From the NCBI GenBank assembly GCA_036874045.1, contig CM072341.1:7204501-7268500 (forward strand): a stretch of 64,000 bases of DNA, given 5' to 3'. Positions 1 to 64,000 of this stretch are shown piece by piece. This stretch comes from Cymodocea nodosa. Taxonomy: Eukaryota; Streptophyta; Magnoliopsida; Alismatales; Cymodoceaceae. The position numbers and the translations under genes were made by a program. Under the pieces are notes generated by a model, which made no database searches, was not told the DNA's origin, and saw only the letters and a program-made list of their open reading frames with translations. How positions within the stretch are numbered: the first letter of the stretch is position 1; the number at the start of each line of letters is the position of its first letter.

Positions 1-1337
1 AGGTCCCAAACAAACTTGAGTACAAATAGAATTGTAACCTATTTATTGAAATGTAATCTAATATATATTGAAGTGTAACTTAGTTTCTATTAAAATATAA
101 CTTGAAATATAATGAACTATAAACTAGATTACATTTAGTTATAACTTAGATTTTATTAAAATATAAGTTAATATATATTAAAATATAACCTAAATTTTAA
201 ATTGTTTGTCATTATAAGTTTTTTCAATTATTTGTCAATGATTTAAAACTTTTCTCATGCACGTGATTACCATATCTCTATCTAATTGACATTTTATACA
301 TGACAATTTCCTAGAAAATTTTATCTAGATGTTTTTATATGTTTATCATAGCATGTTTTATCTTATCCCTAAGATTCAAATTGAAATTTGGAGTTTGTTT
401 GGTCATTTCCACAAGTATTATATTTCCACCAATACAACCCTCTATCTTTGATACATTTTCTTTTTCCAAAAGACCAATACTCAATAAAATACTAATATTT
501 GAAACTATGGTTGAGGTGATGTCGTTATCCACACCACTATCAAGACATTAACTAGGTTTTTCACATTGTTTTATTTTCTTTTATTCTTTTATATCATTTA
601 CATTGTGGTTTTTAGTTTGATCTTGAAAAATAAAAACATGATATTATTTTTATTTTGTTTTATCCTAAAAATAAAAAAGTGAAAATGTGCTATTATTTTT
701 ATTTCAAAATTTATTTCTTTGATGTTTGAATTACATTACTATCTCAAAATCTATGATCTACCTTTCAAATTTTATCTTGTTGACGTTTTCTGATTTTTCC
801 TAATTTTTATTGATTTAAATGTAATATTAAATTATGATGTCATGTAGACATCACTAATTTAGGTGACCAGTTAAATCCAGGCATCAACCACCCCTTCACT
901 AAACCAAGTCAACATTTGGTCCAACTCTAAAATCATTGATTAGATATACAAATCAGCAACTAAGTTAAACAACAACAGAACACAATATTATTATAACTTT
1001 TGACCTACAAACAAAAGCTATCAATAAGACATGGCAATTTTAAGAAAGGTAATATCATGCTTCTTAAAAGTGTCAAGATGTGTGTTTTGTCCCCCACCCC
1101 TCACTTGGTACCTTTATGTTTTCCTAGGCCCTCACCCCATGTATAGATCAAGTTTGTAGGTCGCAGTGTTTACTTTCTTTTTGTTTTACATCCTTCCTAT
1201 GTTCTTTCGTGAGGTTTTGGTCTAATCCCCTTACTTGTATTACTTATCCTTTTGGATCTTCTCCTTCTAAATAGATCAAAGATATTGATTAAAAAAAAGA
1301 TGTGTACTTTGTATTTCCATCCTTCAAAGATGACCCT
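1..1337. other. AT-rich flank, no supported gene
   Basis: The first 200 bases consist of loosely repeated AT-rich phrases resembling 'aaatataac' and 'gtaacttag'. No coding gene is convincing. A short minus-strand open frame at 335-532 (with open sequence just upstream) has a protein-like composition, including KQTPNFNLNLRDKIKHAM, and could be a stray host exon, but I do not recognise the family. The stretch ends at the TAA (1338-1340) that serves as the left target duplication of the Harbinger element. Confidence 0.4.
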
Positions 1338-1687
1338 TAAGGTAAAGGTGTCAAATGAGTTGAGCCATTGTGGGCCAACCCAACCCATAATGGGCTAGCC
1401 CGACCTGACCCGATTTTTTAAATTGGATTGGGTTGAGCTATAATATATTAGAAAATCAGCCTACGGTCGATTCGAATTGGGCCAAGCTACAAGCCAGTTA
1501 CATTAGTTACGAACGTTAAAATAACATTCATTTAATAAGATACTTCTCTTATATACATTAAGTACTTGTTTAAATCCTAAAACTAAAATAAAAGTTGTTA
1601 AAAATTTAATAAATGCAATACAAACTTATTTAAACATAAAAGTTGATGTAACAATTGAAAATGTAAAAGAAAGTTTAAATAATATGT

Positions 1688-2120
1688 TTGATATATATGT
1701 TACAAAATATAAAACACAACAAATACAAAATATCCTATTTTTCACAATCATCATTATCATTATCAATATTCGATTATAATATATTGGTCGATAAATATAG
1801 TGATTTTAACATAACAAATAGACAAGAATTAATTAATTTTAACAATACTAATCATAACTATTTAATAAGAGATAATCCTAATTTTCTAGATTTTAATGTA
1901 ATAAATTGTTAGAAAACACAAAAACACACATTTCCTATTTTATCATTAATGGCTAGAGATTTACTAACAATTTCAACTTCTTCTGTAGCATGTGAACAAT
2001 TAGTATTAATGGTAATATATTAGACGATAAAAGAACAAGATTAAAATATGATATTTTAAAAACATTAATGTGTGTTAAAGACTAGAAATTTACTCATATT
2101 TGTAGATAACAATAGAAAAA
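1688..2120 (+). pseudogene. hAT transposase C-terminal remnant (dimerisation domain)
   Basis: The open part begins at 1688 and contains SLSIFDYNILVDKYSDF, a segment found upstream of the dimerisation domain in plant hAT transposases. In the same frame, after a stop near 1911, the sequence reads FPILSLMARDLLTISTSSVA at about 1930-1990. This matches the start of the hAT dimerisation domain (family form FPILSLMARDILTIPVSTVASESAFS). The rest of the domain, with the usual LDDxR and CxKDW motifs, is recognisable only with further stops and a frame change up to about 2110. The catalytic region is absent, so this is an internally deleted element needing transposase supplied in trans. Confidence 0.7.
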
Positions 2121-2454
2121 TAACTTCACCGATGAATTTGCAAATTTAAGTATTTAAATGTAATTATGTACATTAAAAGTAAAAATATTTGATGTAATTA
2201 CAAAAATAATGTATTTTTAATTTGAATTCAGAAATAAAATAATTATTTTAACTATATGTCTTGTATTTAAATGTGTTGATAGATGATGAATCATGAATGG
2301 TGAGTTAATGATGTCTTGACATTGATGTTAATGTGATGAATCATGAATAATGACTTATGTTTGATATTCATGTATTTATAAATAAAATAATATGTTTGAA
2401 TGATGAATAATTGATTACTAGATAACGTTGTAATTTTTATTTTTATTTAAAATC

Positions 2455-2955
2455 AAAAAATAAATATAAAAAAATCAAAAACTTCGGTTAAACCCTTCGA
2501 TCAAACCGAAATAAAAATAATAAACAACTTCGATTCGATCAAATTTAAAAAAATCAAAAACTTTGGTAGAACCAAAGAAAAAAAATAAAAATAATAAAAA
2601 ACTTTGAACCACCAAAGTAATGAAGTTTTTAAAATAAAAAACTTCGATCTAATTGAATTTTAACTTTGATCAACATCGATCCGATTGAAGTTTTTGATTT
2701 TTTTTAACTTTTTTTTAAAACTCGATTGAATCAAACACCAAAGTTAACTGACCAAATTTTAACTTCGGTCAAACCAAAGTTTTTGATTTTAACTTCAATC
2801 AGACTAAAGTTTTTGATTTTTTTTAAAACTTTGTTACTTCGGTTCAACTAAATTAGACCAAAGTTTTTTTTTTCTTTGGCCTAACCAAAGTTTTTTTATT
2901 TTAAAAACTTCGTTACTTTGGTTCAATTGAGTTGGATCGAAGTTTTGATTTTTTA
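2455..2955. repeat. Degenerate AACTTCGGT / ACCGAAGTT repeats inside the hAT element
   Basis: About 500 bp made of many short variants of aaaacttcggt, aaccaaagtttttgatttt and their complements in alternating orientation. It is low complexity and strongly AT-rich. Such short inverted motif clusters occur in hAT subterminal regions, where transposase binds, but this block sits well inside the right end. There is no regular spacing and no leader, so it is not a CRISPR. Confidence 0.5.
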
Positions 2956-3212
2956 AATTTTTATATTTATTTTTTGATTTTAAATTAAAATAAAAATATT
3001 ACATATTACATATTTTAAAAATTTATAAAAGCAAGTCTGTAAGCAACTTACAGGTTGGCCCAAGCCCGACCCATATAGGCTTGAGCTACGAGCCAAGCCA
3101 AGATATCCCCTAAAAATAAAAATAAAAAATCAAGCTAGCTCGACCTGACCTGTAGTTCAAATGGGTTGATACTCTTTGCCTAGCCTAGCCCATTGACACC
3201 TCTACCTTAGGG

Positions 3213-5300
3213 GGGTTTGTGTCTCTTAGAATTCCAAGAAATGGAAGAAAAGGAATGTCTAGAAAATTAATGATGTATTTGTGTCTCTTGGAATCATGGG
3301 AAAATTTTAAAAAATTTTCCTTCATATAAAAGGGCAAGAATTTCTAGGATTCTCATTCGTCTCCCTTGGAATACTAAAAAACCCTCCCACAACCTCGACA
3401 CTCCCTTAACCTCAATCACAACCCAAGACCTTGATCCTCAACTGCAACCTTGACACTCCTTTGACGCTCGACCATAATGCTCTCTTAACGCTCGATTGTG
3501 ACCCAACATCGAAACCTTATCTCTCTCTCTTCTCTCCAAGCCCAACAACACACCTAATGCCTTTGCAAGGTAATCTTTTATGCAAATCTTGAATGAACAA
3601 AAATAGTTATAATAGAACTTATTTTATTCAAGACTATCAACTTCTAAAATAAAACAACCAACTAGAGCATACAAGACTATTGACTACTTCTTTCGTATCA
3701 AGTTGCTAGATGGTGAGGAAGGGTTTCTTACGTGATAGGTTTTCTAATAGATCCCCTGCTTCTGGTTCTCCTTTTGATGGATTGTCTCCATTATTTAGTG
3801 GAACGTTCACACACCATTGCCTAACCGAATGTGTTCCCATCGCTCCCCCAAGCTTGTCACTTCCTTCTTTTCTTCTCAATAGTGAAGGATCTCTACCGGA
3901 AGCTTCCTTCATTCTTTGTCGCCCTTCCTATAAGTTCGCACCCACTGTCAAGAACAAGATGTCGTCGTGCTTCTTATGATCTCCTCACACGTTCCCGAGC
4001 ACCTCGCTATCAATAAGTAAAACTATTTTACCAAATTATCATATCTGGATTTTTACAATAACATTGTTATTCCTCTATTTATCATATCTAATTTTCTTAT
4101 GCCTACCATTGTTGTTTAGATTTTAAAGGTTCAATAAAAATTTTCAAAGATCTCCATTGATATGTTTCATGGCATGTCTAATTAATCTTGCTTTGATCAT
4201 ATTTCTTCAATATATGATATGTAAGTAAATATATGTTAAGATTTCATCCAAGTATAATATCATTGGTGATATGTAAGTAAATATATGTCTGATTAATCTT
4301 GCTTTAATTTTGCAAAAAGTGATTGTACAATGTAATTCTCATTTTCAAGTCTAAAATGGCAATGATTTGAATGCTTGTTTGTTGTTAAAAATGTAGTAAA
4401 ACATTTGTTATTAATAGATATAGTTCTAGGTTCATGTATACTCTATTTTGCACTCCAACTCATTAGCTCATTATTTATTAGTGTTTGCATCATATTTTAA
4501 TAGTAATGTAGTTATTAAACAAGCTAGCAAATTCATCATTATATATATTTTTTGGAAAATACACCTTTTAAGTAATCCAACTGATCTAGCTCTTCGTTCA
4601 TTTTCATTTGTATGCTTGGCCTATTAGTGAAGATCAAGGCCATTTTGACTAGTTTGACCTTTATTAATTATCCATGGAACTTGTGGATTAATAAAAAATC
4701 AAGAAGATTGAACTCTCTAGTTGACTTGGTGTAGATTTTTGCCACAAAATTCAACCCAACCTATGATCTTACCATGTTCAAATGTTTAACATAGCATTTT
4801 TTCCATCCATGCACAACTTTATTTATTAATATTAGACAACATAAAATGTAACAAAGAAAATGCAGCAATTGTTGGTGTTCCTATATAAACCAACCAAACA
4901 TTGTCATTGAACTTTTCTCATACTCAATTTTAACAAGTGGACATACTATTTTACTAATGTGAAATTTGAGACCTATATAATCCAATATGATAATAATGCT
5001 ATTTTGACTTGTTACTATTTTATTTATTCAACTAGTATATGTGTTAAAGTATTGTCCATTTCCTGAATTTGGTTTGTTCATCTTTGTATTGTCCATTTTG
5101 TTTTAACTAGATAATTTCTCTAAATTTCTCATATGAAATCTGATTTTTTTTTAAAAAAATATCTAGGATTGTATAAAATTGACAATAATATGATTCATTC
5201 TATTGCATATATATTACGGGTAAATGAGTTTAGGGTAATGTTGAGTCATTGTCAGTATGTAAGTTTTCTTTATATCTATAAAGTTATCATTTTTAGGAAA
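3213..5300. other. Harbinger 5' noncoding region
   Basis: The Harbinger element between its left terminal repeat and ORF1. Open frames at about 3706-4016 on both strands are short and match nothing I know. The stretch from 3400 to 3550 is less AT-rich (Cys/Thr-type codons by chance). Nothing else is supported. Confidence 0.4.
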
Positions 5301-6189
5301 ATGACTTCTAAAAAGAAGAAATACATCAACTAGAACACTATACAGGATGAAATGTTTTTAGGTATTTTAGCTGTAGAAATTAGATAAGGGAATGCAAAGC
5401 AACAAGATAGAAAGATCAGATCAAATACATGGAATAAAATGATTACGGAATACAATAATAAAACATCTCTAAATGTTGAGAGTGGGATGAAGACTTGGAG
5501 GACAATGTATAAAAATTATTCAAAAATTTCAAAACAAAGTGGATAGAGGTGGAACTACATACGTGGTCATATTGACATTCCAAAAGAAATATAGGATGAG
5601 TTTGTAAAAATAATTATTTAATTTCTTTTTGTATTATTCAATTGCAAGTAAACTTTCAAATTACTTAAACTTTATATATATTTATTTCTTATAACAACAT
5701 CCAAAATATAAAACATGTGTAGGGAAGTCATGTACAATTTATGATGATCTATATACAATATTTAAGGGAAATATGACTACTAGATAAAATAGTATAGTTC
5801 TTGAAGATTTACAATAAACACAAGATGTCGAACCAAATTTACAAAATAATGTAGAGACATTTCCTATTTTCAATACTTAGATTCCATCAACATTTCCTAA
5901 TGCTGAAGAGAGAGAAGGCAATTCAAGTTTGTTTACTGCAGAAAATGTAGTTAAAATATCAAAGAAAAGAGCTCGACCACAAGCTAAATCCACACAATCT
6001 ATTACTAAGTCTGTGAATTGTATTAATGATATTATCTAAAAGATTGCAGACAAGTATCAAAAGATATATCAAAAAACTACTTTAAAAAGAGAAGCAAAGG
6101 AATGCATTCCCTAAATACTTGAATTATTGGAACTTGCAAAGGATGAACAACTATTAGCTATGCAATTGCTAAAGAATCTAGTGAATAGG
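5301..6189 (+). pseudogene. Harbinger ORF1: Myb/SANT-like DNA-binding protein, decayed
   Basis: The translation from 5301 runs MTSKKKKYIN and, beyond a stop, continues in frame with GILAVEIR, GNAKQQ, WNKMITEYNNKTSLNVESG and MKTWRTMYKNYSKI to about 5545. This is the plant Myb/SANT-like domain (family form LLVEQVRKGNR...WNxIVEEFN...QLKNRWKxLKKxY). After an intron-like AT-rich stretch, 5730-6189 holds a basic, Ser-rich tail (KKRARPQAKS) and ends with LELLELAKDEQLLAMQLLK, the usual C-terminal region. In PIF/Harbinger elements this protein assists transposase in binding DNA. It carries several stops. Confidence 0.65.
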
Positions 6190-6468
6190 GCATTTTTTTT
6201 TATCTTTACGTACTAACGCATTGTAGGTAAAGTGGTTACAATTTAATTTTCCAAAAGATTGAACTTAGGGCTATTATTAAAATTGTGACAGTTATGTGGT
6301 CTACATTAATGTTTCTTCTATTAATTGTTTTCGAGTTAGACATAGGTAATTGGCATTAATTTCTTTCAAATTTAGTATGTCATTGTTTATGTTTTGAAGG
6401 TTGATGTTAAGTATTTATGTTACTGTTTATGTTATTATTTATATATGTTTAAGTTAGCTGTTTAAATG

Positions 6469-8119
6469 TGTTGAGTATTACGTTTTGATGATGTATACTA
6501 AACGAATGTAATCATATTTACTTAATTACTATTATTTATGAAAGTAAATTAAGAACATCAATTAATACAGAAAAAGTTTACTGATATAAATATTTATCTG
6601 TAATAGATCTGACATTATGCTAAGTTAAATAACTAGTAGTTAAATTATACTAACTTTTCCTTTAACTAAACGTTAAGTTAACATGTGTTTTTATTGTAAA
6701 ACATGATATGTTTGAAGGTTATATTTTTATATCATGTACAGTGCATGTTAGCACAACTCGTTAAGTTAATACTTTATTTGTAAAAAAATCACATGAAAAC
6801 TCATTGAGTTATAAGTTTAAAGGTTAAAATAAATTACACGAGAACTCGTTGAATTAGTAAACATAGTGTTAAAGTGAAAAGATGAACTTATTAAGTTAAT
6901 ATTATGCACGTGGTGAATTTAAAGTTTACGAATATTATAGTGTATCACGTGAGTTGCACATGTTTAACTCATTAAGTTAATATAATTGCACGCGTTGAGT
7001 TGCTATATTGAATACTAAGGCAACGCGTTAAGTTAACATTATAAACTTAAAATTATAATTATTGCATGTGGTAAATACTTTATTGTTTAAAATATTTATT
7101 TACTACTGGACAATTAAGTTATCAAAGGATTTTTCGAAAACTTATAACCGTAACTATCCAAATGCTTTTCGAAGAGTTAGCATCTAACCTTTCAAAAAAC
7201 AACTTAAGTCATGTAATACAACAAAGTTAATTCATTGAATTAACTGTAATACCACGAAACTAGTTCGTTGAGTTAACATAATACCACAGACTTAGTTCGT
7301 TGAATTAACTACAATACATATCACGTAAATTGGCACATGATGAACTCGTTAAGTTAAATACGTTAAGTTATAAATCTACTTATTTTACTCATTTAGTTAA
7401 CATTAACACAACTTGTTATTACACTTGATGAAAAATTTTAGACAATAAAGTTTATTTTGCAAGAAATTTTTCAAAGATCCAAGGTTGATTAAAAAAAATT
7501 CGAGAGAAAAACGAGAATCAGAATGTGTGGATTTTAATAAAGGAAAAAGAGAATACATAAACAGTGAAAAACTGATTATGTATAAACGTGGAGGATATGT
7601 ATAAAATAAAAATACAATATAAAAGGCATAGAATTTTCATTGATCAATTATCTTTGCACACCAAATGAAACATATTTTCAGGGATCAAACGCCTCTTCGA
7701 GGAAAAATTTTCAGATAGAAGAAAATTCAATGAAGAAGAGAAAGTCAGATATATGTCACTAAAGATTTAAAGAATCAAAAGAAAGTAAATTTGGTGAAAC
7801 AAAGAAAATCAGATATTAGTCATTAAAGATTTGCAAAAGAAGAAGAAAAATCTCAAACAGGGAGAAATGTTTTAAATTTCACAAATTAATTTTCTCTATT
7901 TGTAGTTATGAAATTAATTAGATGAAACATTGTATCATTATATAATTGTATCTACAATTTTTGAGGAGAATTGAATTATATATTGTAATTAAAATCTTGA
8001 ATAAAATGATTTGATTAAAATAGTGTCTCGACTTATTTTTAATTTTGAAATTTCAATTATAATTAAAAATATTGAAAAACACAATTCACCACTCTCTTGT
8101 GTAGTCATTCAATCCTACA
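6469..8119 (+). mobile_element. Solo LTR of a Sirevirus-like Ty1/copia element (copy A)
   Basis: A 1651-bp LTR starting TGTTGAGTATTACG and ending ATCCTACA, flanked by the 5-bp target duplication AAATG (6464-6468 and 8120-8124). There is no internal region, so it is a solo LTR left by recombination between two LTRs. The same family supplies the LTR at 18400-19887. U3 carries CACGTG-type and CTCGTTGAGTTA motifs (about 6750-7045); a TATA-like ATATAAAAGG lies at 7619-7628. It inserted into the Harbinger element between ORF1 and the transposase. Confidence 0.85.
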
Positions 8120-8167
8120 AAATGTTTATGTTATAATGATGTACTTATGTAGGTAGCACTTATTTAA

Positions 8168-9556
8168 ATGGAGAATGATGAAGAAGATTTAGAACAACTA
8201 TTACAAAGGTGACTACGAAAATGACATAATCTACTCATGTTACTTGCACAATTGTTGACAACACTTGCACATTATACTGATTTCATTCCTCAAGCAGTAG
8301 AACGAATATATAATAATGAAGGACAAATTTATATAAGGAGGCTGCTAGATCCTACAATACCTTACTAAACATATAACTGTTGAAAAATATATCGCATAAG
8401 ACAACATGTATTCATGCAATTTTATAGATTGCTTAAAAGGGAAAGAGTAATAGAAGATAGTCCAAGTATAAGTATAGAAGAGAAACTAGCAAGTTTTTTA
8501 GTTACAATTGATCCGAACCAACAGTATGACATGACAACTGAGCGATTCCATTGATCTTCTTGGACAATTAGCACATACTTCAATGAGATTGTCAATGCTA
8601 TAATTAGATTACATCATGTACTTATAACCAAGTCTTCTACATCAACATCAAGTAGAATTCGAAATGATCCAAACGTCTACTCATATTTCAAGGTAAACTA
8701 ATCATTATATTATGTTGTGTCTTCTAATTCATTACTAGTATTTTTAATGAAATTAACATTGTTTCAATTGTAAGGATTGCATTGATGCTATCGATAGCAT
8801 ACATGTTAACACTACCATTTATGGAGAAGAAAACGCTAGATTCAGAAATCAAAAAGGAAACTTGTCCTAAAATGTATTAACGACTTGTAATTTTGACATA
8901 GAAATCACATACGTTTTTGCAAGATAGGAAAAATCAACTACAAATACACAAATTTTATAAGATACTACTTCTCGACAACATAGGTTAAAAGTCTCATATA
9001 GTACGTTATTAATTATGTTTGCATTATTTTTAGTTTATAATATTAAATTGTATAAGTTGATAATTGTAGTATATTTTTTGTAAGTAAATATTATTTAGTC
9101 AATACAAGATTCCCAAATTGCCCTAAATTTATTTCTCCATATTGAGGCATACGATATCATTTATCAGAATATGATCAAAACTTCAATTACAAACATTCAC
9201 AACTGAAAAATGTAATTAAACGTACATTTGGAGTAATTAAGTATCGTTTTGTCATTTTACAAGGATACATGTCATATCCATTTCAAACATAAGTGAAGAT
9301 AGTAATAACATGTTTTCTCCTGCATAATTCTATTAAAAAAACAGATCATAAAGATTTACTTGAAGATCTTGTAGATAAATTATTTAAAGAAAATACTGAT
9401 GATTTGCAAGAAGAATCACATATTCATGTTGAAGAAGAAAGTATATCTTGTAATACTAATTTGAGTGTAGATCAACGAAAAAGAATAACTGTTGTATTGC
9501 ATGAACAAATTATGTACTCTATGTGGGAAAGAAATAATGTGATTTTTTTTATTTAA
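8168..9556 (+). pseudogene. PIF/Harbinger DDE transposase, decayed
   Basis: The start is the ATG of MENDEEDLEQLLQR. Blocks in order: IEEKLASFLVTIDPNQQ (about 8475-8530); an intron-like gap with donor GTAAACTAATC at 8692; DCIDAIDSIHV (about 8775-8810, first catalytic Asp region; family form CIGAIDGTHV); NVLTTCNFDI; EITYVFAR; then RFPNCPKFISPY, GIRYHLSEY and QLKNVIKRTFGVIKYRF (about 9100-9260); and VKIVITCFLLHNSIKK (9293 onward). This is the DDE_Tnp_4 layout. The third catalytic residue, Glu in the usual NVIERTFG, reads Lys here. Several in-frame stops are present. It is inactive. Confidence 0.8.
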
Positions 9557-9961
9557 GAATTACTTGTAATGAATTATAATTTTTGATGAAAAAGTTATTT
9601 CATAACTTGCATCTTCTATATAGACAACTAATTTTTTCTTAATAGTAATATAAAATGTTAACATATAATACATTATTTATAATTTTTCTTTTCAAATTTA
9701 AATATTTTATATTTAAAATGTAATATTTAATAATTTTAAAATTCTTAATTAATGTATTTTCAATTATTTCCTACAAGTACACAAATATAATATCAAAATT
9801 CTTGTCATTTCCCAACATGCACAAACAATGTTTCATTTCATGTAATTTCCTAACATTTCACAACATACACAAACAACATTTTATTTTCTATCATATCCTG
9901 TCATGTCCTGTCATTTTCCACTATTTCCTTTCTCAACAGAAAACATGCACAAACAGCCTCC

Positions 9962-10982
9962 TAACCACCTAGACCACCTATGCAAGTGCCTCAATAAATA
10001 TACTACATTTTTAATTATTATGGAAAATAGGGATAAGATATATTTAATAATGATCAACATAGTAGCATTGAAAAAGATGAATCAATGTTAATAAATGAAA
10101 TTTTCCATTATCTTTTCATACCCTCAAGATGTTTAAATTATAAATAATGCATTCCCTTTTTCATTTTCATGTAGGATGTTTGCATTGACATAATAGCATA
10201 ATATCATCTAAATATTGACAAGCAAAGATCCCTAAACCATCTAAGGAAGGATTTTAAAATGGAACTTTAACAAAAAGAGTTAAGCTTGACAATGCCACTC
10301 ACAATCTCATGTTGGACATCCAAGCAATCTACTAGAGCATCTAGATGGATAAAATGAAAAACTCTTCAACAAAGCTCATGAGGGCAACAATGGCAGATCT
10401 ATATGTTTCTGCTCTACTTGATCCCAAACCTTTGTCCAAAGCCAAGGATTTATTCTACGGGTTTTTTACTCTATTTTGTTTATTAGTATATTTTGAATTG
10501 TCACTTTCATTGTTTTTCTCATATCTATGGTTGATCTTATTGAATAAGATTCTTCATCCTTTCAAAAAAAGGTGCACTTTCTACCAACAAAATAGACAAG
10601 GGCTATAGTTGAAAAGCACAAAAATATGAATAACACATGATAACAAAAGGGAGAGACAAAAAAAATATCAGAATTAAGAAATTAGCATAACAGATTTGGT
10701 AGGTACCTCGGTCTTGTAACGAGTGTCTAGGGGAGGTATCTTTAGTTGTGATTTCCAATCTTCAAAACTGATATCAGTAAAAATAAATTTGACTTTAATT
10801 ACACAAATTACTTCAGATGAAAGTACATTGGCATCTCTAATGTAAATGAGAAAAAACTTACATCTAAATAGAAAAAGTCAAGCATGAAACAAAGAAAAAT
10901 CCACCAAGAGCCAAAGGAAGTGTATTGATTACAAAATGTCACCAAGCTTATCATGTCATGCACTTTTTTCTTCTAGAGTTCC
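9962..10982. other. Unassigned AT-rich stretch between Harbinger and SINE
   Basis: No gene is supported. A plus-strand open frame at 10345-10608 (MDKMKNSSTKLMRATMADL...) starts in less biased sequence and then runs into a hydrophobic, T-rich stretch; it could hold a small exon, but I do not recognise it. If the helicase exon at 12470-12750 still has downstream exons, this stretch would be intronic to it. Confidence 0.3.
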
Positions 10983-11160
10983 CTTTAAAATAAAGGCAAA
11001 TCTAGTGTAGAAGGCTCCTACTAATGTCTGGTTCAGGCCCTTGGGAAAGACCAACTATATGTAGTCTTACCTCTGTAAACAAAGATGTTTACTAGGATTT
11101 GTACCCATAACTACCACGTCACAATAGAGCAACCTTACCATTGTGCCAAAGATTGCCCTC
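10983..11160 (-). mobile_element. Au-type SINE
   Basis: The minus strand starts GAGGGCAATCTTTGGCACAA, with an A-box-like TTGGCACAATGGTAAGG and a B-box-like GGTACAAATCC about 35 bases later. It continues with AGACTACATATAGTTGG and a TTCCCAAGGGCC block and ends in GGAGCCTTCTACAC...TTTGCC plus T-rich sequence. Order and wording match the Au SINE family of plants, which is tRNA-derived, RNA polymerase III transcribed and mobilised by LINE proteins. No clear target duplication is visible, although pyrimidine-rich CTTTTTTCTTCT-like sequence occurs on both sides. Confidence 0.75.
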
Positions 11161-11514
11161 TTCTTTTTCTTCACTTCTATTTAAGAAAAAAGCAAAAATT
11201 AAGATTTAGTAATATTTATAGTTCCTTCATGTGTGAATAATTAATCATACACTAAAAATTATGTGTTTGGGATTAAAAGAACACAACTTTGGTTGCAAGT
11301 AGTGAAAAAAGGTAAAGATATAAGATGAAGATAATAACAATAAAAATAAATGAAGGAAATAAAAAAGAGCAAAGAGGGAAAATAAGCATATAATTTAGAG
11401 AGAATAGCAAAAATGAAGAGAATGGGAGTAAAAGAGCCAAAGGAGGTTACAAAAGAAGGGAACAATGGAATGAAATAATATACAAAATTATGAGAAAAAA
11501 AAACAAAAAAGAAT

Positions 11515-11625
11515 CACTCATTGTTAAGGCGACAAAGGTGGCCATGAGATTGAACCCAAACATCTCAAGACTTGTCGTGGCAAACCTCCTCATCTCACCA
11601 AGTCACCTAAGTCAAAACTAGATCA
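11515..11625 (-). mobile_element. Possible tRNA-related SINE fragment
   Basis: The minus strand reads TTAGGTGACTTGGTGAGATG (A-box-like region), then about 40 bases later GGGTTCAATCTC, which fits an RNA polymerase III B box, followed by CATGGCCACC and a T-rich tail. This is the shape of a tRNA-derived SINE head. I cannot name a family, and the A box is poor. Confidence 0.35.
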
Positions 11626-12469
11626 CTTGGTATTACACAAAATCCCACTTCAAGTACTTTCAAAAGGTTGAAATAGATGGTCCACCAAAATAAATGATCA
11701 CTAAAGGAATAGAACGTTAATAGTCAATATCACATGGACAAGAAATGTAATAGAAAAATAGAAAATTGATTTTTTTCAATCTACTCACCTCAAACCTATC
11801 AAAATTCAAGTTAGTAGTTTAATATTTTTCTGAACTTCTGTGCCAAAAAGAAAACAGCATCACTTTTGTTCTAACAAAAAAAAGTCAAATATTTGTTATA
11901 GGTAATCATCCTACCTTTTGTTTCATAGTATGTTAAAAAGACTATATTTTTGCTTTTTAGATAATATTAAATCATCACCACTATGTGAGAAAAACTCCAC
12001 TGAAAATGCTTTGTATTTGTCTACTTAAAAAGATTAGCCTTTTCACCTCTAGATTTTTTGTACCATGCTTCCCTGATACAAACTCCACTATTACAAATAC
12101 TTGAAATCTCCCAAATCCAAGGATCCCAAATCTAGGGGAAAGAGAAACCTTAATAAAATGAACCATCAAATTCCCTGTAGATGATTGTTGAATTGTTGAG
12201 ATCACATTTGGAGTAAGGATAAATTTTCATAAAAATAGTTAATTTACCAACATGCGGTTAGGTGTACTTAATTTTTTCCTTTCTGTGATTGCAGAAGAAC
12301 AGTTAAACACAAGAATGGTATTTGTGACCCAGAAATCATCCAGACCCGCACTATAATTGGACAATGAGGTATTATATAGAAAATATATCTACATAGCTTG
12401 AGGAAAAAATAAAGTTGCACTTCACAAAATAATATAACAAAAGATACGAAACATAGAGTAAAGAATTGC
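11626..12469 (-). other. Presumed start of helicase intron 1
   Basis: Sequence directly downstream (minus strand) of the helicase exon. It is AT-rich with short open frames only (minus 11981-12205 and the run-on of the exon frame to 12268). None shows helicase motifs such as the Q motif, GxGKT or DEAD. If the gene is intact, this is intron. Confidence 0.45.
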
Positions 12470-12750
12470 CTGGGATCAACGCTACTTTCCGACTGAGATA
12501 CTTTTTCCAACTCATTGGGAGCAGAATCATTCACCATTTGATTCCTCCTCAGCCATTGCTGCTGCTGCTTACGTTGCAGCATCTGTTGTTGCTGCTGCTG
12601 GTACTGCTGGTTCTGAACATTGTTCCTTTGAACATACTGCTGCTGCTGAGGGTTCCTCCCATAGAAATTGGTATTTCCACCACCACCATTACCCCAGCGC
12701 CCGTTCCCCATACCAGGTGGATACCTCCCCCCTACTCCTCTCGAATTCAT
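12470..12750 (-). CDS. First coding exon of a DEAD-box RNA helicase (RH6/RH8/RH12, DDX6/DHH1 type), partial
   Basis: A 93-codon exon starting MNSRGVGGRYPPGMGNGRWG. It is rich in Gly and Asn, then Gln (QQQQYVQRNNVQNQQYQQQQ), then has QQWLRRNQ and NELEKVSQSESSVDP. This is the N-terminal extension of the plant P-body helicases RH6, RH8 and RH12, which bind mRNA, repress translation and promote decay. The family continues with SQDWKARLKLP, which is not in frame here. The exon therefore probably ends at CCCAG followed by GCAATTC, which would be a GC-type donor in phase 2. No exon with the helicase core appears on the minus strand down to position 1, so the rest lies beyond a TE-filled intron outside the window or has been lost. 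A CAG/CTG-rich run encodes the Gln tract. The upstream reading frame to 12864 has no Met context and is leader. Confidence 0.8.
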
Positions 12751-13300
12751 TGTCTCTTGCGACAAAAACAACAACAAAAACCACAAAAAAATCGATGTAC
12801 AAATACAAACCGATGATTCGTCCCACGCACGCAAAAACAGGTGAAAATCAACTAGAATTAGCAAACCCTCGGAGCTTCTCGAACAATCTCGGCAAACAAC
12901 AACGTCTCTACGCTAACACTACTTCACCCGTGAATTTCAGGAAAAACGAAAACTAATAGAATCTTAAAAAATATCCGACAGATTGGTGCAATGATTTTCA
13001 GAGTCGAGCGAGCTCCAATAAGGGAGAAATAGGAAATAGCTGAAGGGAAAAAAGATCTAGATCAGGAGGAGTTCTGATGCGGAGGATAATATAGGAATGG
13101 TTGGAGGAGAAGGCAGAGGAGCGCAGGGGAGCTCATGCGGATTCTTCTGGTTTTGTTTGTTCTTTCCTAGGGCAAAATGGTGACGCATGGGAAAGCTCGA
13201 TGAAAGTCGGGGTCGGAGAAGCGGCGGAAGATTCTGTGTTTGGTTCGTGTTTCAGTCGCTGCCCGGTGGCATCGGTCCAGATTGTCTTCAAAAGGGTCTA
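12751..13300 (-). promoter_or_regulatory. 5' leader and promoter region of the helicase exon
   Basis: Upstream of the ATG on the minus strand lies a pyrimidine-rich, plant-like leader. A TATA-like CTATATTATCC sits at about 13090-13100. The next 200 bases upstream (13100-13300) are clearly richer in G+C than anything nearby, with several CpG, as in broadly expressed plant genes. The GC-rich block stops abruptly near 13300, where AT-rich relic sequence starts. The transcription start is inferred, and a leader intron is possible. Confidence 0.5.
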
Positions 13301-13639
13301 AATTTAAAATAGAATTACGAATAATTAATTTTAAAATATCATTAAAAAATAAATTTTTAATATTTTTTTCTAAAATATTTACATTCATAATATCATAAAA
13401 AAGAAAGTTAAATTATATTTTTAGAAATTAAAAATTTCTAACAAATAAAATAATAACACAAAACACTTACAAATAAAATTTTTATTTTTATTGATTAAAG
13501 AAAGAATTTCAATACAATTTCTTATTCATTGATTTTGATATAATATAGTCTAAAATATAATTCAAATAGAAAATAAAATTTTTATTCTAACATTATTTGA
13601 ATTGTATAACCAAACCTAATCTTTTTGCACGTAACTTAT

Positions 13640-14623
13640 TTTATTTCTTTTTGCTAAACTTTTGTATCTATTTTTCTTCTATTGTCAAATCTCCTAAGCT
13701 TCTTACATTGCAAATCATTTTTTAAATTTGCTTGAAATTCGAACTTCTTCTAATGTTGGATAATTTTTTTAGATTTGAATATTCTAAATTAAATACTCTG
13801 ACTTGATATTTGAGATTGAATACTTAGGATTGGAGTTTGAGATTAAGATGATCGTAGTGTAGCTCATACCTTCTATTTATAGTAGTTGAACTATGACTTC
13901 ACATTCAACATGTTGATCTACTTAATCCATATCTCATATACTAATTCAAATTTAAATTATCCACGATCTCCACTATCTTTTTGAATTTCTACAATATCCA
14001 CTTCTTATTTTGAATTTCCACTATCTCCATTATCATTTTGAATTTCCACTATCTCCATTATCATTTTGAATTTCCATGATTTCATATCATAAATACATCG
14101 AAAATTCTTTTTCTTAGAAATTTATAAAATATCTTCTAAGTCATCGCTTTAGTCGAATACTTATCATTTAAGTTCTGTAAAAACTTAAATACTTATTTGT
14201 AACTCTTCGAGTTTTTGCACCTATAAAACACATAACTAAAATAAGAAAATTTATCTATTCATTAGTCATTTTATAAGACTCAAATAGTTATCTTTCTATG
14301 TATATAAAAACTCAAACAATTATTTAACTCTTCAATTTTCATTAATGAATGCACATGAAAAACACATGAAAACTTAAAACATTAAAAACACACGTATAGA
14401 TAACTTAACTATGTAAGTTTTTAACATAACTCTTAGACTAAATAGAAATGTTAACTATTCGAAAGATTAACTATCCGAAACTTAACTATCTAAAATTTTA
14501 AACGAAACTTTTCGATAATTAAAAATCATTAATGTTTAATTATGTGACTGTTATACTTAGATTATTTTAGACTTATTTATAGACTTTAGTAAAATATTCA
14601 TCGTCAAAACAAAATTACTAACA
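13640..14623 (-). mobile_element. Old LTR relic, Sirevirus-like, minus strand
   Basis: Read on the minus strand, the sequence before 14623 is GTCATCATCAAAAATAGAG, the wording that precedes the 3' LTR in Sirevirus-type copia elements, followed by TGTTAGTAATTTTG as an LTR start. A TATA-like CTATAAATAGAAGG lies at about 13870-13890. U3 has GAAAGTTAACTATCC-type motifs like those of the other LTRs here. The far end near 13640 is uncertain. It is strongly decayed and AT-biased, so old. Confidence 0.5.
13978..14086 (+). repeat. 28-bp tandem repeat, about four units
   Basis: Direct repeats of TTTTGAATTTCCACTATCTC plus CATTATCA, two near-identical units flanked by two variants. It lies in the U5/R side of the old LTR relic. 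It looks like an ordinary minisatellite from replication slippage. Confidence 0.75.
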
Positions 14624-15699
14624 ATTTCTCTATTTTTGATGATGACAAAACTTAATAAGTTAATAATTTTTCTCTCTCTTTTTGGTATTATAAAAAATAA
14701 ATTTTATATATATAAGGAAGAAAAACATGCTAAGTATATATTTTTCAAAAAGAACTTGAAACATGTATAATTCAAACATGGATAAAAAAACTATTTAAAT
14801 AATAACTATTTTAAATAATAACTGTTGAACAAGTATGTGACATAGATATTGTAAATAGTTTACATAATTTTTGACAATAAAATATAATTAATGAAATCAT
14901 GTAATACATAATTTATTTTTATTTACAAGCCTTTTTGTCTTCAAAAAATATCTAACAAAGTATCTGAAATTTTCTATGCAATTTTTGTACTCACTCTATT
15001 TATTTGATCAATAATTGATTGATCTAAATTTGTATATTAAACTTGTGTTTGTTGCTGTAATAAATCTATATGTCTTTGTGTATGTTGTTCATATATTGTA
15101 TGTTGTTGTTGTTCTTATATTTACTATTCTGACTACTGTTGTTGCTGCTCTTATTGATTTTACTGTTGTTCTTGCTAATCCTATTATTGTTCTTGCTGTC
15201 GAATTACAAGTGGATCTATTTCCTAATATTTATGTAGTTCTTTTGTAGAGAAAGATCATGATTTCATCTTTTTCTATGGTCAATGTATAATATCTATTTG
15301 ACTTGCCACAAGTCTTAAAATAGCATCACTATAAAATAATTTACTTTGCAAATTTAAAATTTAATAAACAAAAATATCATACCAATTCACTTATATATGG
15401 TTAACTAATGCATAAGTTACATAAAGACAACATCTACCAACTTTAGCTCCATGACCAAACTTCTAAAAAATTAAAGCATACAATATTTTTGTAATAAATC
15501 ATGCTTAGCAATTTAAATCATTTAATAATCTCAATTGACTATTGCAGTTGGATCTTTTACTAATTCTTTAATATCATATCCCAACTAATAAACCTATTTT
15601 CTTTCTAATAATTTAACTTCTTCATTTTTAAATCTAAGTATTTGATAAACTAATTTTAGAATTAAATATATGTCTAATTCTTATATATTTGAAACAGAA
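14624..15699. other. AT-rich TE relic without recognisable domains
   Basis: Probably the internal region behind the 3' LTR relic. The plus open frame at 15015-15248 is an antisense reading of a CAA/GAA-rich stretch that on the minus strand gives Gln/Asn-rich fragments with stops. Nothing more can be supported. Confidence 0.35.
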
Positions 15700-16640
15700 A
15701 TATCATTTTCTATTGTTAAGTTTGAATAAAAACAACTTACAATGAAAGATATGGCGAGATGGTCTAGCTATTGTGGAATTAGTGTCAATAAGTCTTGAAA
15801 CTCAAACATTTCTTTAATGTTTATCATCCCTTCAAACTTAATTGGTCTAGAATATAAAATTGTAAAAGTTTTATACATTTGAAACTTTACATAATAAGAT
15901 CCATTTTTAAACCATAATAGTGTGTTATCTTTTAAATTTTGTTTAGGATTAAGAATTTCCCTATCATGTGCTTTTGACCTGGGACTTGTTTCAATATTTT
16001 CACTAGCAGCTAAATTTTCAGATCTTTTAGAACTAGTAAAATTTCTGTCAAAACTAGTATAAATGTCTAAAATTTCTATTATTATTATATCAACAATGCT
16101 TTGAGCTTTATCTATTTAATTTTCGTCAAACATATCAACAACTGTCATTTGTATATCAGTATCAACAATCTCTATTTGAATATCTATATAAGTAACATTT
16201 ATTTCTATAATTCTACTGTAAAACAATTGTCTCCTTATTGGAAAATATTCTATACCTGTCTATGGTATAGAAATATTCTATATTTTTGTATTTGAGACTT
16301 TAGCAAAATTATATTCTATCTATAACTATCTATTCTATTGCCTATATACAGTTATGAACAAATAACATGTATATTGTAAAAAACATAACCATATATATAC
16401 AATCTAGTTTAAGCAACTATACCAAAAATTTATATTCTCAATTTGAGATATAGTAAGAGGAATAATATCTATACACTCCTCTTCAGATGATATATCTTTA
16501 AAATTCATAGACTTTGTGTCTATGTCATCAAAAATATTATCAAAATTAATATCATCCATATATGTATAATCAAAATTTCCTACATTTCCTATTTCTGTAG
16601 GAAAGAATGTTATCTTACAGTAGTATGTAAAAAACTATCC
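15700..16640 (-). pseudogene. Relic of a gypsy acidic ORF plus plant-transposon-protein domain
   Basis: On the minus strand, about 16640-16440 encodes an acidic stretch (DYTYMDDINFDNIFDDID and SSEEECIDIIP). At about 15900-15790 it encodes YKTFTILYSRPIKFEGM and IKEMFEFQDLL. The latter aligns with YTIIYSRPVNWDGM and IKELFEFQCLLQF of the downstream module in the two gypsy elements at 31-32 and 48 kb. It is a diverged, broken fossil of that module, much older than the other two copies. Confidence 0.55.
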
Positions 16641-16684
16641 ACTATATTGAAAGAAACATTATAGGTTAATGTAAGGTATTTTGT

Positions 16685-18399
16685 TGTTATTCAATTAAAT
16701 ACACGAAAATCTAAATTTTACATTTATAAAACGCAAGCACACGGTACTTATTGTATTAAGCATATGCAAGAGTAGGTCGATCCACAAGGAGCTTGTCTTA
16801 ATTGAATTCATGGAAATAATTGTTTAGCAAAACATTTACTTCGTTAAAGTCATAATAAAAACTCTATTATAGATTAATAGGTATAAATACAATGAAGGAT
16901 TCAATTATCACCCAAAATCCAATAAACTCCTAAGGTTAAACCCTAGGAAACTCAAGAAAATCAATGAATTTCATCCTTGAAATTACAGAGATAATGTCTA
17001 ATTTCTAACTCTACTTCTATCCAACTTGGACATTCAAAATTCTAGATAAAATATTGGTTGGGAAGATCCTCGAGTTACCTTTGAAATGGTAGTAATTTCG
17101 TAGACTAATTCATTATAGAACTCTAATAGTGTCAGATTTACTAAAAGGGCACAAAATCATTCTAGAAACTTTCCAAATTCGCACCTTCGGTGCAAAAATC
17201 GTAACTCAGTCAAAACTCCATGAAATCCTATGAAATCAAAGGGCTTTGAACGAAGACTCGTATTACTACTAAGAAAAATTTACAAAATGGCTTTCCATAA
17301 AGTTTACATTACAAGAAACACTCAGGTGCCAAGCACCCAATCTAGCACTCAAATAGAAATTCAAAACTACTACAACCTCTAGAAGAAAAAATCAAAAACC
17401 AAAGAAATACATTTCTAAAAGTTACAAAACTTACATAATTGTAATCTACATAAAATTTCCTACAAAATCATATCAAGAAACACTAAAAAACTCTACGAAA
17501 AACCTACTTTTTGAAAGGAGAAATAGAAGGCAAGGATTCTATTTGTATAGAATTTGGAACTACAAAAATCCATTCCTTCCTAACTTGTTCTTTGAAATCA
17601 CAAAAAATAGCTCTACTTGTAACAATGATTTCTCCCAAACTAGGCATTGAAAAATTATAAAAAAATATGCACTAGAAAGGGTTTTAAGTTATATCAAAAT
17701 ATATGGTGATTTTACATCGAAATCATTCTCAATTGAAAATAACATCAAAACCTAGTGAGGTGCGCAAAATAGTCTTGAAATATTTTAGAACGTGCACTTC
17801 TAATAAAAACTCAACAACTTTATCAATTCTTCATGAAATTCTATGAAATCATCTTTGAATGAAAATAGACTCATCAATCTAACAAACCCAACTTACAGAT
17901 CTTAAAAATATAATGTATAGAGGGAAAAATCATATTAGACATTTGTGTAAAACTACTGATTGAAAATGTGATTTTGAACCGAGAATACACTCTTTGTATA
18001 AAATAAAAAATCAAACCAAACGTGCTCAAATAATTAAACAAAGTATATAGAAAGAATCATCTTTTATTTCTCTACAAAAACGGCTTAACAATCGATGAAA
18101 AACATTGAGAAAAACTCGAGATATAAACAAAACAAATAAACCCTAAATCTGAAAACAAGGGAGACAGAAATCTGTATACACCATACAACTATTCACAATC
18201 CTAAGATACATTAAAACACCACTTATGCACAAGATTCACACATATGCACACTACACAATCATAGATTACAAAAGGGGATCATTCACACATTCAAATAAAA
18301 GTAAATATAACATTATAACTACTAAAAATTTGTTAGTCTTTTCATACATCAAGAAAAAACATAAAAACGAAGAACAAAACACATATAAACAAGATTGAT
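16685..18399 (-). mobile_element. LTR-type repeat, family X, copy 1 (fossil)
   Basis: The plus strand begins TGTTATTCAATTAAATACAC. It contains CGGTACTTATTGTATTAAGC and GGTCGATCCACAAGGAGC, wording typical of the 3' part of gypsy LTRs read in reverse. About 1.43 kb (to about 18120) matches copy 2 at 61425-62880; beyond that the two copies differ. The Sirevirus-like LTR begins directly at 18400, so copia inserted into this repeat. No primer site of the Asp type follows its inner end. Confidence 0.5.
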
Positions 18400-18675
18400 T
18401 GTTGAGTATTTTGTTTTGATGATGTGTGCTGAATGAAAATAATCATATTTTCTCAATTACTATTGCTTGTGAAAAGAAATTAAAAACATTAATTAATACA
18501 GAAAAAGCTTACTGATATAAATACTTATCTATATTGGATCTGAAATTATATTGTTAAATAACTAGTCGTTTCATTGCATTAATTTCTCATGTAACTAAAC
18601 GTTAAGTTAACATGTGTTTTTTATTGAAAAGCATGATATGTTTTAAAGTTATATCTTCTGTATCATGAACAGTGC

Positions 18676-18985
18676 ACGCTTAGACAACTTGTTAAGTTAA
18701 AGTGTTATTTGTATAGAGGTCACGTGAGAACTCGTTGAGTTAGAGGCTTAAAGGTTAAAATAGGTCACGTGAGAACTCGTTGAGTTAGTGAGTAAAAGAA
18801 GAGACGAACTCGTCAAGTTAATGTTATACACGTGGTGAAATTATAAGTTACGAATGTTATATTGTATCACGTGAGGTGCACATGTTTAACTTGTTAAGTT
18901 AACATAACTAAACGCATTGAGTTGCTATATTGAACACTAAGGCAATGCATTAGGTTAGCATTATAAACTTAAGTTGTTATTTTTG
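18676..18985 (+). promoter_or_regulatory. U3 block shared with the gypsy LTR
   Basis: Contains two copies of TCACGTGAGAACTCGTTGAG, then GAACTCGT-AAGTTAA, ACACGTGGTGAAATT, TCACGTGAGG-GCACATGTTT and CACTAAGGCAATGCATTAGG. The same motifs occur in the same order at 20178-20440 in the gypsy LTR and at about 6750-7045 in copia solo LTR A. The CACGTG cores are G-boxes, known targets of plant bZIP and bHLH factors. The block lies upstream of the TATA box, as enhancers in U3 do; activity is inferred. Confidence 0.6.
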
Positions 18986-19028
18986 CACATGGTAAAATTC
19001 TTATTATAAAAATATTTGTTTATTATTG

Positions 19029-19140
19029 GTTCGTTGAGTTATCTGTAACACAACGGAGATAGTTCGTTGAATTATTATAACACCACAGAGATAGTTCGTT
19101 GAGTTATCGTAACACCACAGAGATAGTTCGTTAAGTTAGC
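19029..19140 (+). repeat. 32-bp tandem repeat in copia U3
   Basis: Three to four units of GTTCGTTGAGTTATCGTAAC followed by ACCACAGAGATA. The related motif is also present, less regular, at about 7225-7315 in solo LTR A. Each unit holds a GAGTTA/TAAC inverted pair. Confidence 0.7.
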
Positions 19141-19887
19141 TATAGTACTAGTAGTCACGTGAATTAGCACATGAGGAACTCGTTAACTTATATATATATA
19201 CTTATGTTACTCGTTTAGTTAACATTAAAGTAACGACTTCTTATTATACTGATGAAAAATTTTAGACAAGCAAGTTTATTTTGTAGGAAATTTTTCAGAG
19301 ATCCAGGACTGATGATTAAAGAAAATTCAAAATGTAAATGTGGGTCAGAACGTGTGTATTTCGATGAAGGAAAAAGAAAAGACGTGAAGAAGTGGAAAAC
19401 TGGTAGTGATTAAACGTGGAGGATATGCATGAAATTAACATACAGTATAAAAGGCATAGAGTTCTCGTTGATTAAACTATCCTTGCACACAAAATGAAAA
19501 ATCTTTTTAAGGATCAAAAACACTTCTTCAGGGAAAAGCTCTTAGGTGTAAGAAAATTCAGTGAAGCATAAAAAGACAAGATATTCGTCATTGAAGAATT
19601 GCTGAAGAAGAAAGAAGAAGAAGAAGAAAGATCTCAAACAGGGAGAAATATTTTAAATTCCGCAAATTAGTTTTCTCTATTTGTAGTTATGAAATTGTTT
19701 AGATGATACATGGTATCGAGATATAATTGCATCTACAATTTCTGAGGAGAATTGAATTGTATATTGTAATTGAAACCTTGAATAAAAATGATTTTATGAA
19801 AACAATGTCTCGACTTGTTTTTGAGTTTTAATGTTTCAATTATATTCGAAAATATTGAAAAACACAATTCACCCCCCTCTTGTGTAG

Positions 19888-21878
19888 TGTTTAGAATGAA
19901 AAATGCATAATATTAACGGTTAAATGATGGTTAATTGCATAATATTTAGCTTATCACGTGAGAATTAAGCTATTATGTTATAATTGCACTATTAGATGCT
20001 TTAATAAAAGACTCTGCATAATTCCAAGGAATTAATGTTAATTTAGTACATTTCTAAACTATCGGTAAATTGTAGGCTGTGAAATTTTTAAGTATCCGAA
20101 TTTTCTGTTATTTCGGAGAGTTATATTGCATGTACCAAATAGTTATGTTTTAAACGCTAAAAGAATATTTAGGTGAACAATAACAACTCGTTGAGTTACA
20201 AGTTTAAAGGTATAAAAAGATCACGTGAGAACTCGTTGAGTTAGCGAGTAAAAACCTTAAGTTATATATCTGAACTCGTTAAGTTAGATTTGTGCACGTG
20301 TTGAATTTAAATGTTTTATTATGTCACGTGAGATGCACATGTTTAACTCGTTAAGTTAGCATAACTATACACATTGAGTTACATGAATACACACTAAGGT
20401 AACGCGTTAGGTTAGCAGCTTCTTTCTTTATTGCACGTGTTTTATAGTTAAATCAACGAAGTAAGTCCGTTGAGTTATCTGTAACTCCATGGACCATTTA
20501 TTTTCTAATATGCCATTGTAGCGATTACAGAAACAGGACATTCGAAGGAAAACCACAATTGCACGTATCACGTAGGAAATCGCTCGTGGAAGGAAGAAGA
20601 AATCACCATCGTTGATATGAATGAAGGAAATCCAATCGATCATCGAAGCAGAAGCAGTTACTACTAAGAAATATAAAGGACAAGGAGAAAAGAATATACA
20701 AGGGGGTGGCCAGTGTGTGTGCAGAGGAGGAGGACCTTGCTAACTACAGGCAGCGACGAAAGTTCCACACTACCACCACCACCACCATAATCACCAACCA
20801 TCGGAGGTTTGTGAGGATACTTTCCTGATGTCGGGTCAATTCTGAGCCAAACACGGTGTCTGACAACCACTGTGAGGAGTGATTGCGTCGTAGGAAGGAA
20901 AGCCATTTTCACCAAGCACCGACTCATATCTCAAGAGATCGTAAAGCTTCTAGCCTTGGTTTCGGGTTGATGCTAGTATGCTGAAGAGGAGATCAACTTG
21001 CAATTTTGGACTTGCGATTCTATAGGGAGAGGAGATAGAATTGTAAGTAGTTAAATTTTCAGTAGTGTAATTGCGTCGCATGTAGTGACAGAAGTTTTTA
21101 CTATCAATAGAGATTACTTTTACATTTCACCTTTTGCCCATTTTTATGATCATATAAAAACAAAAAGACCAAAAACAACTTATCTATGTTTATAGTTAGT
21201 ATTGAAGTGTTGTATTGTTTGTTTTGTATCGTGATTATTGTTATCATTGTTAGTGTTTGGAATGTTTCATGTTTGTTTAATTTAGAAAATAGAAAATAGT
21301 TTTACAGTTTACTGAAATCGAATTGTTACTGATACTTAAAAATTTTAATGGTTACTGTTTGAAATATCTGAATGTTAGTGTTGCCAAATGATAAATTTAA
21401 TATTGACTAGCATTAAAGAGCTTAATTGATGTTATTTACAATCTGTGGAACCGCTCAATGGTTGACCGAATTCCTTTGTAAATAGCAGTATTAATTTGGA
21501 TAGATAACTTCGTTGAATTACTCCAATTTCACGAGGTTAGTTCATTGAGTTAGCTATAACTCAATGGAGTGCTTACTGAAGATATAAATTTCATTATTAA
21601 AAACAGAACAGTACACAATTCTTCCTCAATTCTCTATGTGATCAACCTGTACTTCGACACAAATACAATATACACTGTGCACTTGTAGTTAAAATACAAA
21701 TTGGAATTAATATCTAATTTGTGTGAAAGATGGTTTGTTGACTTCTAAAAGGAATTAATGATAAGCATAAAGATAAATTAACTAAGTTACAAATAAAAGT
21801 TAACAAGGCAATCAAGTTTTTTGGCGCTGTTGCCAGGGCACTAAATAAGTTCTCTAGTGTCGCCTAAAAATCCAACCA
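19888..21878 (+). repeat. 5' LTR of the plus-strand gypsy
   Basis: 1991 bp, TGTTTAGAATGAAAAATGCA to ATCCAACCA. A TATA-like AATATAAAGGAC lies at 20670-20681, so U3 is about 780 bp. Downstream comes a (CCA)n run near 20763 and the GC-richer leader. The part around 21650-21730 (AATATACACTGTGCACTTG) is shared with all gypsy LTRs of this lineage. The same boundary, CCAACCA, is set by comparison with the 3' LTR, where the sequence changes to copia LTR. Confidence 0.85.
20178..20440 (+). promoter_or_regulatory. Copia-like U3 block in the gypsy LTR
   Basis: Homologous in motif order and wording to 18676-18985: AACTCGTTGAGTTACAAG, GATCACGTGAGAACTCGTTG, GAACTCGTTAAGTTAG, GCACGTGTTGAATTTAA, TCACGTGAGATGCACATG and CACTAAGGTAACGCGTTAGG. 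The other gypsy copy (LTR 22996-25187) has a different block at this place, built of CGGATAGTTA and TAACTCACCGA units. The block lies upstream of the TATA box. Confidence 0.65.
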
Positions 21879-21885
21879 AGTTTTC

Positions 21886-21903
21886 TAGCGCCGTTGTTGG
21901 GGA
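21886..21903 (+). other. Primer binding site, tRNA-Asp type
   Basis: TAGCGCCGTTGTTGGGGA, seven bases after the 5' LTR, matches TGGCGCCGTTGCCGGGGA, the complement of the plant tRNA-Asp 3' end used by Athila-type gypsy elements. A second, weaker copy of this motif lies in the LTR end itself (21821-21838). Confidence 0.75.
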
Positions 21904-21986
21904 AATTGAGTAGCTAAGAAATTGTGAGTTCTGTTTTGTTTTAATAGCAAGAGGGGTGTTGTGTGTTTTCTTCTATAATTGAGAAT

Positions 21987-22995
21987 ATGGCATATGCTTA
22001 TGCTCAAAGATTTCTGAAACCTGTAGTTAGCATATGTGAATTCTGTAATTTTGAAGGTCATGACATTTCTAATTGTTTAAAACTGAGACGTCTGTAGATG
22101 GTTAGATCACATGAACAACAAATGAATTATCTTCAATATAATAGAGCTGAGAATGAGAATCCTATGGTTTACCCAACTAATGGTCAGTATAAAATGTGTA
22201 ATATGTTAAGAGACATAGAAGTTTGGGATAGGTATGACAGACTGGAGTGTAGTATAGAGCAAAACATGGACAAATTAGAACACTTTATGTGTCAGCAACA
22301 AGAAGTCAACCAATTAAACTATAAGGAAGCATATTTAGAACCTAAAATTGATATCATTTATGAAACTGAAAAAACCATAATGAAAATTGATCAAAAATTG
22401 AATGCAATGAGATTAGATGATCTAGAAAGAAAACTAAAAGCATTGGACGAATATACAATGAAATTACAAGTTATGCAACAGGACAACACAAATGAAAATT
22501 ATAATGTTATAGATTTGCATAATTTGCAAGATATACAAACAAAAGAAAATACCAATGCAATAGAATTTAAAGAATGTACTTTAAAACTAAAAACAATTGA
22601 AGATCATAATCACGAAAATGATATATAAGAACATCATGAGAGTAACGAAAATCTAGAAGATGTATATATAACACTAAGATTTGGAACTGATATACTACCA
22701 AGAATTCAAAAAGAAAGTAATAGAAAGATGGATAAGAACACAAATCAAAATGATAATGAAAATATAATATCTGAAAATATAGAAATCAATGACGAAAAGT
22801 CTGAATCAAAAAATGAGACTAAGAATGATCAAACAAATCAAATGAAAGAAAAAGAATCTTTTAAATCACAATCATTAGCACCCTATCCTGAAAGATTACA
22901 ACAAACATTTCCTGAAAAATAAGAAAAAATTAGAGAAATTTTTGAAAAAGTATAAGTTAATATTCCTTTGTTAGACTTATTGCAGACAATGCCAC
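21987..22995 (+). pseudogene. Gag 3' part: zinc knuckle and charged spacer (plus-strand gypsy, fossil)
   Basis: Begins about 90 bases after the primer site with MAYAYAQRFLKPVVS, followed directly by CEFCNFEGHDISNC, a CX2CX4HX4C zinc knuckle of the nucleocapsid type. Then comes a long charged, Asn/Glu-rich region with coiled-coil character and APYPERLQQTFPEK near the end, the usual approach to the protease in Athila-like elements. The capsid-type domain that normally precedes the zinc knuckle is absent here and lies instead near 50 kb. The minus-strand gypsy starts at 22996. Fossil, broken. Confidence 0.7.
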
Positions 22996-25187
22996 TGTTT
23001 GGGTTTTCCCAGCACTACACTAGAAAAACTTGGATTTGCTACTTCTGTTTTTACTTAGTTAATTTATCTTTATGCCTATTCTCTCTTTTAGAAGTAAACA
23101 AACAACCTTTAATACAATTTAGATATTAATTCCAATTTGTACTTTAACTGCAAGTGCACAATGTCTATTGTATCAATGTGCAAGTACAGGTCGATCCCAC
23201 AGGGAATTGCTGACGAACTTGAGAATTGTTTGCTTATTAAAAATCAAATTTATATATTCAATAAGCTCTCCGTTGAATTATAGCTAACTCAACGGACTAA
23301 GTTCGTTGAGTTATGGATAACTCAACGGACTAACCTTGTGGACTTAAGTTAACTCCACGAGTCTGCCTTTTCTTTTTAATACTGCTATTTACAAAGGAAT
23401 TCGGCCAACCATTGGGCGATTCCACAAATTGTAAATAACATCAATTAAGATCTTTAATGTTAGTTAACATTGGATTTATCATTGAGCAATACTAACATTC
23501 AGATAATTCAAACAGTAACCATTAAAATCTTTTAGTCTTTTAAACGAACCAATTTCAATAAACTGTAAAACTAAAATAAACATAAAACAATCACAACACT
23601 GACAAAGATAACATTTATCACGATACAACACAAACAATACAACACTCAAATACAACATACAAACATAGATAAATTGTTTTTGGTATTTTTGTTTTAATAT
23701 GAACATGGAAATGGGTGATAGGTGAAATGTAAAGTAATCTCACTTGATAGTAAATACTTTTGACACTACATGCAATGCGATTACACCACTGAAAATTAAA
23801 TCACTTACAATCCTGTCTCCTCCCCCTATAGAATCGCGAGTCCAGAATTACAAGATAATCTCCTCTTCAGCATACAGGCATCAACCCGAAGCCAAGGCTA
23901 AAAACTTTACAATCTCTTGAAATATGAGTCGGCGCTTGGTGAAAATAGCTTCCCTTCCCGTGACGCGATCACTCCTCACAGTGGTTGTTAGGCACTATGT
24001 TTAGTTCGGAATCGACTCGACATCAGGCAAGTATCCTCACAGACCTCCGATGGTTGGTGATTATGGTGGTGGTGATGGTGATGATGATGGTTGGTGTGGT
24101 ACTTCAGAGAATTGCGACGCCGATCCTCCTCTGCACACACTATCCGCCCATCAATCACACACTTCTCTTTTTTTCTTCTTTTCTTTTATATTTCTTTAGT
24201 AGTAACTACTTCTGCTTGAATGGTCGGTTGGATTTCCTTCATTCGTATTAACGGTGATGATTTCTTTCCTTGCGCAATATGTGCAAACGTGATTTTTCTC
24301 TTCCAACTGTCTATTCCTGCAACCGCTATAGTGGCATATTAGAAAATATATATAGTCCGTGGAGTTACAGATAACCCAACGGACTTTCTTCGTTGATTTA
24401 ACTATAAAACACGTGCATAAATTTAACTATTCGATGCTCAGGTGCATTTCAGATACTTATAAACTTAACTATCCGATGCTTAGATACATTTCGGATACTT
24501 ATACATAACTCACCGATATATAACTTAAGTAAATCTACCAGATCTCAACACGTGTCAGCAACAGTTTAATCATAAAATAACATTTCAGAGAGTTACAGGT
24601 CTAATTATCCGATGCTCAGATGCATTTCGGATAGTTACAGCTAACTCACCGATATATAACTTAAGTCAATTTCCTAGAACATGGCACGTGTCCTCAACTA
24701 TTTTATAAATAAAAAGAGATTTTGAAGAGTTACAAGGATAACTATCCGATGCCCAACTGCAATTTCGGATAGTTATAGATAACTCACCGAAAGTTCATTT
24801 AAGTCATTCATTATGGTTTCGACACGTGTACTTTAGGAAATAATAAAATATTCTCTCAAAACGTAACTGTTCGACAATTTAAACATAACTATCCGATACA
24901 TATTCGGTCTGTTAAACATAACTATTCGAATTTGTTCGGTATGTTAAACATAAATGTCCAAAATATCAGAAAATTCGGATACTTAAGAATTTCACAGCCT
25001 GCAACTTACCGATAGTTCATAAATGTATTAAATTAACATTAATTCCCCTAAATTAAGCAAATTCTTCAATTAAAACATATAATAGTGCAATTATAACATA
25101 ATGACTTAATTCTTATATGATAAGCTAAATATTATGCAATTAACCATCATTTAACTGTTAATAATATGCACTTTTTCATTCTAAACA
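22996..25187 (-). repeat. 3' LTR of the minus-strand gypsy
   Basis: 2192 bp; on the minus strand TGTTTAGAATGAAAAAGTGC to GGAAAACCCAAACA. The first 250 bp and the U5 part match the plus-strand gypsy LTR. The U3 middle (about 24400-24950) is instead built of inverted CGGATAGTTA / TAACTCACCGA units. A TATA-like AAATATAAAAG (minus) lies near 24190. Left flank of the insertion is GCCAC. Confidence 0.8.
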
Positions 25188-25200
25188 CTTCCCCCATACC
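25188..25200 (-). other. Polypurine tract, minus-strand gypsy
   Basis: Minus strand GGTATGGGGGAAG directly before the LTR start; primer for plus-strand DNA synthesis. It is preceded by GGGACTAGCAAAATTTA. Confidence 0.75.
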
Positions 25201-26754
25201 TAAATTTTGCTAGTCCCTTAGCAAACTAAGATCTAATTAATTGGTCTTTAAAAGTGCTAGAATTAATTCTTCCCCTTTTGTTTTTCTTCTGTTTAGCATA
25301 AAAATATATTCTGTATGTTTCAGTAATCAACTTACAAATATACTTAGAATATATGTAAATTACATACCAAGTATATCATCATCATATATGTGTTAATTAT
25401 ATTATCATTTGTTCTTCTTTTCATCATCTGCCATCCTGAATTTTCCAATAAGATTTCTAGAAGAAATTTCAACAACATACGAATCAGAGTACAATCGAAT
25501 TCAATCTGATTAAGATAAGTAGAATAAAGAATTGTATCTCTATTAAACAACTTCAAAAGTCAATTCCAGATTCATATTTCAGCAATTCTAGATAACAGAA
25601 AATATACTCGATTCATAAGATATCTGTAATTCACAAAACACTTGTATCTTTTCAGAACAGTATATGTATATATATATATATATTTTTTTTTCGTACTTTA
25701 AAAGTTAATTTGACAAGCTTGAATCATACAAGAGCTTTCTAATGTACCCATGTAACGAGCTTTCAATCAACAATCCCAGATCTGATCAGAATCTTAGGTT
25801 GCCAGATTTTAAGAGTCCTTTTTAGGTCAACAATCCTTACATACTTATCTGCTCAAGTACAAAAGGCTCGTGATCAAACAAGTCAATAACTCTCAAATTT
25901 TCCCTTTTTTTTGTTTTTTGTTTCCAATCAAAACTACAAACACAAAACAAAACATTAATCACATACTATATATGTATGTATTTCATTAATACAGATGTAG
26001 TAAAATGCCAATCTCATATAGTTCTGCTTCTATCAATTACTGAAAATATGAATCCATAACAATAAGCTCATACTTTTTCTATAGTTTAATAAGATCTACA
26101 CATAAATCATTTTACAAGTTCAATCAGTCAAATTAAATGTATCTTTAATCATATGTGTTTCATTTAATCTAGAATTCACATCTCAACTCTTTCAGGACTT
26201 CAGATAATTTACTGATTTTTTTCATTAAGCATTCTGATTTCATTTTAAAATCGTGAAACTGTTAAACTCATGAAATTCAGAAAAACATAAGATACTATAT
26301 CTAGATTTGCATAAATAAATTCAATAGCATCTTATATAGCCTTCTAAATATAACAGTCAAGCAGTTTATAAAAATTTTACAGTTTCATTTATCAGATAGT
26401 TACAGCAAGTTCATAAAATTTTCAATTTCCTCAAAACTTTGCAGTACCATTTTAATTTCTTTCATTAACAAACTTACATGGCTGTTACTTCAATTACCTC
26501 CCCCCATACCTATATTTTGCATTGTCCTCAATGTAAAAAGAGTTCACAATAAGTACAGTAATTGTAGCAGGCATGAATATAGTTTTGCTTGATTTAAAAT
26601 TGAGGACGAGTAATTAGTTACATACCTTGTTTCATTTGTATCTCCTTCTGCATATTCCGATTTTTTGATTCTGAAAAACTTTTCATTCATAGATAAAAAT
26701 AAAATATAAAACAAAATAACATTTAACAGATATTACTAAATCAATGTCTTGTGT
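25201..26754 (-). other. 3' untranslated region of the minus-strand gypsy with a second polypurine-like tract
   Basis: AT-rich sequence without genes. A second tract, GGTATGGGGGGAGGTAAT on the minus strand, lies at 26494-26510 and is preceded by TTGAGGACAATGCAAAA, the same wording that precedes the tract at the LTR. A (TA)n run lies near 25665-25680. The plus-strand copy shows the same pair (53208-53222 and 53955-53966). Confidence 0.55.
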
Positions 26755-26809
26755 GGAACCTAGGCTCTTATGCCTTTGGTGGCTCACAAGCAAGCCAGTT
26801 GGTTTCCCA
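26755..26809 (-). other. Conserved inverted-repeat (hairpin-capable) segment downstream of the F-box gene
   Basis: On the minus strand, GGGAAACC and GGTTCC flank TGGCT-N8-AGCCA. The equivalent in the plus-strand gypsy (52825-52878) has a longer perfect stem, GTGGCT-N8-AGCCAC. The segment is better conserved between the two copies than its AT-rich surroundings. It could be a 3'-end or RNA-structure element; function unknown. Confidence 0.5.
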
Positions 26810-26944
26810 GAACAGATACTAACAAACTGGATTGATATTTTGTTTGTTTTTTTTTCTTTTATAAAAATAATGAAAACTATAATTTTTTTTTTTTTTAACA
26901 ATAAATGTAGAATACACACAACATTAAACACACAAAATCACAGC

Positions 26945-28084
26945 TTAAGAACATGATTGAAAAGTAGAAACAAATGGAATAAATGTATCAGTCCAAGCAA
27001 ACTTTTTAGGCATAGTTCTTCTTGCTATTAATTCTGTTTTAATGTAGTTCTTGTTCCTTCTTAATTTGTAAACATGTAATATATTATAAATTCCAAATAC
27101 GAGTGTATTACCATTAATGATATGTAATGCAGAAAGGGATCCTTTTTGGTTCCAGGGTAATGTAGCAGTTTCTATTTCTACATCTATTTCAATATACTCC
27201 TCTTCCCACTTCCATTCATTTATGTCTTCCATAATCTATATTTAAAATTTCATCAATTCATCCCACCATCTTATTAGACATAAAGTAGGATCATCTTCTT
27301 CATTATACCACATTCCTATTTGAATTTCATTAAATTCTGCAGATGGTGGCTTAGCTATTTCACTTGGTACAGGTAAAATTTCTATATAATCTTCTTAACT
27401 GTCTATGCTCACTATGTATAAATCAGATCTATATGCTATTGATATCTCTGTGATTGAATAGATATATCCACCAAGTATGACATGTGTTTGGTTAATTAAT
27501 GATTTCTGTCCTAGATATATTATAATGTTTTCATTCCAAGATCTGTTTAGAAAATTATACACACTTAAGTGTAAATCTTCACCCCAATTTCCTGTAGGTT
27601 TCCAATAATATAATTTTTCAGGAATTGTAGAATTTGTATCAGAAAATATTAAAGCTGACCCACAATTTACAGTTGGTGCTTCAAATCTATTAGGTCTTCC
27701 TATATTCCATTCTTCTCCTATTATAGGATTTCTTATCAAAATATCAGGTAATAATAAACTTGCATACCTTAGTCTTGTCTTGTATATGATTAATCCTTCA
27801 TCTATCCCCATAATATGATTTATTCCTTCTAATGCATTGGGTGGAATTCCAGTAGTTTCTTCCATAGTCAGATATTCATGGGTATTTGAACTACGATTAA
27901 ATGACCTCCATATGAATCCTTCTCTAATCTTAGTCATTTTTGCAGCTTGTAGTCCCTGAAAATATTTTTCTTCAATATAGTCTTTAATTTCCTTTGATAC
28001 ACAACACAGCATGCATAGATCTTTAGCTGACAAGTTACTTAGTACTTCCCTTAGAGCATCCATTGGTAATTGCATCAATTCCAT
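26945..28084 (-). pseudogene. Captured F-box / F-box-associated gene in the minus-strand gypsy (fossil)
   Basis: Starts MELMQLPMDALREVLSNLSA followed by KDLCMLCCVSKEIKDYI, a clear F-box (family form LPxDLLxEILSRLPxKSLxRFRCVCKxW). F-box proteins bind SKP1 and choose substrates for SCF ubiquitin ligases. The remaining 330 or so residues have the feel of the F-box-associated beta-propeller: NPIIGEEW, NFLNRSWNENIIIYLG, GGYIYSITEISIAYR, and near the end NEWKWEEEYIEIDVE, then SLSALHIINGNTLVFGI. It lies between the capsid-type gag region and the polypurine tract. The same gene at the same place in the other copy (51586-52725) shows it moved with the element. GT...AG-like signals separate it from gag. 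Broken, few lesions. Confidence 0.75.
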
Positions 28085-28222
28085 TTGTCGATTCTGTAAA
28101 ACATAAACAAAAATTTAGCAGAGACAAAAATTAACATAACTACTGCACACCCTCGTGGAGTTAAGGCATAACTCAATAGACTAAGTTCGTTGAGTTAAAA
28201 ATTAACTATACGATATTATTAA

Positions 28223-29623
28223 CTAAAAATAAAAAACATATATACATACAGATAGTTGCTTTAGATATGCTGCTTCATTCAGCTGCCCTCCTAGAAGAGG
28301 CATCAATTTCATTAACCGTTCTATTGACAGGATTAGGTATAGCTTGTATTTAGTTGCCCTCCCAGAAGAGGCATCAATTTCATTAACCGTTCTATTGACA
28401 AGATTAGGTATAGCTTGTATTGGCAATCCTCCAGTAGGTCTAACTTCCATTGGTTCCTTTTGTCTAAGTGATATATTTCTATTCTGATTTTGAATTGCAA
28501 CATTTCCAAATATAAATTCTAGACGATTGTTTACTTGTTGGATTATCTTTTCTAATTTCTCTATTCTAGCTCCTTGTTCAATTAATACTTCATAACTTAT
28601 GTTTTTCTCATTTATATTTTCTCCTCCCTGGAAATTGTTGTCTCTCCAAGATAAATTCGGGTGATTTCTCTAATTAGGATGATAAGAATTTCCCAAGTTA
28701 TCTCTCTGGTTTCTAGCATAAATAATATCTAAGTCATTTATGTTTGCATTCTTTTCCGCTAGCTTTTGATTTAATGATAACTCTTCTATTTTCTTTGTTA
28801 ATTCATTTAATTTCACCTCAAGCATAGTATTGGAATCTATTTCATGCATTCCTCTTGGCAATATTCTTTTATCTACAATAGCTTCAGCCGAATTTTCCCA
28901 CTGTGTAGTTCTTTTTGCAAAGTTTTCTAAATATGCCCATGCTTCTTCACTACACAATTTTAAAAATCCATTTTGATAAGTAGATTCTAATAAGGATTTC
29001 GTTGAAACATCTATGCCTTCATAAATTATACCTATTAATTGTGCTTTACTCATTGAATGATGTGGACATTGAGTTAGTAAATCTTTAAATCTTTCAAAAT
29101 ATTTCCAAAATGATTCACCCTGTTTTTGGCTACACATTAATATTTCTTTCTTTTTTTTAATCATTTGATGTGTTAGATAATATTTTTCCAAAAAAATAGA
29201 GCAAAATTTAGTCCATGTAGAAATTGAATCAGGCGATAGAGTATATAACCATCTTTTAGCTGTGTCTTTTAAAGAAAAAAGGATATATCTAAGTTTAATA
29301 GCATCTATACTCATGTTCGGCATTTGCATCATTTGACAAAATTCGTTAAATTCTCTAAGGAAATAATAGGCATCCTCTCTTTCTAATTCATGAAAATGTG
29401 GTAATTGACTAATATAATTAGATTTCAGTTCAAACCTATCTCCCTCAAAGTTTGGCAATCGAATACATAAAGGTTCATTAATTAATTCAGGATACAGAAT
29501 CTCTCCTAATGGTTTTTCTACTGGAACAGCCATCTCTACGTTCTCCTTGAAAGAAAGGTTAGCTACACCCCAAAGAATTTCGTTAAAGTTCAGTTCAAAA
29601 TTTTTTTCAGTACTCCTCTGCAA
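28223..29623 (-). pseudogene. Gag capsid-type domain, downstream of integrase (minus-strand gypsy, fossil)
   Basis: Contains the retrotransposon gag core of Athila-like elements: RLPNFEGDRFELKSNYISQL, LEREDAYYFLREFNEFCQMM, LRYILFSLKDTAKRWLYTL, SISTWTKFCSIFLEKYY, GESFWKYFERFKDLLTQCPH, IIYEGIDVSTKSLLES, CSEEAWAYLENFAKRTTQWE. A coiled stretch (LNELTKKIEELSLNQKLAEK) follows. In known Athila-type elements this lies upstream of the zinc knuckle and protease. Here it is about 4 kb downstream of integrase and next to the F-box gene, in both copies. Part of a fossil element. Confidence 0.8.
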
Positions 29624-29639
29624 TGAAAATTCCTGGGTA

Positions 29640-30240
29640 GGTGTTCTTACTAATCGTTTAGTGCTTAGAGAACGAGTCTATGTGCTCATAAATAAATAGC
29701 AGAAGATTAATTACATACTAGTCTGAAGCTTTCCATTCTATAAATATTTGTTGTCGGATGAAGTTGAATCAGTTGCTTCTCCTTCCAGTTCCTCCAACAT
29801 CTTCTCTTTTCTTTTAAAAGTGTTGGTAACTCGTAAATAACATTCTGTTTTATATATATACTACGCATCCATAAAGTGAATAAATCTCGTTGCAAGAACG
29901 TGTCTTGCAACGTGCATCGTGGTTCCTATTTATATGGGTACGTGTACCACTACTAATTTCAAATTTTGGTAACCGCTAAACCGACGAAGCTTCGTTCGTG
30001 GTTAAAAGAATAACCGTTCTGCTTAATCCACGAACTAATCTCGTTGAGTTACATAAAACTCAACAAAACATAGTCGGTTACTGTTGCTAACTCTACGGAC
30101 TAACTTCGTTGAGTTACAGATAACTTAACGGAGTGACTTTATATTATATTACTGACCTCGTGGAGTTATAGTTAACTAAATAGACTAAATTCGTTGAGTT
30201 AACACTTAGCAACTTCTAAGTTTTACTCTCGTAAGTTACT
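29640..30240 (-). promoter_or_regulatory. Internal leader with TATA-like box before gag (minus-strand gypsy)
   Basis: On the minus strand, several TCCGTTGAGTTA/TAACTCAACG inverted pairs (about 30020-30200) are followed by ATATAAATAGG near 29930, a TATATATATAAAAC box at 29848-29861, and a leader running to a GTATGTAATT donor-like site near 29722. A TTTTCATTGCAG acceptor-like site lies just before the gag core. The plus copy keeps the box (ATTATAAATATAG, 49829-49840) and the donor-like site. This suggests gag and F-box have their own transcript; not shown directly. Confidence 0.45.
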
Positions 30241-30662
30241 TTCTGTTTTTTTTTCTTTGTTTATTCTGCTAACTTAAATAAAGTTAAATTTATGTCATTA
30301 ATGCATCATTTTGATTAAAATTCATTTAAATCTAAATCTTATATAAAGATTTAACTTGTAGGTCATTTTATGTTATGCATAATTTACATTTAACCTTATA
30401 ACATGCAGAAATTTTTAAGCAGTTATCTTGTCATTCAGCAAATTGTAAATCTGTTACATATTCATTCATAAATTTTCACAATATCATAATATTCAATAAT
30501 TTCCATTCATTTCACATTCAAAACACATATGAAAATTGCATCTGAAAAATTTACATTCATTAATATGAATCAATTACAATACAAGCACATCATACAATTT
30601 CATACAATTTTACGTAAGTATACGAACAATACAATTTAATCTCTATGCCTAAGTTCATCTAC

Positions 30663-32840
30663 TTACTTCTGGAGTTTTTCTAATTGAAGTTTTAATTGAT
30701 TAATCCTTTCTACAGCTCCTGTAATTCCTCCAAAAGGTACTGCTAGTTCTGCAGCTACAAAATTTTTGTATTCTTTCACTGAAATGGTTCTTGATTTGAT
30801 CCTTTTTGATGTCCATTTAGTGAAATCGATACAGTCCACCATCAGTAGTGGAATCAAATCTCCATAAAATAATTTCTTCTTCACTGTTTTCAGCTTGGAG
30901 ACAAAAACTGCAGACCAATTTATTTGGATCTTATTTACAACTGCATATGTGGCCCACTTGACAAATTGACTTAATTCTATGTCATGGCCCTATCATTGAT
31001 AGACATTCTTAATCAGAATGTTAGCTACCATGTGTGCTTTACCATTTAAATGCTTCAATCTGTTTAATAATGGCACACCAGGATTGATAGCTAAACAATC
31101 CTTAATTTGCTGTTCAGTCCATTCAACTACAGTTGTATCTTCCAAAATTTTTGTTCCTTCATTCTTTAAACCAAATATGTTGTGGAGAAGCTCTGGTGTT
31201 ATCTGTACATCAGCTTCCTCTACGTTTGAAATTAATCCTCCTTCTCTTTCTCTCAAATTTGCATAGAAACAGGACACTAAATTTTCATATACTGTATGCC
31301 CTCTTTCTTGAGATATAAATTGTAGTAGACATTGGAATTCAAATAACTCTTTGATTTCTTGCATTCCATCCAAATTTACTGGTCTACTGTAAATAATGTA
31401 GTAACCCCTTATTTCTTGATATTTGGTATAAGCTTCCTAACTACAAAAATGTACTTCATTCAAAATTGTTATTTCAGTCGGGTCAGGAAGATGACTTTGT
31501 TGCTCCTGAGGGGTTTGTTCTTGATCTTCCTCTAGCATAGGCTGCATTTGGACATTCTCTTCAGATTCCTGGATTTTTGCTTTTGCTTCTGTCTGTGGTG
31601 GTGAGCCAGCAGAACTCTCCACTCCGTCTTGAATTCTCTCCATAAATTACTGAAGAGTTTCTTGTTCTTCAATGGAATCTATGAAATTATTTTTGTCCAA
31701 ATGGCTTCTTTCAGCCTCTTCATTTTCTTCACTTTCTTGCTCCTCCTGACTACCAATCTGTTCTGTTACTGTTCTTTCTGATTCTGTAACAGATTGGGAT
31801 GAAGTCACGGGCAATTCAGTTTCTACCCTAATTTCTATTTCTTCTTGTATAGGCTGCAGACTAATTTCAGCCTGATTTTCTTCTTTTCTTTGCTCCTCCT
31901 GCTCCTCCTTAGAATCAGATAGCAAGTTAATAAAAATCTGCTCCACAGGCCTTGTAAAAATTGATACTTCAGATTTAATTTCCTCATATTCAGACACTTT
32001 TTCTTTTCCTTTCTTTTTTCTGATTAGTTGTGCCTGTTCTTCCTCTTCATCTTTTGAAATTAAATCTATAAAAGTAGGTTCTGCAAGCTTTCGAGCCATA
32101 AGTACTGACTCTTCCTGTTTAATTCTTTTTATAACTACTGGTCTAGAAGGACCAGCTTCAGCTTCTTTTGCAGCAGATTTGGCAGCAGTTTTGGCAGTAG
32201 TTTCGTGATGCTGTTCCAATTTGATTTTATATTGGGCTTTCAACTTTTCTACAACTCTCTTTTTGTAAAGTGCATCAAACACTAGGTGTGCTTTGGCCAC
32301 TGCCAAATCTTCTGATTCTCCTTGGTTCTTCCCAACTTGAACCAGTTCTGCAAATTCTCTTTTCTCTTCTTTAGTCGAAGGTCCCATCATTTCTACTCAT
32401 GCCAACGGCTTAAATGGTGGAACTGAAGGTCCTAACTGCTGTTCCTCAGGAACAGGTCTTTCAGCAATCGTCTCCTCTTATCCTTCAGTTGCCTCTCGTT
32501 GTTCCTACTGCCATATTTCCCAGCTTCCTCGTCCAGCAATACGTTTCTTAAACCAAAATCTGGCTTTACGTTGAATTAGCTCTAGGGCTACTTCATTGTT
32601 TGGCCAGATTTTTCTTTCTTTACTTAATGCAATTTCAGTTGCCACTCTAATTCGTGTCTCCATTATCTGCGGTATTTGTATACCACAATCTACTAATATT
32701 TTTCTTAATCTAAAAAGTTCAGATTCTACCTTTTGTAACTCTTTTTCTCTCGTTGTATTTCTGATCTTCTGCCTCGTGTGTCATTCTTCAAATTCCTTCA
32801 GAAACTGTGCGGTGTCCACTGCCTTTTCCTAGAATTCAGG
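30663..32840 (-). pseudogene. Acidic ORF and plant-transposon-protein domain (minus-strand gypsy, fossil)
   Basis: First (31437-32840) a very acidic, Glu/Gln/Lys-rich region without globular look, including VVIKRIKQEESVLMARKLAE and FIDLISKDEEEEQAQLIRKK, probably a disordered or coiled protein. Then (30663-31400) comes a domain of the 'putative plant transposon protein' type: IKELFEFQCLLQFISQERGH, VSCFYANLRER, DVQITPELLHNIFGLKNEG, AINPGVPLLNRLKHLNGKAH, and a tail with LLMVDCIDFTKWTSKRIKSR. This domain occurs in many plant gypsy elements; its role is unknown. Its position after integrase is where Athila-type elements carry an extra or env-like ORF. Broken. Confidence 0.6.
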
Positions 32841-32944
32841 TGTTATCTTCCTCATCGTGGAGTTACACAACATCACAGAATCGCTCTGATTGCTACTATT
32901 CTAGATTCTAAATGATTTACCAGATAATGCCCCAAAAACCCTAG

Positions 32945-33080
32945 GTTTTAGTTTAAATAAGTCCTAAGTTTAGGCGGGTAATCAGGTCATTTCCCGAACC
33001 AACTATTACTATTTTATCCGCGATCTTAGCTATAGTACTCCGTTGAGTTATAGTTAACTCAACAGAATAAGCTCGTTGAC
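32945..33080 (-). promoter_or_regulatory. Possible second internal promoter before the acidic ORF
   Basis: Minus strand: CTCCGTTGAGTT-type inverted repeats (33040-33130), then GGACTTATTTAAACTAAAAC (TATA-like at 32951-32960) and CCTAGGGTTTTTGGGGC, which looks like a plant 5' leader. Seen in this copy only. Confidence 0.3.
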
Positions 33081-33390
33081 TAACTCAAGACTCAACGGAG
33101 TAAGCTAGTTGAGTTAAGCATAACTCAATAGATTCCCTATACAAGCAAATATAAAAAAAAAAATTACAGAGAATAGTTTTTCTTTTTTTTTCTCGATTTA
33201 ATCGATACTATGTTTCGGTCAGACCTAATTTTTCCAAAAAATTAATATACATATTTTTTTATGTTCCGATCATACCGATGGATCCGATCGGTTGAACCGT
33301 AACGATTTTTATATTATATATATACATATATATTTTTAATGTATGTTTTTTTTTTTTTTTTACAACACAAACATAAAAACTGATTTCTTT

Positions 33391-36300
33391 CTAAGTAAAG
33401 CTCGAGTAATCCTCTACTCTGACTTCTTCTATAATTCCAAAGGAACTTTTTGGTGTTTTCAGAATAGGTGTAAGTCTTTGTCCATTTACTTTAAATATAT
33501 TCTGATTTTTAGGATTTTCAATTTCAATAGCTCCATAAGGATAAATATTTCGAACTATGTAAGGTCCTACCCATCTAGATTTCAATTTTCCTGGATGGTT
33601 ATGGAGTCTAGCCATATAAATATATACTTATTGTCCTATTTCAAAGCTTTTAGGAATAATTTTTCTATCATGCCAAAATTTAATTTTTTCTTTTTCTCTA
33701 ACAATATTTGAATAAGCTTCATTTCTAAATTCTTCTAATTCAATTAATTACATTTTTCTATTTTTAGCAACTTGATTTAAATTAGTGTTCAGAGTTTTTA
33801 ATGCCCAATAAGCTTTATGTTCTATTTCAACAAGTAAATAACAAATTTTTCCATATACTAGCCTAAAAGGTGACATACCTAAGCTCGTTTTATAAGCAGT
33901 TCTATAAGCCCAAAGTGCATCTACCAATCTATTAGCCCAATTTGTCCTAGTAGGATTTACTACTTTTTCCAAGATTAATTTAATTTGTTTGTTTGCACTT
34001 TCTACTTGTCCACTTGTTTGCGGATGATATGATGTTGCAATTCTGTGGTTTACTCTATATTTCTTCATTAAGGCTTCAAAACTTCTATTACAGAAATGAG
34101 TTCCTCTATCACTGATAATAGCTTTAGGTATTCCAAATCTGGCAAATATATTTGTTCTTATAAATTGTATTACCACTTTGTTATCATTAGATTTTGTAGG
34201 AATAACTTCTATCCATTTTGATACATAATCCACCCCCAACAAAATGTAATTAAATTGATTAGACATAGGAAATGGACCCATAAAATCTATTCCCTACACA
34301 TCAAAGATTTCAACCTCAACAATAGGATTAAGAGGCATCATATTCCTCTTTGATATTCTTCCTATTTGTTGACATCTTAAACAACTTAAGTAATATTTAT
34401 GAGCATCTTTGAATAGTGTTGGCCAATAAAACCCACATTGTAGATTTTTTGCAGTAGTTTTCCCTGAACCAAAATGTCCTCCACAAGCTTGGTCATGACA
34501 GAAAGACATTATGCTCAGATATTCAGTTTCTGGAACACACCTCCTTAAAACCAGATCAGGACATTTCTTAAATAAGTATGGGTCTTCCCAATAGTAATAT
34601 TTTACTCTTGAGAAAAATAATTTCTTATCCTGTCTATTCCAATCCTTAGGTGTTAAACCAGTAACTAAGTAATTAACTATGTCTGCATACCAAGGCATTG
34701 TGTTGATGGTCATTAACTGTTCATTAGGAGAATTATCCTTAATTTCAATATTTGATTTTTCTATTTGTAATCTTGATAAATGATCTGCTACTACATTCTC
34801 ACAACCTTTTTTATCTTTAATTTCTAGATCAAATTCTTGTAATAATAATATCCATCGGATCAATCTAGTTTTAATCTCTTTTTTCTTTATTAAATGTTTT
34901 AGAGTTGAATGATCCCTGTATACTATCACTTTAGCTCCAATCAGATATGATCTAAACTTTTCTAAGGCAAACACAACAGCTAATAGTTCTTTTTCAGTAG
35001 TTGTGTAATTAACTTGAGCATCATTTAAGGTTTTACTTACATAATGAATCACTCTAGGAGATTTTTCTATTTTCTGTCCTAACACTACTCCTACAGCAAA
35101 ATCAGATGCATCGCACATTAATTTAAATGGATGGTTCCAATTAGGTGCTTGAATTATAGGAGTTGAAATTAAGCTAGTCTTAAGTCTGAAAAATGCTTCC
35201 TTGCAATTTTTATCAAAGTTCAATGGAACATCTTTTAATAGATTAGTTAAAGGTCTAGCTATCTTGCTAAAGTCTTTAATAAATCTTCTATAAAAACCAG
35301 CATGTCCTAGAAATGATCTAATATCTTTTACTGATTTAGGTTTTGGTAGATTAGATATTACTTCTATTTTAGCTTTATCTACTTCCAACCCTTTTTTAGA
35401 AACAACATGCCCTAAGACCATTCCTTGTTTAACCATGAAGTGACATTTTTCCCAATTTAAAACCAGATTTTTTTCCACACAGCGTTTTAATATTTGGTCT
35501 AAATTGCTTAAACACACTTCATATGAGTTGCCATATATAGTAAAATCATCCATAAATATTTCTAAAAAATCTTCAGTTATTCCAGTAAATATGCCCTACA
35601 CACATCTTTGAAAGGTAGCTAGTGCATTGCATAATCCGAATGACATTCTTTTAAAAGCATAAGTTCCATTAGGACAGGTGAAAGTTGTTTTCTCTTGATC
35701 CTCTATTGCTACTGGAATTTGATTATACCCTGAATACCCATCTAGGAAACAAAAATATTCTTGCCCTACTAATCTTTCCAGCATTTAATCTATAAAAGGT
35801 AAGGGAAAATGATCTTTCCTAGTCACAACATTCAACTTTCTATAGTCTATACATACTCTCCAGCCTGATTGAATTCTAGTAGGTATCAAGTCTTGACTTT
35901 CATTCCTAATAACTGTTAATCCTGATTTCTTGGGAACTACATAGATTTGACTAACCCACGAGCTATTAGAAATCGGATAAATTATATCATTATCTAATCA
36001 TTTAACTATTTCCTTCCTGACTACTTCTTTAAGGTTTGGATTTAATCTCCTCTTAGGAATTCTAACAGGTTTAGTATTCTCTTCTAAATATATGTGGTGA
36101 TAGCATAAAGTTGAACTTAACCCTTTAATATCAGTCATAGTCCATCCTATTGCTTCTTTATAACTTTTTACTACATCTTTTAATTTAGCTATTTGATACT
36201 CTTTTAAATCTGAAGCAATAATGATTGGACAGGTTCGTTTATCTTCCAGAAATATATAGGTTAATTCAGGAGGTAAAAGTTTTAATTCTAAATGCTGCCC

Positions 36301-37040
36301 ATCAGAAGCTAGAGCTCCTAATTGAACATCATCATTTTTTAAATTAATTTCTTCCCAATCTCCTTCTATATTTATGCTTTCACTTTCTTCTAAAGTTTCA
36401 GAATTGATTTGACTATTTAATTCTTCTTGAATCACATCATCTAACATATCTCCTTCATCCTCTAAAAAGTCTATGGTATGTAAGGACATTTCTAACTCCT
36501 CAATCCTTTCTAGTTTGAAAATATTTAATTGAGTATCCTCATTACCATATGCTAACTTCATTACTCCAGTTTTACATTTATAACAGCCCCTGATGTTGCT
36601 AAAAATGGCCTCCACAAAATTAAAGATGTATCACTATTTTTATGCTTAATTTGTTGGGAATCCAAAATTACAATATCAATAGGATATATAAAATTTTTGA
36701 TTTTAATTAAGATATCCTCTATTTTTCCTCTAGGGTATCTTATACTTCTATCAGCTAATTGAATAACTGTACTAGTAGGAGTTAAGCCTTCTAATCCTAA
36801 GGATGCAAATATATCACTTGGCATAACATTTATACCTGCACCTAAGTCTATTAAAGTTCTTTCTAGAATGGTATTTCCTATGGTGCATGATATAATAGGG
36901 ATTCCAAGATCAGATAACTTTTTAGGAATTTGTAGCAGAAATAGGAAACTACTTTGCTCAGCTAAAAAGATCTTTCTAAGAACTTTTCGCTCTCTTTTCT
37001 TAGTACACCAATCCTTCAGAAATTTAGCATAAGGTGGCAT
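33391..37040 (-). pseudogene. Pol region: protease, RT, RNase H, integrase (minus-strand gypsy, fossil)
   Basis: In order on the minus strand: retropepsin (about 36600-36950, LIDLGAGINVMPSDIF); linker with acidic spacer; RT (about 35500-35950, EYFCFLDGYSGYNQIPVAIE and MDDFTIYG); RNase H (about 34800-35200, [39 protein letters not shown]); integrase zinc finger ([22 protein letters not shown]), integrase core (about 33900-34280, [41 protein letters not shown]) and the C-terminal GPYIV region (33391-33615). Order PR-RT-RH-INT places it in Ty3/gypsy; wording fits Athila-like elements. Broken by several lesions. Confidence 0.85.
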
Positions 37041-38092
37041 TTTCTACAATAGATTTAACAAGGGATGTTAACTTGTAATTTTTCAAAAATTTCTCTGATT
37101 TTTTCTTTTTTTTAGGAATTGTCTGTTGTAATCTTTCAGGATAGGGTGCTAAAGATTTTGATTTCAAAGACTCTTTTTCTTTCAGTTGATTTCTTTGATC
37201 ATTTTTAGCTTCATTCGCAAATTCAGATTGTTCTTCAGTGATTTCTAGATTTTCAGCTATTGCATTTTCATTATCATTTTGATTTTTACTCTTATCCACC
37301 TTCATATCATTTTCATTTTGAGTTCTTGGTGGTATATTAGTTCCAGATCTTAATGTTACACATACATCTTCTAGATTTTCGTTACCTTCATGATGTTTTT
37401 GTATATCATTTTCGTGATTATGATCTTCAATTGTTTTTAGTTTTAAAGTGCATTCTTTAAATTCTCTTGCATTAGTATTTTCTGTTTGCTGTATATTTTG
37501 TAAATTATGCAGGTTTATAACATTATAATTTTCATTGTCCTGTTGCATAACTTGTATTTTCATTGCATTTTCGTTTAATGCTTTTAATTTTGTTTCCAAA
37601 TCATCTAATTTCATTGCATTCAATTTTTGATCAATTTTATTTATGGTTTTTTCAGTTTCGTAAATTATATCCTTTTTAGGTTTTGAATATGATTCCTTAT
37701 AATTTAATTGGTTGACTTCTTGTTGCTGATACATAAAGTATTTCAGCTTGTCAAGATTTTGCTCTATACTATGCTCCAGTCTGTTATAGCTATCCCAAAC
37801 TTCAGTGTCTCTCATCATATATCATATTCTAAACTATAGGATTCTCATACTCGGCTCTATTATATTGAGGATAATTCATTTGTTGTTCATGGGATCTAAC
37901 CATCTATAAATGTCTCAATTTCAAATAGTCAGAAATGTCGTGTCTTTTAGAATTGCAGAATTCACATATGCTAATTATAGGTTTCAGAAATCTTTGAGCA
38001 TAAGCATATGCCATATTTTCAATTACAGAAGAAAACACACAACTCTGGCTATTAAAACGAAATAGCTCTAATAGTTGCTTATATCTATTCAA
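37024..38092 (-). pseudogene. Gag 3' part: zinc-knuckle region and charged spacer (minus-strand gypsy, fossil)
   Basis: Begins about 20 bases after the primer site: MAYAYAQRFLKPIISICEFC, then the knuckle region, then a 260-residue charged stretch (DTEVWDSYNRLEHSIEQNLD, KTINKIDQKLNAMKLDDLET) ending APYPERLQQTIPKKKKKSEK, which leads into the protease. It corresponds to 21987-22995 in the plus copy. No capsid-type domain lies between it and the LTR. Confidence 0.7.
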
Positions 38093-38108
38093 TTCAATTC
38101 AATTCAAT

Positions 38109-38126
38109 TCCCCGGTAATGGCGTCA
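38109..38126 (-). other. Primer binding site, tRNA-Asp type (minus-strand gypsy)
   Basis: Minus strand TGACGCCATTACCGGGGA, seven bases inside the LTR end, matching the plant tRNA-Asp complement with two to three changes. A short (ATTCA)n run (38085-38110) follows it immediately. Confidence 0.7.
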
Positions 38127-38133
38127 AAAAACT

Positions 38134-38282
38134 TGTTTGGGTTTTCCTAGCATTACACTAGAAAAACTTGGATTTGCTACTTCTGTTTTTACTTAGTTAA
38201 TTTATCTTTATGCCTATTCTCTCTTTTAGAAGTAAACAAACAACCTTTAATACAATTTAGATATTAATTCCAATTTGTACTT
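38134..38282 (-). repeat. Partial 5' LTR of the minus-strand gypsy
   Basis: The 149 bp match the end of the 3' LTR (22996-23150) almost base for base, and the LTR end CCCAAACA is followed by the primer site. The rest of this LTR is not present; the plus-strand gypsy sequence begins at 38283. Confidence 0.75.
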
Positions 38283-38330
38283 GAAGGAACACTCCCCTTT
38301 ATTCAATTAGCTGATAGAAGTATAAGATAC

Positions 38331-38702
38331 TGTGATGCTTGTGTCTTCCATCATGTATATATATTTGTCATTGTATATGGTTGTATTTATTTGATATTTT
38401 GTAAAGGGGCAAACTTGTCTTTTGGGCATTACCCATTATTGCTCCTAACTTGTATAAAGGGGAATGTTGGCCGACCAAGAGAGTTATGCCAAATCCCTAG
38501 CTTTCACGTCTTCCTCCCTTTCTTGTATCAGCAACCATACAATAAGTAAGGATTGATCACCCGTGGACGTACCCATGTTGGGGAACCACGTATATTTGTT
38601 GTTGTTCTTCTGATTCTCCACTTGCTCATCTCCCTTCCACGTGAATCTCTTCTCCACGCCTCCTTGGATGTCCTATTTTTTGTGTGATCTCTCAGCATAA
38701 CA
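38331..38702 (+). repeat. 5' LTR of the Tnt1-like copia
   Basis: 372 bp, TGTGATGCTTGTGTCTTCCA to CTCTCAGCATAACA. Contains TTGTATAAAGGGG as the likely TATA box (about 38451-38463). Confidence 0.9.
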
Positions 38703-38703
38703 A

Positions 38704-38716
38704 TTGGTATCAGAGT
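38704..38716 (+). other. Primer binding site, initiator-Met tRNA
   Basis: TTGGTATCAGAGT, one base after the 5' LTR, matches the TGGTATCAGAGC site used by plant Ty1/copia elements. Confidence 0.85.
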
Positions 38717-39266
38717 GAGGTTGGACATCTCTGGACGTGCATCTGAAGTTTCGAAGAGTTTCATCAAGGATCAAGCCAATTCCGCAAGAGATTTTTGCAT
38801 TGCTGCAACTACCGTCGTCGCTGGCGCCAGTCTGCACACTCCGCGCCAACACGTGCGCCTTTCTCGTCCGTGCTCCGTTGCATCTCAAATTTTGAGGACG
38901 TGTTGTAATCTTCTTGAACTTCCTACCTTTAAAATTTCATGGTTAGAAGTTTCGTATTCAGAGAGATACAGTAGGAGGCGTCTACCTAGGGCACAATAGT
39001 TTTCTAGACGAGTGACTCTTGATTGTCGGATTTTGGGCATTTTGTGATTGTGATTTTTTGTGCTTGATTTGTGTGAGTATTTGCTACTGTTTTATGCTAA
39101 GTAGTGTGCTTGGCTTGTGGCTGATTGCATTTCGTTGAAATCAGTAGTTTCAGTAGCATATTGTTGTTGAGATATTGCTTGCTATTGTGTACCTTGCCAT
39201 AGAATTGTGTTTGTTGAAATCAGACTATATACTGTGTGTATTGCTGGTTGTTTGTTGTTGAAAAAT

Positions 39267-39866
39267 ATGAATACTTCGGGGTTGAAGATAGAAAAGTTTG
39301 ATGGTAAGAATAGCTTCAGCTTATGGCAAATTAAGATGAAAACACTTCTAAAGCAACAAGGTATTTGGGCTCCTTTGAATAAGGAAACCACTTTGAATAG
39401 AAATTTGCCAGAATTTGAATTGCAGGAGGAGAAAGCTCACTCCACCATCTTGTTGTGTTTGTCTGATGAAGTTATAATAGAAGTTGCAGATGAATCTACC
39501 TCGTCAGGTCTTTGGCAGAAACTTGAGTCATTGTATATGACTAAGTCTTTAATAAACAAGTTGTTGTTAAAGCAAAGACTGTTCTCTTTAAAGATGAAGG
39601 AAGGTGTACCTCTTAAGCAACATTTAGATCAGCTAAATGCTATTCTGATGGAACTCAAGAATATTGGAGTGATCATAGAAGATGAAGATGCAGCTCTTAT
39701 CTTGCTTTGTTCACTTCCATTGAGTTATGAAACTTTTTTTCAGTCCTGTGTAGTTGGAAGAGACTCAATTACACTAGAAGAGGTGAGGTCCAGCCTTCAT
39801 ACTAGGGAGCTCAGGCACATGGTGCAAGGAAGAAATGAGGCAAGTGGTGTTAGCCTCTTAGCTTAG
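39267..39866 (+). pseudogene. Gag of the Tnt1-like copia (fossil)
   Basis: About 200 residues from MNTSGLKIEKFDGKNSFSLW, a standard copia gag start (KFDGxNFxxW), through LWQKLESLYMTKSLINKLLL and MKEGVPLKQHLDQLNAILME to HTRELRHMVQGRNE. This is the capsid-forming UBN2-type gag. It leads into a basic RGKNRSRSKSKGK-like stretch and a zinc knuckle CNYCKEKGHWKSHC (about 39957-39998). Confidence 0.85.
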
Positions 39867-42800
39867 CAGCAAGAGAATAGAGGAAGAAGCCAGAGACAAG
39901 GTAGAGGGAAAAATAGAAGCAGAAGCAAGTCAAAGGGCAAGTATTCTAGGGATACTTGCAATTACTGTAAGGAGAAAGGACATTGGAAATCACATTGTCC
40001 CAAGTTGATAAACAAAAGAAAGGCTGTAGTGGCAGAAACCAGTTTTGCATCAGGTGATGACTTCTCTCTTATAGTTTGTTGCAGTGCCTATTCAGATGAT
40101 CAGTGGATTATAGACTCAGGAGTTTCACATCATATGACTCCTACTAGGGAGTCTTTTGACACCTATGAGCAAGTGGAGGTTGGTCAAGTGACCTTGGCCA
40201 ATGATGATGTGTGTTCTAGAGTTGGTGTGAGCACTATAAAGTTTAAACTACATGATGGCATAGTTAGAATTCTAGAGGACATTTGGCACGTCCCAAAGCT
40301 TGGAAAAAGTCTGATCTCGTTGATGACCCTTGATTCTAAGGGTTACAGATATACAGGTGGTGAGGGGAAAATCACTATACTGAAAGGTTCTTTGGTTGTT
40401 ATGAAAGGAACCAAATCTGGTCCCTTATATATTCTGCAGGGCACTCCAATTGTTGGCGCAGCTACATCAGCTATATCTGGTCAGTAGGATCTTTCTGTCA
40501 TGTGACACTCAAGGATGGGCCATTTAGGGCAGAAAGGAATGCAAAAATTGAGTAGTCTGGGCAAGTTTGATGGACACAAAGTTACTTGCATTGAAATGTG
40601 CAAGCATTGTGTTTTTGGTAAACAGAAAAGAGTGTCATTTGCATGCAGTCAGCACAGCTCCAAAGGAGTTCTTGATTATATTCATGCTGATTGTTGGGGA
40701 CCTTCACGTCAGCCTTCTATTGTAGGTTCTAGATATTTTCTTTCTATCATTGATTGTCATTCAAGAATGAACTGAGTTTTCTTTTTGACGCACAAAAGTG
40801 AAGCTTTTACTAGCTTCAAGCATTGGAAGAAGCAGGTAGAAAACCAAACAGATAGAAAGGTAAAATATCTTAGAACTGATAATGGTCTTGAGTTTTGTTC
40901 TCAAGAATTTGATAATTTTTGTAGAGATGAAGGTATTACACAGCACAACACAATTAGATATACCCCTCAGTAAAATGGAGTGGCTGAAAGATTGAATAGA
41001 ACACTCCTAGAAAAGGCATGTTGTATGCTGTCTCATGCAGGTTTGAGCAAGAAATTTTGGGCAGAAGTTGTTAATACAGCTTCCTATCTAATGAACAGGT
41101 CCCCTTCTAGTGCCTTAGATGGGAAGATACCTCTTGAGGTATGGCTGAAAAGATTTGTTGGTTATTCAAAGCTTAGAGTTTTTGGGTGTCTAGCTTATTA
41201 TCATGTGAATAATGGCAAGTTGGAACCACGTGCAAAGAAAGACATATTTGTGGGCTATGGTGTTGGTGTTAAGGGATACAAGATATATGATATTGAATCT
41301 CACAAAGTAATATATAGTCGTGATGTTACTTTTGATGAGAATTCTCTTTTGCAGGCAACTAATAAACTAGTAGGTACATCACCAGAAACTGAGCACACCA
41401 TTCTTGAACAGATGGAGTTAGATGACGCACAATAGCCGCTTATCATTGATCAGGTTGAAAATAGAGAAAACTCATCTAAAACTTAGGAAAATGAAGTTGA
41501 GGAGGAAGAGGTGGAGCAACCACTACCAAGAACCATTGGCAAAGATCATCCTAGAAGGGATGTTAGACCTCCTAGTAGATATGACTACGACAGTTTGGTT
41601 GCTTTTGCCTTACAGGTAGCAGTTGAGGTGGAGGATTCTGTTGATCCACCTACATATGAAGCTGCAATAAAAAATTCAGAAGTTGGTCTTTGGATGATTG
41701 CTATGGAGGAGGAACTCCAATCTCTTCATAAGAACAAGACTTGGGAACTGGTAAAACGTCCAAAGAACACAAATATTGTTGGCTGCAAATGAGTCTACAA
41801 GAAGAAGATTGGGACTTAAGGTAATGCAGGTGTGCAGCATAAGGCAAGATTAGTCGCTAAAGGTTATTCACAACAAGAAGGAATTGACTTCAATGAGGTA
41901 TTTGCTCCTGTTGTACGTCATACATCTATTAGAATTTTGTTATCTATTGCTGCAGCGTAGAATCTAGAGTTGGAACAGCTAGATGTAAAGACAGCCTTCT
42001 TGCATGGTGAGTTAGAAGAAAATATTTGTATGGAACAACCAATAGGGTTTGTGGTGAAAGGTAAATCTGATTGGGTGTGCAAATTAAATAAGTCCTTGTA
42101 TGGACTTAAACAATCACCATGCCAATGGTACAAGATGTTTGATACTTTTATAGTTAAAGTTGGTTTTAGACGCAGCAATTATGATTCATGTGTGTATGTT
42201 AAAACTCTTGATAAGAATACACATGTTTATTTGTTATTGTATGTTGATGATATTCTTATAGCTGTGAAGAATATTGAAGTGATACAAGAGCTGAAGGACA
42301 CTTTGAAATCAGAATTTGATATGAAGGATCTTGGTCCAGCTGGTAGAATTCTTGGGATGGAGATTAGGCGTGAAAGAAATTCTGGTAAGGTGTTTTTAAA
42401 TCAACAGAAGTATATTGAAAAGATCCTTAGCAGATTTGGTGTGGCTTCATGCAAAGCCATTAGCACGCCTTATGATAGAAATGTTAAATTGTCATCTGCT
42501 ATGTGTCCTCAAATTGAATCTGAAAAGCTTGATATGCAGCGAGTTCCTTATGCTCAAGCAGTTGGAAGCCTTATGTATGCTATGGTATGCACTAGGCCTG
42601 ATTTAGCATATCCTTTGAGTGTTGTTAGCAGGTTTATGTCCAATCCAGGCAGGGAACATTGGAGAGTAGTAAAAAGGATATTCAGATATTTGAAAGGAAC
42701 TCCAGGCATTGGTTTAATGTATGCAGTAGATCAGGGTTGTACTGTGGCTGGTTATACAGATTCAGACTATGTAGGAAATGTTAACAGAAGGAGATCATTA

Positions 42801-43202
42801 TTCGGTTATGTCTTTACATTTGTAGGTTCTATTGTGAGTTGGAAATCAACTCTTCAGCCTATTGTATCTTTGTCTACAATTGAGGCTGAATATGTGGCTA
42901 TGACAGAAGCTGCAAAGGAAGGGATCTGGTTGAAAGGTTTACTTGGAGATTTTGGTTGGCGCATTGATAAAGCTGATATCTTTTGTGATAGTCTTAGCGC
43001 TATTTGTCTCTCCAAAGATAATGTCTTTCATTATAGAACTAAACATATTGATGTTAAATATCACTTCCTTAGGAATGAAGACAGGATAAAGATTATGAAA
43101 GTCAACACAAAGGACAACCCGGTTAATATGTTTACAAAGGGCGTTGTGGAGAGCAAGTTCAAGCATTGCTTGGACTTACTCAACGTCTATTGTTGTTGCT
43201 GA
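39867..43202 (+). pseudogene. Pol of the Tnt1-like copia: protease, integrase, RT, RNase H (fossil)
   Basis: Zinc knuckle (39957-39998); protease with WIIDSGVSHHMT (about 40104-40140); integrase zinc finger (MGHLGQKGM, CKHCVFGKQKR; 40515-40640) and core (DYIHADCWGPSR, YLRTDNGLEFCS, ERLNRTLLEKA; 40670-41030); RT (LEQLDVKTAFLHGELEENIC, SLYGLKQSPCQWYKMFD, LLYVDDILIA; 41970-42270); RNase H with GYTDSDYVGNVNRRRS, STIEAEYVAMTEAAKE and RTKHIDVKYHFLR (42750-43070). Protease and RT active-site motifs are easy to see. Order PR-INT-RT-RH defines Ty1/copia; wording is closest to Tnt1-94-type elements. Broken by several lesions. Confidence 0.88.
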
Positions 43203-43257
43203 CCCACGTTGGGTCTTGGTGATCTATCACTTGATCGTGATGAAGATTGATGAAAGA

Positions 43258-43270
43258 CAAGGTGGAGATT
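43258..43270 (+). other. Polypurine tract of the Tnt1-like copia
   Basis: CAAGGTGGAGATT immediately before the 3' LTR, the classical copia form. Confidence 0.85.
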
Positions 43271-43642
43271 TGTGATGCTTGTGTCTTCCATCATGTATAT
43301 GTATTTGTCATTGTATATGGTTGTATTTATTTGTTATTTTGTAAAGGGGCAAACTTGTCTTTTGGGCATTACCCATTGTTGCTCCTAACTTGTATAAAGG
43401 GGAATGTTGGCCGACCAAGAGAGTTATGCCAAATCCCTAGCTTTCATGTCTTCCTCCCTTTCTTGTATCAGCAACCATACAGCAAGCAAGGATTGATCAC
43501 CCGTGGACGTACCCGTGTTGGGGAACCACGTATATTTGTTGTTGTTCTTCTAATTCTCCACTCGCTCATCTCCCTTCCACGTGAATCTCTTCTCCATGCC
43601 TCCTTGGATGTCCTATTTTTTGTGTGATCTCTCGGCATAACA
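43271..43642 (+). repeat. 3' LTR of the Tnt1-like copia
   Basis: 372 bp, TGTGATGCTTGTGTCTTCCA to CTCTCGGCATAACA, same length as the 5' LTR and about 97% identical by eye. Confidence 0.9.
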
Positions 43643-46600
43643 GATACCCTAGAGGAAAAATAGAGGATGTCTTAATTAAAATAAAAAACTTTATATATCC
43701 TATTGATATTGTAATTTTGGATTCCCAACAAATTAAGCATAAAAATAATGATTCATATTTAATTTTGAGAAGACCATTTTTAGCAACATCAGGGCGGTTA
43801 TAAATTGTACAAGTGGAGTAATGAAGTTATCATATGGCAATGAGGATACTCAATTAAACATTTTCAAACTAGAAAAGTTCGAGGAGTTAGAAACATCCTT
43901 ACATACCATAGACTTTTTAGAGGATGAAGGAGATATGCTAGATGATGTGATTCAAGAAGAATTAAATAGGCAACTCAATTTTGAAACTTTAAAGGAAAGT
44001 GAAAGCATAAATATAGAAGGAGATCAAGAAGAAATTAATTTAGAAAATGAGGATGTTCAATTAGGAGCTCTTGCTTCTGATGGGTAACATTTAGAATTAA
44101 AACCTTTACCTCCTGAATTAACCTATATATTTCTGGAAGAAAAATGAACATGTCCAATCATTATTGCTTCAGATTTAAAAGAGGATCAAATAGCTAAATT
44201 AAAAGATGTAGTAAAAACGTATAAAGAAGCAATAGGATGGACTATGACTGATATAAAAGGGTTAAGTCCAACTTTATGCTGTACCATATATATTTAGAGG
44301 AGAGTGCTAAACCTGTTAGAATTCTTAAGAGGAAATTAAATCTAAACCTTAAAGAAGTAGTCAGGAAGGAAATAGTGAAATAGTTAAATAATGACATAAT
44401 TTATTCAATTTCTGATAGCTCATGGGTTAGTCCAATCCATGTAGTTCCCAAGAAATCAGGATTAATAGTAATTAGGAATGAAAGTCAGGACTTGATACCT
44501 ACTAGAATTCAGTCAGGTTGGAGAGTGTGTATAGATTATAGAAAGTTGAATGCTGTAACTAGGAAAGATCATTTTTCCTTACCTTTTATAGATCAAATGC
44601 TAGAGAAATTAGCAGGGCAAGAATATTTTTATTTCCTAGATGGGTATTCAGGATATAACCAAGTTCCAGTAGCATTAGAGGATCAAGAGAAAACAACTTT
44701 CACTTGTCCTAATGAAACTTATGCTTTTAAGAGAATGCCATTCGGATTATGTAATGCACCAACCACCTTTCAAAGGTGTATGTAGGGCATCTCTCGAATG
44801 ACTAAAGATTTTTTAGAAATATTTATGGATGATTTTACTGTTTATGGAACTTCATATGAAGTGTGTTTAAACAATTTAGACCAAGTATTAAAACGCTGTG
44901 TGGAAAAAAATCTAGTTCTAAATTGGGAAAAATGTCACTTCATGGTTAATCAAAGAATCGTCTTGGGTCATGTTGTTTCAAAGAAGGGGTTGGAAGTAGA
45001 TAAAGCTAAAATAAAAGTAATTTCTAATCTACCAGAACCTAAATTAGTAAAAGATATTAGATCATTTCTAGGACATGTTGGATTTTATAGAAGATTTATT
45101 AAACATTTTAGCAAAATAGCTAGACCTTTAACTAATCTATTAAAAGATGTCCCATTCAACTTTGATAAAAATTGCAAAGAAGCATTTTTCAAGCTTAATT
45201 TCAACTCCTAGAATTCAAGCACCTGATTGGAGCCATCCATTTGAATTAAAGTGTGATGCATCTGATTTTGCTGTAGGAGCAGTGTTGAGACAGAAGAAAG
45301 AAAAATCTCCTAGAGTGATTCATTATGCAAGCAAAACCTTAAATGATGCTCAAGTTAATTACACAACTACTAAAAAAGAGTTGTTAGCTGTTGAGTTTGC
45401 CTTAGAAAAGTTTAGATCATATCTGATTGGAGCTAAAGTAATAGTATACATGGATCATTTAGCTTTAAAATATCTAATTGCAAAGAAAGAGACTAAACCT
45501 AGATTGATTCGATGGATATTATTATTACAAGAATTTGATCTAGAAATTAAAGATAAAAAAGGTTGTGAGAATGTAGTAGCAGATCATTTATCAAGATTAC
45601 AAATAGAAAAATCAAATATTGAAATTAAGGATAATTTTCCTGATGAACAGTTAATGACCATCAACACAATGCCTTGGTATGCAGACAATTAATTACTTAG
45701 TTACTGGTTTAATACTTAAGGATTGGAATAAACAGGATAAGAAATTATTTTTCTCAAGAGTAAAATATTACTATTGGGAAGACCCATACTTATTTAAGAA
45801 ATGTCCTGATCTGGTTTTAAGGAGGTGTGTTCCAGAAACTGAATATTAGAGCATATTATCTTTCTGTCATGACCAAGCGTGTGGATGGCATTTTGGTTCG
45901 AGGAAAATTGATGTTGCAATGTGGATTTTATTGGTCAACACTATTCAAAGATGCTCATAAATATTGCTTAAGTTGTTTAAGATGTCAACAAATAGGAAGA
46001 ATATCAAAGAGGAATATGATGCCTCTTAGTCTTATTGTTGAGGTTGAAATCTTTGATGTGTGGGGAATAGATTTTATGGGTTCATTTCCTATGTCTAATC
46101 AATTTATTTATATATTGTTGGGGGTGGATTATGTATCTAAATGGATGGAAGCTATTCCTACAAAAACTAATGACAACAAAGTGGTAATACATTTTATAAG
46201 GACTAATATAATTGCCAGATTTGTAATACCTAAAGCCATTATTAGTGATAGAGGAACTCATTTTTGTAATAGAAGTTTTGAAGCCTTAATGAAGAAATAT
46301 GGAGTGAACCACAAAATTGCAACATCATATCATCCGCAAACAAGTGGACAAGTAGAAAGTGCTAACAAATAAATTAAGTTAATCTTAGAAAAAGTAGTAA
46401 ATCCTACTAGAACAGATTGGGCTAATAGATTGATAGATGCACTTTGAACTTATAGAACTGCTTATAAGACAAGCTTAGGTATGTCACCTTTTAGGCTAGT
46501 ATATGGAAAAAGTTGTCATTTACCAGTTGAAATTGAACATAAAGCTTATTGGGCATTAAAAACTCTGAACACTAATTTAAATCAAGCTGCTGAAAATATG

Positions 46601-46966
46601 AAATTACAATTGATTGAATTAGAAGAATTTAGGAATAAAGCTTATTCAAAAACTGTAAGAGAAAAAGAGAAAATGAAGTTTTGACATGATAAGAAAATTA
46701 TTCCAAAAACCTTTAAAATAGGACAAGAAGTATATCTTTATATGACTGGACTCCATAATCATCTAGGAAAATTAAGATCTAGATGGGCAGGACCTTACAT
46801 AGTTCAAAATATTTATTCCTATGAAGTTATTGAGATTGAAAATCTTAAAAATGAGAATATATTTAAAGTAAATGGACAAAGACTTAGACCTATTTTAAAG
46901 ATACCAAAAAGTTCTTTTGGAATTGTAGAAGAAGTAAGAGTAGAGGACTACTCAAGCTTTACTTAG
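43643..46966 (+). pseudogene. Pol region of the plus-strand gypsy (fossil)
   Basis: Continues the protease sequence of 38283-38330 after the copia insertion. Visible in order: end of protease (YPIDIVILDSQ), linker with acidic spacer (43821-44087), RT (about 44490-44900: [50 protein letters not shown]), RNase H (about 45220-45480: [32 protein letters not shown]), integrase (45990-46370: [53 protein letters not shown]) and C-terminal GPYIV region (46742-46966). Clearly homologous throughout to 33391-37040 on the other strand and more decayed. Confidence 0.85.
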
Positions 46967-47029
46967 TAAGAAAGTTCTAAGTATATAACTTAAAAAAAAA
47001 AAAAATTCGTTGTGATTCAACCGAAGGAT

Positions 47030-49110
47030 CCATCGGTCCAACTGGAACCAAGAATAAATGTTGCTACGAAAATTGCTGTAAGCAAAAAGAGAAAAATCAG
47101 GCCAAACAATGAAGTTGCCCTAGAATTAATCCAACGTAAGTCCCAGCTCTAGTTCAAAAGACAAATAGGTAGACGAGCTCAATGGGCGATCTAGGAGTAA
47201 GAAAGGAAAGAAAATGAAGAAGAGTCAACTGAAGGACAAGAGGAGCCGACTACTGAAAGACCTGTTCCTGAGGAATAATTGCCAAGACCTTCAAATCCAC
47301 TTCCTAAACCATTAGAAAGGGTGGTAGTTATGGGGTCTTCAAACGAAGAAGAATTAAGAGAATTTGAAGAACTGGTTCAAGTTGGGAAAAACCAAGGAGA
47401 ATCAAAAGATTTGGCAGTGGCTAAAGCACACCTAGTGTTTGATGCACTTTACAAAAAGAGGGTTGCAGAAAAGTTGAAAGCCCAATATAAAATCAAAGTG
47501 GAGCAACATCAAGAAGCTATTGCCAGACCTGCTGAAAAAGGAGATGAAGTTGGTCCTTCGAGACCAATAATTACTAAAAGAGTTAAACAGGAAGAGTCAG
47601 TACCTATGGCTCAAAGGCGTGTAGAGCCTATTTTTGTGGATTTAATTTCAGATGAGGACGAAGAAGACCAGACACAATTAATTAGAAAAAGGAAAGGAAA
47701 GGAAAGGAGATAGTGTCTGAATATTAAGAGGAGATTAAATTTGAAAGACAAATGTCAGTAGGCCCTGTAGAGTCAAATTTTGTAAACCTGCTATCTGATT
47801 CTGAAGAGGAGTAGGAGCAGCAGCAGTAAGAGCAAAGAAAAGAAGAAAAATAGGCTAAAACTAGTTTACAGCTTGTACAAATAGAAGAAATAGCAATTAG
47901 GGCAGAAACTGATTTGCTCGGAACTCCATCCCAATTTGCCATAGAATCAGAAAGAACAATGACAATGTATATTGGTAGTCAGGAGGAAGAAGAAGAAGAA
48001 AAAAATGAACAAAAAGCTGAACAAGTATATATGGAAAGAGAGGACTCAACAGATTCCACTAAAGAGCAAGAAAATCTTCAGCAATTTATGGAAAGAATTC
48101 AAGACAGAGTGGAGAGTTCTGCCGGCTCACCACCATCGACAAAAGCAGAAGCAAAAATGCTAGAATCTGTGGAACATTTTCAGCAAGTACAAGTTCAGCA
48201 TTTGGGAGAGGAAGTTCAAGAACAAACCCCTCAGGAGCAACAAATGCATATTCCTGATCCTTCAAAAGTGACAGTTTTAAATGAAGTACATTTTCGGAGT
48301 CAAGAAGCTTATGAAAAATACCAAGAGATTAGAGGTTATACTATCATTTACAGTAGACCAGTAAATTGGGACGGAATGCAAGAAATCAAATAATTATTTG
48401 AATTCTAAGGTCTACTGAAGTTTATTTCTCAAGAAAGAGGGCATGTAGTATATGAGAATCTAGTGCCCTGCTTTTATGCAAACTTAAGGGAAGATGAAGG
48501 AGGATTAATTTCCAACGTGGAGGAAGCTGATGTACAAATAACACCAGAGCTTCTCCACAACATTTTAGGATTGAAAAATGAAGGGAAAGAAATTTTGGAA
48601 AGCACAACTACTGTTGAGTGGACAGAAGAGGAAATCAAGGATTGTTTAGCTATCAATCCTAGTGTGTCGTTATTAAATAGACTAAAGCAGTTAAATGGTA
48701 CAACACACATGATAGCAAACATTCTAATTAAGAATGCCTACCAATGACAAGGCCATGATATAGAACTGAGTCAATTTGTAAAGTGGGCCACATATGCAGT
48801 TGTAAATAAAATTCAAATAAATTGGTCTGTAGTTTTTATCTCCAAGCTGAGAACAGTAAAGAAGAAATTATTTTATGGACATCTGATTCCACTGCTGATG
48901 GTGGATTGTATCGATTTCACTAAATGGGCATCTAAAAGGATCAGATCAAGAACCATTTTAGTGAAAGAGTACAAAAATTATGTAGTTGTAGAGATTGTTG
49001 AACCTTCTAGAGGAATTATAGGAGCTGTAGAAAGGATTAACCAATTAGAGTAACAAGTAAAAAAACTCCAGAAGGAAGTAGATGAACTTAGGAGAAGAGA
49101 CTAAATTGTA
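47030..49110 (+). pseudogene. Acidic ORF and plant-transposon-protein domain (plus-strand gypsy, fossil)
   Basis: Same module as 30663-32840. Acidic region 47279-48300 (RVKQEESVPMAQRRVEPIFV, DLISDEDEEDQTQLIRKRK); shared boundary text EVHFRSQEAYEKYQEIRGY, YTIIYSRPVNWDGMQEIK (to 48393); PTP domain 48420-48747 (FISQERGH, CFYANLREDEGGLISNVEEA, DVQITPELLHNILGLKNEG, AINPSVSLLNRLKQLNGTTH) and a tail to about 49100 (TVKKKLFYGHLIPLLMVDCI). Broken. Confidence 0.6.
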
Positions 49111-49539
49111 TTGTTCGTCTACTTGTATATATGTGTATGAAAAATATCTGATTAAGTTGTAATGTAAATTTTTCATATTAATGAATATATATTTTTCAGA
49201 TATATTTTTCATTCGTGTTTGAGAATGATGAAATGGATGAACTATATTGAATATTCTGTAAATTGTGGAACATTATGCAAGATTGTTTAAAAGATTTACA
49301 ATTTACTGAATGACAGGATTAAATGAAAGATAGTTGATTAATGCTTGAAAATATCTACATGCTGCAAAGTAAAATATAAATTCTGCATAACATGAAATGA
49401 ACTGCAAGTTAAAAATTTATATAATGTTCAGATTTAAATGAGCTTTAATTAGAATGCTACATTAATGACATGTATTTAACTTTATTTAAGTCGAAAAAAT
49501 GCAAGAGAGCAGAAAAGTATTTACGAGGAGTAAACTTAG

Positions 49540-50060
49540 AGAGAACTAAGTGTTAACTCAACGAAGTAAGTCCGTTGAGTTAACCTGAACTCCACAAGGC
49601 TAGTAATATAATATAAGGTCAATTCGTTGAGTTATCTGTAACTCAACAAGGTTAGTTCGTGGATTAAGCTAAACAATTATTCTTTTAGGCACGAACGACA
49701 CTTCGTGGGTTTAGCGGCTACTGAAATTTGAAATTAGAAGTGGCACACGTACCCAGAAAAATAGGAACCACACTATACGTCACTAGACACGTTCTTGCAA
49801 CAAGATTTATTTGCTTTATGGACGTGCATTATAAATATAGAACAGAATGTTATTTACTAGTTACCAGCACTTGTGAGAGAAAAGAAAATTTGTTGGGGAA
49901 TTGGTAGGAGAAGCAGCTGATTCAACTTCATCCGTCAACAATTATTTACTGAATAGAAAGCTTCGGACTGGTATGTAATTAATCTTCTGCTTTTTTACTA
50001 TATGTTAAGAGTTTATGAGCACATGGACTCATTCTCCTAGCACTAAATGATTAGTAAGAA
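49540..50060 (+). promoter_or_regulatory. Internal leader with TATA-like box before gag (plus-strand gypsy)
   Basis: GAGTTA/TAACTC inverted pairs at 49555-49660, then CACGAACGACACTTCGTGGG, a TATA-like ATTATAAATATAG (49829-49840) and a GGTATGTAATTAATCTTCTG donor-like site at about 49970-49990. Wording and spacing match 29640-30240 on the other strand; conservation between two diverged copies supports a function. Confidence 0.45.
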
Positions 50061-51365
50061 CACCTACCTAGGAGTATTCAACACAGAAGCATATTGAAAC
50101 ATTTTCTGAATTGGACTTTAATGAAATCCTTAGGGGTGTAGCAAACCTTTCTTTAAAAGAGAACGAAGATATTGCTGCTCTAGTAGAAAAACCATTAGGG
50201 AAAATTCTATATCCTGAATTAGTTGATGAACCTTCATGTATTCGATTGCCAAACTTTGAGGGAGATAGGTTTGAACTGAAATCTAATTATATTAGTCAAT
50301 TGCCATATTTTCATGGATTAGAAAGAGAGGATGTCTATTATTTCCTTAGAGAATTTAACGAAGTTTGTCAAATGATAAAAATGCCAAATATGAGTATAGA
50401 TGCTATTAAACTTAGATATATCCCTTTTGCTTTAAAAGACACAGCTAAGAGATGGTTATATATCTATCGCCTGATTCAATTTCTACATGGATTGAATTTT
50501 GCTCTGTTTTTCTGGAAAAATATTATCCAACACATCAAACGATTAAAAAGAAAAAAGAAATATTAATGTGTAGCTAAAAATAGGGAGAATCATTCTAGAA
50601 ATATTTTGAAAGATTTAAAGATTTATTGACTCAATGTCCACATCATGTAATGAGTAAAGCACAATTAATAGGTGTAATTTATGAAGGCATAGATATTTCA
50701 ACAAAATCTTTATTAGAATCTACTTGTCAGAATGGATTTTTAAAATTGTGTAGTGAAGAAGCATGAGCATACTTAGAAAATTTTGCAAAAAGAACTACAC
50801 AGTAGGAGAACTCAGTTGAAGCTATTGCAGATAAAAGAATATTGCCAAGGGGAATGCATGAAATAGATTCAAGCACTATGCTTGAAGTGAAATTAACCGA
50901 ATTAACAAAGAAAATAGAAGAGTTATCATTAAATCAAAAACTAGCAGAAAAGAATGCAAACATTAACGATCTAGATATTATTTATGCTAGAAACTAGAAA
51001 GATAACTTTGGAAATTCATATAACCCTAATTGGAGAAATCACTCGAATTTATCTTAGAGAAACAACAATTTCCATGGAGGAGAAAATATTAATGATAAGA
51101 ATATAAGTTATGAAGCATTAATTGAACAAGGATCTAGAATAGAGAAATTAGAAAAGATAATTTAGCAATTAAACAATTGTCTAGATTTTATATTTGGAAA
51201 TGCTGCAATTCAAAATCAAAATATAAATAGAAATATACCCCCTAGACAAAAAGAAGCAATAGAAGTTAGACCTACTAGAGGATTGCCAATGCAAGCAGTA
51301 CCTAACCCTATTAACAGAATTGTTAATGAAATTGATACTTCCTCTAGGAGGGTAGCTGAATGAAG
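50060..51365 (+). pseudogene. Gag capsid-type domain, downstream of integrase (plus-strand gypsy, fossil)
   Basis: RLPNFEGDRFELKSNYISQL, LEREDVYYFLREFNEVCQMI, LRYIPFALKDTAKRWLY and further blocks to the coiled stretch LTELTKKIEELSLNQK and RPTRGLPMQAVPNPINRIV near 51330. Homologous along its length to 28223-29623 on the other strand. Again downstream of the integrase and acidic/PTP modules and upstream of the F-box gene. More decayed than the minus copy. Confidence 0.75.
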
Positions 51366-51585
51366 CAGTATAACTGAAGTAACTATGTATAATATAGTAA
51401 GTAGAAAAATATAAAATATAAAAAAAAATGTAAGTTTACTTATAGTTAATAGTATCGTAGAGTTATTACTTAACTCAATGAGCTTAATCCGTTGAGTTAT
51501 GACCTAACTCCACGAGGGTGTGAAGTAGTTATGTTAATTTTTGTCTCTACTAAACTTTTGTTTATGTTATACAGAATCACAATAG

Positions 51586-52725
51586 ATGGAATTCTTAAAA
51601 TTACCACTAGACGCACAAAAGGAAGTACTAAGTAACTTGTCAGCTAAAGATCTATGCAGATTATGTTGTGTATTAAAGGATATTAAAGATTGTGTTAGAG
51701 AAAAATATTTTCATGGACTACAAGCTGCAAAAATGACTAAGATTAGAGATGGATTTTTATGAAAGTCATTTAATCGTAGTTCAATCAGCTATGAATATCT
51801 GAATATAGATGAAACTACTAGAATTCCACCCAATGCATTAGAAGGAATAGATCATATTATGGGGATGGATGAAGGATTAATTATATACAGAACAAAACCA
51901 AGGTATGCAATTATGTTACGTGATATTTTGATTAGAAATCCTCTCACCAGAGAAGAATGAAATATAGGAAGGCTTAATAGATATGAAGTACCAACTAAAA
52001 ATTGTGGGTCAGCTTTAATATTTTTTGATAAAAATTCTATCATTCCTGAAAAATTATATTATTGGAGACCTACTGGAAATTGGGATGAAAATTTATGCTT
52101 AAGTGTGCATAATTTTCTGAATAGATCTTGGACTGAAAACACTATGATATATCTAGGACAGAAATCCTTAATTAACAGCATACATGTCATACTTGATGGA
52201 TATATATATCTAGTCACAGATATATCAGTTGCATTTAGATCTGATTTATACATAGTAAGCATAGATAGTTATGATAATGACTATATAGAAATTTTGCCTA
52301 TACCAAGTGATATAGTTAAACCACCATCTACAGAATATGATAAAATTCAATTAGGAATGTGGTATAATAAATATGATGATCCTACTCTATGTCTGTTAAG
52401 ATGGTGGGATGAATTGAAGAAATTTCAAATATGGATTATAAAAGACCTAAATGAATGGAAGTGGGAAGAGGAATATATTGAAATAGATGTAGAAATAGAA
52501 ACAGCCACACTATCTTGGAATAGACGAGAATCTCTTTCTGCATTTCATTTCATTAATGGAAATACACTTATATTTAGTATTGATAACATACTGCAAGTTT
52601 ACAAATTAAAAAGGAAAATAGACTGCACTGAAACAGAATTGATAGCAAAAAGGATTATGCCAAAAAAGTTTGCTTGGACTAACATGTTTATTCCATTTGT
52701 TACTACTTTTCAGTCATTTTCTTAA
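51586..52725 (+). pseudogene. Captured F-box / F-box-associated gene in the plus-strand gypsy (fossil)
   Basis: Same gene as 26945-28084. N-terminal F-box (MEFLKLPLDAQKEVLSNLSA, KDLCRLCCVLKDIKD) and the propeller-like C-terminal part, well kept from 52105: NFLNRSWTENTMIYLGQKSL, DLYIVSIDSYDNDYIEILPI, WWDELKKFQIWIIKDLNEWK, SLSAFHFINGNTLIFSIDNI. The FQIWIIKDLNEWKWEEEYIE segment resembles the F-box-associated domain form LxVWVMKDYGxxxSWTKL. An AG acceptor-like TTATACAG lies just before the start codon, at the same place as in the minus copy. Broken. Confidence 0.72.
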
Positions 52726-52824
52726 AATATGATTCTGTGTTTTTAATGTTGTGTGTAGTCTGTATTTATTTTTAGAAAAAAAGAACAAACAAAAATATCA
52801 ATCCAGTTTATTGGTATTTGTTCT

Positions 52825-52878
52825 GGGAAACCAAGTGGCTTGCTTGTGAGCCACCAAAGGCATAGGAGCCTGGGTTCC
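52825..52878 (+). other. Conserved inverted-repeat segment downstream of the F-box gene
   Basis: GTGGCT (52835-52840) and AGCCAC (52849-52854) form a perfect 6-bp stem with an 8-base loop, nested in GGGAAACC (52825-52832) and GGTTCC (52873-52878). Counterpart of 26755-26809. Confidence 0.5.
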
Positions 52879-53207
52879 ACACAAGACACTGATTTATCAA
52901 TATTTGTTAAATGTTATTTTGTTATATATTCTGCTTTTATCTGTGAATGAAAAGTTTTTCAGAATAAAAAATTGGAATAAACAGAAGGAGATACACTAAA
53001 CAAGGTATGTAATTGATTACTTATCATGAATTTAGATTTAAACTCAATTCGTGGAGTTATTCATTAACTCAATGAACTAAACAAGGTATGTAATTGCTTT
53101 TAAGTTCGTTGAGTTAGATGCTAAGTCAACGAAACAATATTCATGCCTGTTACAATTAATGTATTTATTGTCAAATCTTTTACATTGAGGACAATGCAAA
53201 AAAAATA

Positions 53208-53222
53208 GGTATGGGGGGGAGG
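53208..53222 (+). other. Upstream polypurine-like tract (plus-strand gypsy)
   Basis: GGTATGGGGGGGAGG, preceded by TTGAGGACAATGCAAAA. It lies 745 bp before the tract at the LTR and is conserved in the minus copy. AT-rich noncoding sequence without genes lies between the two tracts. Confidence 0.5.
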
Positions 53223-53954
53223 TAATTAAAGTAACAACCATATAAGTTTGTTAATTAAAGAAATTAGAATGGTACTACAAAGTTTTATGGAAATTGAAAC
53301 TTTTTATGAATTTGCTGTAACTATTCGATAATTGAGACTGTAATTTTTTTTAAGAACTGTAACTGCTTGAATGTTATATTTAGATTCTTATATAAGATGC
53401 TACAAATTTTACTACTCATACAAATCTAGATATAGTATCTTATGTTTTTGTTGAAATTTATGAGTTTAACAGTTTCACGATTTTAAAAAGAAATCAGAAT
53501 GTTTAACTGAAACTCAGTAAATTATCTGAAATTGCTGAAGTATGAATCTAGAATAAACTTTTGAAGTTATTTATTTGAGATACAATTCTTCATTCTACTT
53601 GTCTTAATCATATTGAATTGGATTGTGCTTTGATTCGTATGTTGTTGAAATTTATTCTAGAAATCTTATTGGAAAATTCAGGATGACAGATGATGAAAAG
53701 AAGAACAAATAATAATATAATTAACACATATGTGAAGTTGATATATTTTGTATGTAATTTACATATATTCTAAGTATATTTGTAGGTTGAAGAGGAGAAA
53801 ACAATGTTAAAACAGATTATTGAAGCATATAGAATATCTATATAGTAATCTAATTTATTATTCTGAAGAAGAGCGAAATGAAGAATTAAATCTAGCACTT
53901 TAGAAAAACCAATTAGTTAGATCTTAGTTTGCTAAGGGACTAGCAAAAATTTGA

Positions 53955-53966
53955 GTATGGAGGAAG
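53955..53966 (+). other. Polypurine tract at the 3' LTR (plus-strand gypsy)
   Basis: GTATGGAGGAAG directly before TGTTTAG. Preceded by GGGACTAGCAAAAATTTGA as in the minus copy. Confidence 0.7.
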
Positions 53967-56900
53967 TGTTTAGAATGAAAAAGTGCATAATATTAACGGT
54001 TAAATGATGGTTAATTGCATAATATTTAGCTTATCATGTGAGAATTAAGCCATTATGTTATAATTGCACTACTAGATGCTTTAATAAAAGAATCTGCATA
54101 ATTCCAGGGAATTAATGTTAATTTAGTACATTTCTGAACTATTGGTAAATTGTAGGCTGTGAAATTTTTAAGTATCCGAATTTTCTGTTATTTCGGAGAG
54201 TTATATTGCATGTACTGGATAGTTATGTTTTAAAGGCTAAAAGAATATTTAGGTGAATAGTAACAACTCGTTGAGTTACAGGTTTAAAGGTATAAAAAGA
54301 TCACGTGAGAACTTGTTGAGTTAGCGAGTAAAAACCTTAAGTTATATATCTGAACTCGTTAAGTTAGATTTGTGCACGTGTTGAATTTAAATGTTTTATT
54401 ATGTCACGTGAGATGCACATGCTTAACTCGTTAAGTTAGCATAACTATACGTGTTGAGTTACATGAATACACACTAAGGTAACACGTTAGGTTAGCAACT
54501 TATTTCTTTATTGCACGTGTTTTATAGTTAAATCAATGAAGTAAATCCGTTGAGTTATCTGTAACTCTATGGACCATTTATTTGTTAAGACCTTAAGGCT
54601 TACTAGAGGGGGGGTGAATGGTAAAAATTCGTTTCTTAACCTTTTAGAAGTAGTTTAATGTAAAGTGATAGCAAACATACAATAAAAGAAATCACACAGA
54701 GATTTTTAGGTGGTTCACCACTAACGGCTAGTCCACCCCCAAGGGATACTTGGGCTTCACTAAACTCTTGCAAACTTACAATCACTTGCTTTAAGGTTTA
54801 AGCAAGAACCAACTAACCATTCACTTGAGCTTCTTTGTCGAAGCTTCAATCAATCCTTTCTCTGAAGTTTTAATCCGTGTACTTTAGTAAACACTATCTT
54901 GTGAACAGTAGAGTTGAAAGCGTGATGAGCTTCTGAAATTTGGTCTGTAAGTGTTGAAGATAATTTGATCTCTAAAGCTTTTCTTCTGTTGAACTTGGTG
55001 TAAGTATATGTATGGGCAAAGCGCTGCTTTTATCCGTTGTCTGTATCTTGTATATATATACCTGACATATGTAACGATCATATTCTCTTCCAATAGATGT
55101 ATTGTACTGTACTTGATTAGACTCCAGTCCCAAATATGGTAAGTTACCGTTCAGAAAATTATTTCAAGATGTCTTACTGATTTTCCTAACCTTTCGGATA
55201 GTTAGCTGTGTAACTCTCTGAAGAATATCTGTAACTCACTGAAAGATCACTTAAACCTTTCTGCCAGGTAGGATTCCAGAATATTTACTGCGAGCTGACA
55301 TTCAATCGGATGATTATAACTGTAACTTACCGAACAGTTATATAACTATCGGATAATTGGCTACAGTAACCCTTTGTTAACTTTTCGATTGCTTCAATTC
55401 AGCATGTGCATAAAAGGCTGACTTAAGTTTCGAATGGTTATCCTTGTAACTCACCGAAACACTTCAGGATTTCAGATAGTTATCTTTCTAACTCTCCGAA
55501 AACATATTTGAGCTTCTTTTTGGAATTCTACACGTGGGAAATTCAATGACTTAAGTTTCGAATGGTTATCCCTATAACTCACCGAAACTCTCTTTGAGAT
55601 TTTGGATAGTTATCTACCTCTTTGATTTTTCCTTTAAGCTTTTGACTACCGACTTCTCTATTCTGTACGTGCATTATTGAATGACTTAACTTTCAGATAG
55701 TTATACCTGTAACTCTCCGAAAAACTCGAATAGTTATCTAACTCTCCGAAAAGAAAACTCGGATAGTTATCTAACTCTCTGACAAGTCCTTTAAACTTCC
55801 ATTCTGTATTTCTGCACGTGATTTATTGAATGACTTAACTTTCGGATAGTTATACCTGTAACTTTCTGAAAAAGTCCTTTAAGCTTCTAGATAGTTAACT
55901 CTTTAGCTATCCGATCATTCAATCCTCCTTATCCTGAGAAATACAATTCTTAACTGTTCGATTTTTTACATCAGCATATTCTAAGATTTACCGCAACCTA
56001 TTTGCTACTTCAATTTGTTTGTCTTTTGATCTTTTTGCTATACAGACTAATCCTGATAAATACAATTCAAAACCTTACATTGATTTTTGCATTATCAAAA
56101 TCTAGAGGTCCTTTCATTATTTTCTAATATGCCACTGTAGCGGTTTTAGAAATAGGACATTCAAAGGAAAACCATGATTGCACGTATCACATAGGAAATC
56201 GCTAGTGGAAGGAAGTAGAAATCACTATCGTTGATATGAACGAAGGAAATCCAACCGATCATCGAAGTAGAAGCAGTTACTACTAAGAAATATAAAGGAC
56301 AAGGAGAAAAGAATATATAGGGGGGTGGCCAGTGTGTGTGTAGAGGAGGAGGACCGCGCTAACTGCAAGCAGCGATGGAAGTTCCACACTACCACCACCA
56401 CCACCACCACCACCATAATCACCAACCATCGGAGGTTTGTGAGGATACTTTCCTGATGTCGGGTCGATTTCGAGCCAAACACGGTGCCTGCCAACCATTG
56501 TGAGGAGTGATCACATCGCGGGAAGGGAAGCCATTTTCACCAAGCACCGACTCATATCTCAAGAGATCGTAAAACTTCTAGCCTTGGTTTCGGGTTGATG
56601 CTAGTATGCTGAAGAGGAGATCAACTTGCAATTCTAGACTCACGATTCTATAGGGAGAGGAGATAGAATTGTAAGTGGTTAAATTTTCAGTGGTGTAATT
56701 GCGTCACATGTAGTGACGGAAGTTTTTACTGTCAATAGAGACTACTTTTATATTTCACCTTTCGCCCATTTTCATGATCATATAAAAATAAAAATACCAA
56801 AAACAACTTATCTATGTTTATAGTTAGTATTGAAGTGTTGTATTGTTTGTTTTGTATCGTGATTATTGTTATCATTGTCAGTGTTTGGAATGTTTCATGT

Positions 56901-57507
56901 TTGTTTAATTTAGAAAATAGTAAATAGTTTTACAATTTACTGAAATTGAATTGTTCTTGATACTTAAAGATTTTAATGGTTACTGTTTAAAATATCTGAA
57001 TGTTAGTGTTGCCAAATGATAAATTTAATATTGACTAGCATTAAAGAGCTTAATTGATGTTATTTACAATCTGTGGAACCGCTCAATGGTTGATCGAATT
57101 CCTTTGTAAATAGTAGTATTAATCTGGATAGATAACTTCGTTGAGTTACTCCAATTTCACGAGGTTAGTTCGTTGACTTAGCTATAACTCAACAGAGTGC
57201 TTACTAAAGATATAAATTTCATTATTAAAAACAGAACAGTACACAATTCTTCCTCAATTCTCTGTGGGATCGACCTGTACTTGCACACAAATACAATATA
57301 CACTGTGCACTTATAGTTAAAATACAAATTGAAATTAATATCTAATTTGTGTGAAAGATGGTTTGTTGACTTCTAAAAAGGAATTAATGATAAGCATAAA
57401 GATAAATTAACTACGTTACAAACAGAAGTTAACAAGGCAATCAGGTTTTCTAGCACCGTTGCCGGGGAGCTAAATAAGTTTTCTGGTGCCGCCTAAAAAT
57501 CCAACCA
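53967..57507 (+). repeat. 3' LTR of the plus-strand gypsy, split by a solo LTR
   Basis: TGTTTAGAATGAAAAAGTGC to ATCCAACCA. Without the nested solo LTR (54583-56116 and one TSD copy) it is 2002 bp, matching the 1991-bp 5' LTR. The copia-like U3 block is present at about 54265-54535; TATA-like AATATAAAGGAC lies at about 56289-56300; a (CCA)n run near 56391 is longer than in the 5' LTR. The flank after it is TGTAA. Confidence 0.85.
54583..56116 (-). mobile_element. Solo LTR of a second copia (Sirevirus-type) family
   Basis: 1534 bp with TG/CA ends and the perfect 5-bp duplication TTATT (54578-54582, 56117-56121). On the minus strand it starts TGAAAGGACCTCTAGATTTT and ends TTCACCCCCCCTCTAGTAAG plus CCTTAAGGTCTTAACA, the end form of Sirevirus-type LTRs. 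U3 carries many CGGATAGTTA / TAACTCTCCGA inverted pairs, like the U3 of the minus-strand gypsy. No internal region is present. The empty site can be read directly in the 5' LTR at about 20500. Confidence 0.88.
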
Positions 57508-57541
57508 TGTAACTATACGATCCTACAAGTGGTATCAGAGC
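57508..57541 (+). other. End of the Sirevirus-like 5' LTR and initiator-Met primer site
   Basis: TGTAA (57508-57512) is the gypsy's right target duplication; CTATACGATCCTACA (57513-57527) finishes the copia LTR interrupted at 19887; TGGTATCAGAGC (57530-57541) is the primer site. This ties 18400-19887 and 57528-61424 into one element. Confidence 0.8.
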
Positions 57542-57727
57542 TTTGTTAATAATCTTTTATATAAAATCGATACCAACTTATTCAATATCATTGCTTATTT
57601 TGTCTTCATTGTTTTTAAACAGACATTAATATCTGAGCATACATTTAACTTTCTTGATTTAAGACTCAAGTTGTTTTAAAGTTTTTAGACTGTTTAAAAT
57701 CAAATAGGTTGAAAAATCTAAGGTAAG

Positions 57728-59911
57728 ATGGATATTGGAAATGGTAATTTTTCTTTATATGAAGGCCAAAATCTTAATCATCTTCCTTTATTTGATGGAA
57801 TACATTTTGAATATTGGAAATATAAGATGACTGTTTTTCTTCAAAGTATAGATCATAAGTTGTGGTTCATGATTTCTAAACCATATACTCCATTATCTAC
57901 CCCTTATAATACTTGGACAATTACTGAAAAAGAAAATGAATCTCTGAATGCTAAGGGCTTAAATATTTTATTTTGTGCATTGAGTTATGAACAGTTCAGT
58001 AAAGTGTCAGCATATAAATCTGCTTATGAGGTGTGGCATGCATTAGAAGTTTCACATGAAGGTACTTCTCAAGTTAAAGAGACTAAAATAAACATGTTGA
58101 TTCATAAGTATGAACTCTTTAAGATGCATGAAGATGAAAGTATTTCTGAGATGTTTTCTAGATTTCTTGATATCATAAACTCTTTAAAATGCTTAGGAAA
58201 GAATTTTGAACAGAAGGGTTTGGTGAGAAAAATTCTCAGATCCCTAAGTTCTAAATGGTCTCAGAAAGTAACATCAATTGAGGAATCACGAGATTTAAAT
58301 GTTTATACCATGAATGAACTTATAGGAAACTTAAGAGCTTATGAAGTTCAATTAAATGAATCACTGAGTCACAACAAACCAAAAATGAAGAAGGAAATAA
58401 CCTTCGAAATTAATTCAGATTTTGATATATCTACTGATTCTGACGAGGATTTGATTTTACTGACTAAGAAATTCAAGAAAGTATGGAAAGCTAGGAAACA
58501 ACAAAGGAACATAAATGACAAACTCTCAACGTCAAAATCACTAACTGACAAGAATTCTTCATCCAGAAAGTATGTATGTTACAACTGTAAGAAACCTGGA
58601 CAACTTTCTCTAGATTGTCCTATAAGGAAAAATGAAAAGCAAAGTAGGACAAATCAGAAGAAGATGGCTCAGAAAACTCAAAAAAAGTTTTACAAGAAAA
58701 AGGCTTTGAGGGTCACTTGGGATGACATGTCTGAAGAGTTTGAATCTGAGGAATCATCATCAAAATCTTCACATTCAGAAGGAGAACAAGAGTTAGAAGA
58801 TGTTGCTCATGTGTGCTTCGTGGCAGATGAGTCTGAGGCAATATCTGATCTTGAAAGTCATTTAGATTTTAACTTTGATGAATTATTATGTGCTTATCAT
58901 GCATTATTACAAAAACTTAAAGTTTGTAAATTGGAAAATAAGAATATTAGAAACTCTTTATCCATTGTGGAAGAAGAAAATTGTTTCATGTCTACTACTT
59001 TAGAAAAGTTTAAATGTGATAATGAAAATCATGCTAGAGATTTGCATAAATTTGGATTTAATGAATGTGTCTTGCATGAACAAATACAGAATATAAATGC
59101 TGAAAAATTAATGATAGAATCTAAAAATGAAATGTTGAGAAACAATGTAAATGAACTTGAATTAGAGATAGATAAATTAAAACTGAGAGAGCTAGATTTA
59201 AATTCTACCATTGAGAAATGGAATTTAAGTCAAACTAAGTTAGACAAACTAACTAGTACCCCTACAGTGTTAAGTAAATTTGGCTTAGGATTTGATTATC
59301 CTGAATCACAAGCCAATAAAGGATTTGTTAGTTGCAGTTCAAGTAAATCTAAGACTAAAATTCCTTTTATCATGAAACAAGATAATAAATATGTAGAAGT
59401 AGGTACTTCAAGGGATGAATCATGCAGTAATAATAAAAATCAATGTGATTTGTCAAATTGTACTTTTAACATGACTATTAATGTTTCTAAAAATCTTGTT
59501 TATTGTTCTGAAAATTTAGTTTCTAATGTCCCTAAAATTTCAGACAATTGTAGTAAACTGAAAATTCATAAACCCAAGCATGTAATTCAAAACACTAGTG
59601 TTAGACCAATTACTCATTCTGCATGTGATAAATCTGAAAATTCTTGTGTAGAAAAAGATTTTGTATGTACGGAAAATGTTAATACTAGTACAAAATCTTG
59701 GTATGAACTCATTGAAATGTATGAGCATGACCAAAATAAATTAACATCTGATAAAAATCGGTTTGGTCTTGATTATACTACACTTGAAAATAAAAAGAAT
59801 GATTATAAGAGCAATAATGCTATAAGTAAGTATGATGTTAAAAATAAGTCTATAGTACTTACAACTAATATGAATGTAAATGATAATGTTAAACTATTTT
59901 TAAACAAATAG
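57728..59911 (+). CDS. Gag of the Sirevirus-like copia, reading frame uninterrupted
   Basis: 727 codons from ATGGATATTGG. Residues 10-250 form the gag core (LFDGIHFEYWKYKMTVFLQS, AKGLNILFCALSYEQFSKVS, YELFKMHEDESISEMFSRFL, KILRSLSSKWSQKVTSIEES, LIGNLRAYEVQLNE). A Lys/Ser-rich stretch and a zinc-knuckle region (residues about 283-296, CYNCKKPG) follow. The second half is long, Glu/Asn/Lys-rich and coiled (about residues 385-520: QKLKVCKLENKNIRNSL, NNVNELELEIDKLKLRELDL). The extended coiled gag is a mark of Sireviruses and fits their long LTRs. It starts 200 bases after the primer site. The frame looks whole although the element is broken. Confidence 0.85.
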   Translation: MDIGNGNFSLYEGQNLNHLPLFDGIHFEYWKYKMTVFLQSIDHKLWFMISKPYTPLSTPYNTWTITEKENESLNAKGLNILFCALSYEQFSKVSAYKSAYEVWHALEVSHEGTSQVKETKINMLIHKYELFKMHEDESISEMFSRFLDIINSLKCLGKNFEQKGLVRKILRSLSSKWSQKVTSIEESRDLNVYTMNELIGNLRAYEVQLNESLSHNKPKMKKEITFEINSDFDISTDSDEDLILLTKKFKKVWKARKQQRNINDKLSTSKSLTDKNSSSRKYVCYNCKKPGQLSLDCPIRKNEKQSRTNQKKMAQKTQKKFYKKKALRVTWDDMSEEFESEESSSKSSHSEGEQELEDVAHVCFVADESEAISDLESHLDFNFDELLCAYHALLQKLKVCKLENKNIRNSLSIVEEENCFMSTTLEKFKCDNENHARDLHKFGFNECVLHEQIQNINAEKLMIESKNEMLRNNVNELELEIDKLKLRELDLNSTIEKWNLSQTKLDKLTSTPTVLSKFGLGFDYPESQANKGFVSCSSSKSKTKIPFIMKQDNKYVEVGTSRDESCSNNKNQCDLSNCTFNMTINVSKNLVYCSENLVSNVPKISDNCSKLKIHKPKHVIQNTSVRPITHSACDKSENSCVEKDFVCTENVNTSTKSWYELIEMYEHDQNKLTSDKNRFGLDYTTLENKKNDYKSNNAISKYDVKNKSIVLTTNMNVNDNVKLFLNK

Positions 59912-59983
59912 AAGAAATATGCATTTAATGAACTTGGTCCTCAACAACATTGGGTACCAAGAAAAAGTTTTTCTTAATTTGTT

Positions 59984-61424
59984 TTGCAGGAGAAAACAAC
60001 ATCAAAATGGATCTTGAACAGTGGAGCGTCAAGTCACATGACCGAACAGAAAAGTATACTAAAAAATTTTACAAATACCATGAAAGAGAGTGTAACATTT
60101 GGAAACAAAAGCAAAGATAAAATCATAGGTATGGGCAATGTTCAAATAACTTCGACTTGTGTTATTTCGAATGTACTATATGTAGAAAACCTAGGATTTA
60201 ATTTGCTGAGTGTTATAAAACTAACTGAAAATGGATATTATGTAGTGTTTGAAGATAATGTATGCAAAATTATTGATAAAAATACAGATGAAATTAAGTT
60301 TATTGCTAAAAGAAAAGGTTCTGTATGTATTTTATCTTTACCTTTTGGTGCAGTTGATTTAAATTCATGTTTGCTAGCTGAAACTAGTGATGCATATCTG
60401 TGGCATAGAAGGATTGGGCATATAAATATGAAACTATTACATAAACTATCTAGAAAACATTTAGTGAGAGGTTTACCGAAGATTAAATACTCAAAGGACT
60501 TTATGTGTGATGCATGTGAGTTAGGTAAACTTCATAAAAACTCTTTTAAATCTAAAATTGATATTTCAAGCAAGAGAGTCTTAGAACTTATACATATGGA
60601 TCTATTTGGACCAACAAGAATCATGAGTCTTGGTGGTAAACGGTATGTATTTGTTTTAGTAGATAACTTCTCTAGATACACTTGGGTATATTTTCTAGCA
60701 TCTGAGATAGAAGTTTTCGAAAAGTTTAAAATGTTTTGTAATTTTGTTCAAAATGAACAAAGTGTCTCTATTCAAAAACTCAGGAGTGATCATGATACAG
60801 AATTTGATAATGATCAAATGAATAATTATTGTAATAAGCATGACATTGATCATAGATTTTCTTTTCTAAGAGCACTGTCTCAAAATGGTGTTGTTGATAG
60901 AAAGAATAGAACACTTCAGGAAATGGCTAGAACTATGTTGAATGAACATAAGTTACCTCAAAATCTTTGGGCTGAAGTAGTGAATACAACTTGTTATGTT
61001 ATTAACAGAAGTCACTTAAGATCTTGTGTTAATAAAACTCCTTTTGAAATTATGTTTAATAGGGTTCCAAAAATTTCTTATATGAAACCATTTGGCTGCA
61101 AGTGTTTTATTCTTAATACTAAGGATAAAAGGGATAAATTTCAACCCAAAGCGGATGAAGGAATTTTTGTAGGTTACTCTACTAGAAGTAAAGCCTATAG
61201 AGTATATAACAAGACTTCTAGGACTATTGAAGAAACCCTCCATGTAAGCTTCAATGAAAATTCTTTTAGAGAATCTCAATCTAAAGCTGATAATGATGAT
61301 TTGATCAATTTTCCAAAAGAACTAGAGATCAATTGAGAGATTAAAGATTTATCTGAAAAAATCAAAAATATGAACTTAAATGATCAAACTAATGATGAAA
61401 GTGATGTACTGTATGAAAATTTTT
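59984..61424 (+). pseudogene. Protease and integrase of the Sirevirus-like copia, cut off by repeat X (fossil)
   Basis: Protease region at the start (KWILNSGASSHMTEQ; LGFNLLSVIKLTENGYYVVF), integrase zinc finger (WHRRIGHINMKLLHKL, CDACELGKLHKNSFKS; about 60400-60560) and core (VLELIHMDLFGPTRIMSLGG, VFVLVDNFSRYTWVYFL, LRSDHDTEFDN, RTLQEMARTMLNEHKLPQN; to about 61000). Then comes the conserved copia stretch FGCKCFILNTKDKRDKF and GIFVGYSTRSKAYRVYNKTS. RT and RNase H, which should follow, are not in the window because repeat X begins near 61425. In this family gag and pol can be joined by recoding. Confidence 0.82.
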
Positions 61425-64000
61425 TGTATTTAGAATTAAAACACGAAAATCCCAAATTTTACATTTATAAACCGCAAGCGCACGGTACCTATTGTATTAA
61501 GCATATGCAAGAGCGAGTCGATCCACAAGAAGCTTGTCTTAAACGAATTCAAGGAAATAAATGCTTAGCAAAATATTCACATCACTAAAACCATGATAAA
61601 AAAATTTAATTACATATTAATAGGTAATAATTACATAAATACGATAAAGAGTTCAAGTATCATCATAAATCCAAGAAGCTCCTAAGGTTAAACCTTAGGA
61701 AACTCAAGAAAATTAATGAGTTTCGTCTCTGAAATTATAGAAATTAAGCTCTACTTTTAACTCTCCTTACATCCAACCTGGACATTGAAAAATCCAGAGG
61801 AAATATTGGCTGGAAAGATCCTCAAGTTATCTTCAAAATGGCAGTAATTTCATAGACTAAATCATTATAAAAGTCTAGAAGTGTTGTATTTACTGACAGG
61901 GCGCAGAACCGTTTTGTAAACTTTCCAGAAATGCACCTTTGGTGCAAAAATCATAACTCGATCAAAACTCCATGAAATCCGGCGAAATTAAAGGGCTTCG
62001 AACAAAGACTCGTACTACTAATATGAAAAATTAACATAACAGCTTTCCATAAAGTTTGCGGTGCAGGAAACACTAAGGCATCGAGCATTGAAACTGGCAG
62101 CCGAATAGGAATTCAAAACTGCTGCGACCTCTGATAAAACAAATCAAAAACCAACGAAATACATTCTAAAAAAATACAAAAATTACATGACTGTAATCTA
62201 CACGAAATTTCTTACAAAATAGAATCAAGAAACACTAAAAAACTCTACCAAAAGCATCTTTTATGAAAGGAGTAATGTAGGGCAGGATTCTATTTGGCTA
62301 GAATCCGGAACTACAAAAATCCGCTCCCTTCCTAACTTGTTCTCCGAAATCACATAAAATATCTCTACTTATAATAATGATTTCTCCCAACATAGGAATT
62401 GAAAAATCATGTAAAAATATGAACTGGAAAGTGTTTTAAGTTATCTAAAAGTACACGGTGATTTTACAGTCTAAATCATCTTCAATTGAAAATAATATTA
62501 AGCCCTAGTAAGGTGTGCAAAACGATCTTGAAATAATGCAAAACACGCACTCACAGTAAAAACTCGATAACTTTATCAATTCTTCATAAAAATCTATGAA
62601 ATTACTGCTGAACGAAAGTAGACTTATCAATCTAATAAAAACATTTTATAGATATTAAAAACATACTGTATAGAGGGAGAAATCGCATCAGACATTTCCG
62701 TAAAACTACTGATCGAAAATGTGATTTCGAACTAAGAATACACTCTTCGTATAAAATGGAAAAATCAAACCAAACATGCTCGAAAAATTAAACAAAGTAT
62801 ATAGAAAGAATCATCTTTTATTTCTCTACAAAAACGGATTAAGAATCGATGAGAAACATTGAGAAAAACTCGATTTACAAAGAAAACAACACAAGGAAAG
62901 TTCTGTCTTTACAGTAAACGAACACCTTGACTACATGTATTCACATATCTACACGAAAATCATTCATTTTCAGAGGCAAGTTTCATTAAACGAACTAAGA
63001 GTTTTACAACATAAAAATGAAGATTATACTACTAAAAATAAACCTAAACATGCAAAGACATATGCAATACAAAAAACACATCAAACACAATGATAAGACA
63101 CAACATATGCAAACATAATGTTAGTTTTTGGTCAACCTACTCCAAGTTATACCTTTAAATCTCCAGCACCTTAAAGTAAGCTCCTGAAGTTGGCCTCCCT
63201 CACGTCCTCAAGACTCCAACATGGCCTGTCACACCACGTTTTCCTCTTGAAACACTAAGGGGCTTCAAGATTTCACCAAAGGATGAAGGCAACAAGCTTC
63301 CTTCTCATGGACGTCTACCAACCATGCCCTAGTTGGCTCCTTCCTTGCTTTCTCCACGCATATCACCTTCAAACCGGATGAAGAGGCCTCTCCACAAGAG
63401 GTTCCTACTGTCCTCCACGCAAGAAAGTTGTACACCGAAGAAGAAGGGGAGTTGCACCTAACAAAATCACCTTCTATGCATCCACGTCCTTCCTTGGAGC
63501 TTCCACGAACACGCCTCCCTTGGGTCCAACTTGCTCTCTCCACGCACCACCGAAATCAGCAACACCGGAGAGGAAGTGACTTGCTTCCAAGGAGCTTTGG
63601 CCGCCGGTAATCCAAGGAGAAGAAGGAGCCACGTTTTTTCTTGGAGAGGAGAAGACAAAACCTAGTTTTTGGTTGCCCTTCCCTTTAAATAGACTTGGTA
63701 GTTGATCTCTTCCTTGGTAGATCCAACGGTTGAGATTCATCCATCTTATTTTCTTTAGATAACCTTTAAAACTTAAGCAAACAAATTAAAATATAACAAG
63801 AAGAAAACATCTAAGACATCTAAGTAAATAATCACTATTCATTCTCATGATCATTAAGTAAATAATTAACAAAAGGGCTAAGTTGTGCAAATTTAAGTCA
63901 TTAAATCTCATAATCATGCATACTCATGTAAATGCCTATGTGATGATATTTCAATTATAATCGTGCATTATTTAACATTTAAGTCATAAGAAGCACAAAT
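61425..64000 (-). mobile_element. LTR-type repeat, family X, copy 2 (fossil), runs to the window end
   Basis: The plus strand begins TGTATTTAGAATTAAAACAC. About 1.45 kb matches copy 1 (16685-18120), including CACGGTACCTATTGTATTAA and GAGTCGATCCACAAGAAGC. Beyond, a GC-richer block (63160-63660) with short open frames looks like an LTR leader. On the minus strand a TATA-like CTATTTAAAGGG lies at 63681-63692, placing the transcription start just below it. So this is probably most of a long minus-strand LTR whose start is at or beyond the window edge. Open frames at 63265-63740 have no recognisable product. Confidence 0.5.

Follow-up and report, generated by a model that had tools for sequence, protein, structure and literature searches.

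A capsid-type gag behind integrase in two nested Ty3/gypsy copies of Cymodocea nodosa suggests a divided-gag lineage

Introduction

The usual rule in the classification and modelling of retroelements places Gag in first position and treats capsid and nucleocapsid as parts of a single protein. For Ty3/gypsy elements, the order GAG-PROT-RT-RH-INT has been given (PMC6317226). The locus described here raises the question of whether a lineage can move with its capsid (CA) apart from nucleocapsid (NC), behind integrase, and how such an arrangement might have arisen. Such a lineage would test the packaging of Pol and RNA without a Gag-Pol precursor, and also how plant elements satisfy the need for excess capsid. 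The window, i.e. the whole stretch of DNA analysed, comprised 64,000 nt of Cymodocea nodosa contig CM072341.1 (GCA_036874045.1; positions 7,204,501–7,268,500, forward strand).

Results

Two nested copies with the same domain order

The window contained two nested Ty3/gypsy copies, B at 19888–57507 (+) and, within it, A at 22996–38285 (–). These two copies from one window, both decayed, constitute the whole sample. In both, the order was LTR, primer site, zinc-knuckle/gag tail, protease, RT-RNase H, integrase, acidic/Transposase_32-like ORF, capsid gag, F-box ORF and LTR (Table 1). The original prediction of a capsid core after integrase, behind the acidic/PTP module and on opposite strands, was thus borne out, and the order GAG-PROT-RT-RH-INT (PMC6317226) was found in neither copy. 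Within pol, RT was followed by RNase H and integrase in both copies, as expected of Ty3/gypsy elements. By Pfam, gag, RT, RNase H and integrase pieces were detected, but protease was seen only below the cut-off. Neither an extra RNase H (Tat) nor a chromodomain was found by Pfam among the pieces scanned, which came from decayed copies and some frames. For the F-box ORF, no relative at E 1e-3 was found among 84 candidates of the protein collection, and Rfam gave no match at gathering scores in 19800–57700.

The predicted LTR, primer-site and target-duplication boundaries were also recovered. Copy B began with TGTTTAG and ended with CCAACCA, and its flanks, TGTAG and TGTAA, formed a target duplication of 5 bp in which all but one base agreed. 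Copy A had a single clean junction, because its 5' LTR was reduced to the last 152 bp; the high-coordinate side of its target duplication was gone. In both copies a primer-site-like sequence began 8 bp beyond the LTR, at 38126 in A and at 21886 in B, with 3 mismatches in each case to an 18-mer which we take to be of tRNA-Asp type; the chance level in shuffled sequence was 0.3 per 30 kb at ≤6 mismatches.

Table 1. Positions of the element features in the window
Feature	Position	Strand	Remarks
Copy B 5' LTR	19888..21878	+	TGTTTAG...CCAACCA, flank TGTAG
Copy B primer-site-like sequence	21886..21903	+	3/18 mismatches
Copy B zinc-knuckle ORF	21987..22094	+	CEFCNFEGHDISNC; gag profile 298-331, E 0.003
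Stop codon and immediate ATG	22095..22100 (B); 37906-37901 (A)	+ (B)	both copies
Copy B gag tail, interrupted	22098..22919	+	22629-22919 = profile 484-551, E 2.8e-5
Copy A 3' LTR	22996..25187	-	
Copy A F-box ORF, interrupted	26945..28084	-	PF00646 E 7e-9
Copy A downstream capsid gag	28226..29689	-	start region, CA (profile 41-307), tail (365-472)
Copy A acidic and Transposase_32-like (PTP) ORFs	30666..32396	-	PF20167 E 0.0013, below cut-off
Copy A RT, RNase H, integrase	33394..36630	-	several frames
Copy A protease	36564..37043	-	profile 580-736, E 9e-67; Pfam below cut-off only
Copy A gag tail	37027..37821	-	profile 386-563, E 7e-5
Copy A zinc-knuckle ORF	37907..38014	-	profile 294-327, E 0.3, alone not significant
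Copy A primer-site-like sequence	38109..38126	-	3/18 mismatches
Copy A 5' LTR remnant, last 152 bp	38134..38285	-	
Copia element within copy B	38331..43642	+	GATAC duplication at both sides
Copy B protease remnant, RT, RNase H, integrase	43643..46966	+	several frames
Copy B acidic and Transposase_32-like (PTP) ORFs	47279..49053	+	PF20167 E 1.1e-4, below cut-off
Copy B downstream capsid gag and tail	50015..51290	+	decayed, end approximate
Copy B F-box ORF counterpart	51586..52725	+	FBA_1 E 0.019, below cut-off
Copy B 3' LTR	53967..57507	+	~1.5 kb insertion at about 54584-56117

The capsid lies in the downstream gag

The downstream ORF of copy A was a genuine CA (Retrotrans_gag, E 9.3e-19), without a knuckle and with in-frame stops. 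In copy B one capsid piece was just over the Retrotrans_gag cut-off (E 3e-5), and the piece 50072–50563 had no Pfam match. Among 143 pieces of at least 28 aa scanned, one CA was found per copy, the downstream one, and the profile scan of these pieces gave no confident CA match 5' of protease in A or B. With a gag-protease profile built from 29 ordinary relatives, CA scored E 6e-80 and the protease of copy A 9e-67. CA, tail and protease were similar to the Athila-type plant gag-protease family, and the gag tail motifs are ones that we take to be Athila-typical; it is on these gag and protease relatives, on these motifs and on the 3' ORF that the provisional label "Athila-like" rests. The predicted capsid structure spanned both lobes. 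A Foldseek search with it yielded nothing at E ≤0.001 (best structural match 0.011), and a PDB sequence search gave weak matches, the best at E 0.0069.

As the original prediction had assumed, capsid is usually upstream in one polyprotein: CA lay 5' of protease in 103/103 relatives with both domains (125 in hand, a biased set). Scans of viral contigs for RT and for gag found no relatives of any order.

Two overlapping parts of gag

At the 5' end, the zinc-knuckle part of gag had been expected close to the primer site and running on into protease and Pol. The knuckle ORF indeed began, at its first ATG, 83 (B) or 94 (A) bases beyond the primer site, but the run-on was broken by a stop codon, common to both copies, that separates the knuckle ORF from the gag tail. 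The knuckle of copy B was a complete CCHC, CEFCNFEGHDISNC; that of copy A had lost its last Cys. In this upstream piece, the distance from knuckle to TLRSG was 610 nt (~203 codons) for copy A and 636 nt (~212 codons) for copy B, towards the top of the range seen in relatives (96–208 codons, median 170, n = 53).

The downstream piece covered positions 41–472 of the profile, with the knuckle absent, and the upstream piece covered 298–736, from the knuckle onward, so that the two overlap at ~386–472. Of the "permuted genome" proposed originally, the capsid behind integrase stood, but a clean permutation of a single gag was rejected, since both ends keep the overlapping stretch. Because the pieces overlap, gag was probably doubled, by duplication or by recombination with a second gag of Athila type, and the 5' CA was lost. 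The notion of strictly complementary loss, in which the knuckle was lost downstream as it was kept upstream, was weakened: in 20 of 88 ordinary relatives spanning the site, no knuckle stood between CA and NPGW, and thus its loss downstream need not stem from the split. Nor was there, at ≤6 mismatches, a second primer site 5' of the downstream gag of the kind that fusion with a whole element would have left. Long LTR similarity was not seen there either, only short modules of 20–68 bases with 74–100% identity.

As a narrower form of the divided-gag explanation, the downstream gag might have come by recombination from another Athila-type lineage rather than by self-duplication, and we give this slightly less than an even chance. 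In the CA tree, the window CA grouped with P0001, P0007, P0009, P0010, P0012 and P0061 (support 99/97), some of which also lack the knuckle, and in the best protease tree the element's protease fell outside these six proteins, which stayed together in the protease FastTree. However, constraining the protease into the group was not rejected (AU p 0.215), and the window sequence was the longest branch of the 157-column protease tree and of odd composition; forcing the window CA out of the group was not rejected either (p 0.087).

The arrangement moved as a unit and its capsid is under selection

The nesting of two opposite-strand copies within 64 kb, and the loss of most of the 5' LTR of A, could also be read as the product of a single local rearrangement or misassembly. 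It was found that the main LTR part differed between A and B by K2P 0.22, compared with 0.04–0.07 between the two LTRs of B, and that dS between A and B was 0.19–0.48 across RT-RH, IN, PTP and CA. Because this divergence is far above that between the LTRs of B, A is not an in-place copy of B, and the capsid-behind-integrase order was passed on by movement of the whole unit, as had been proposed. Together with the target duplication at the ends of B and the selection on CA between the copies, these values largely refute the artefact, which we regard as very improbable.

CA is under selection at its new location. Its dN/dS between A and B was 0.25 (bootstrap 0.16–0.40; Fisher p 1e-9), or 0.12 once an assumed post-insertion decay of 0.04 was subtracted, and the values for comparison were 0.28 for RT-RH, 0.26 for IN and 0.18 for PTP. 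The downstream tail gave 0.59 over 80 codons, not significantly below 1, and a 59-codon protease stretch gave a point estimate of 0.52. For Athila gag, a table in the excerpt of PMC2410132 lists 0.19–0.38.

Discussion

Our main reading, to which we assign a probability of roughly 0.6, is that of a divided-gag, Athila-like Ty3/gypsy lineage in which CA is made as its own protein. We infer the order of events, the separate transcript and the co-assembly as follows. Either a duplication or recombination with a related element through template switching would have put a second gag copy, which began at the start codon, reached about as far as TLRSG and lacked a knuckle, behind integrase and the Transposase_32-like ORF. 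The capsid half of the 5' gag would then have been lost, leaving knuckle-tail-protease-RT-RNase H-integrase. Athila families recombine and gag-only Athila elements exist, according to PMC2410132.

CA as its own protein would most likely come from a shorter transcript, made from an internal promoter or by LTR splicing, and NC-Pol from the full-length RNA. Separate CA expression is plausible judging from the sequence, and the capsid ORF has its own start codon (ATG at 29689 in A and 50015 in B, common to both copies), which fits a separate capsid transcript. The spacer 5' of the capsid ORF was 81% alike between A and B, not above the LTR level; TATA-like stretches 5' of CA differed between the copies, and a sigma-70 promoter scan, a model not intended for plants, showed no excess. 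NC-Pol might enter particles via bound RNA, and perhaps also via the tail region that the two proteins share. The heptad pattern of the downstream tail was clear (5 of 300 shuffles equally good), and co-assembly by a shared coil is weakly supported, because the pattern of the upstream tail was no better than shuffles (43 and 90 of 300 equally good). That the lineage is also autonomous, with capsid and nucleocapsid-Pol as two proteins from different transcripts and the capsid gene behind integrase, is put forward tentatively.

The element might instead be a non-autonomous passenger that lost its 5' CA and takes capsid from ordinary Athila-type helpers, with the downstream CA as an accessory protein, e.g. 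one with a regulatory role or one that inhibits competing elements in trans. Ty1 p22, a CA fragment, is such an inhibitor, and it was among the structural matches of the capsid model, though as one of many capsids. A knuckle-less capsid could co-assemble with ordinary Gag, and among the known families of non-autonomous Athila elements are some whose gag is under purifying selection (PMC2410132). Nevertheless, we consider the passenger unlikely: RT-RH, IN and CA were all constrained between A and B, whereas a pure passenger would not need pol, and no gypsy element with ordinary gag was noticed within the 64-kb window, which is small.

If the reading as an autonomous lineage with two separate proteins is true, it would add a route to those that uncouple capsid from Pol output, namely frameshifting, readthrough and splicing. 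A gag doubled and then divided between the element ends would be an unusual build, if further copies confirm it. In a literature search mostly outside subscription journals, no published case of gag behind pol or integrase was found.

Several known systems share part of this picture. In the Gmr1 group gag is not known to be relocated, and in BARE it stands at the usual position. The Gmr1 group also consists of gypsy elements with altered domain order, but there integrase lies 5' of RT (PMC8220671), which is the case in neither A nor B. The uncoupling of capsid output from Pol that is proposed here occurs in BARE, a copia element, via a spliced Gag-only RNA; BARE is a single-ORF element in which splicing does the uncoupling (PMC3735527). 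Foamy viruses have separate structural and enzymatic proteins and package Pol via RNA (PMC7828637); their Pol is a separate protein from a spliced RNA, whereas here NC is predicted to be with Pol and CA apart. Gag-only Athila elements have a stand-alone gag ORF under selection (PMC2410132), and TR-GAG elements occur in sunflower (PMC11728184), but these are separate, pol-less elements, whereas here gag belongs to an element with pol and lies towards its 3' end.

There is also a likeness to the Athila lineage: here too, the LTRs are long and a tRNA-Asp-type primer site follows shortly beyond the LTR. Athila elements lack a chromodomain, and none was found here among the scanned pieces of the decayed copies. 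Sunflower Athila 14 has a sense 3' ORF related to Transposase_32 (PMC11728184), of which the 3' ORF here, below the Pfam cut-off, may be a counterpart. Diaspora, according to PMC1142308, has a CX2CX4HX4C gag knuckle like the one here and a primer site 5 bp past the LTR, compared with 8 bp here, and its gag-pol is a single ORF of 1892 codons. Unlike Athila, Diaspora and Bagy-2, the element described here has CA as a separate ORF behind integrase and the 3' ORF, followed by an F-box ORF.

Organization of the two copies

Inspection of the window showed that it contains a nest of LTR retrotransposons, of plant type as judged from their relatives, including two nested Ty3/gypsy copies, A inside B. 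The order of parts and the boundaries given in the original prediction were found to be correct in both copies. From the 5' side, the LTR is followed at a distance of 8 bp by a primer-site-like sequence and then by a short knuckle ORF, the tail of gag, protease, RT-RNase H, integrase, and an acidic ORF plus a Transposase_32-like ORF; only after these come the capsid-domain gag ORF (Retrotrans_gag E 9.3e-19 in copy A), an F-box ORF and the 3' LTR. The ATG of the knuckle ORF lies 83–94 bases beyond the primer-site-like sequence in both copies, and its CCHC zinc knuckle is complete in B and has lost one cysteine in A.

Several further features were observed. The F-box match was obtained with the copy A ORF only, and the protein search gave no relative at E 1e-3; the ORF is possibly a captured host gene. 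The primer-site-like sequence within the B LTRs gives the impression of a primer site copied into the LTR. The insertion in the 3' LTR of B may be a solo LTR from another family, and B itself may have inserted into the LTR end of the copia element directly behind it.

Features of the window and their positions
Feature	Position	Strand	Remarks
Copy B, Ty3/gypsy	19888-57507	+	5-bp duplication TGTAG/TGTAA at ends
Copy A, Ty3/gypsy, within B	22996-38285	-	3' LTR whole; 152 bp of 5' LTR left
Copia element, splitting parts of B	38331-43642		duplication GATAC
Stop codon then immediate ATG, ending knuckle ORF	B 22095-22100; A 37906-37901
Start ATG of downstream gag	A 29689; B 50015		common to both copies
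Tandem duplication	28277-28421		71 bp; at end of copy A downstream gag
F-box ORF behind capsid ORF	26945-28084	-	copy A
F-box ORF behind capsid ORF	51586-52725	+	copy B
Second polypurine-tract-like sequence, ATTGAGGACAATG...TATGGGGGGAGG	26508 (A); 53210 (B)	-; +	about 0.8–1.3 kb ahead of 3' LTR
Primer-site-like sequence in 3' end of B LTRs	21822; 57451		2–3 mismatches/18
Insertion in copy B 3' LTR	54584-56117		1.5 kb; CCGA/TAACTC repeats (read by eye)
Copia gag and integrase ORFs	57728-61336		directly behind B; gag ORF 727 aa
GTTGAGTTA/TAACTCAAC modules (examples)	20190-20469; 23285-23318; 28189; 30043-30193; 33042-33108; 49554-49639; 51491		neighbouring sequence: 7267; 18734-19098

Two overlapping gag parts

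Gag had been described as permuted. Its capsid indeed lies behind integrase, but a clean permutation of one gag was ruled out by comparison with a profile built from 29 ordinary gag-protease relatives. The downstream gag extends to profile position 472, and the upstream part matches positions 298–331 with its knuckle (E 0.003 for B and 0.3 for A) and, beyond it, 386–563 (E 7e-5) and 580–736 (E 9e-67); thus the stretch 386–472 occurs twice. The safest reading of these matches is that a second gag was probably gained behind integrase, and that the first gag afterwards lost its capsid half.

No knuckle was found in the downstream gag of A or B, and its CPHH-to-NPxW spacing was 129 residues in both, with a median of 160 among relatives (range 94–178, n=55). 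Among the 88 of 125 relatives whose motifs span this region, a strict CCHC knuckle was present in 61, a loose one in 7 and none in 20. Gags lacking a knuckle are thus no rarity among these relatives, which weakens the idea of complementary losses, with the downstream knuckle lost because the upstream one was kept.

Relatives and source of the second gag

A capsid-only query retrieved 6 proteins, and a 7-row alignment query 1181, of which 120 are in the matches listed. Capsid (CA) and protease were both present in 103 of 125 relatives, with CA first in 103/103; this count is biased, covering only proteins with both domains on one chain, since CA from a split element would show up without protease.

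Trees were made from 56 rows: the window and the 55 relatives left after identity thinning of the 95 that carry both domains. The window CA grouped with six relatives' proteins (P0001, P0007, P0009, P0010, P0012 and P0061; support 99/97), and the protease fell outside that group in the best tree, the window row being very long in these comparisons. Neither forcing the protease into the group (AU p 0.215) nor excluding CA from it (p 0.087) was rejected. The second gag may have come from either duplication or recombination, the trees being compatible with both; recombination has been documented among distant Athila families (PMC2410132). The putative Athila label of A and B comes from their gag and protease relatives, Athila-typical gag tail motifs and the 3' ORF.

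Selection and divergence between the copies

Between A and B, the capsid gave dN 0.067 and dS 0.264, a ratio of 0.25 (326 codons; bootstrap 0.16–0.40, Fisher p 1e-9). The ratios were 0.28 for RT-RH, 0.26 for integrase, 0.18 for the Transposase_32-like ORF, 0.22 for the knuckle ORF (36 codons), 0.45 for the upstream gag tail, 0.49 for the F-box ORF, 0.64 for the acidic ORF and 0.59 for the downstream gag tail (80 codons, not significant). For ordinary Athila families, part of a published table gives gag ratios of 0.19–0.38 (PMC2410132).

The LTRs of B differ from each other by K2P 0.042 and 0.069 in two parts, and those of A and B by 0.22 over 1151 bases; therefore the two lineages parted well before B inserted. 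Since both copies have the arrangement, selection acted on the capsid in its new place, as judged from two decayed copies in one window.

Possible expression and comparison with known systems

The spacer ahead of the downstream CA was 81% alike between the two copies (827 aligned bases), a similarity on the level of the LTRs (80%). TATA-like stretches were found in the spacer of each copy, though not the same ones. Short LTR-like modules precede the capsid ORF of each copy; in A they are also found ahead of the F-box and Transposase_32-like ORFs. The GTTGAGTTA/TAACTCAAC modules, often inverted pairs, occur at 30 sites in the window against 0.78 expected by first-order resampling; they lie in the LTRs of both copies, ahead of the capsid and F-box ORFs and, in A, ahead of the Transposase_32-like ORF, and could be shared regulatory hairpins. 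The stop-ATG ending the knuckle ORF could reflect reinitiation, readthrough or a common old lesion.

The downstream CA would be made from its own start codon. Judging from precedents, candidate routes are an internal promoter, as for maize Grande gene23, which however is an antisense gene (PMC7264820), or a spliced Gag-only RNA, as in BARE (PMC3735527). NC-Pol without CA might enter particles via RNA, through which foamy-virus Pol is packaged (PMC7828637), or via CA contacts.

Literature searches, in a library with few subscription journals, turned up no earlier description of a capsid lying behind integrase. The gypsy order is described as GAG-PROT-RT-RH-INT, and elements of unexpected order or with doubled domains are stated to have been removed in every case (PMC6317226). 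A different rearrangement is described for Gmr1 elements, in which integrase lies upstream of RT (PMC8220671).
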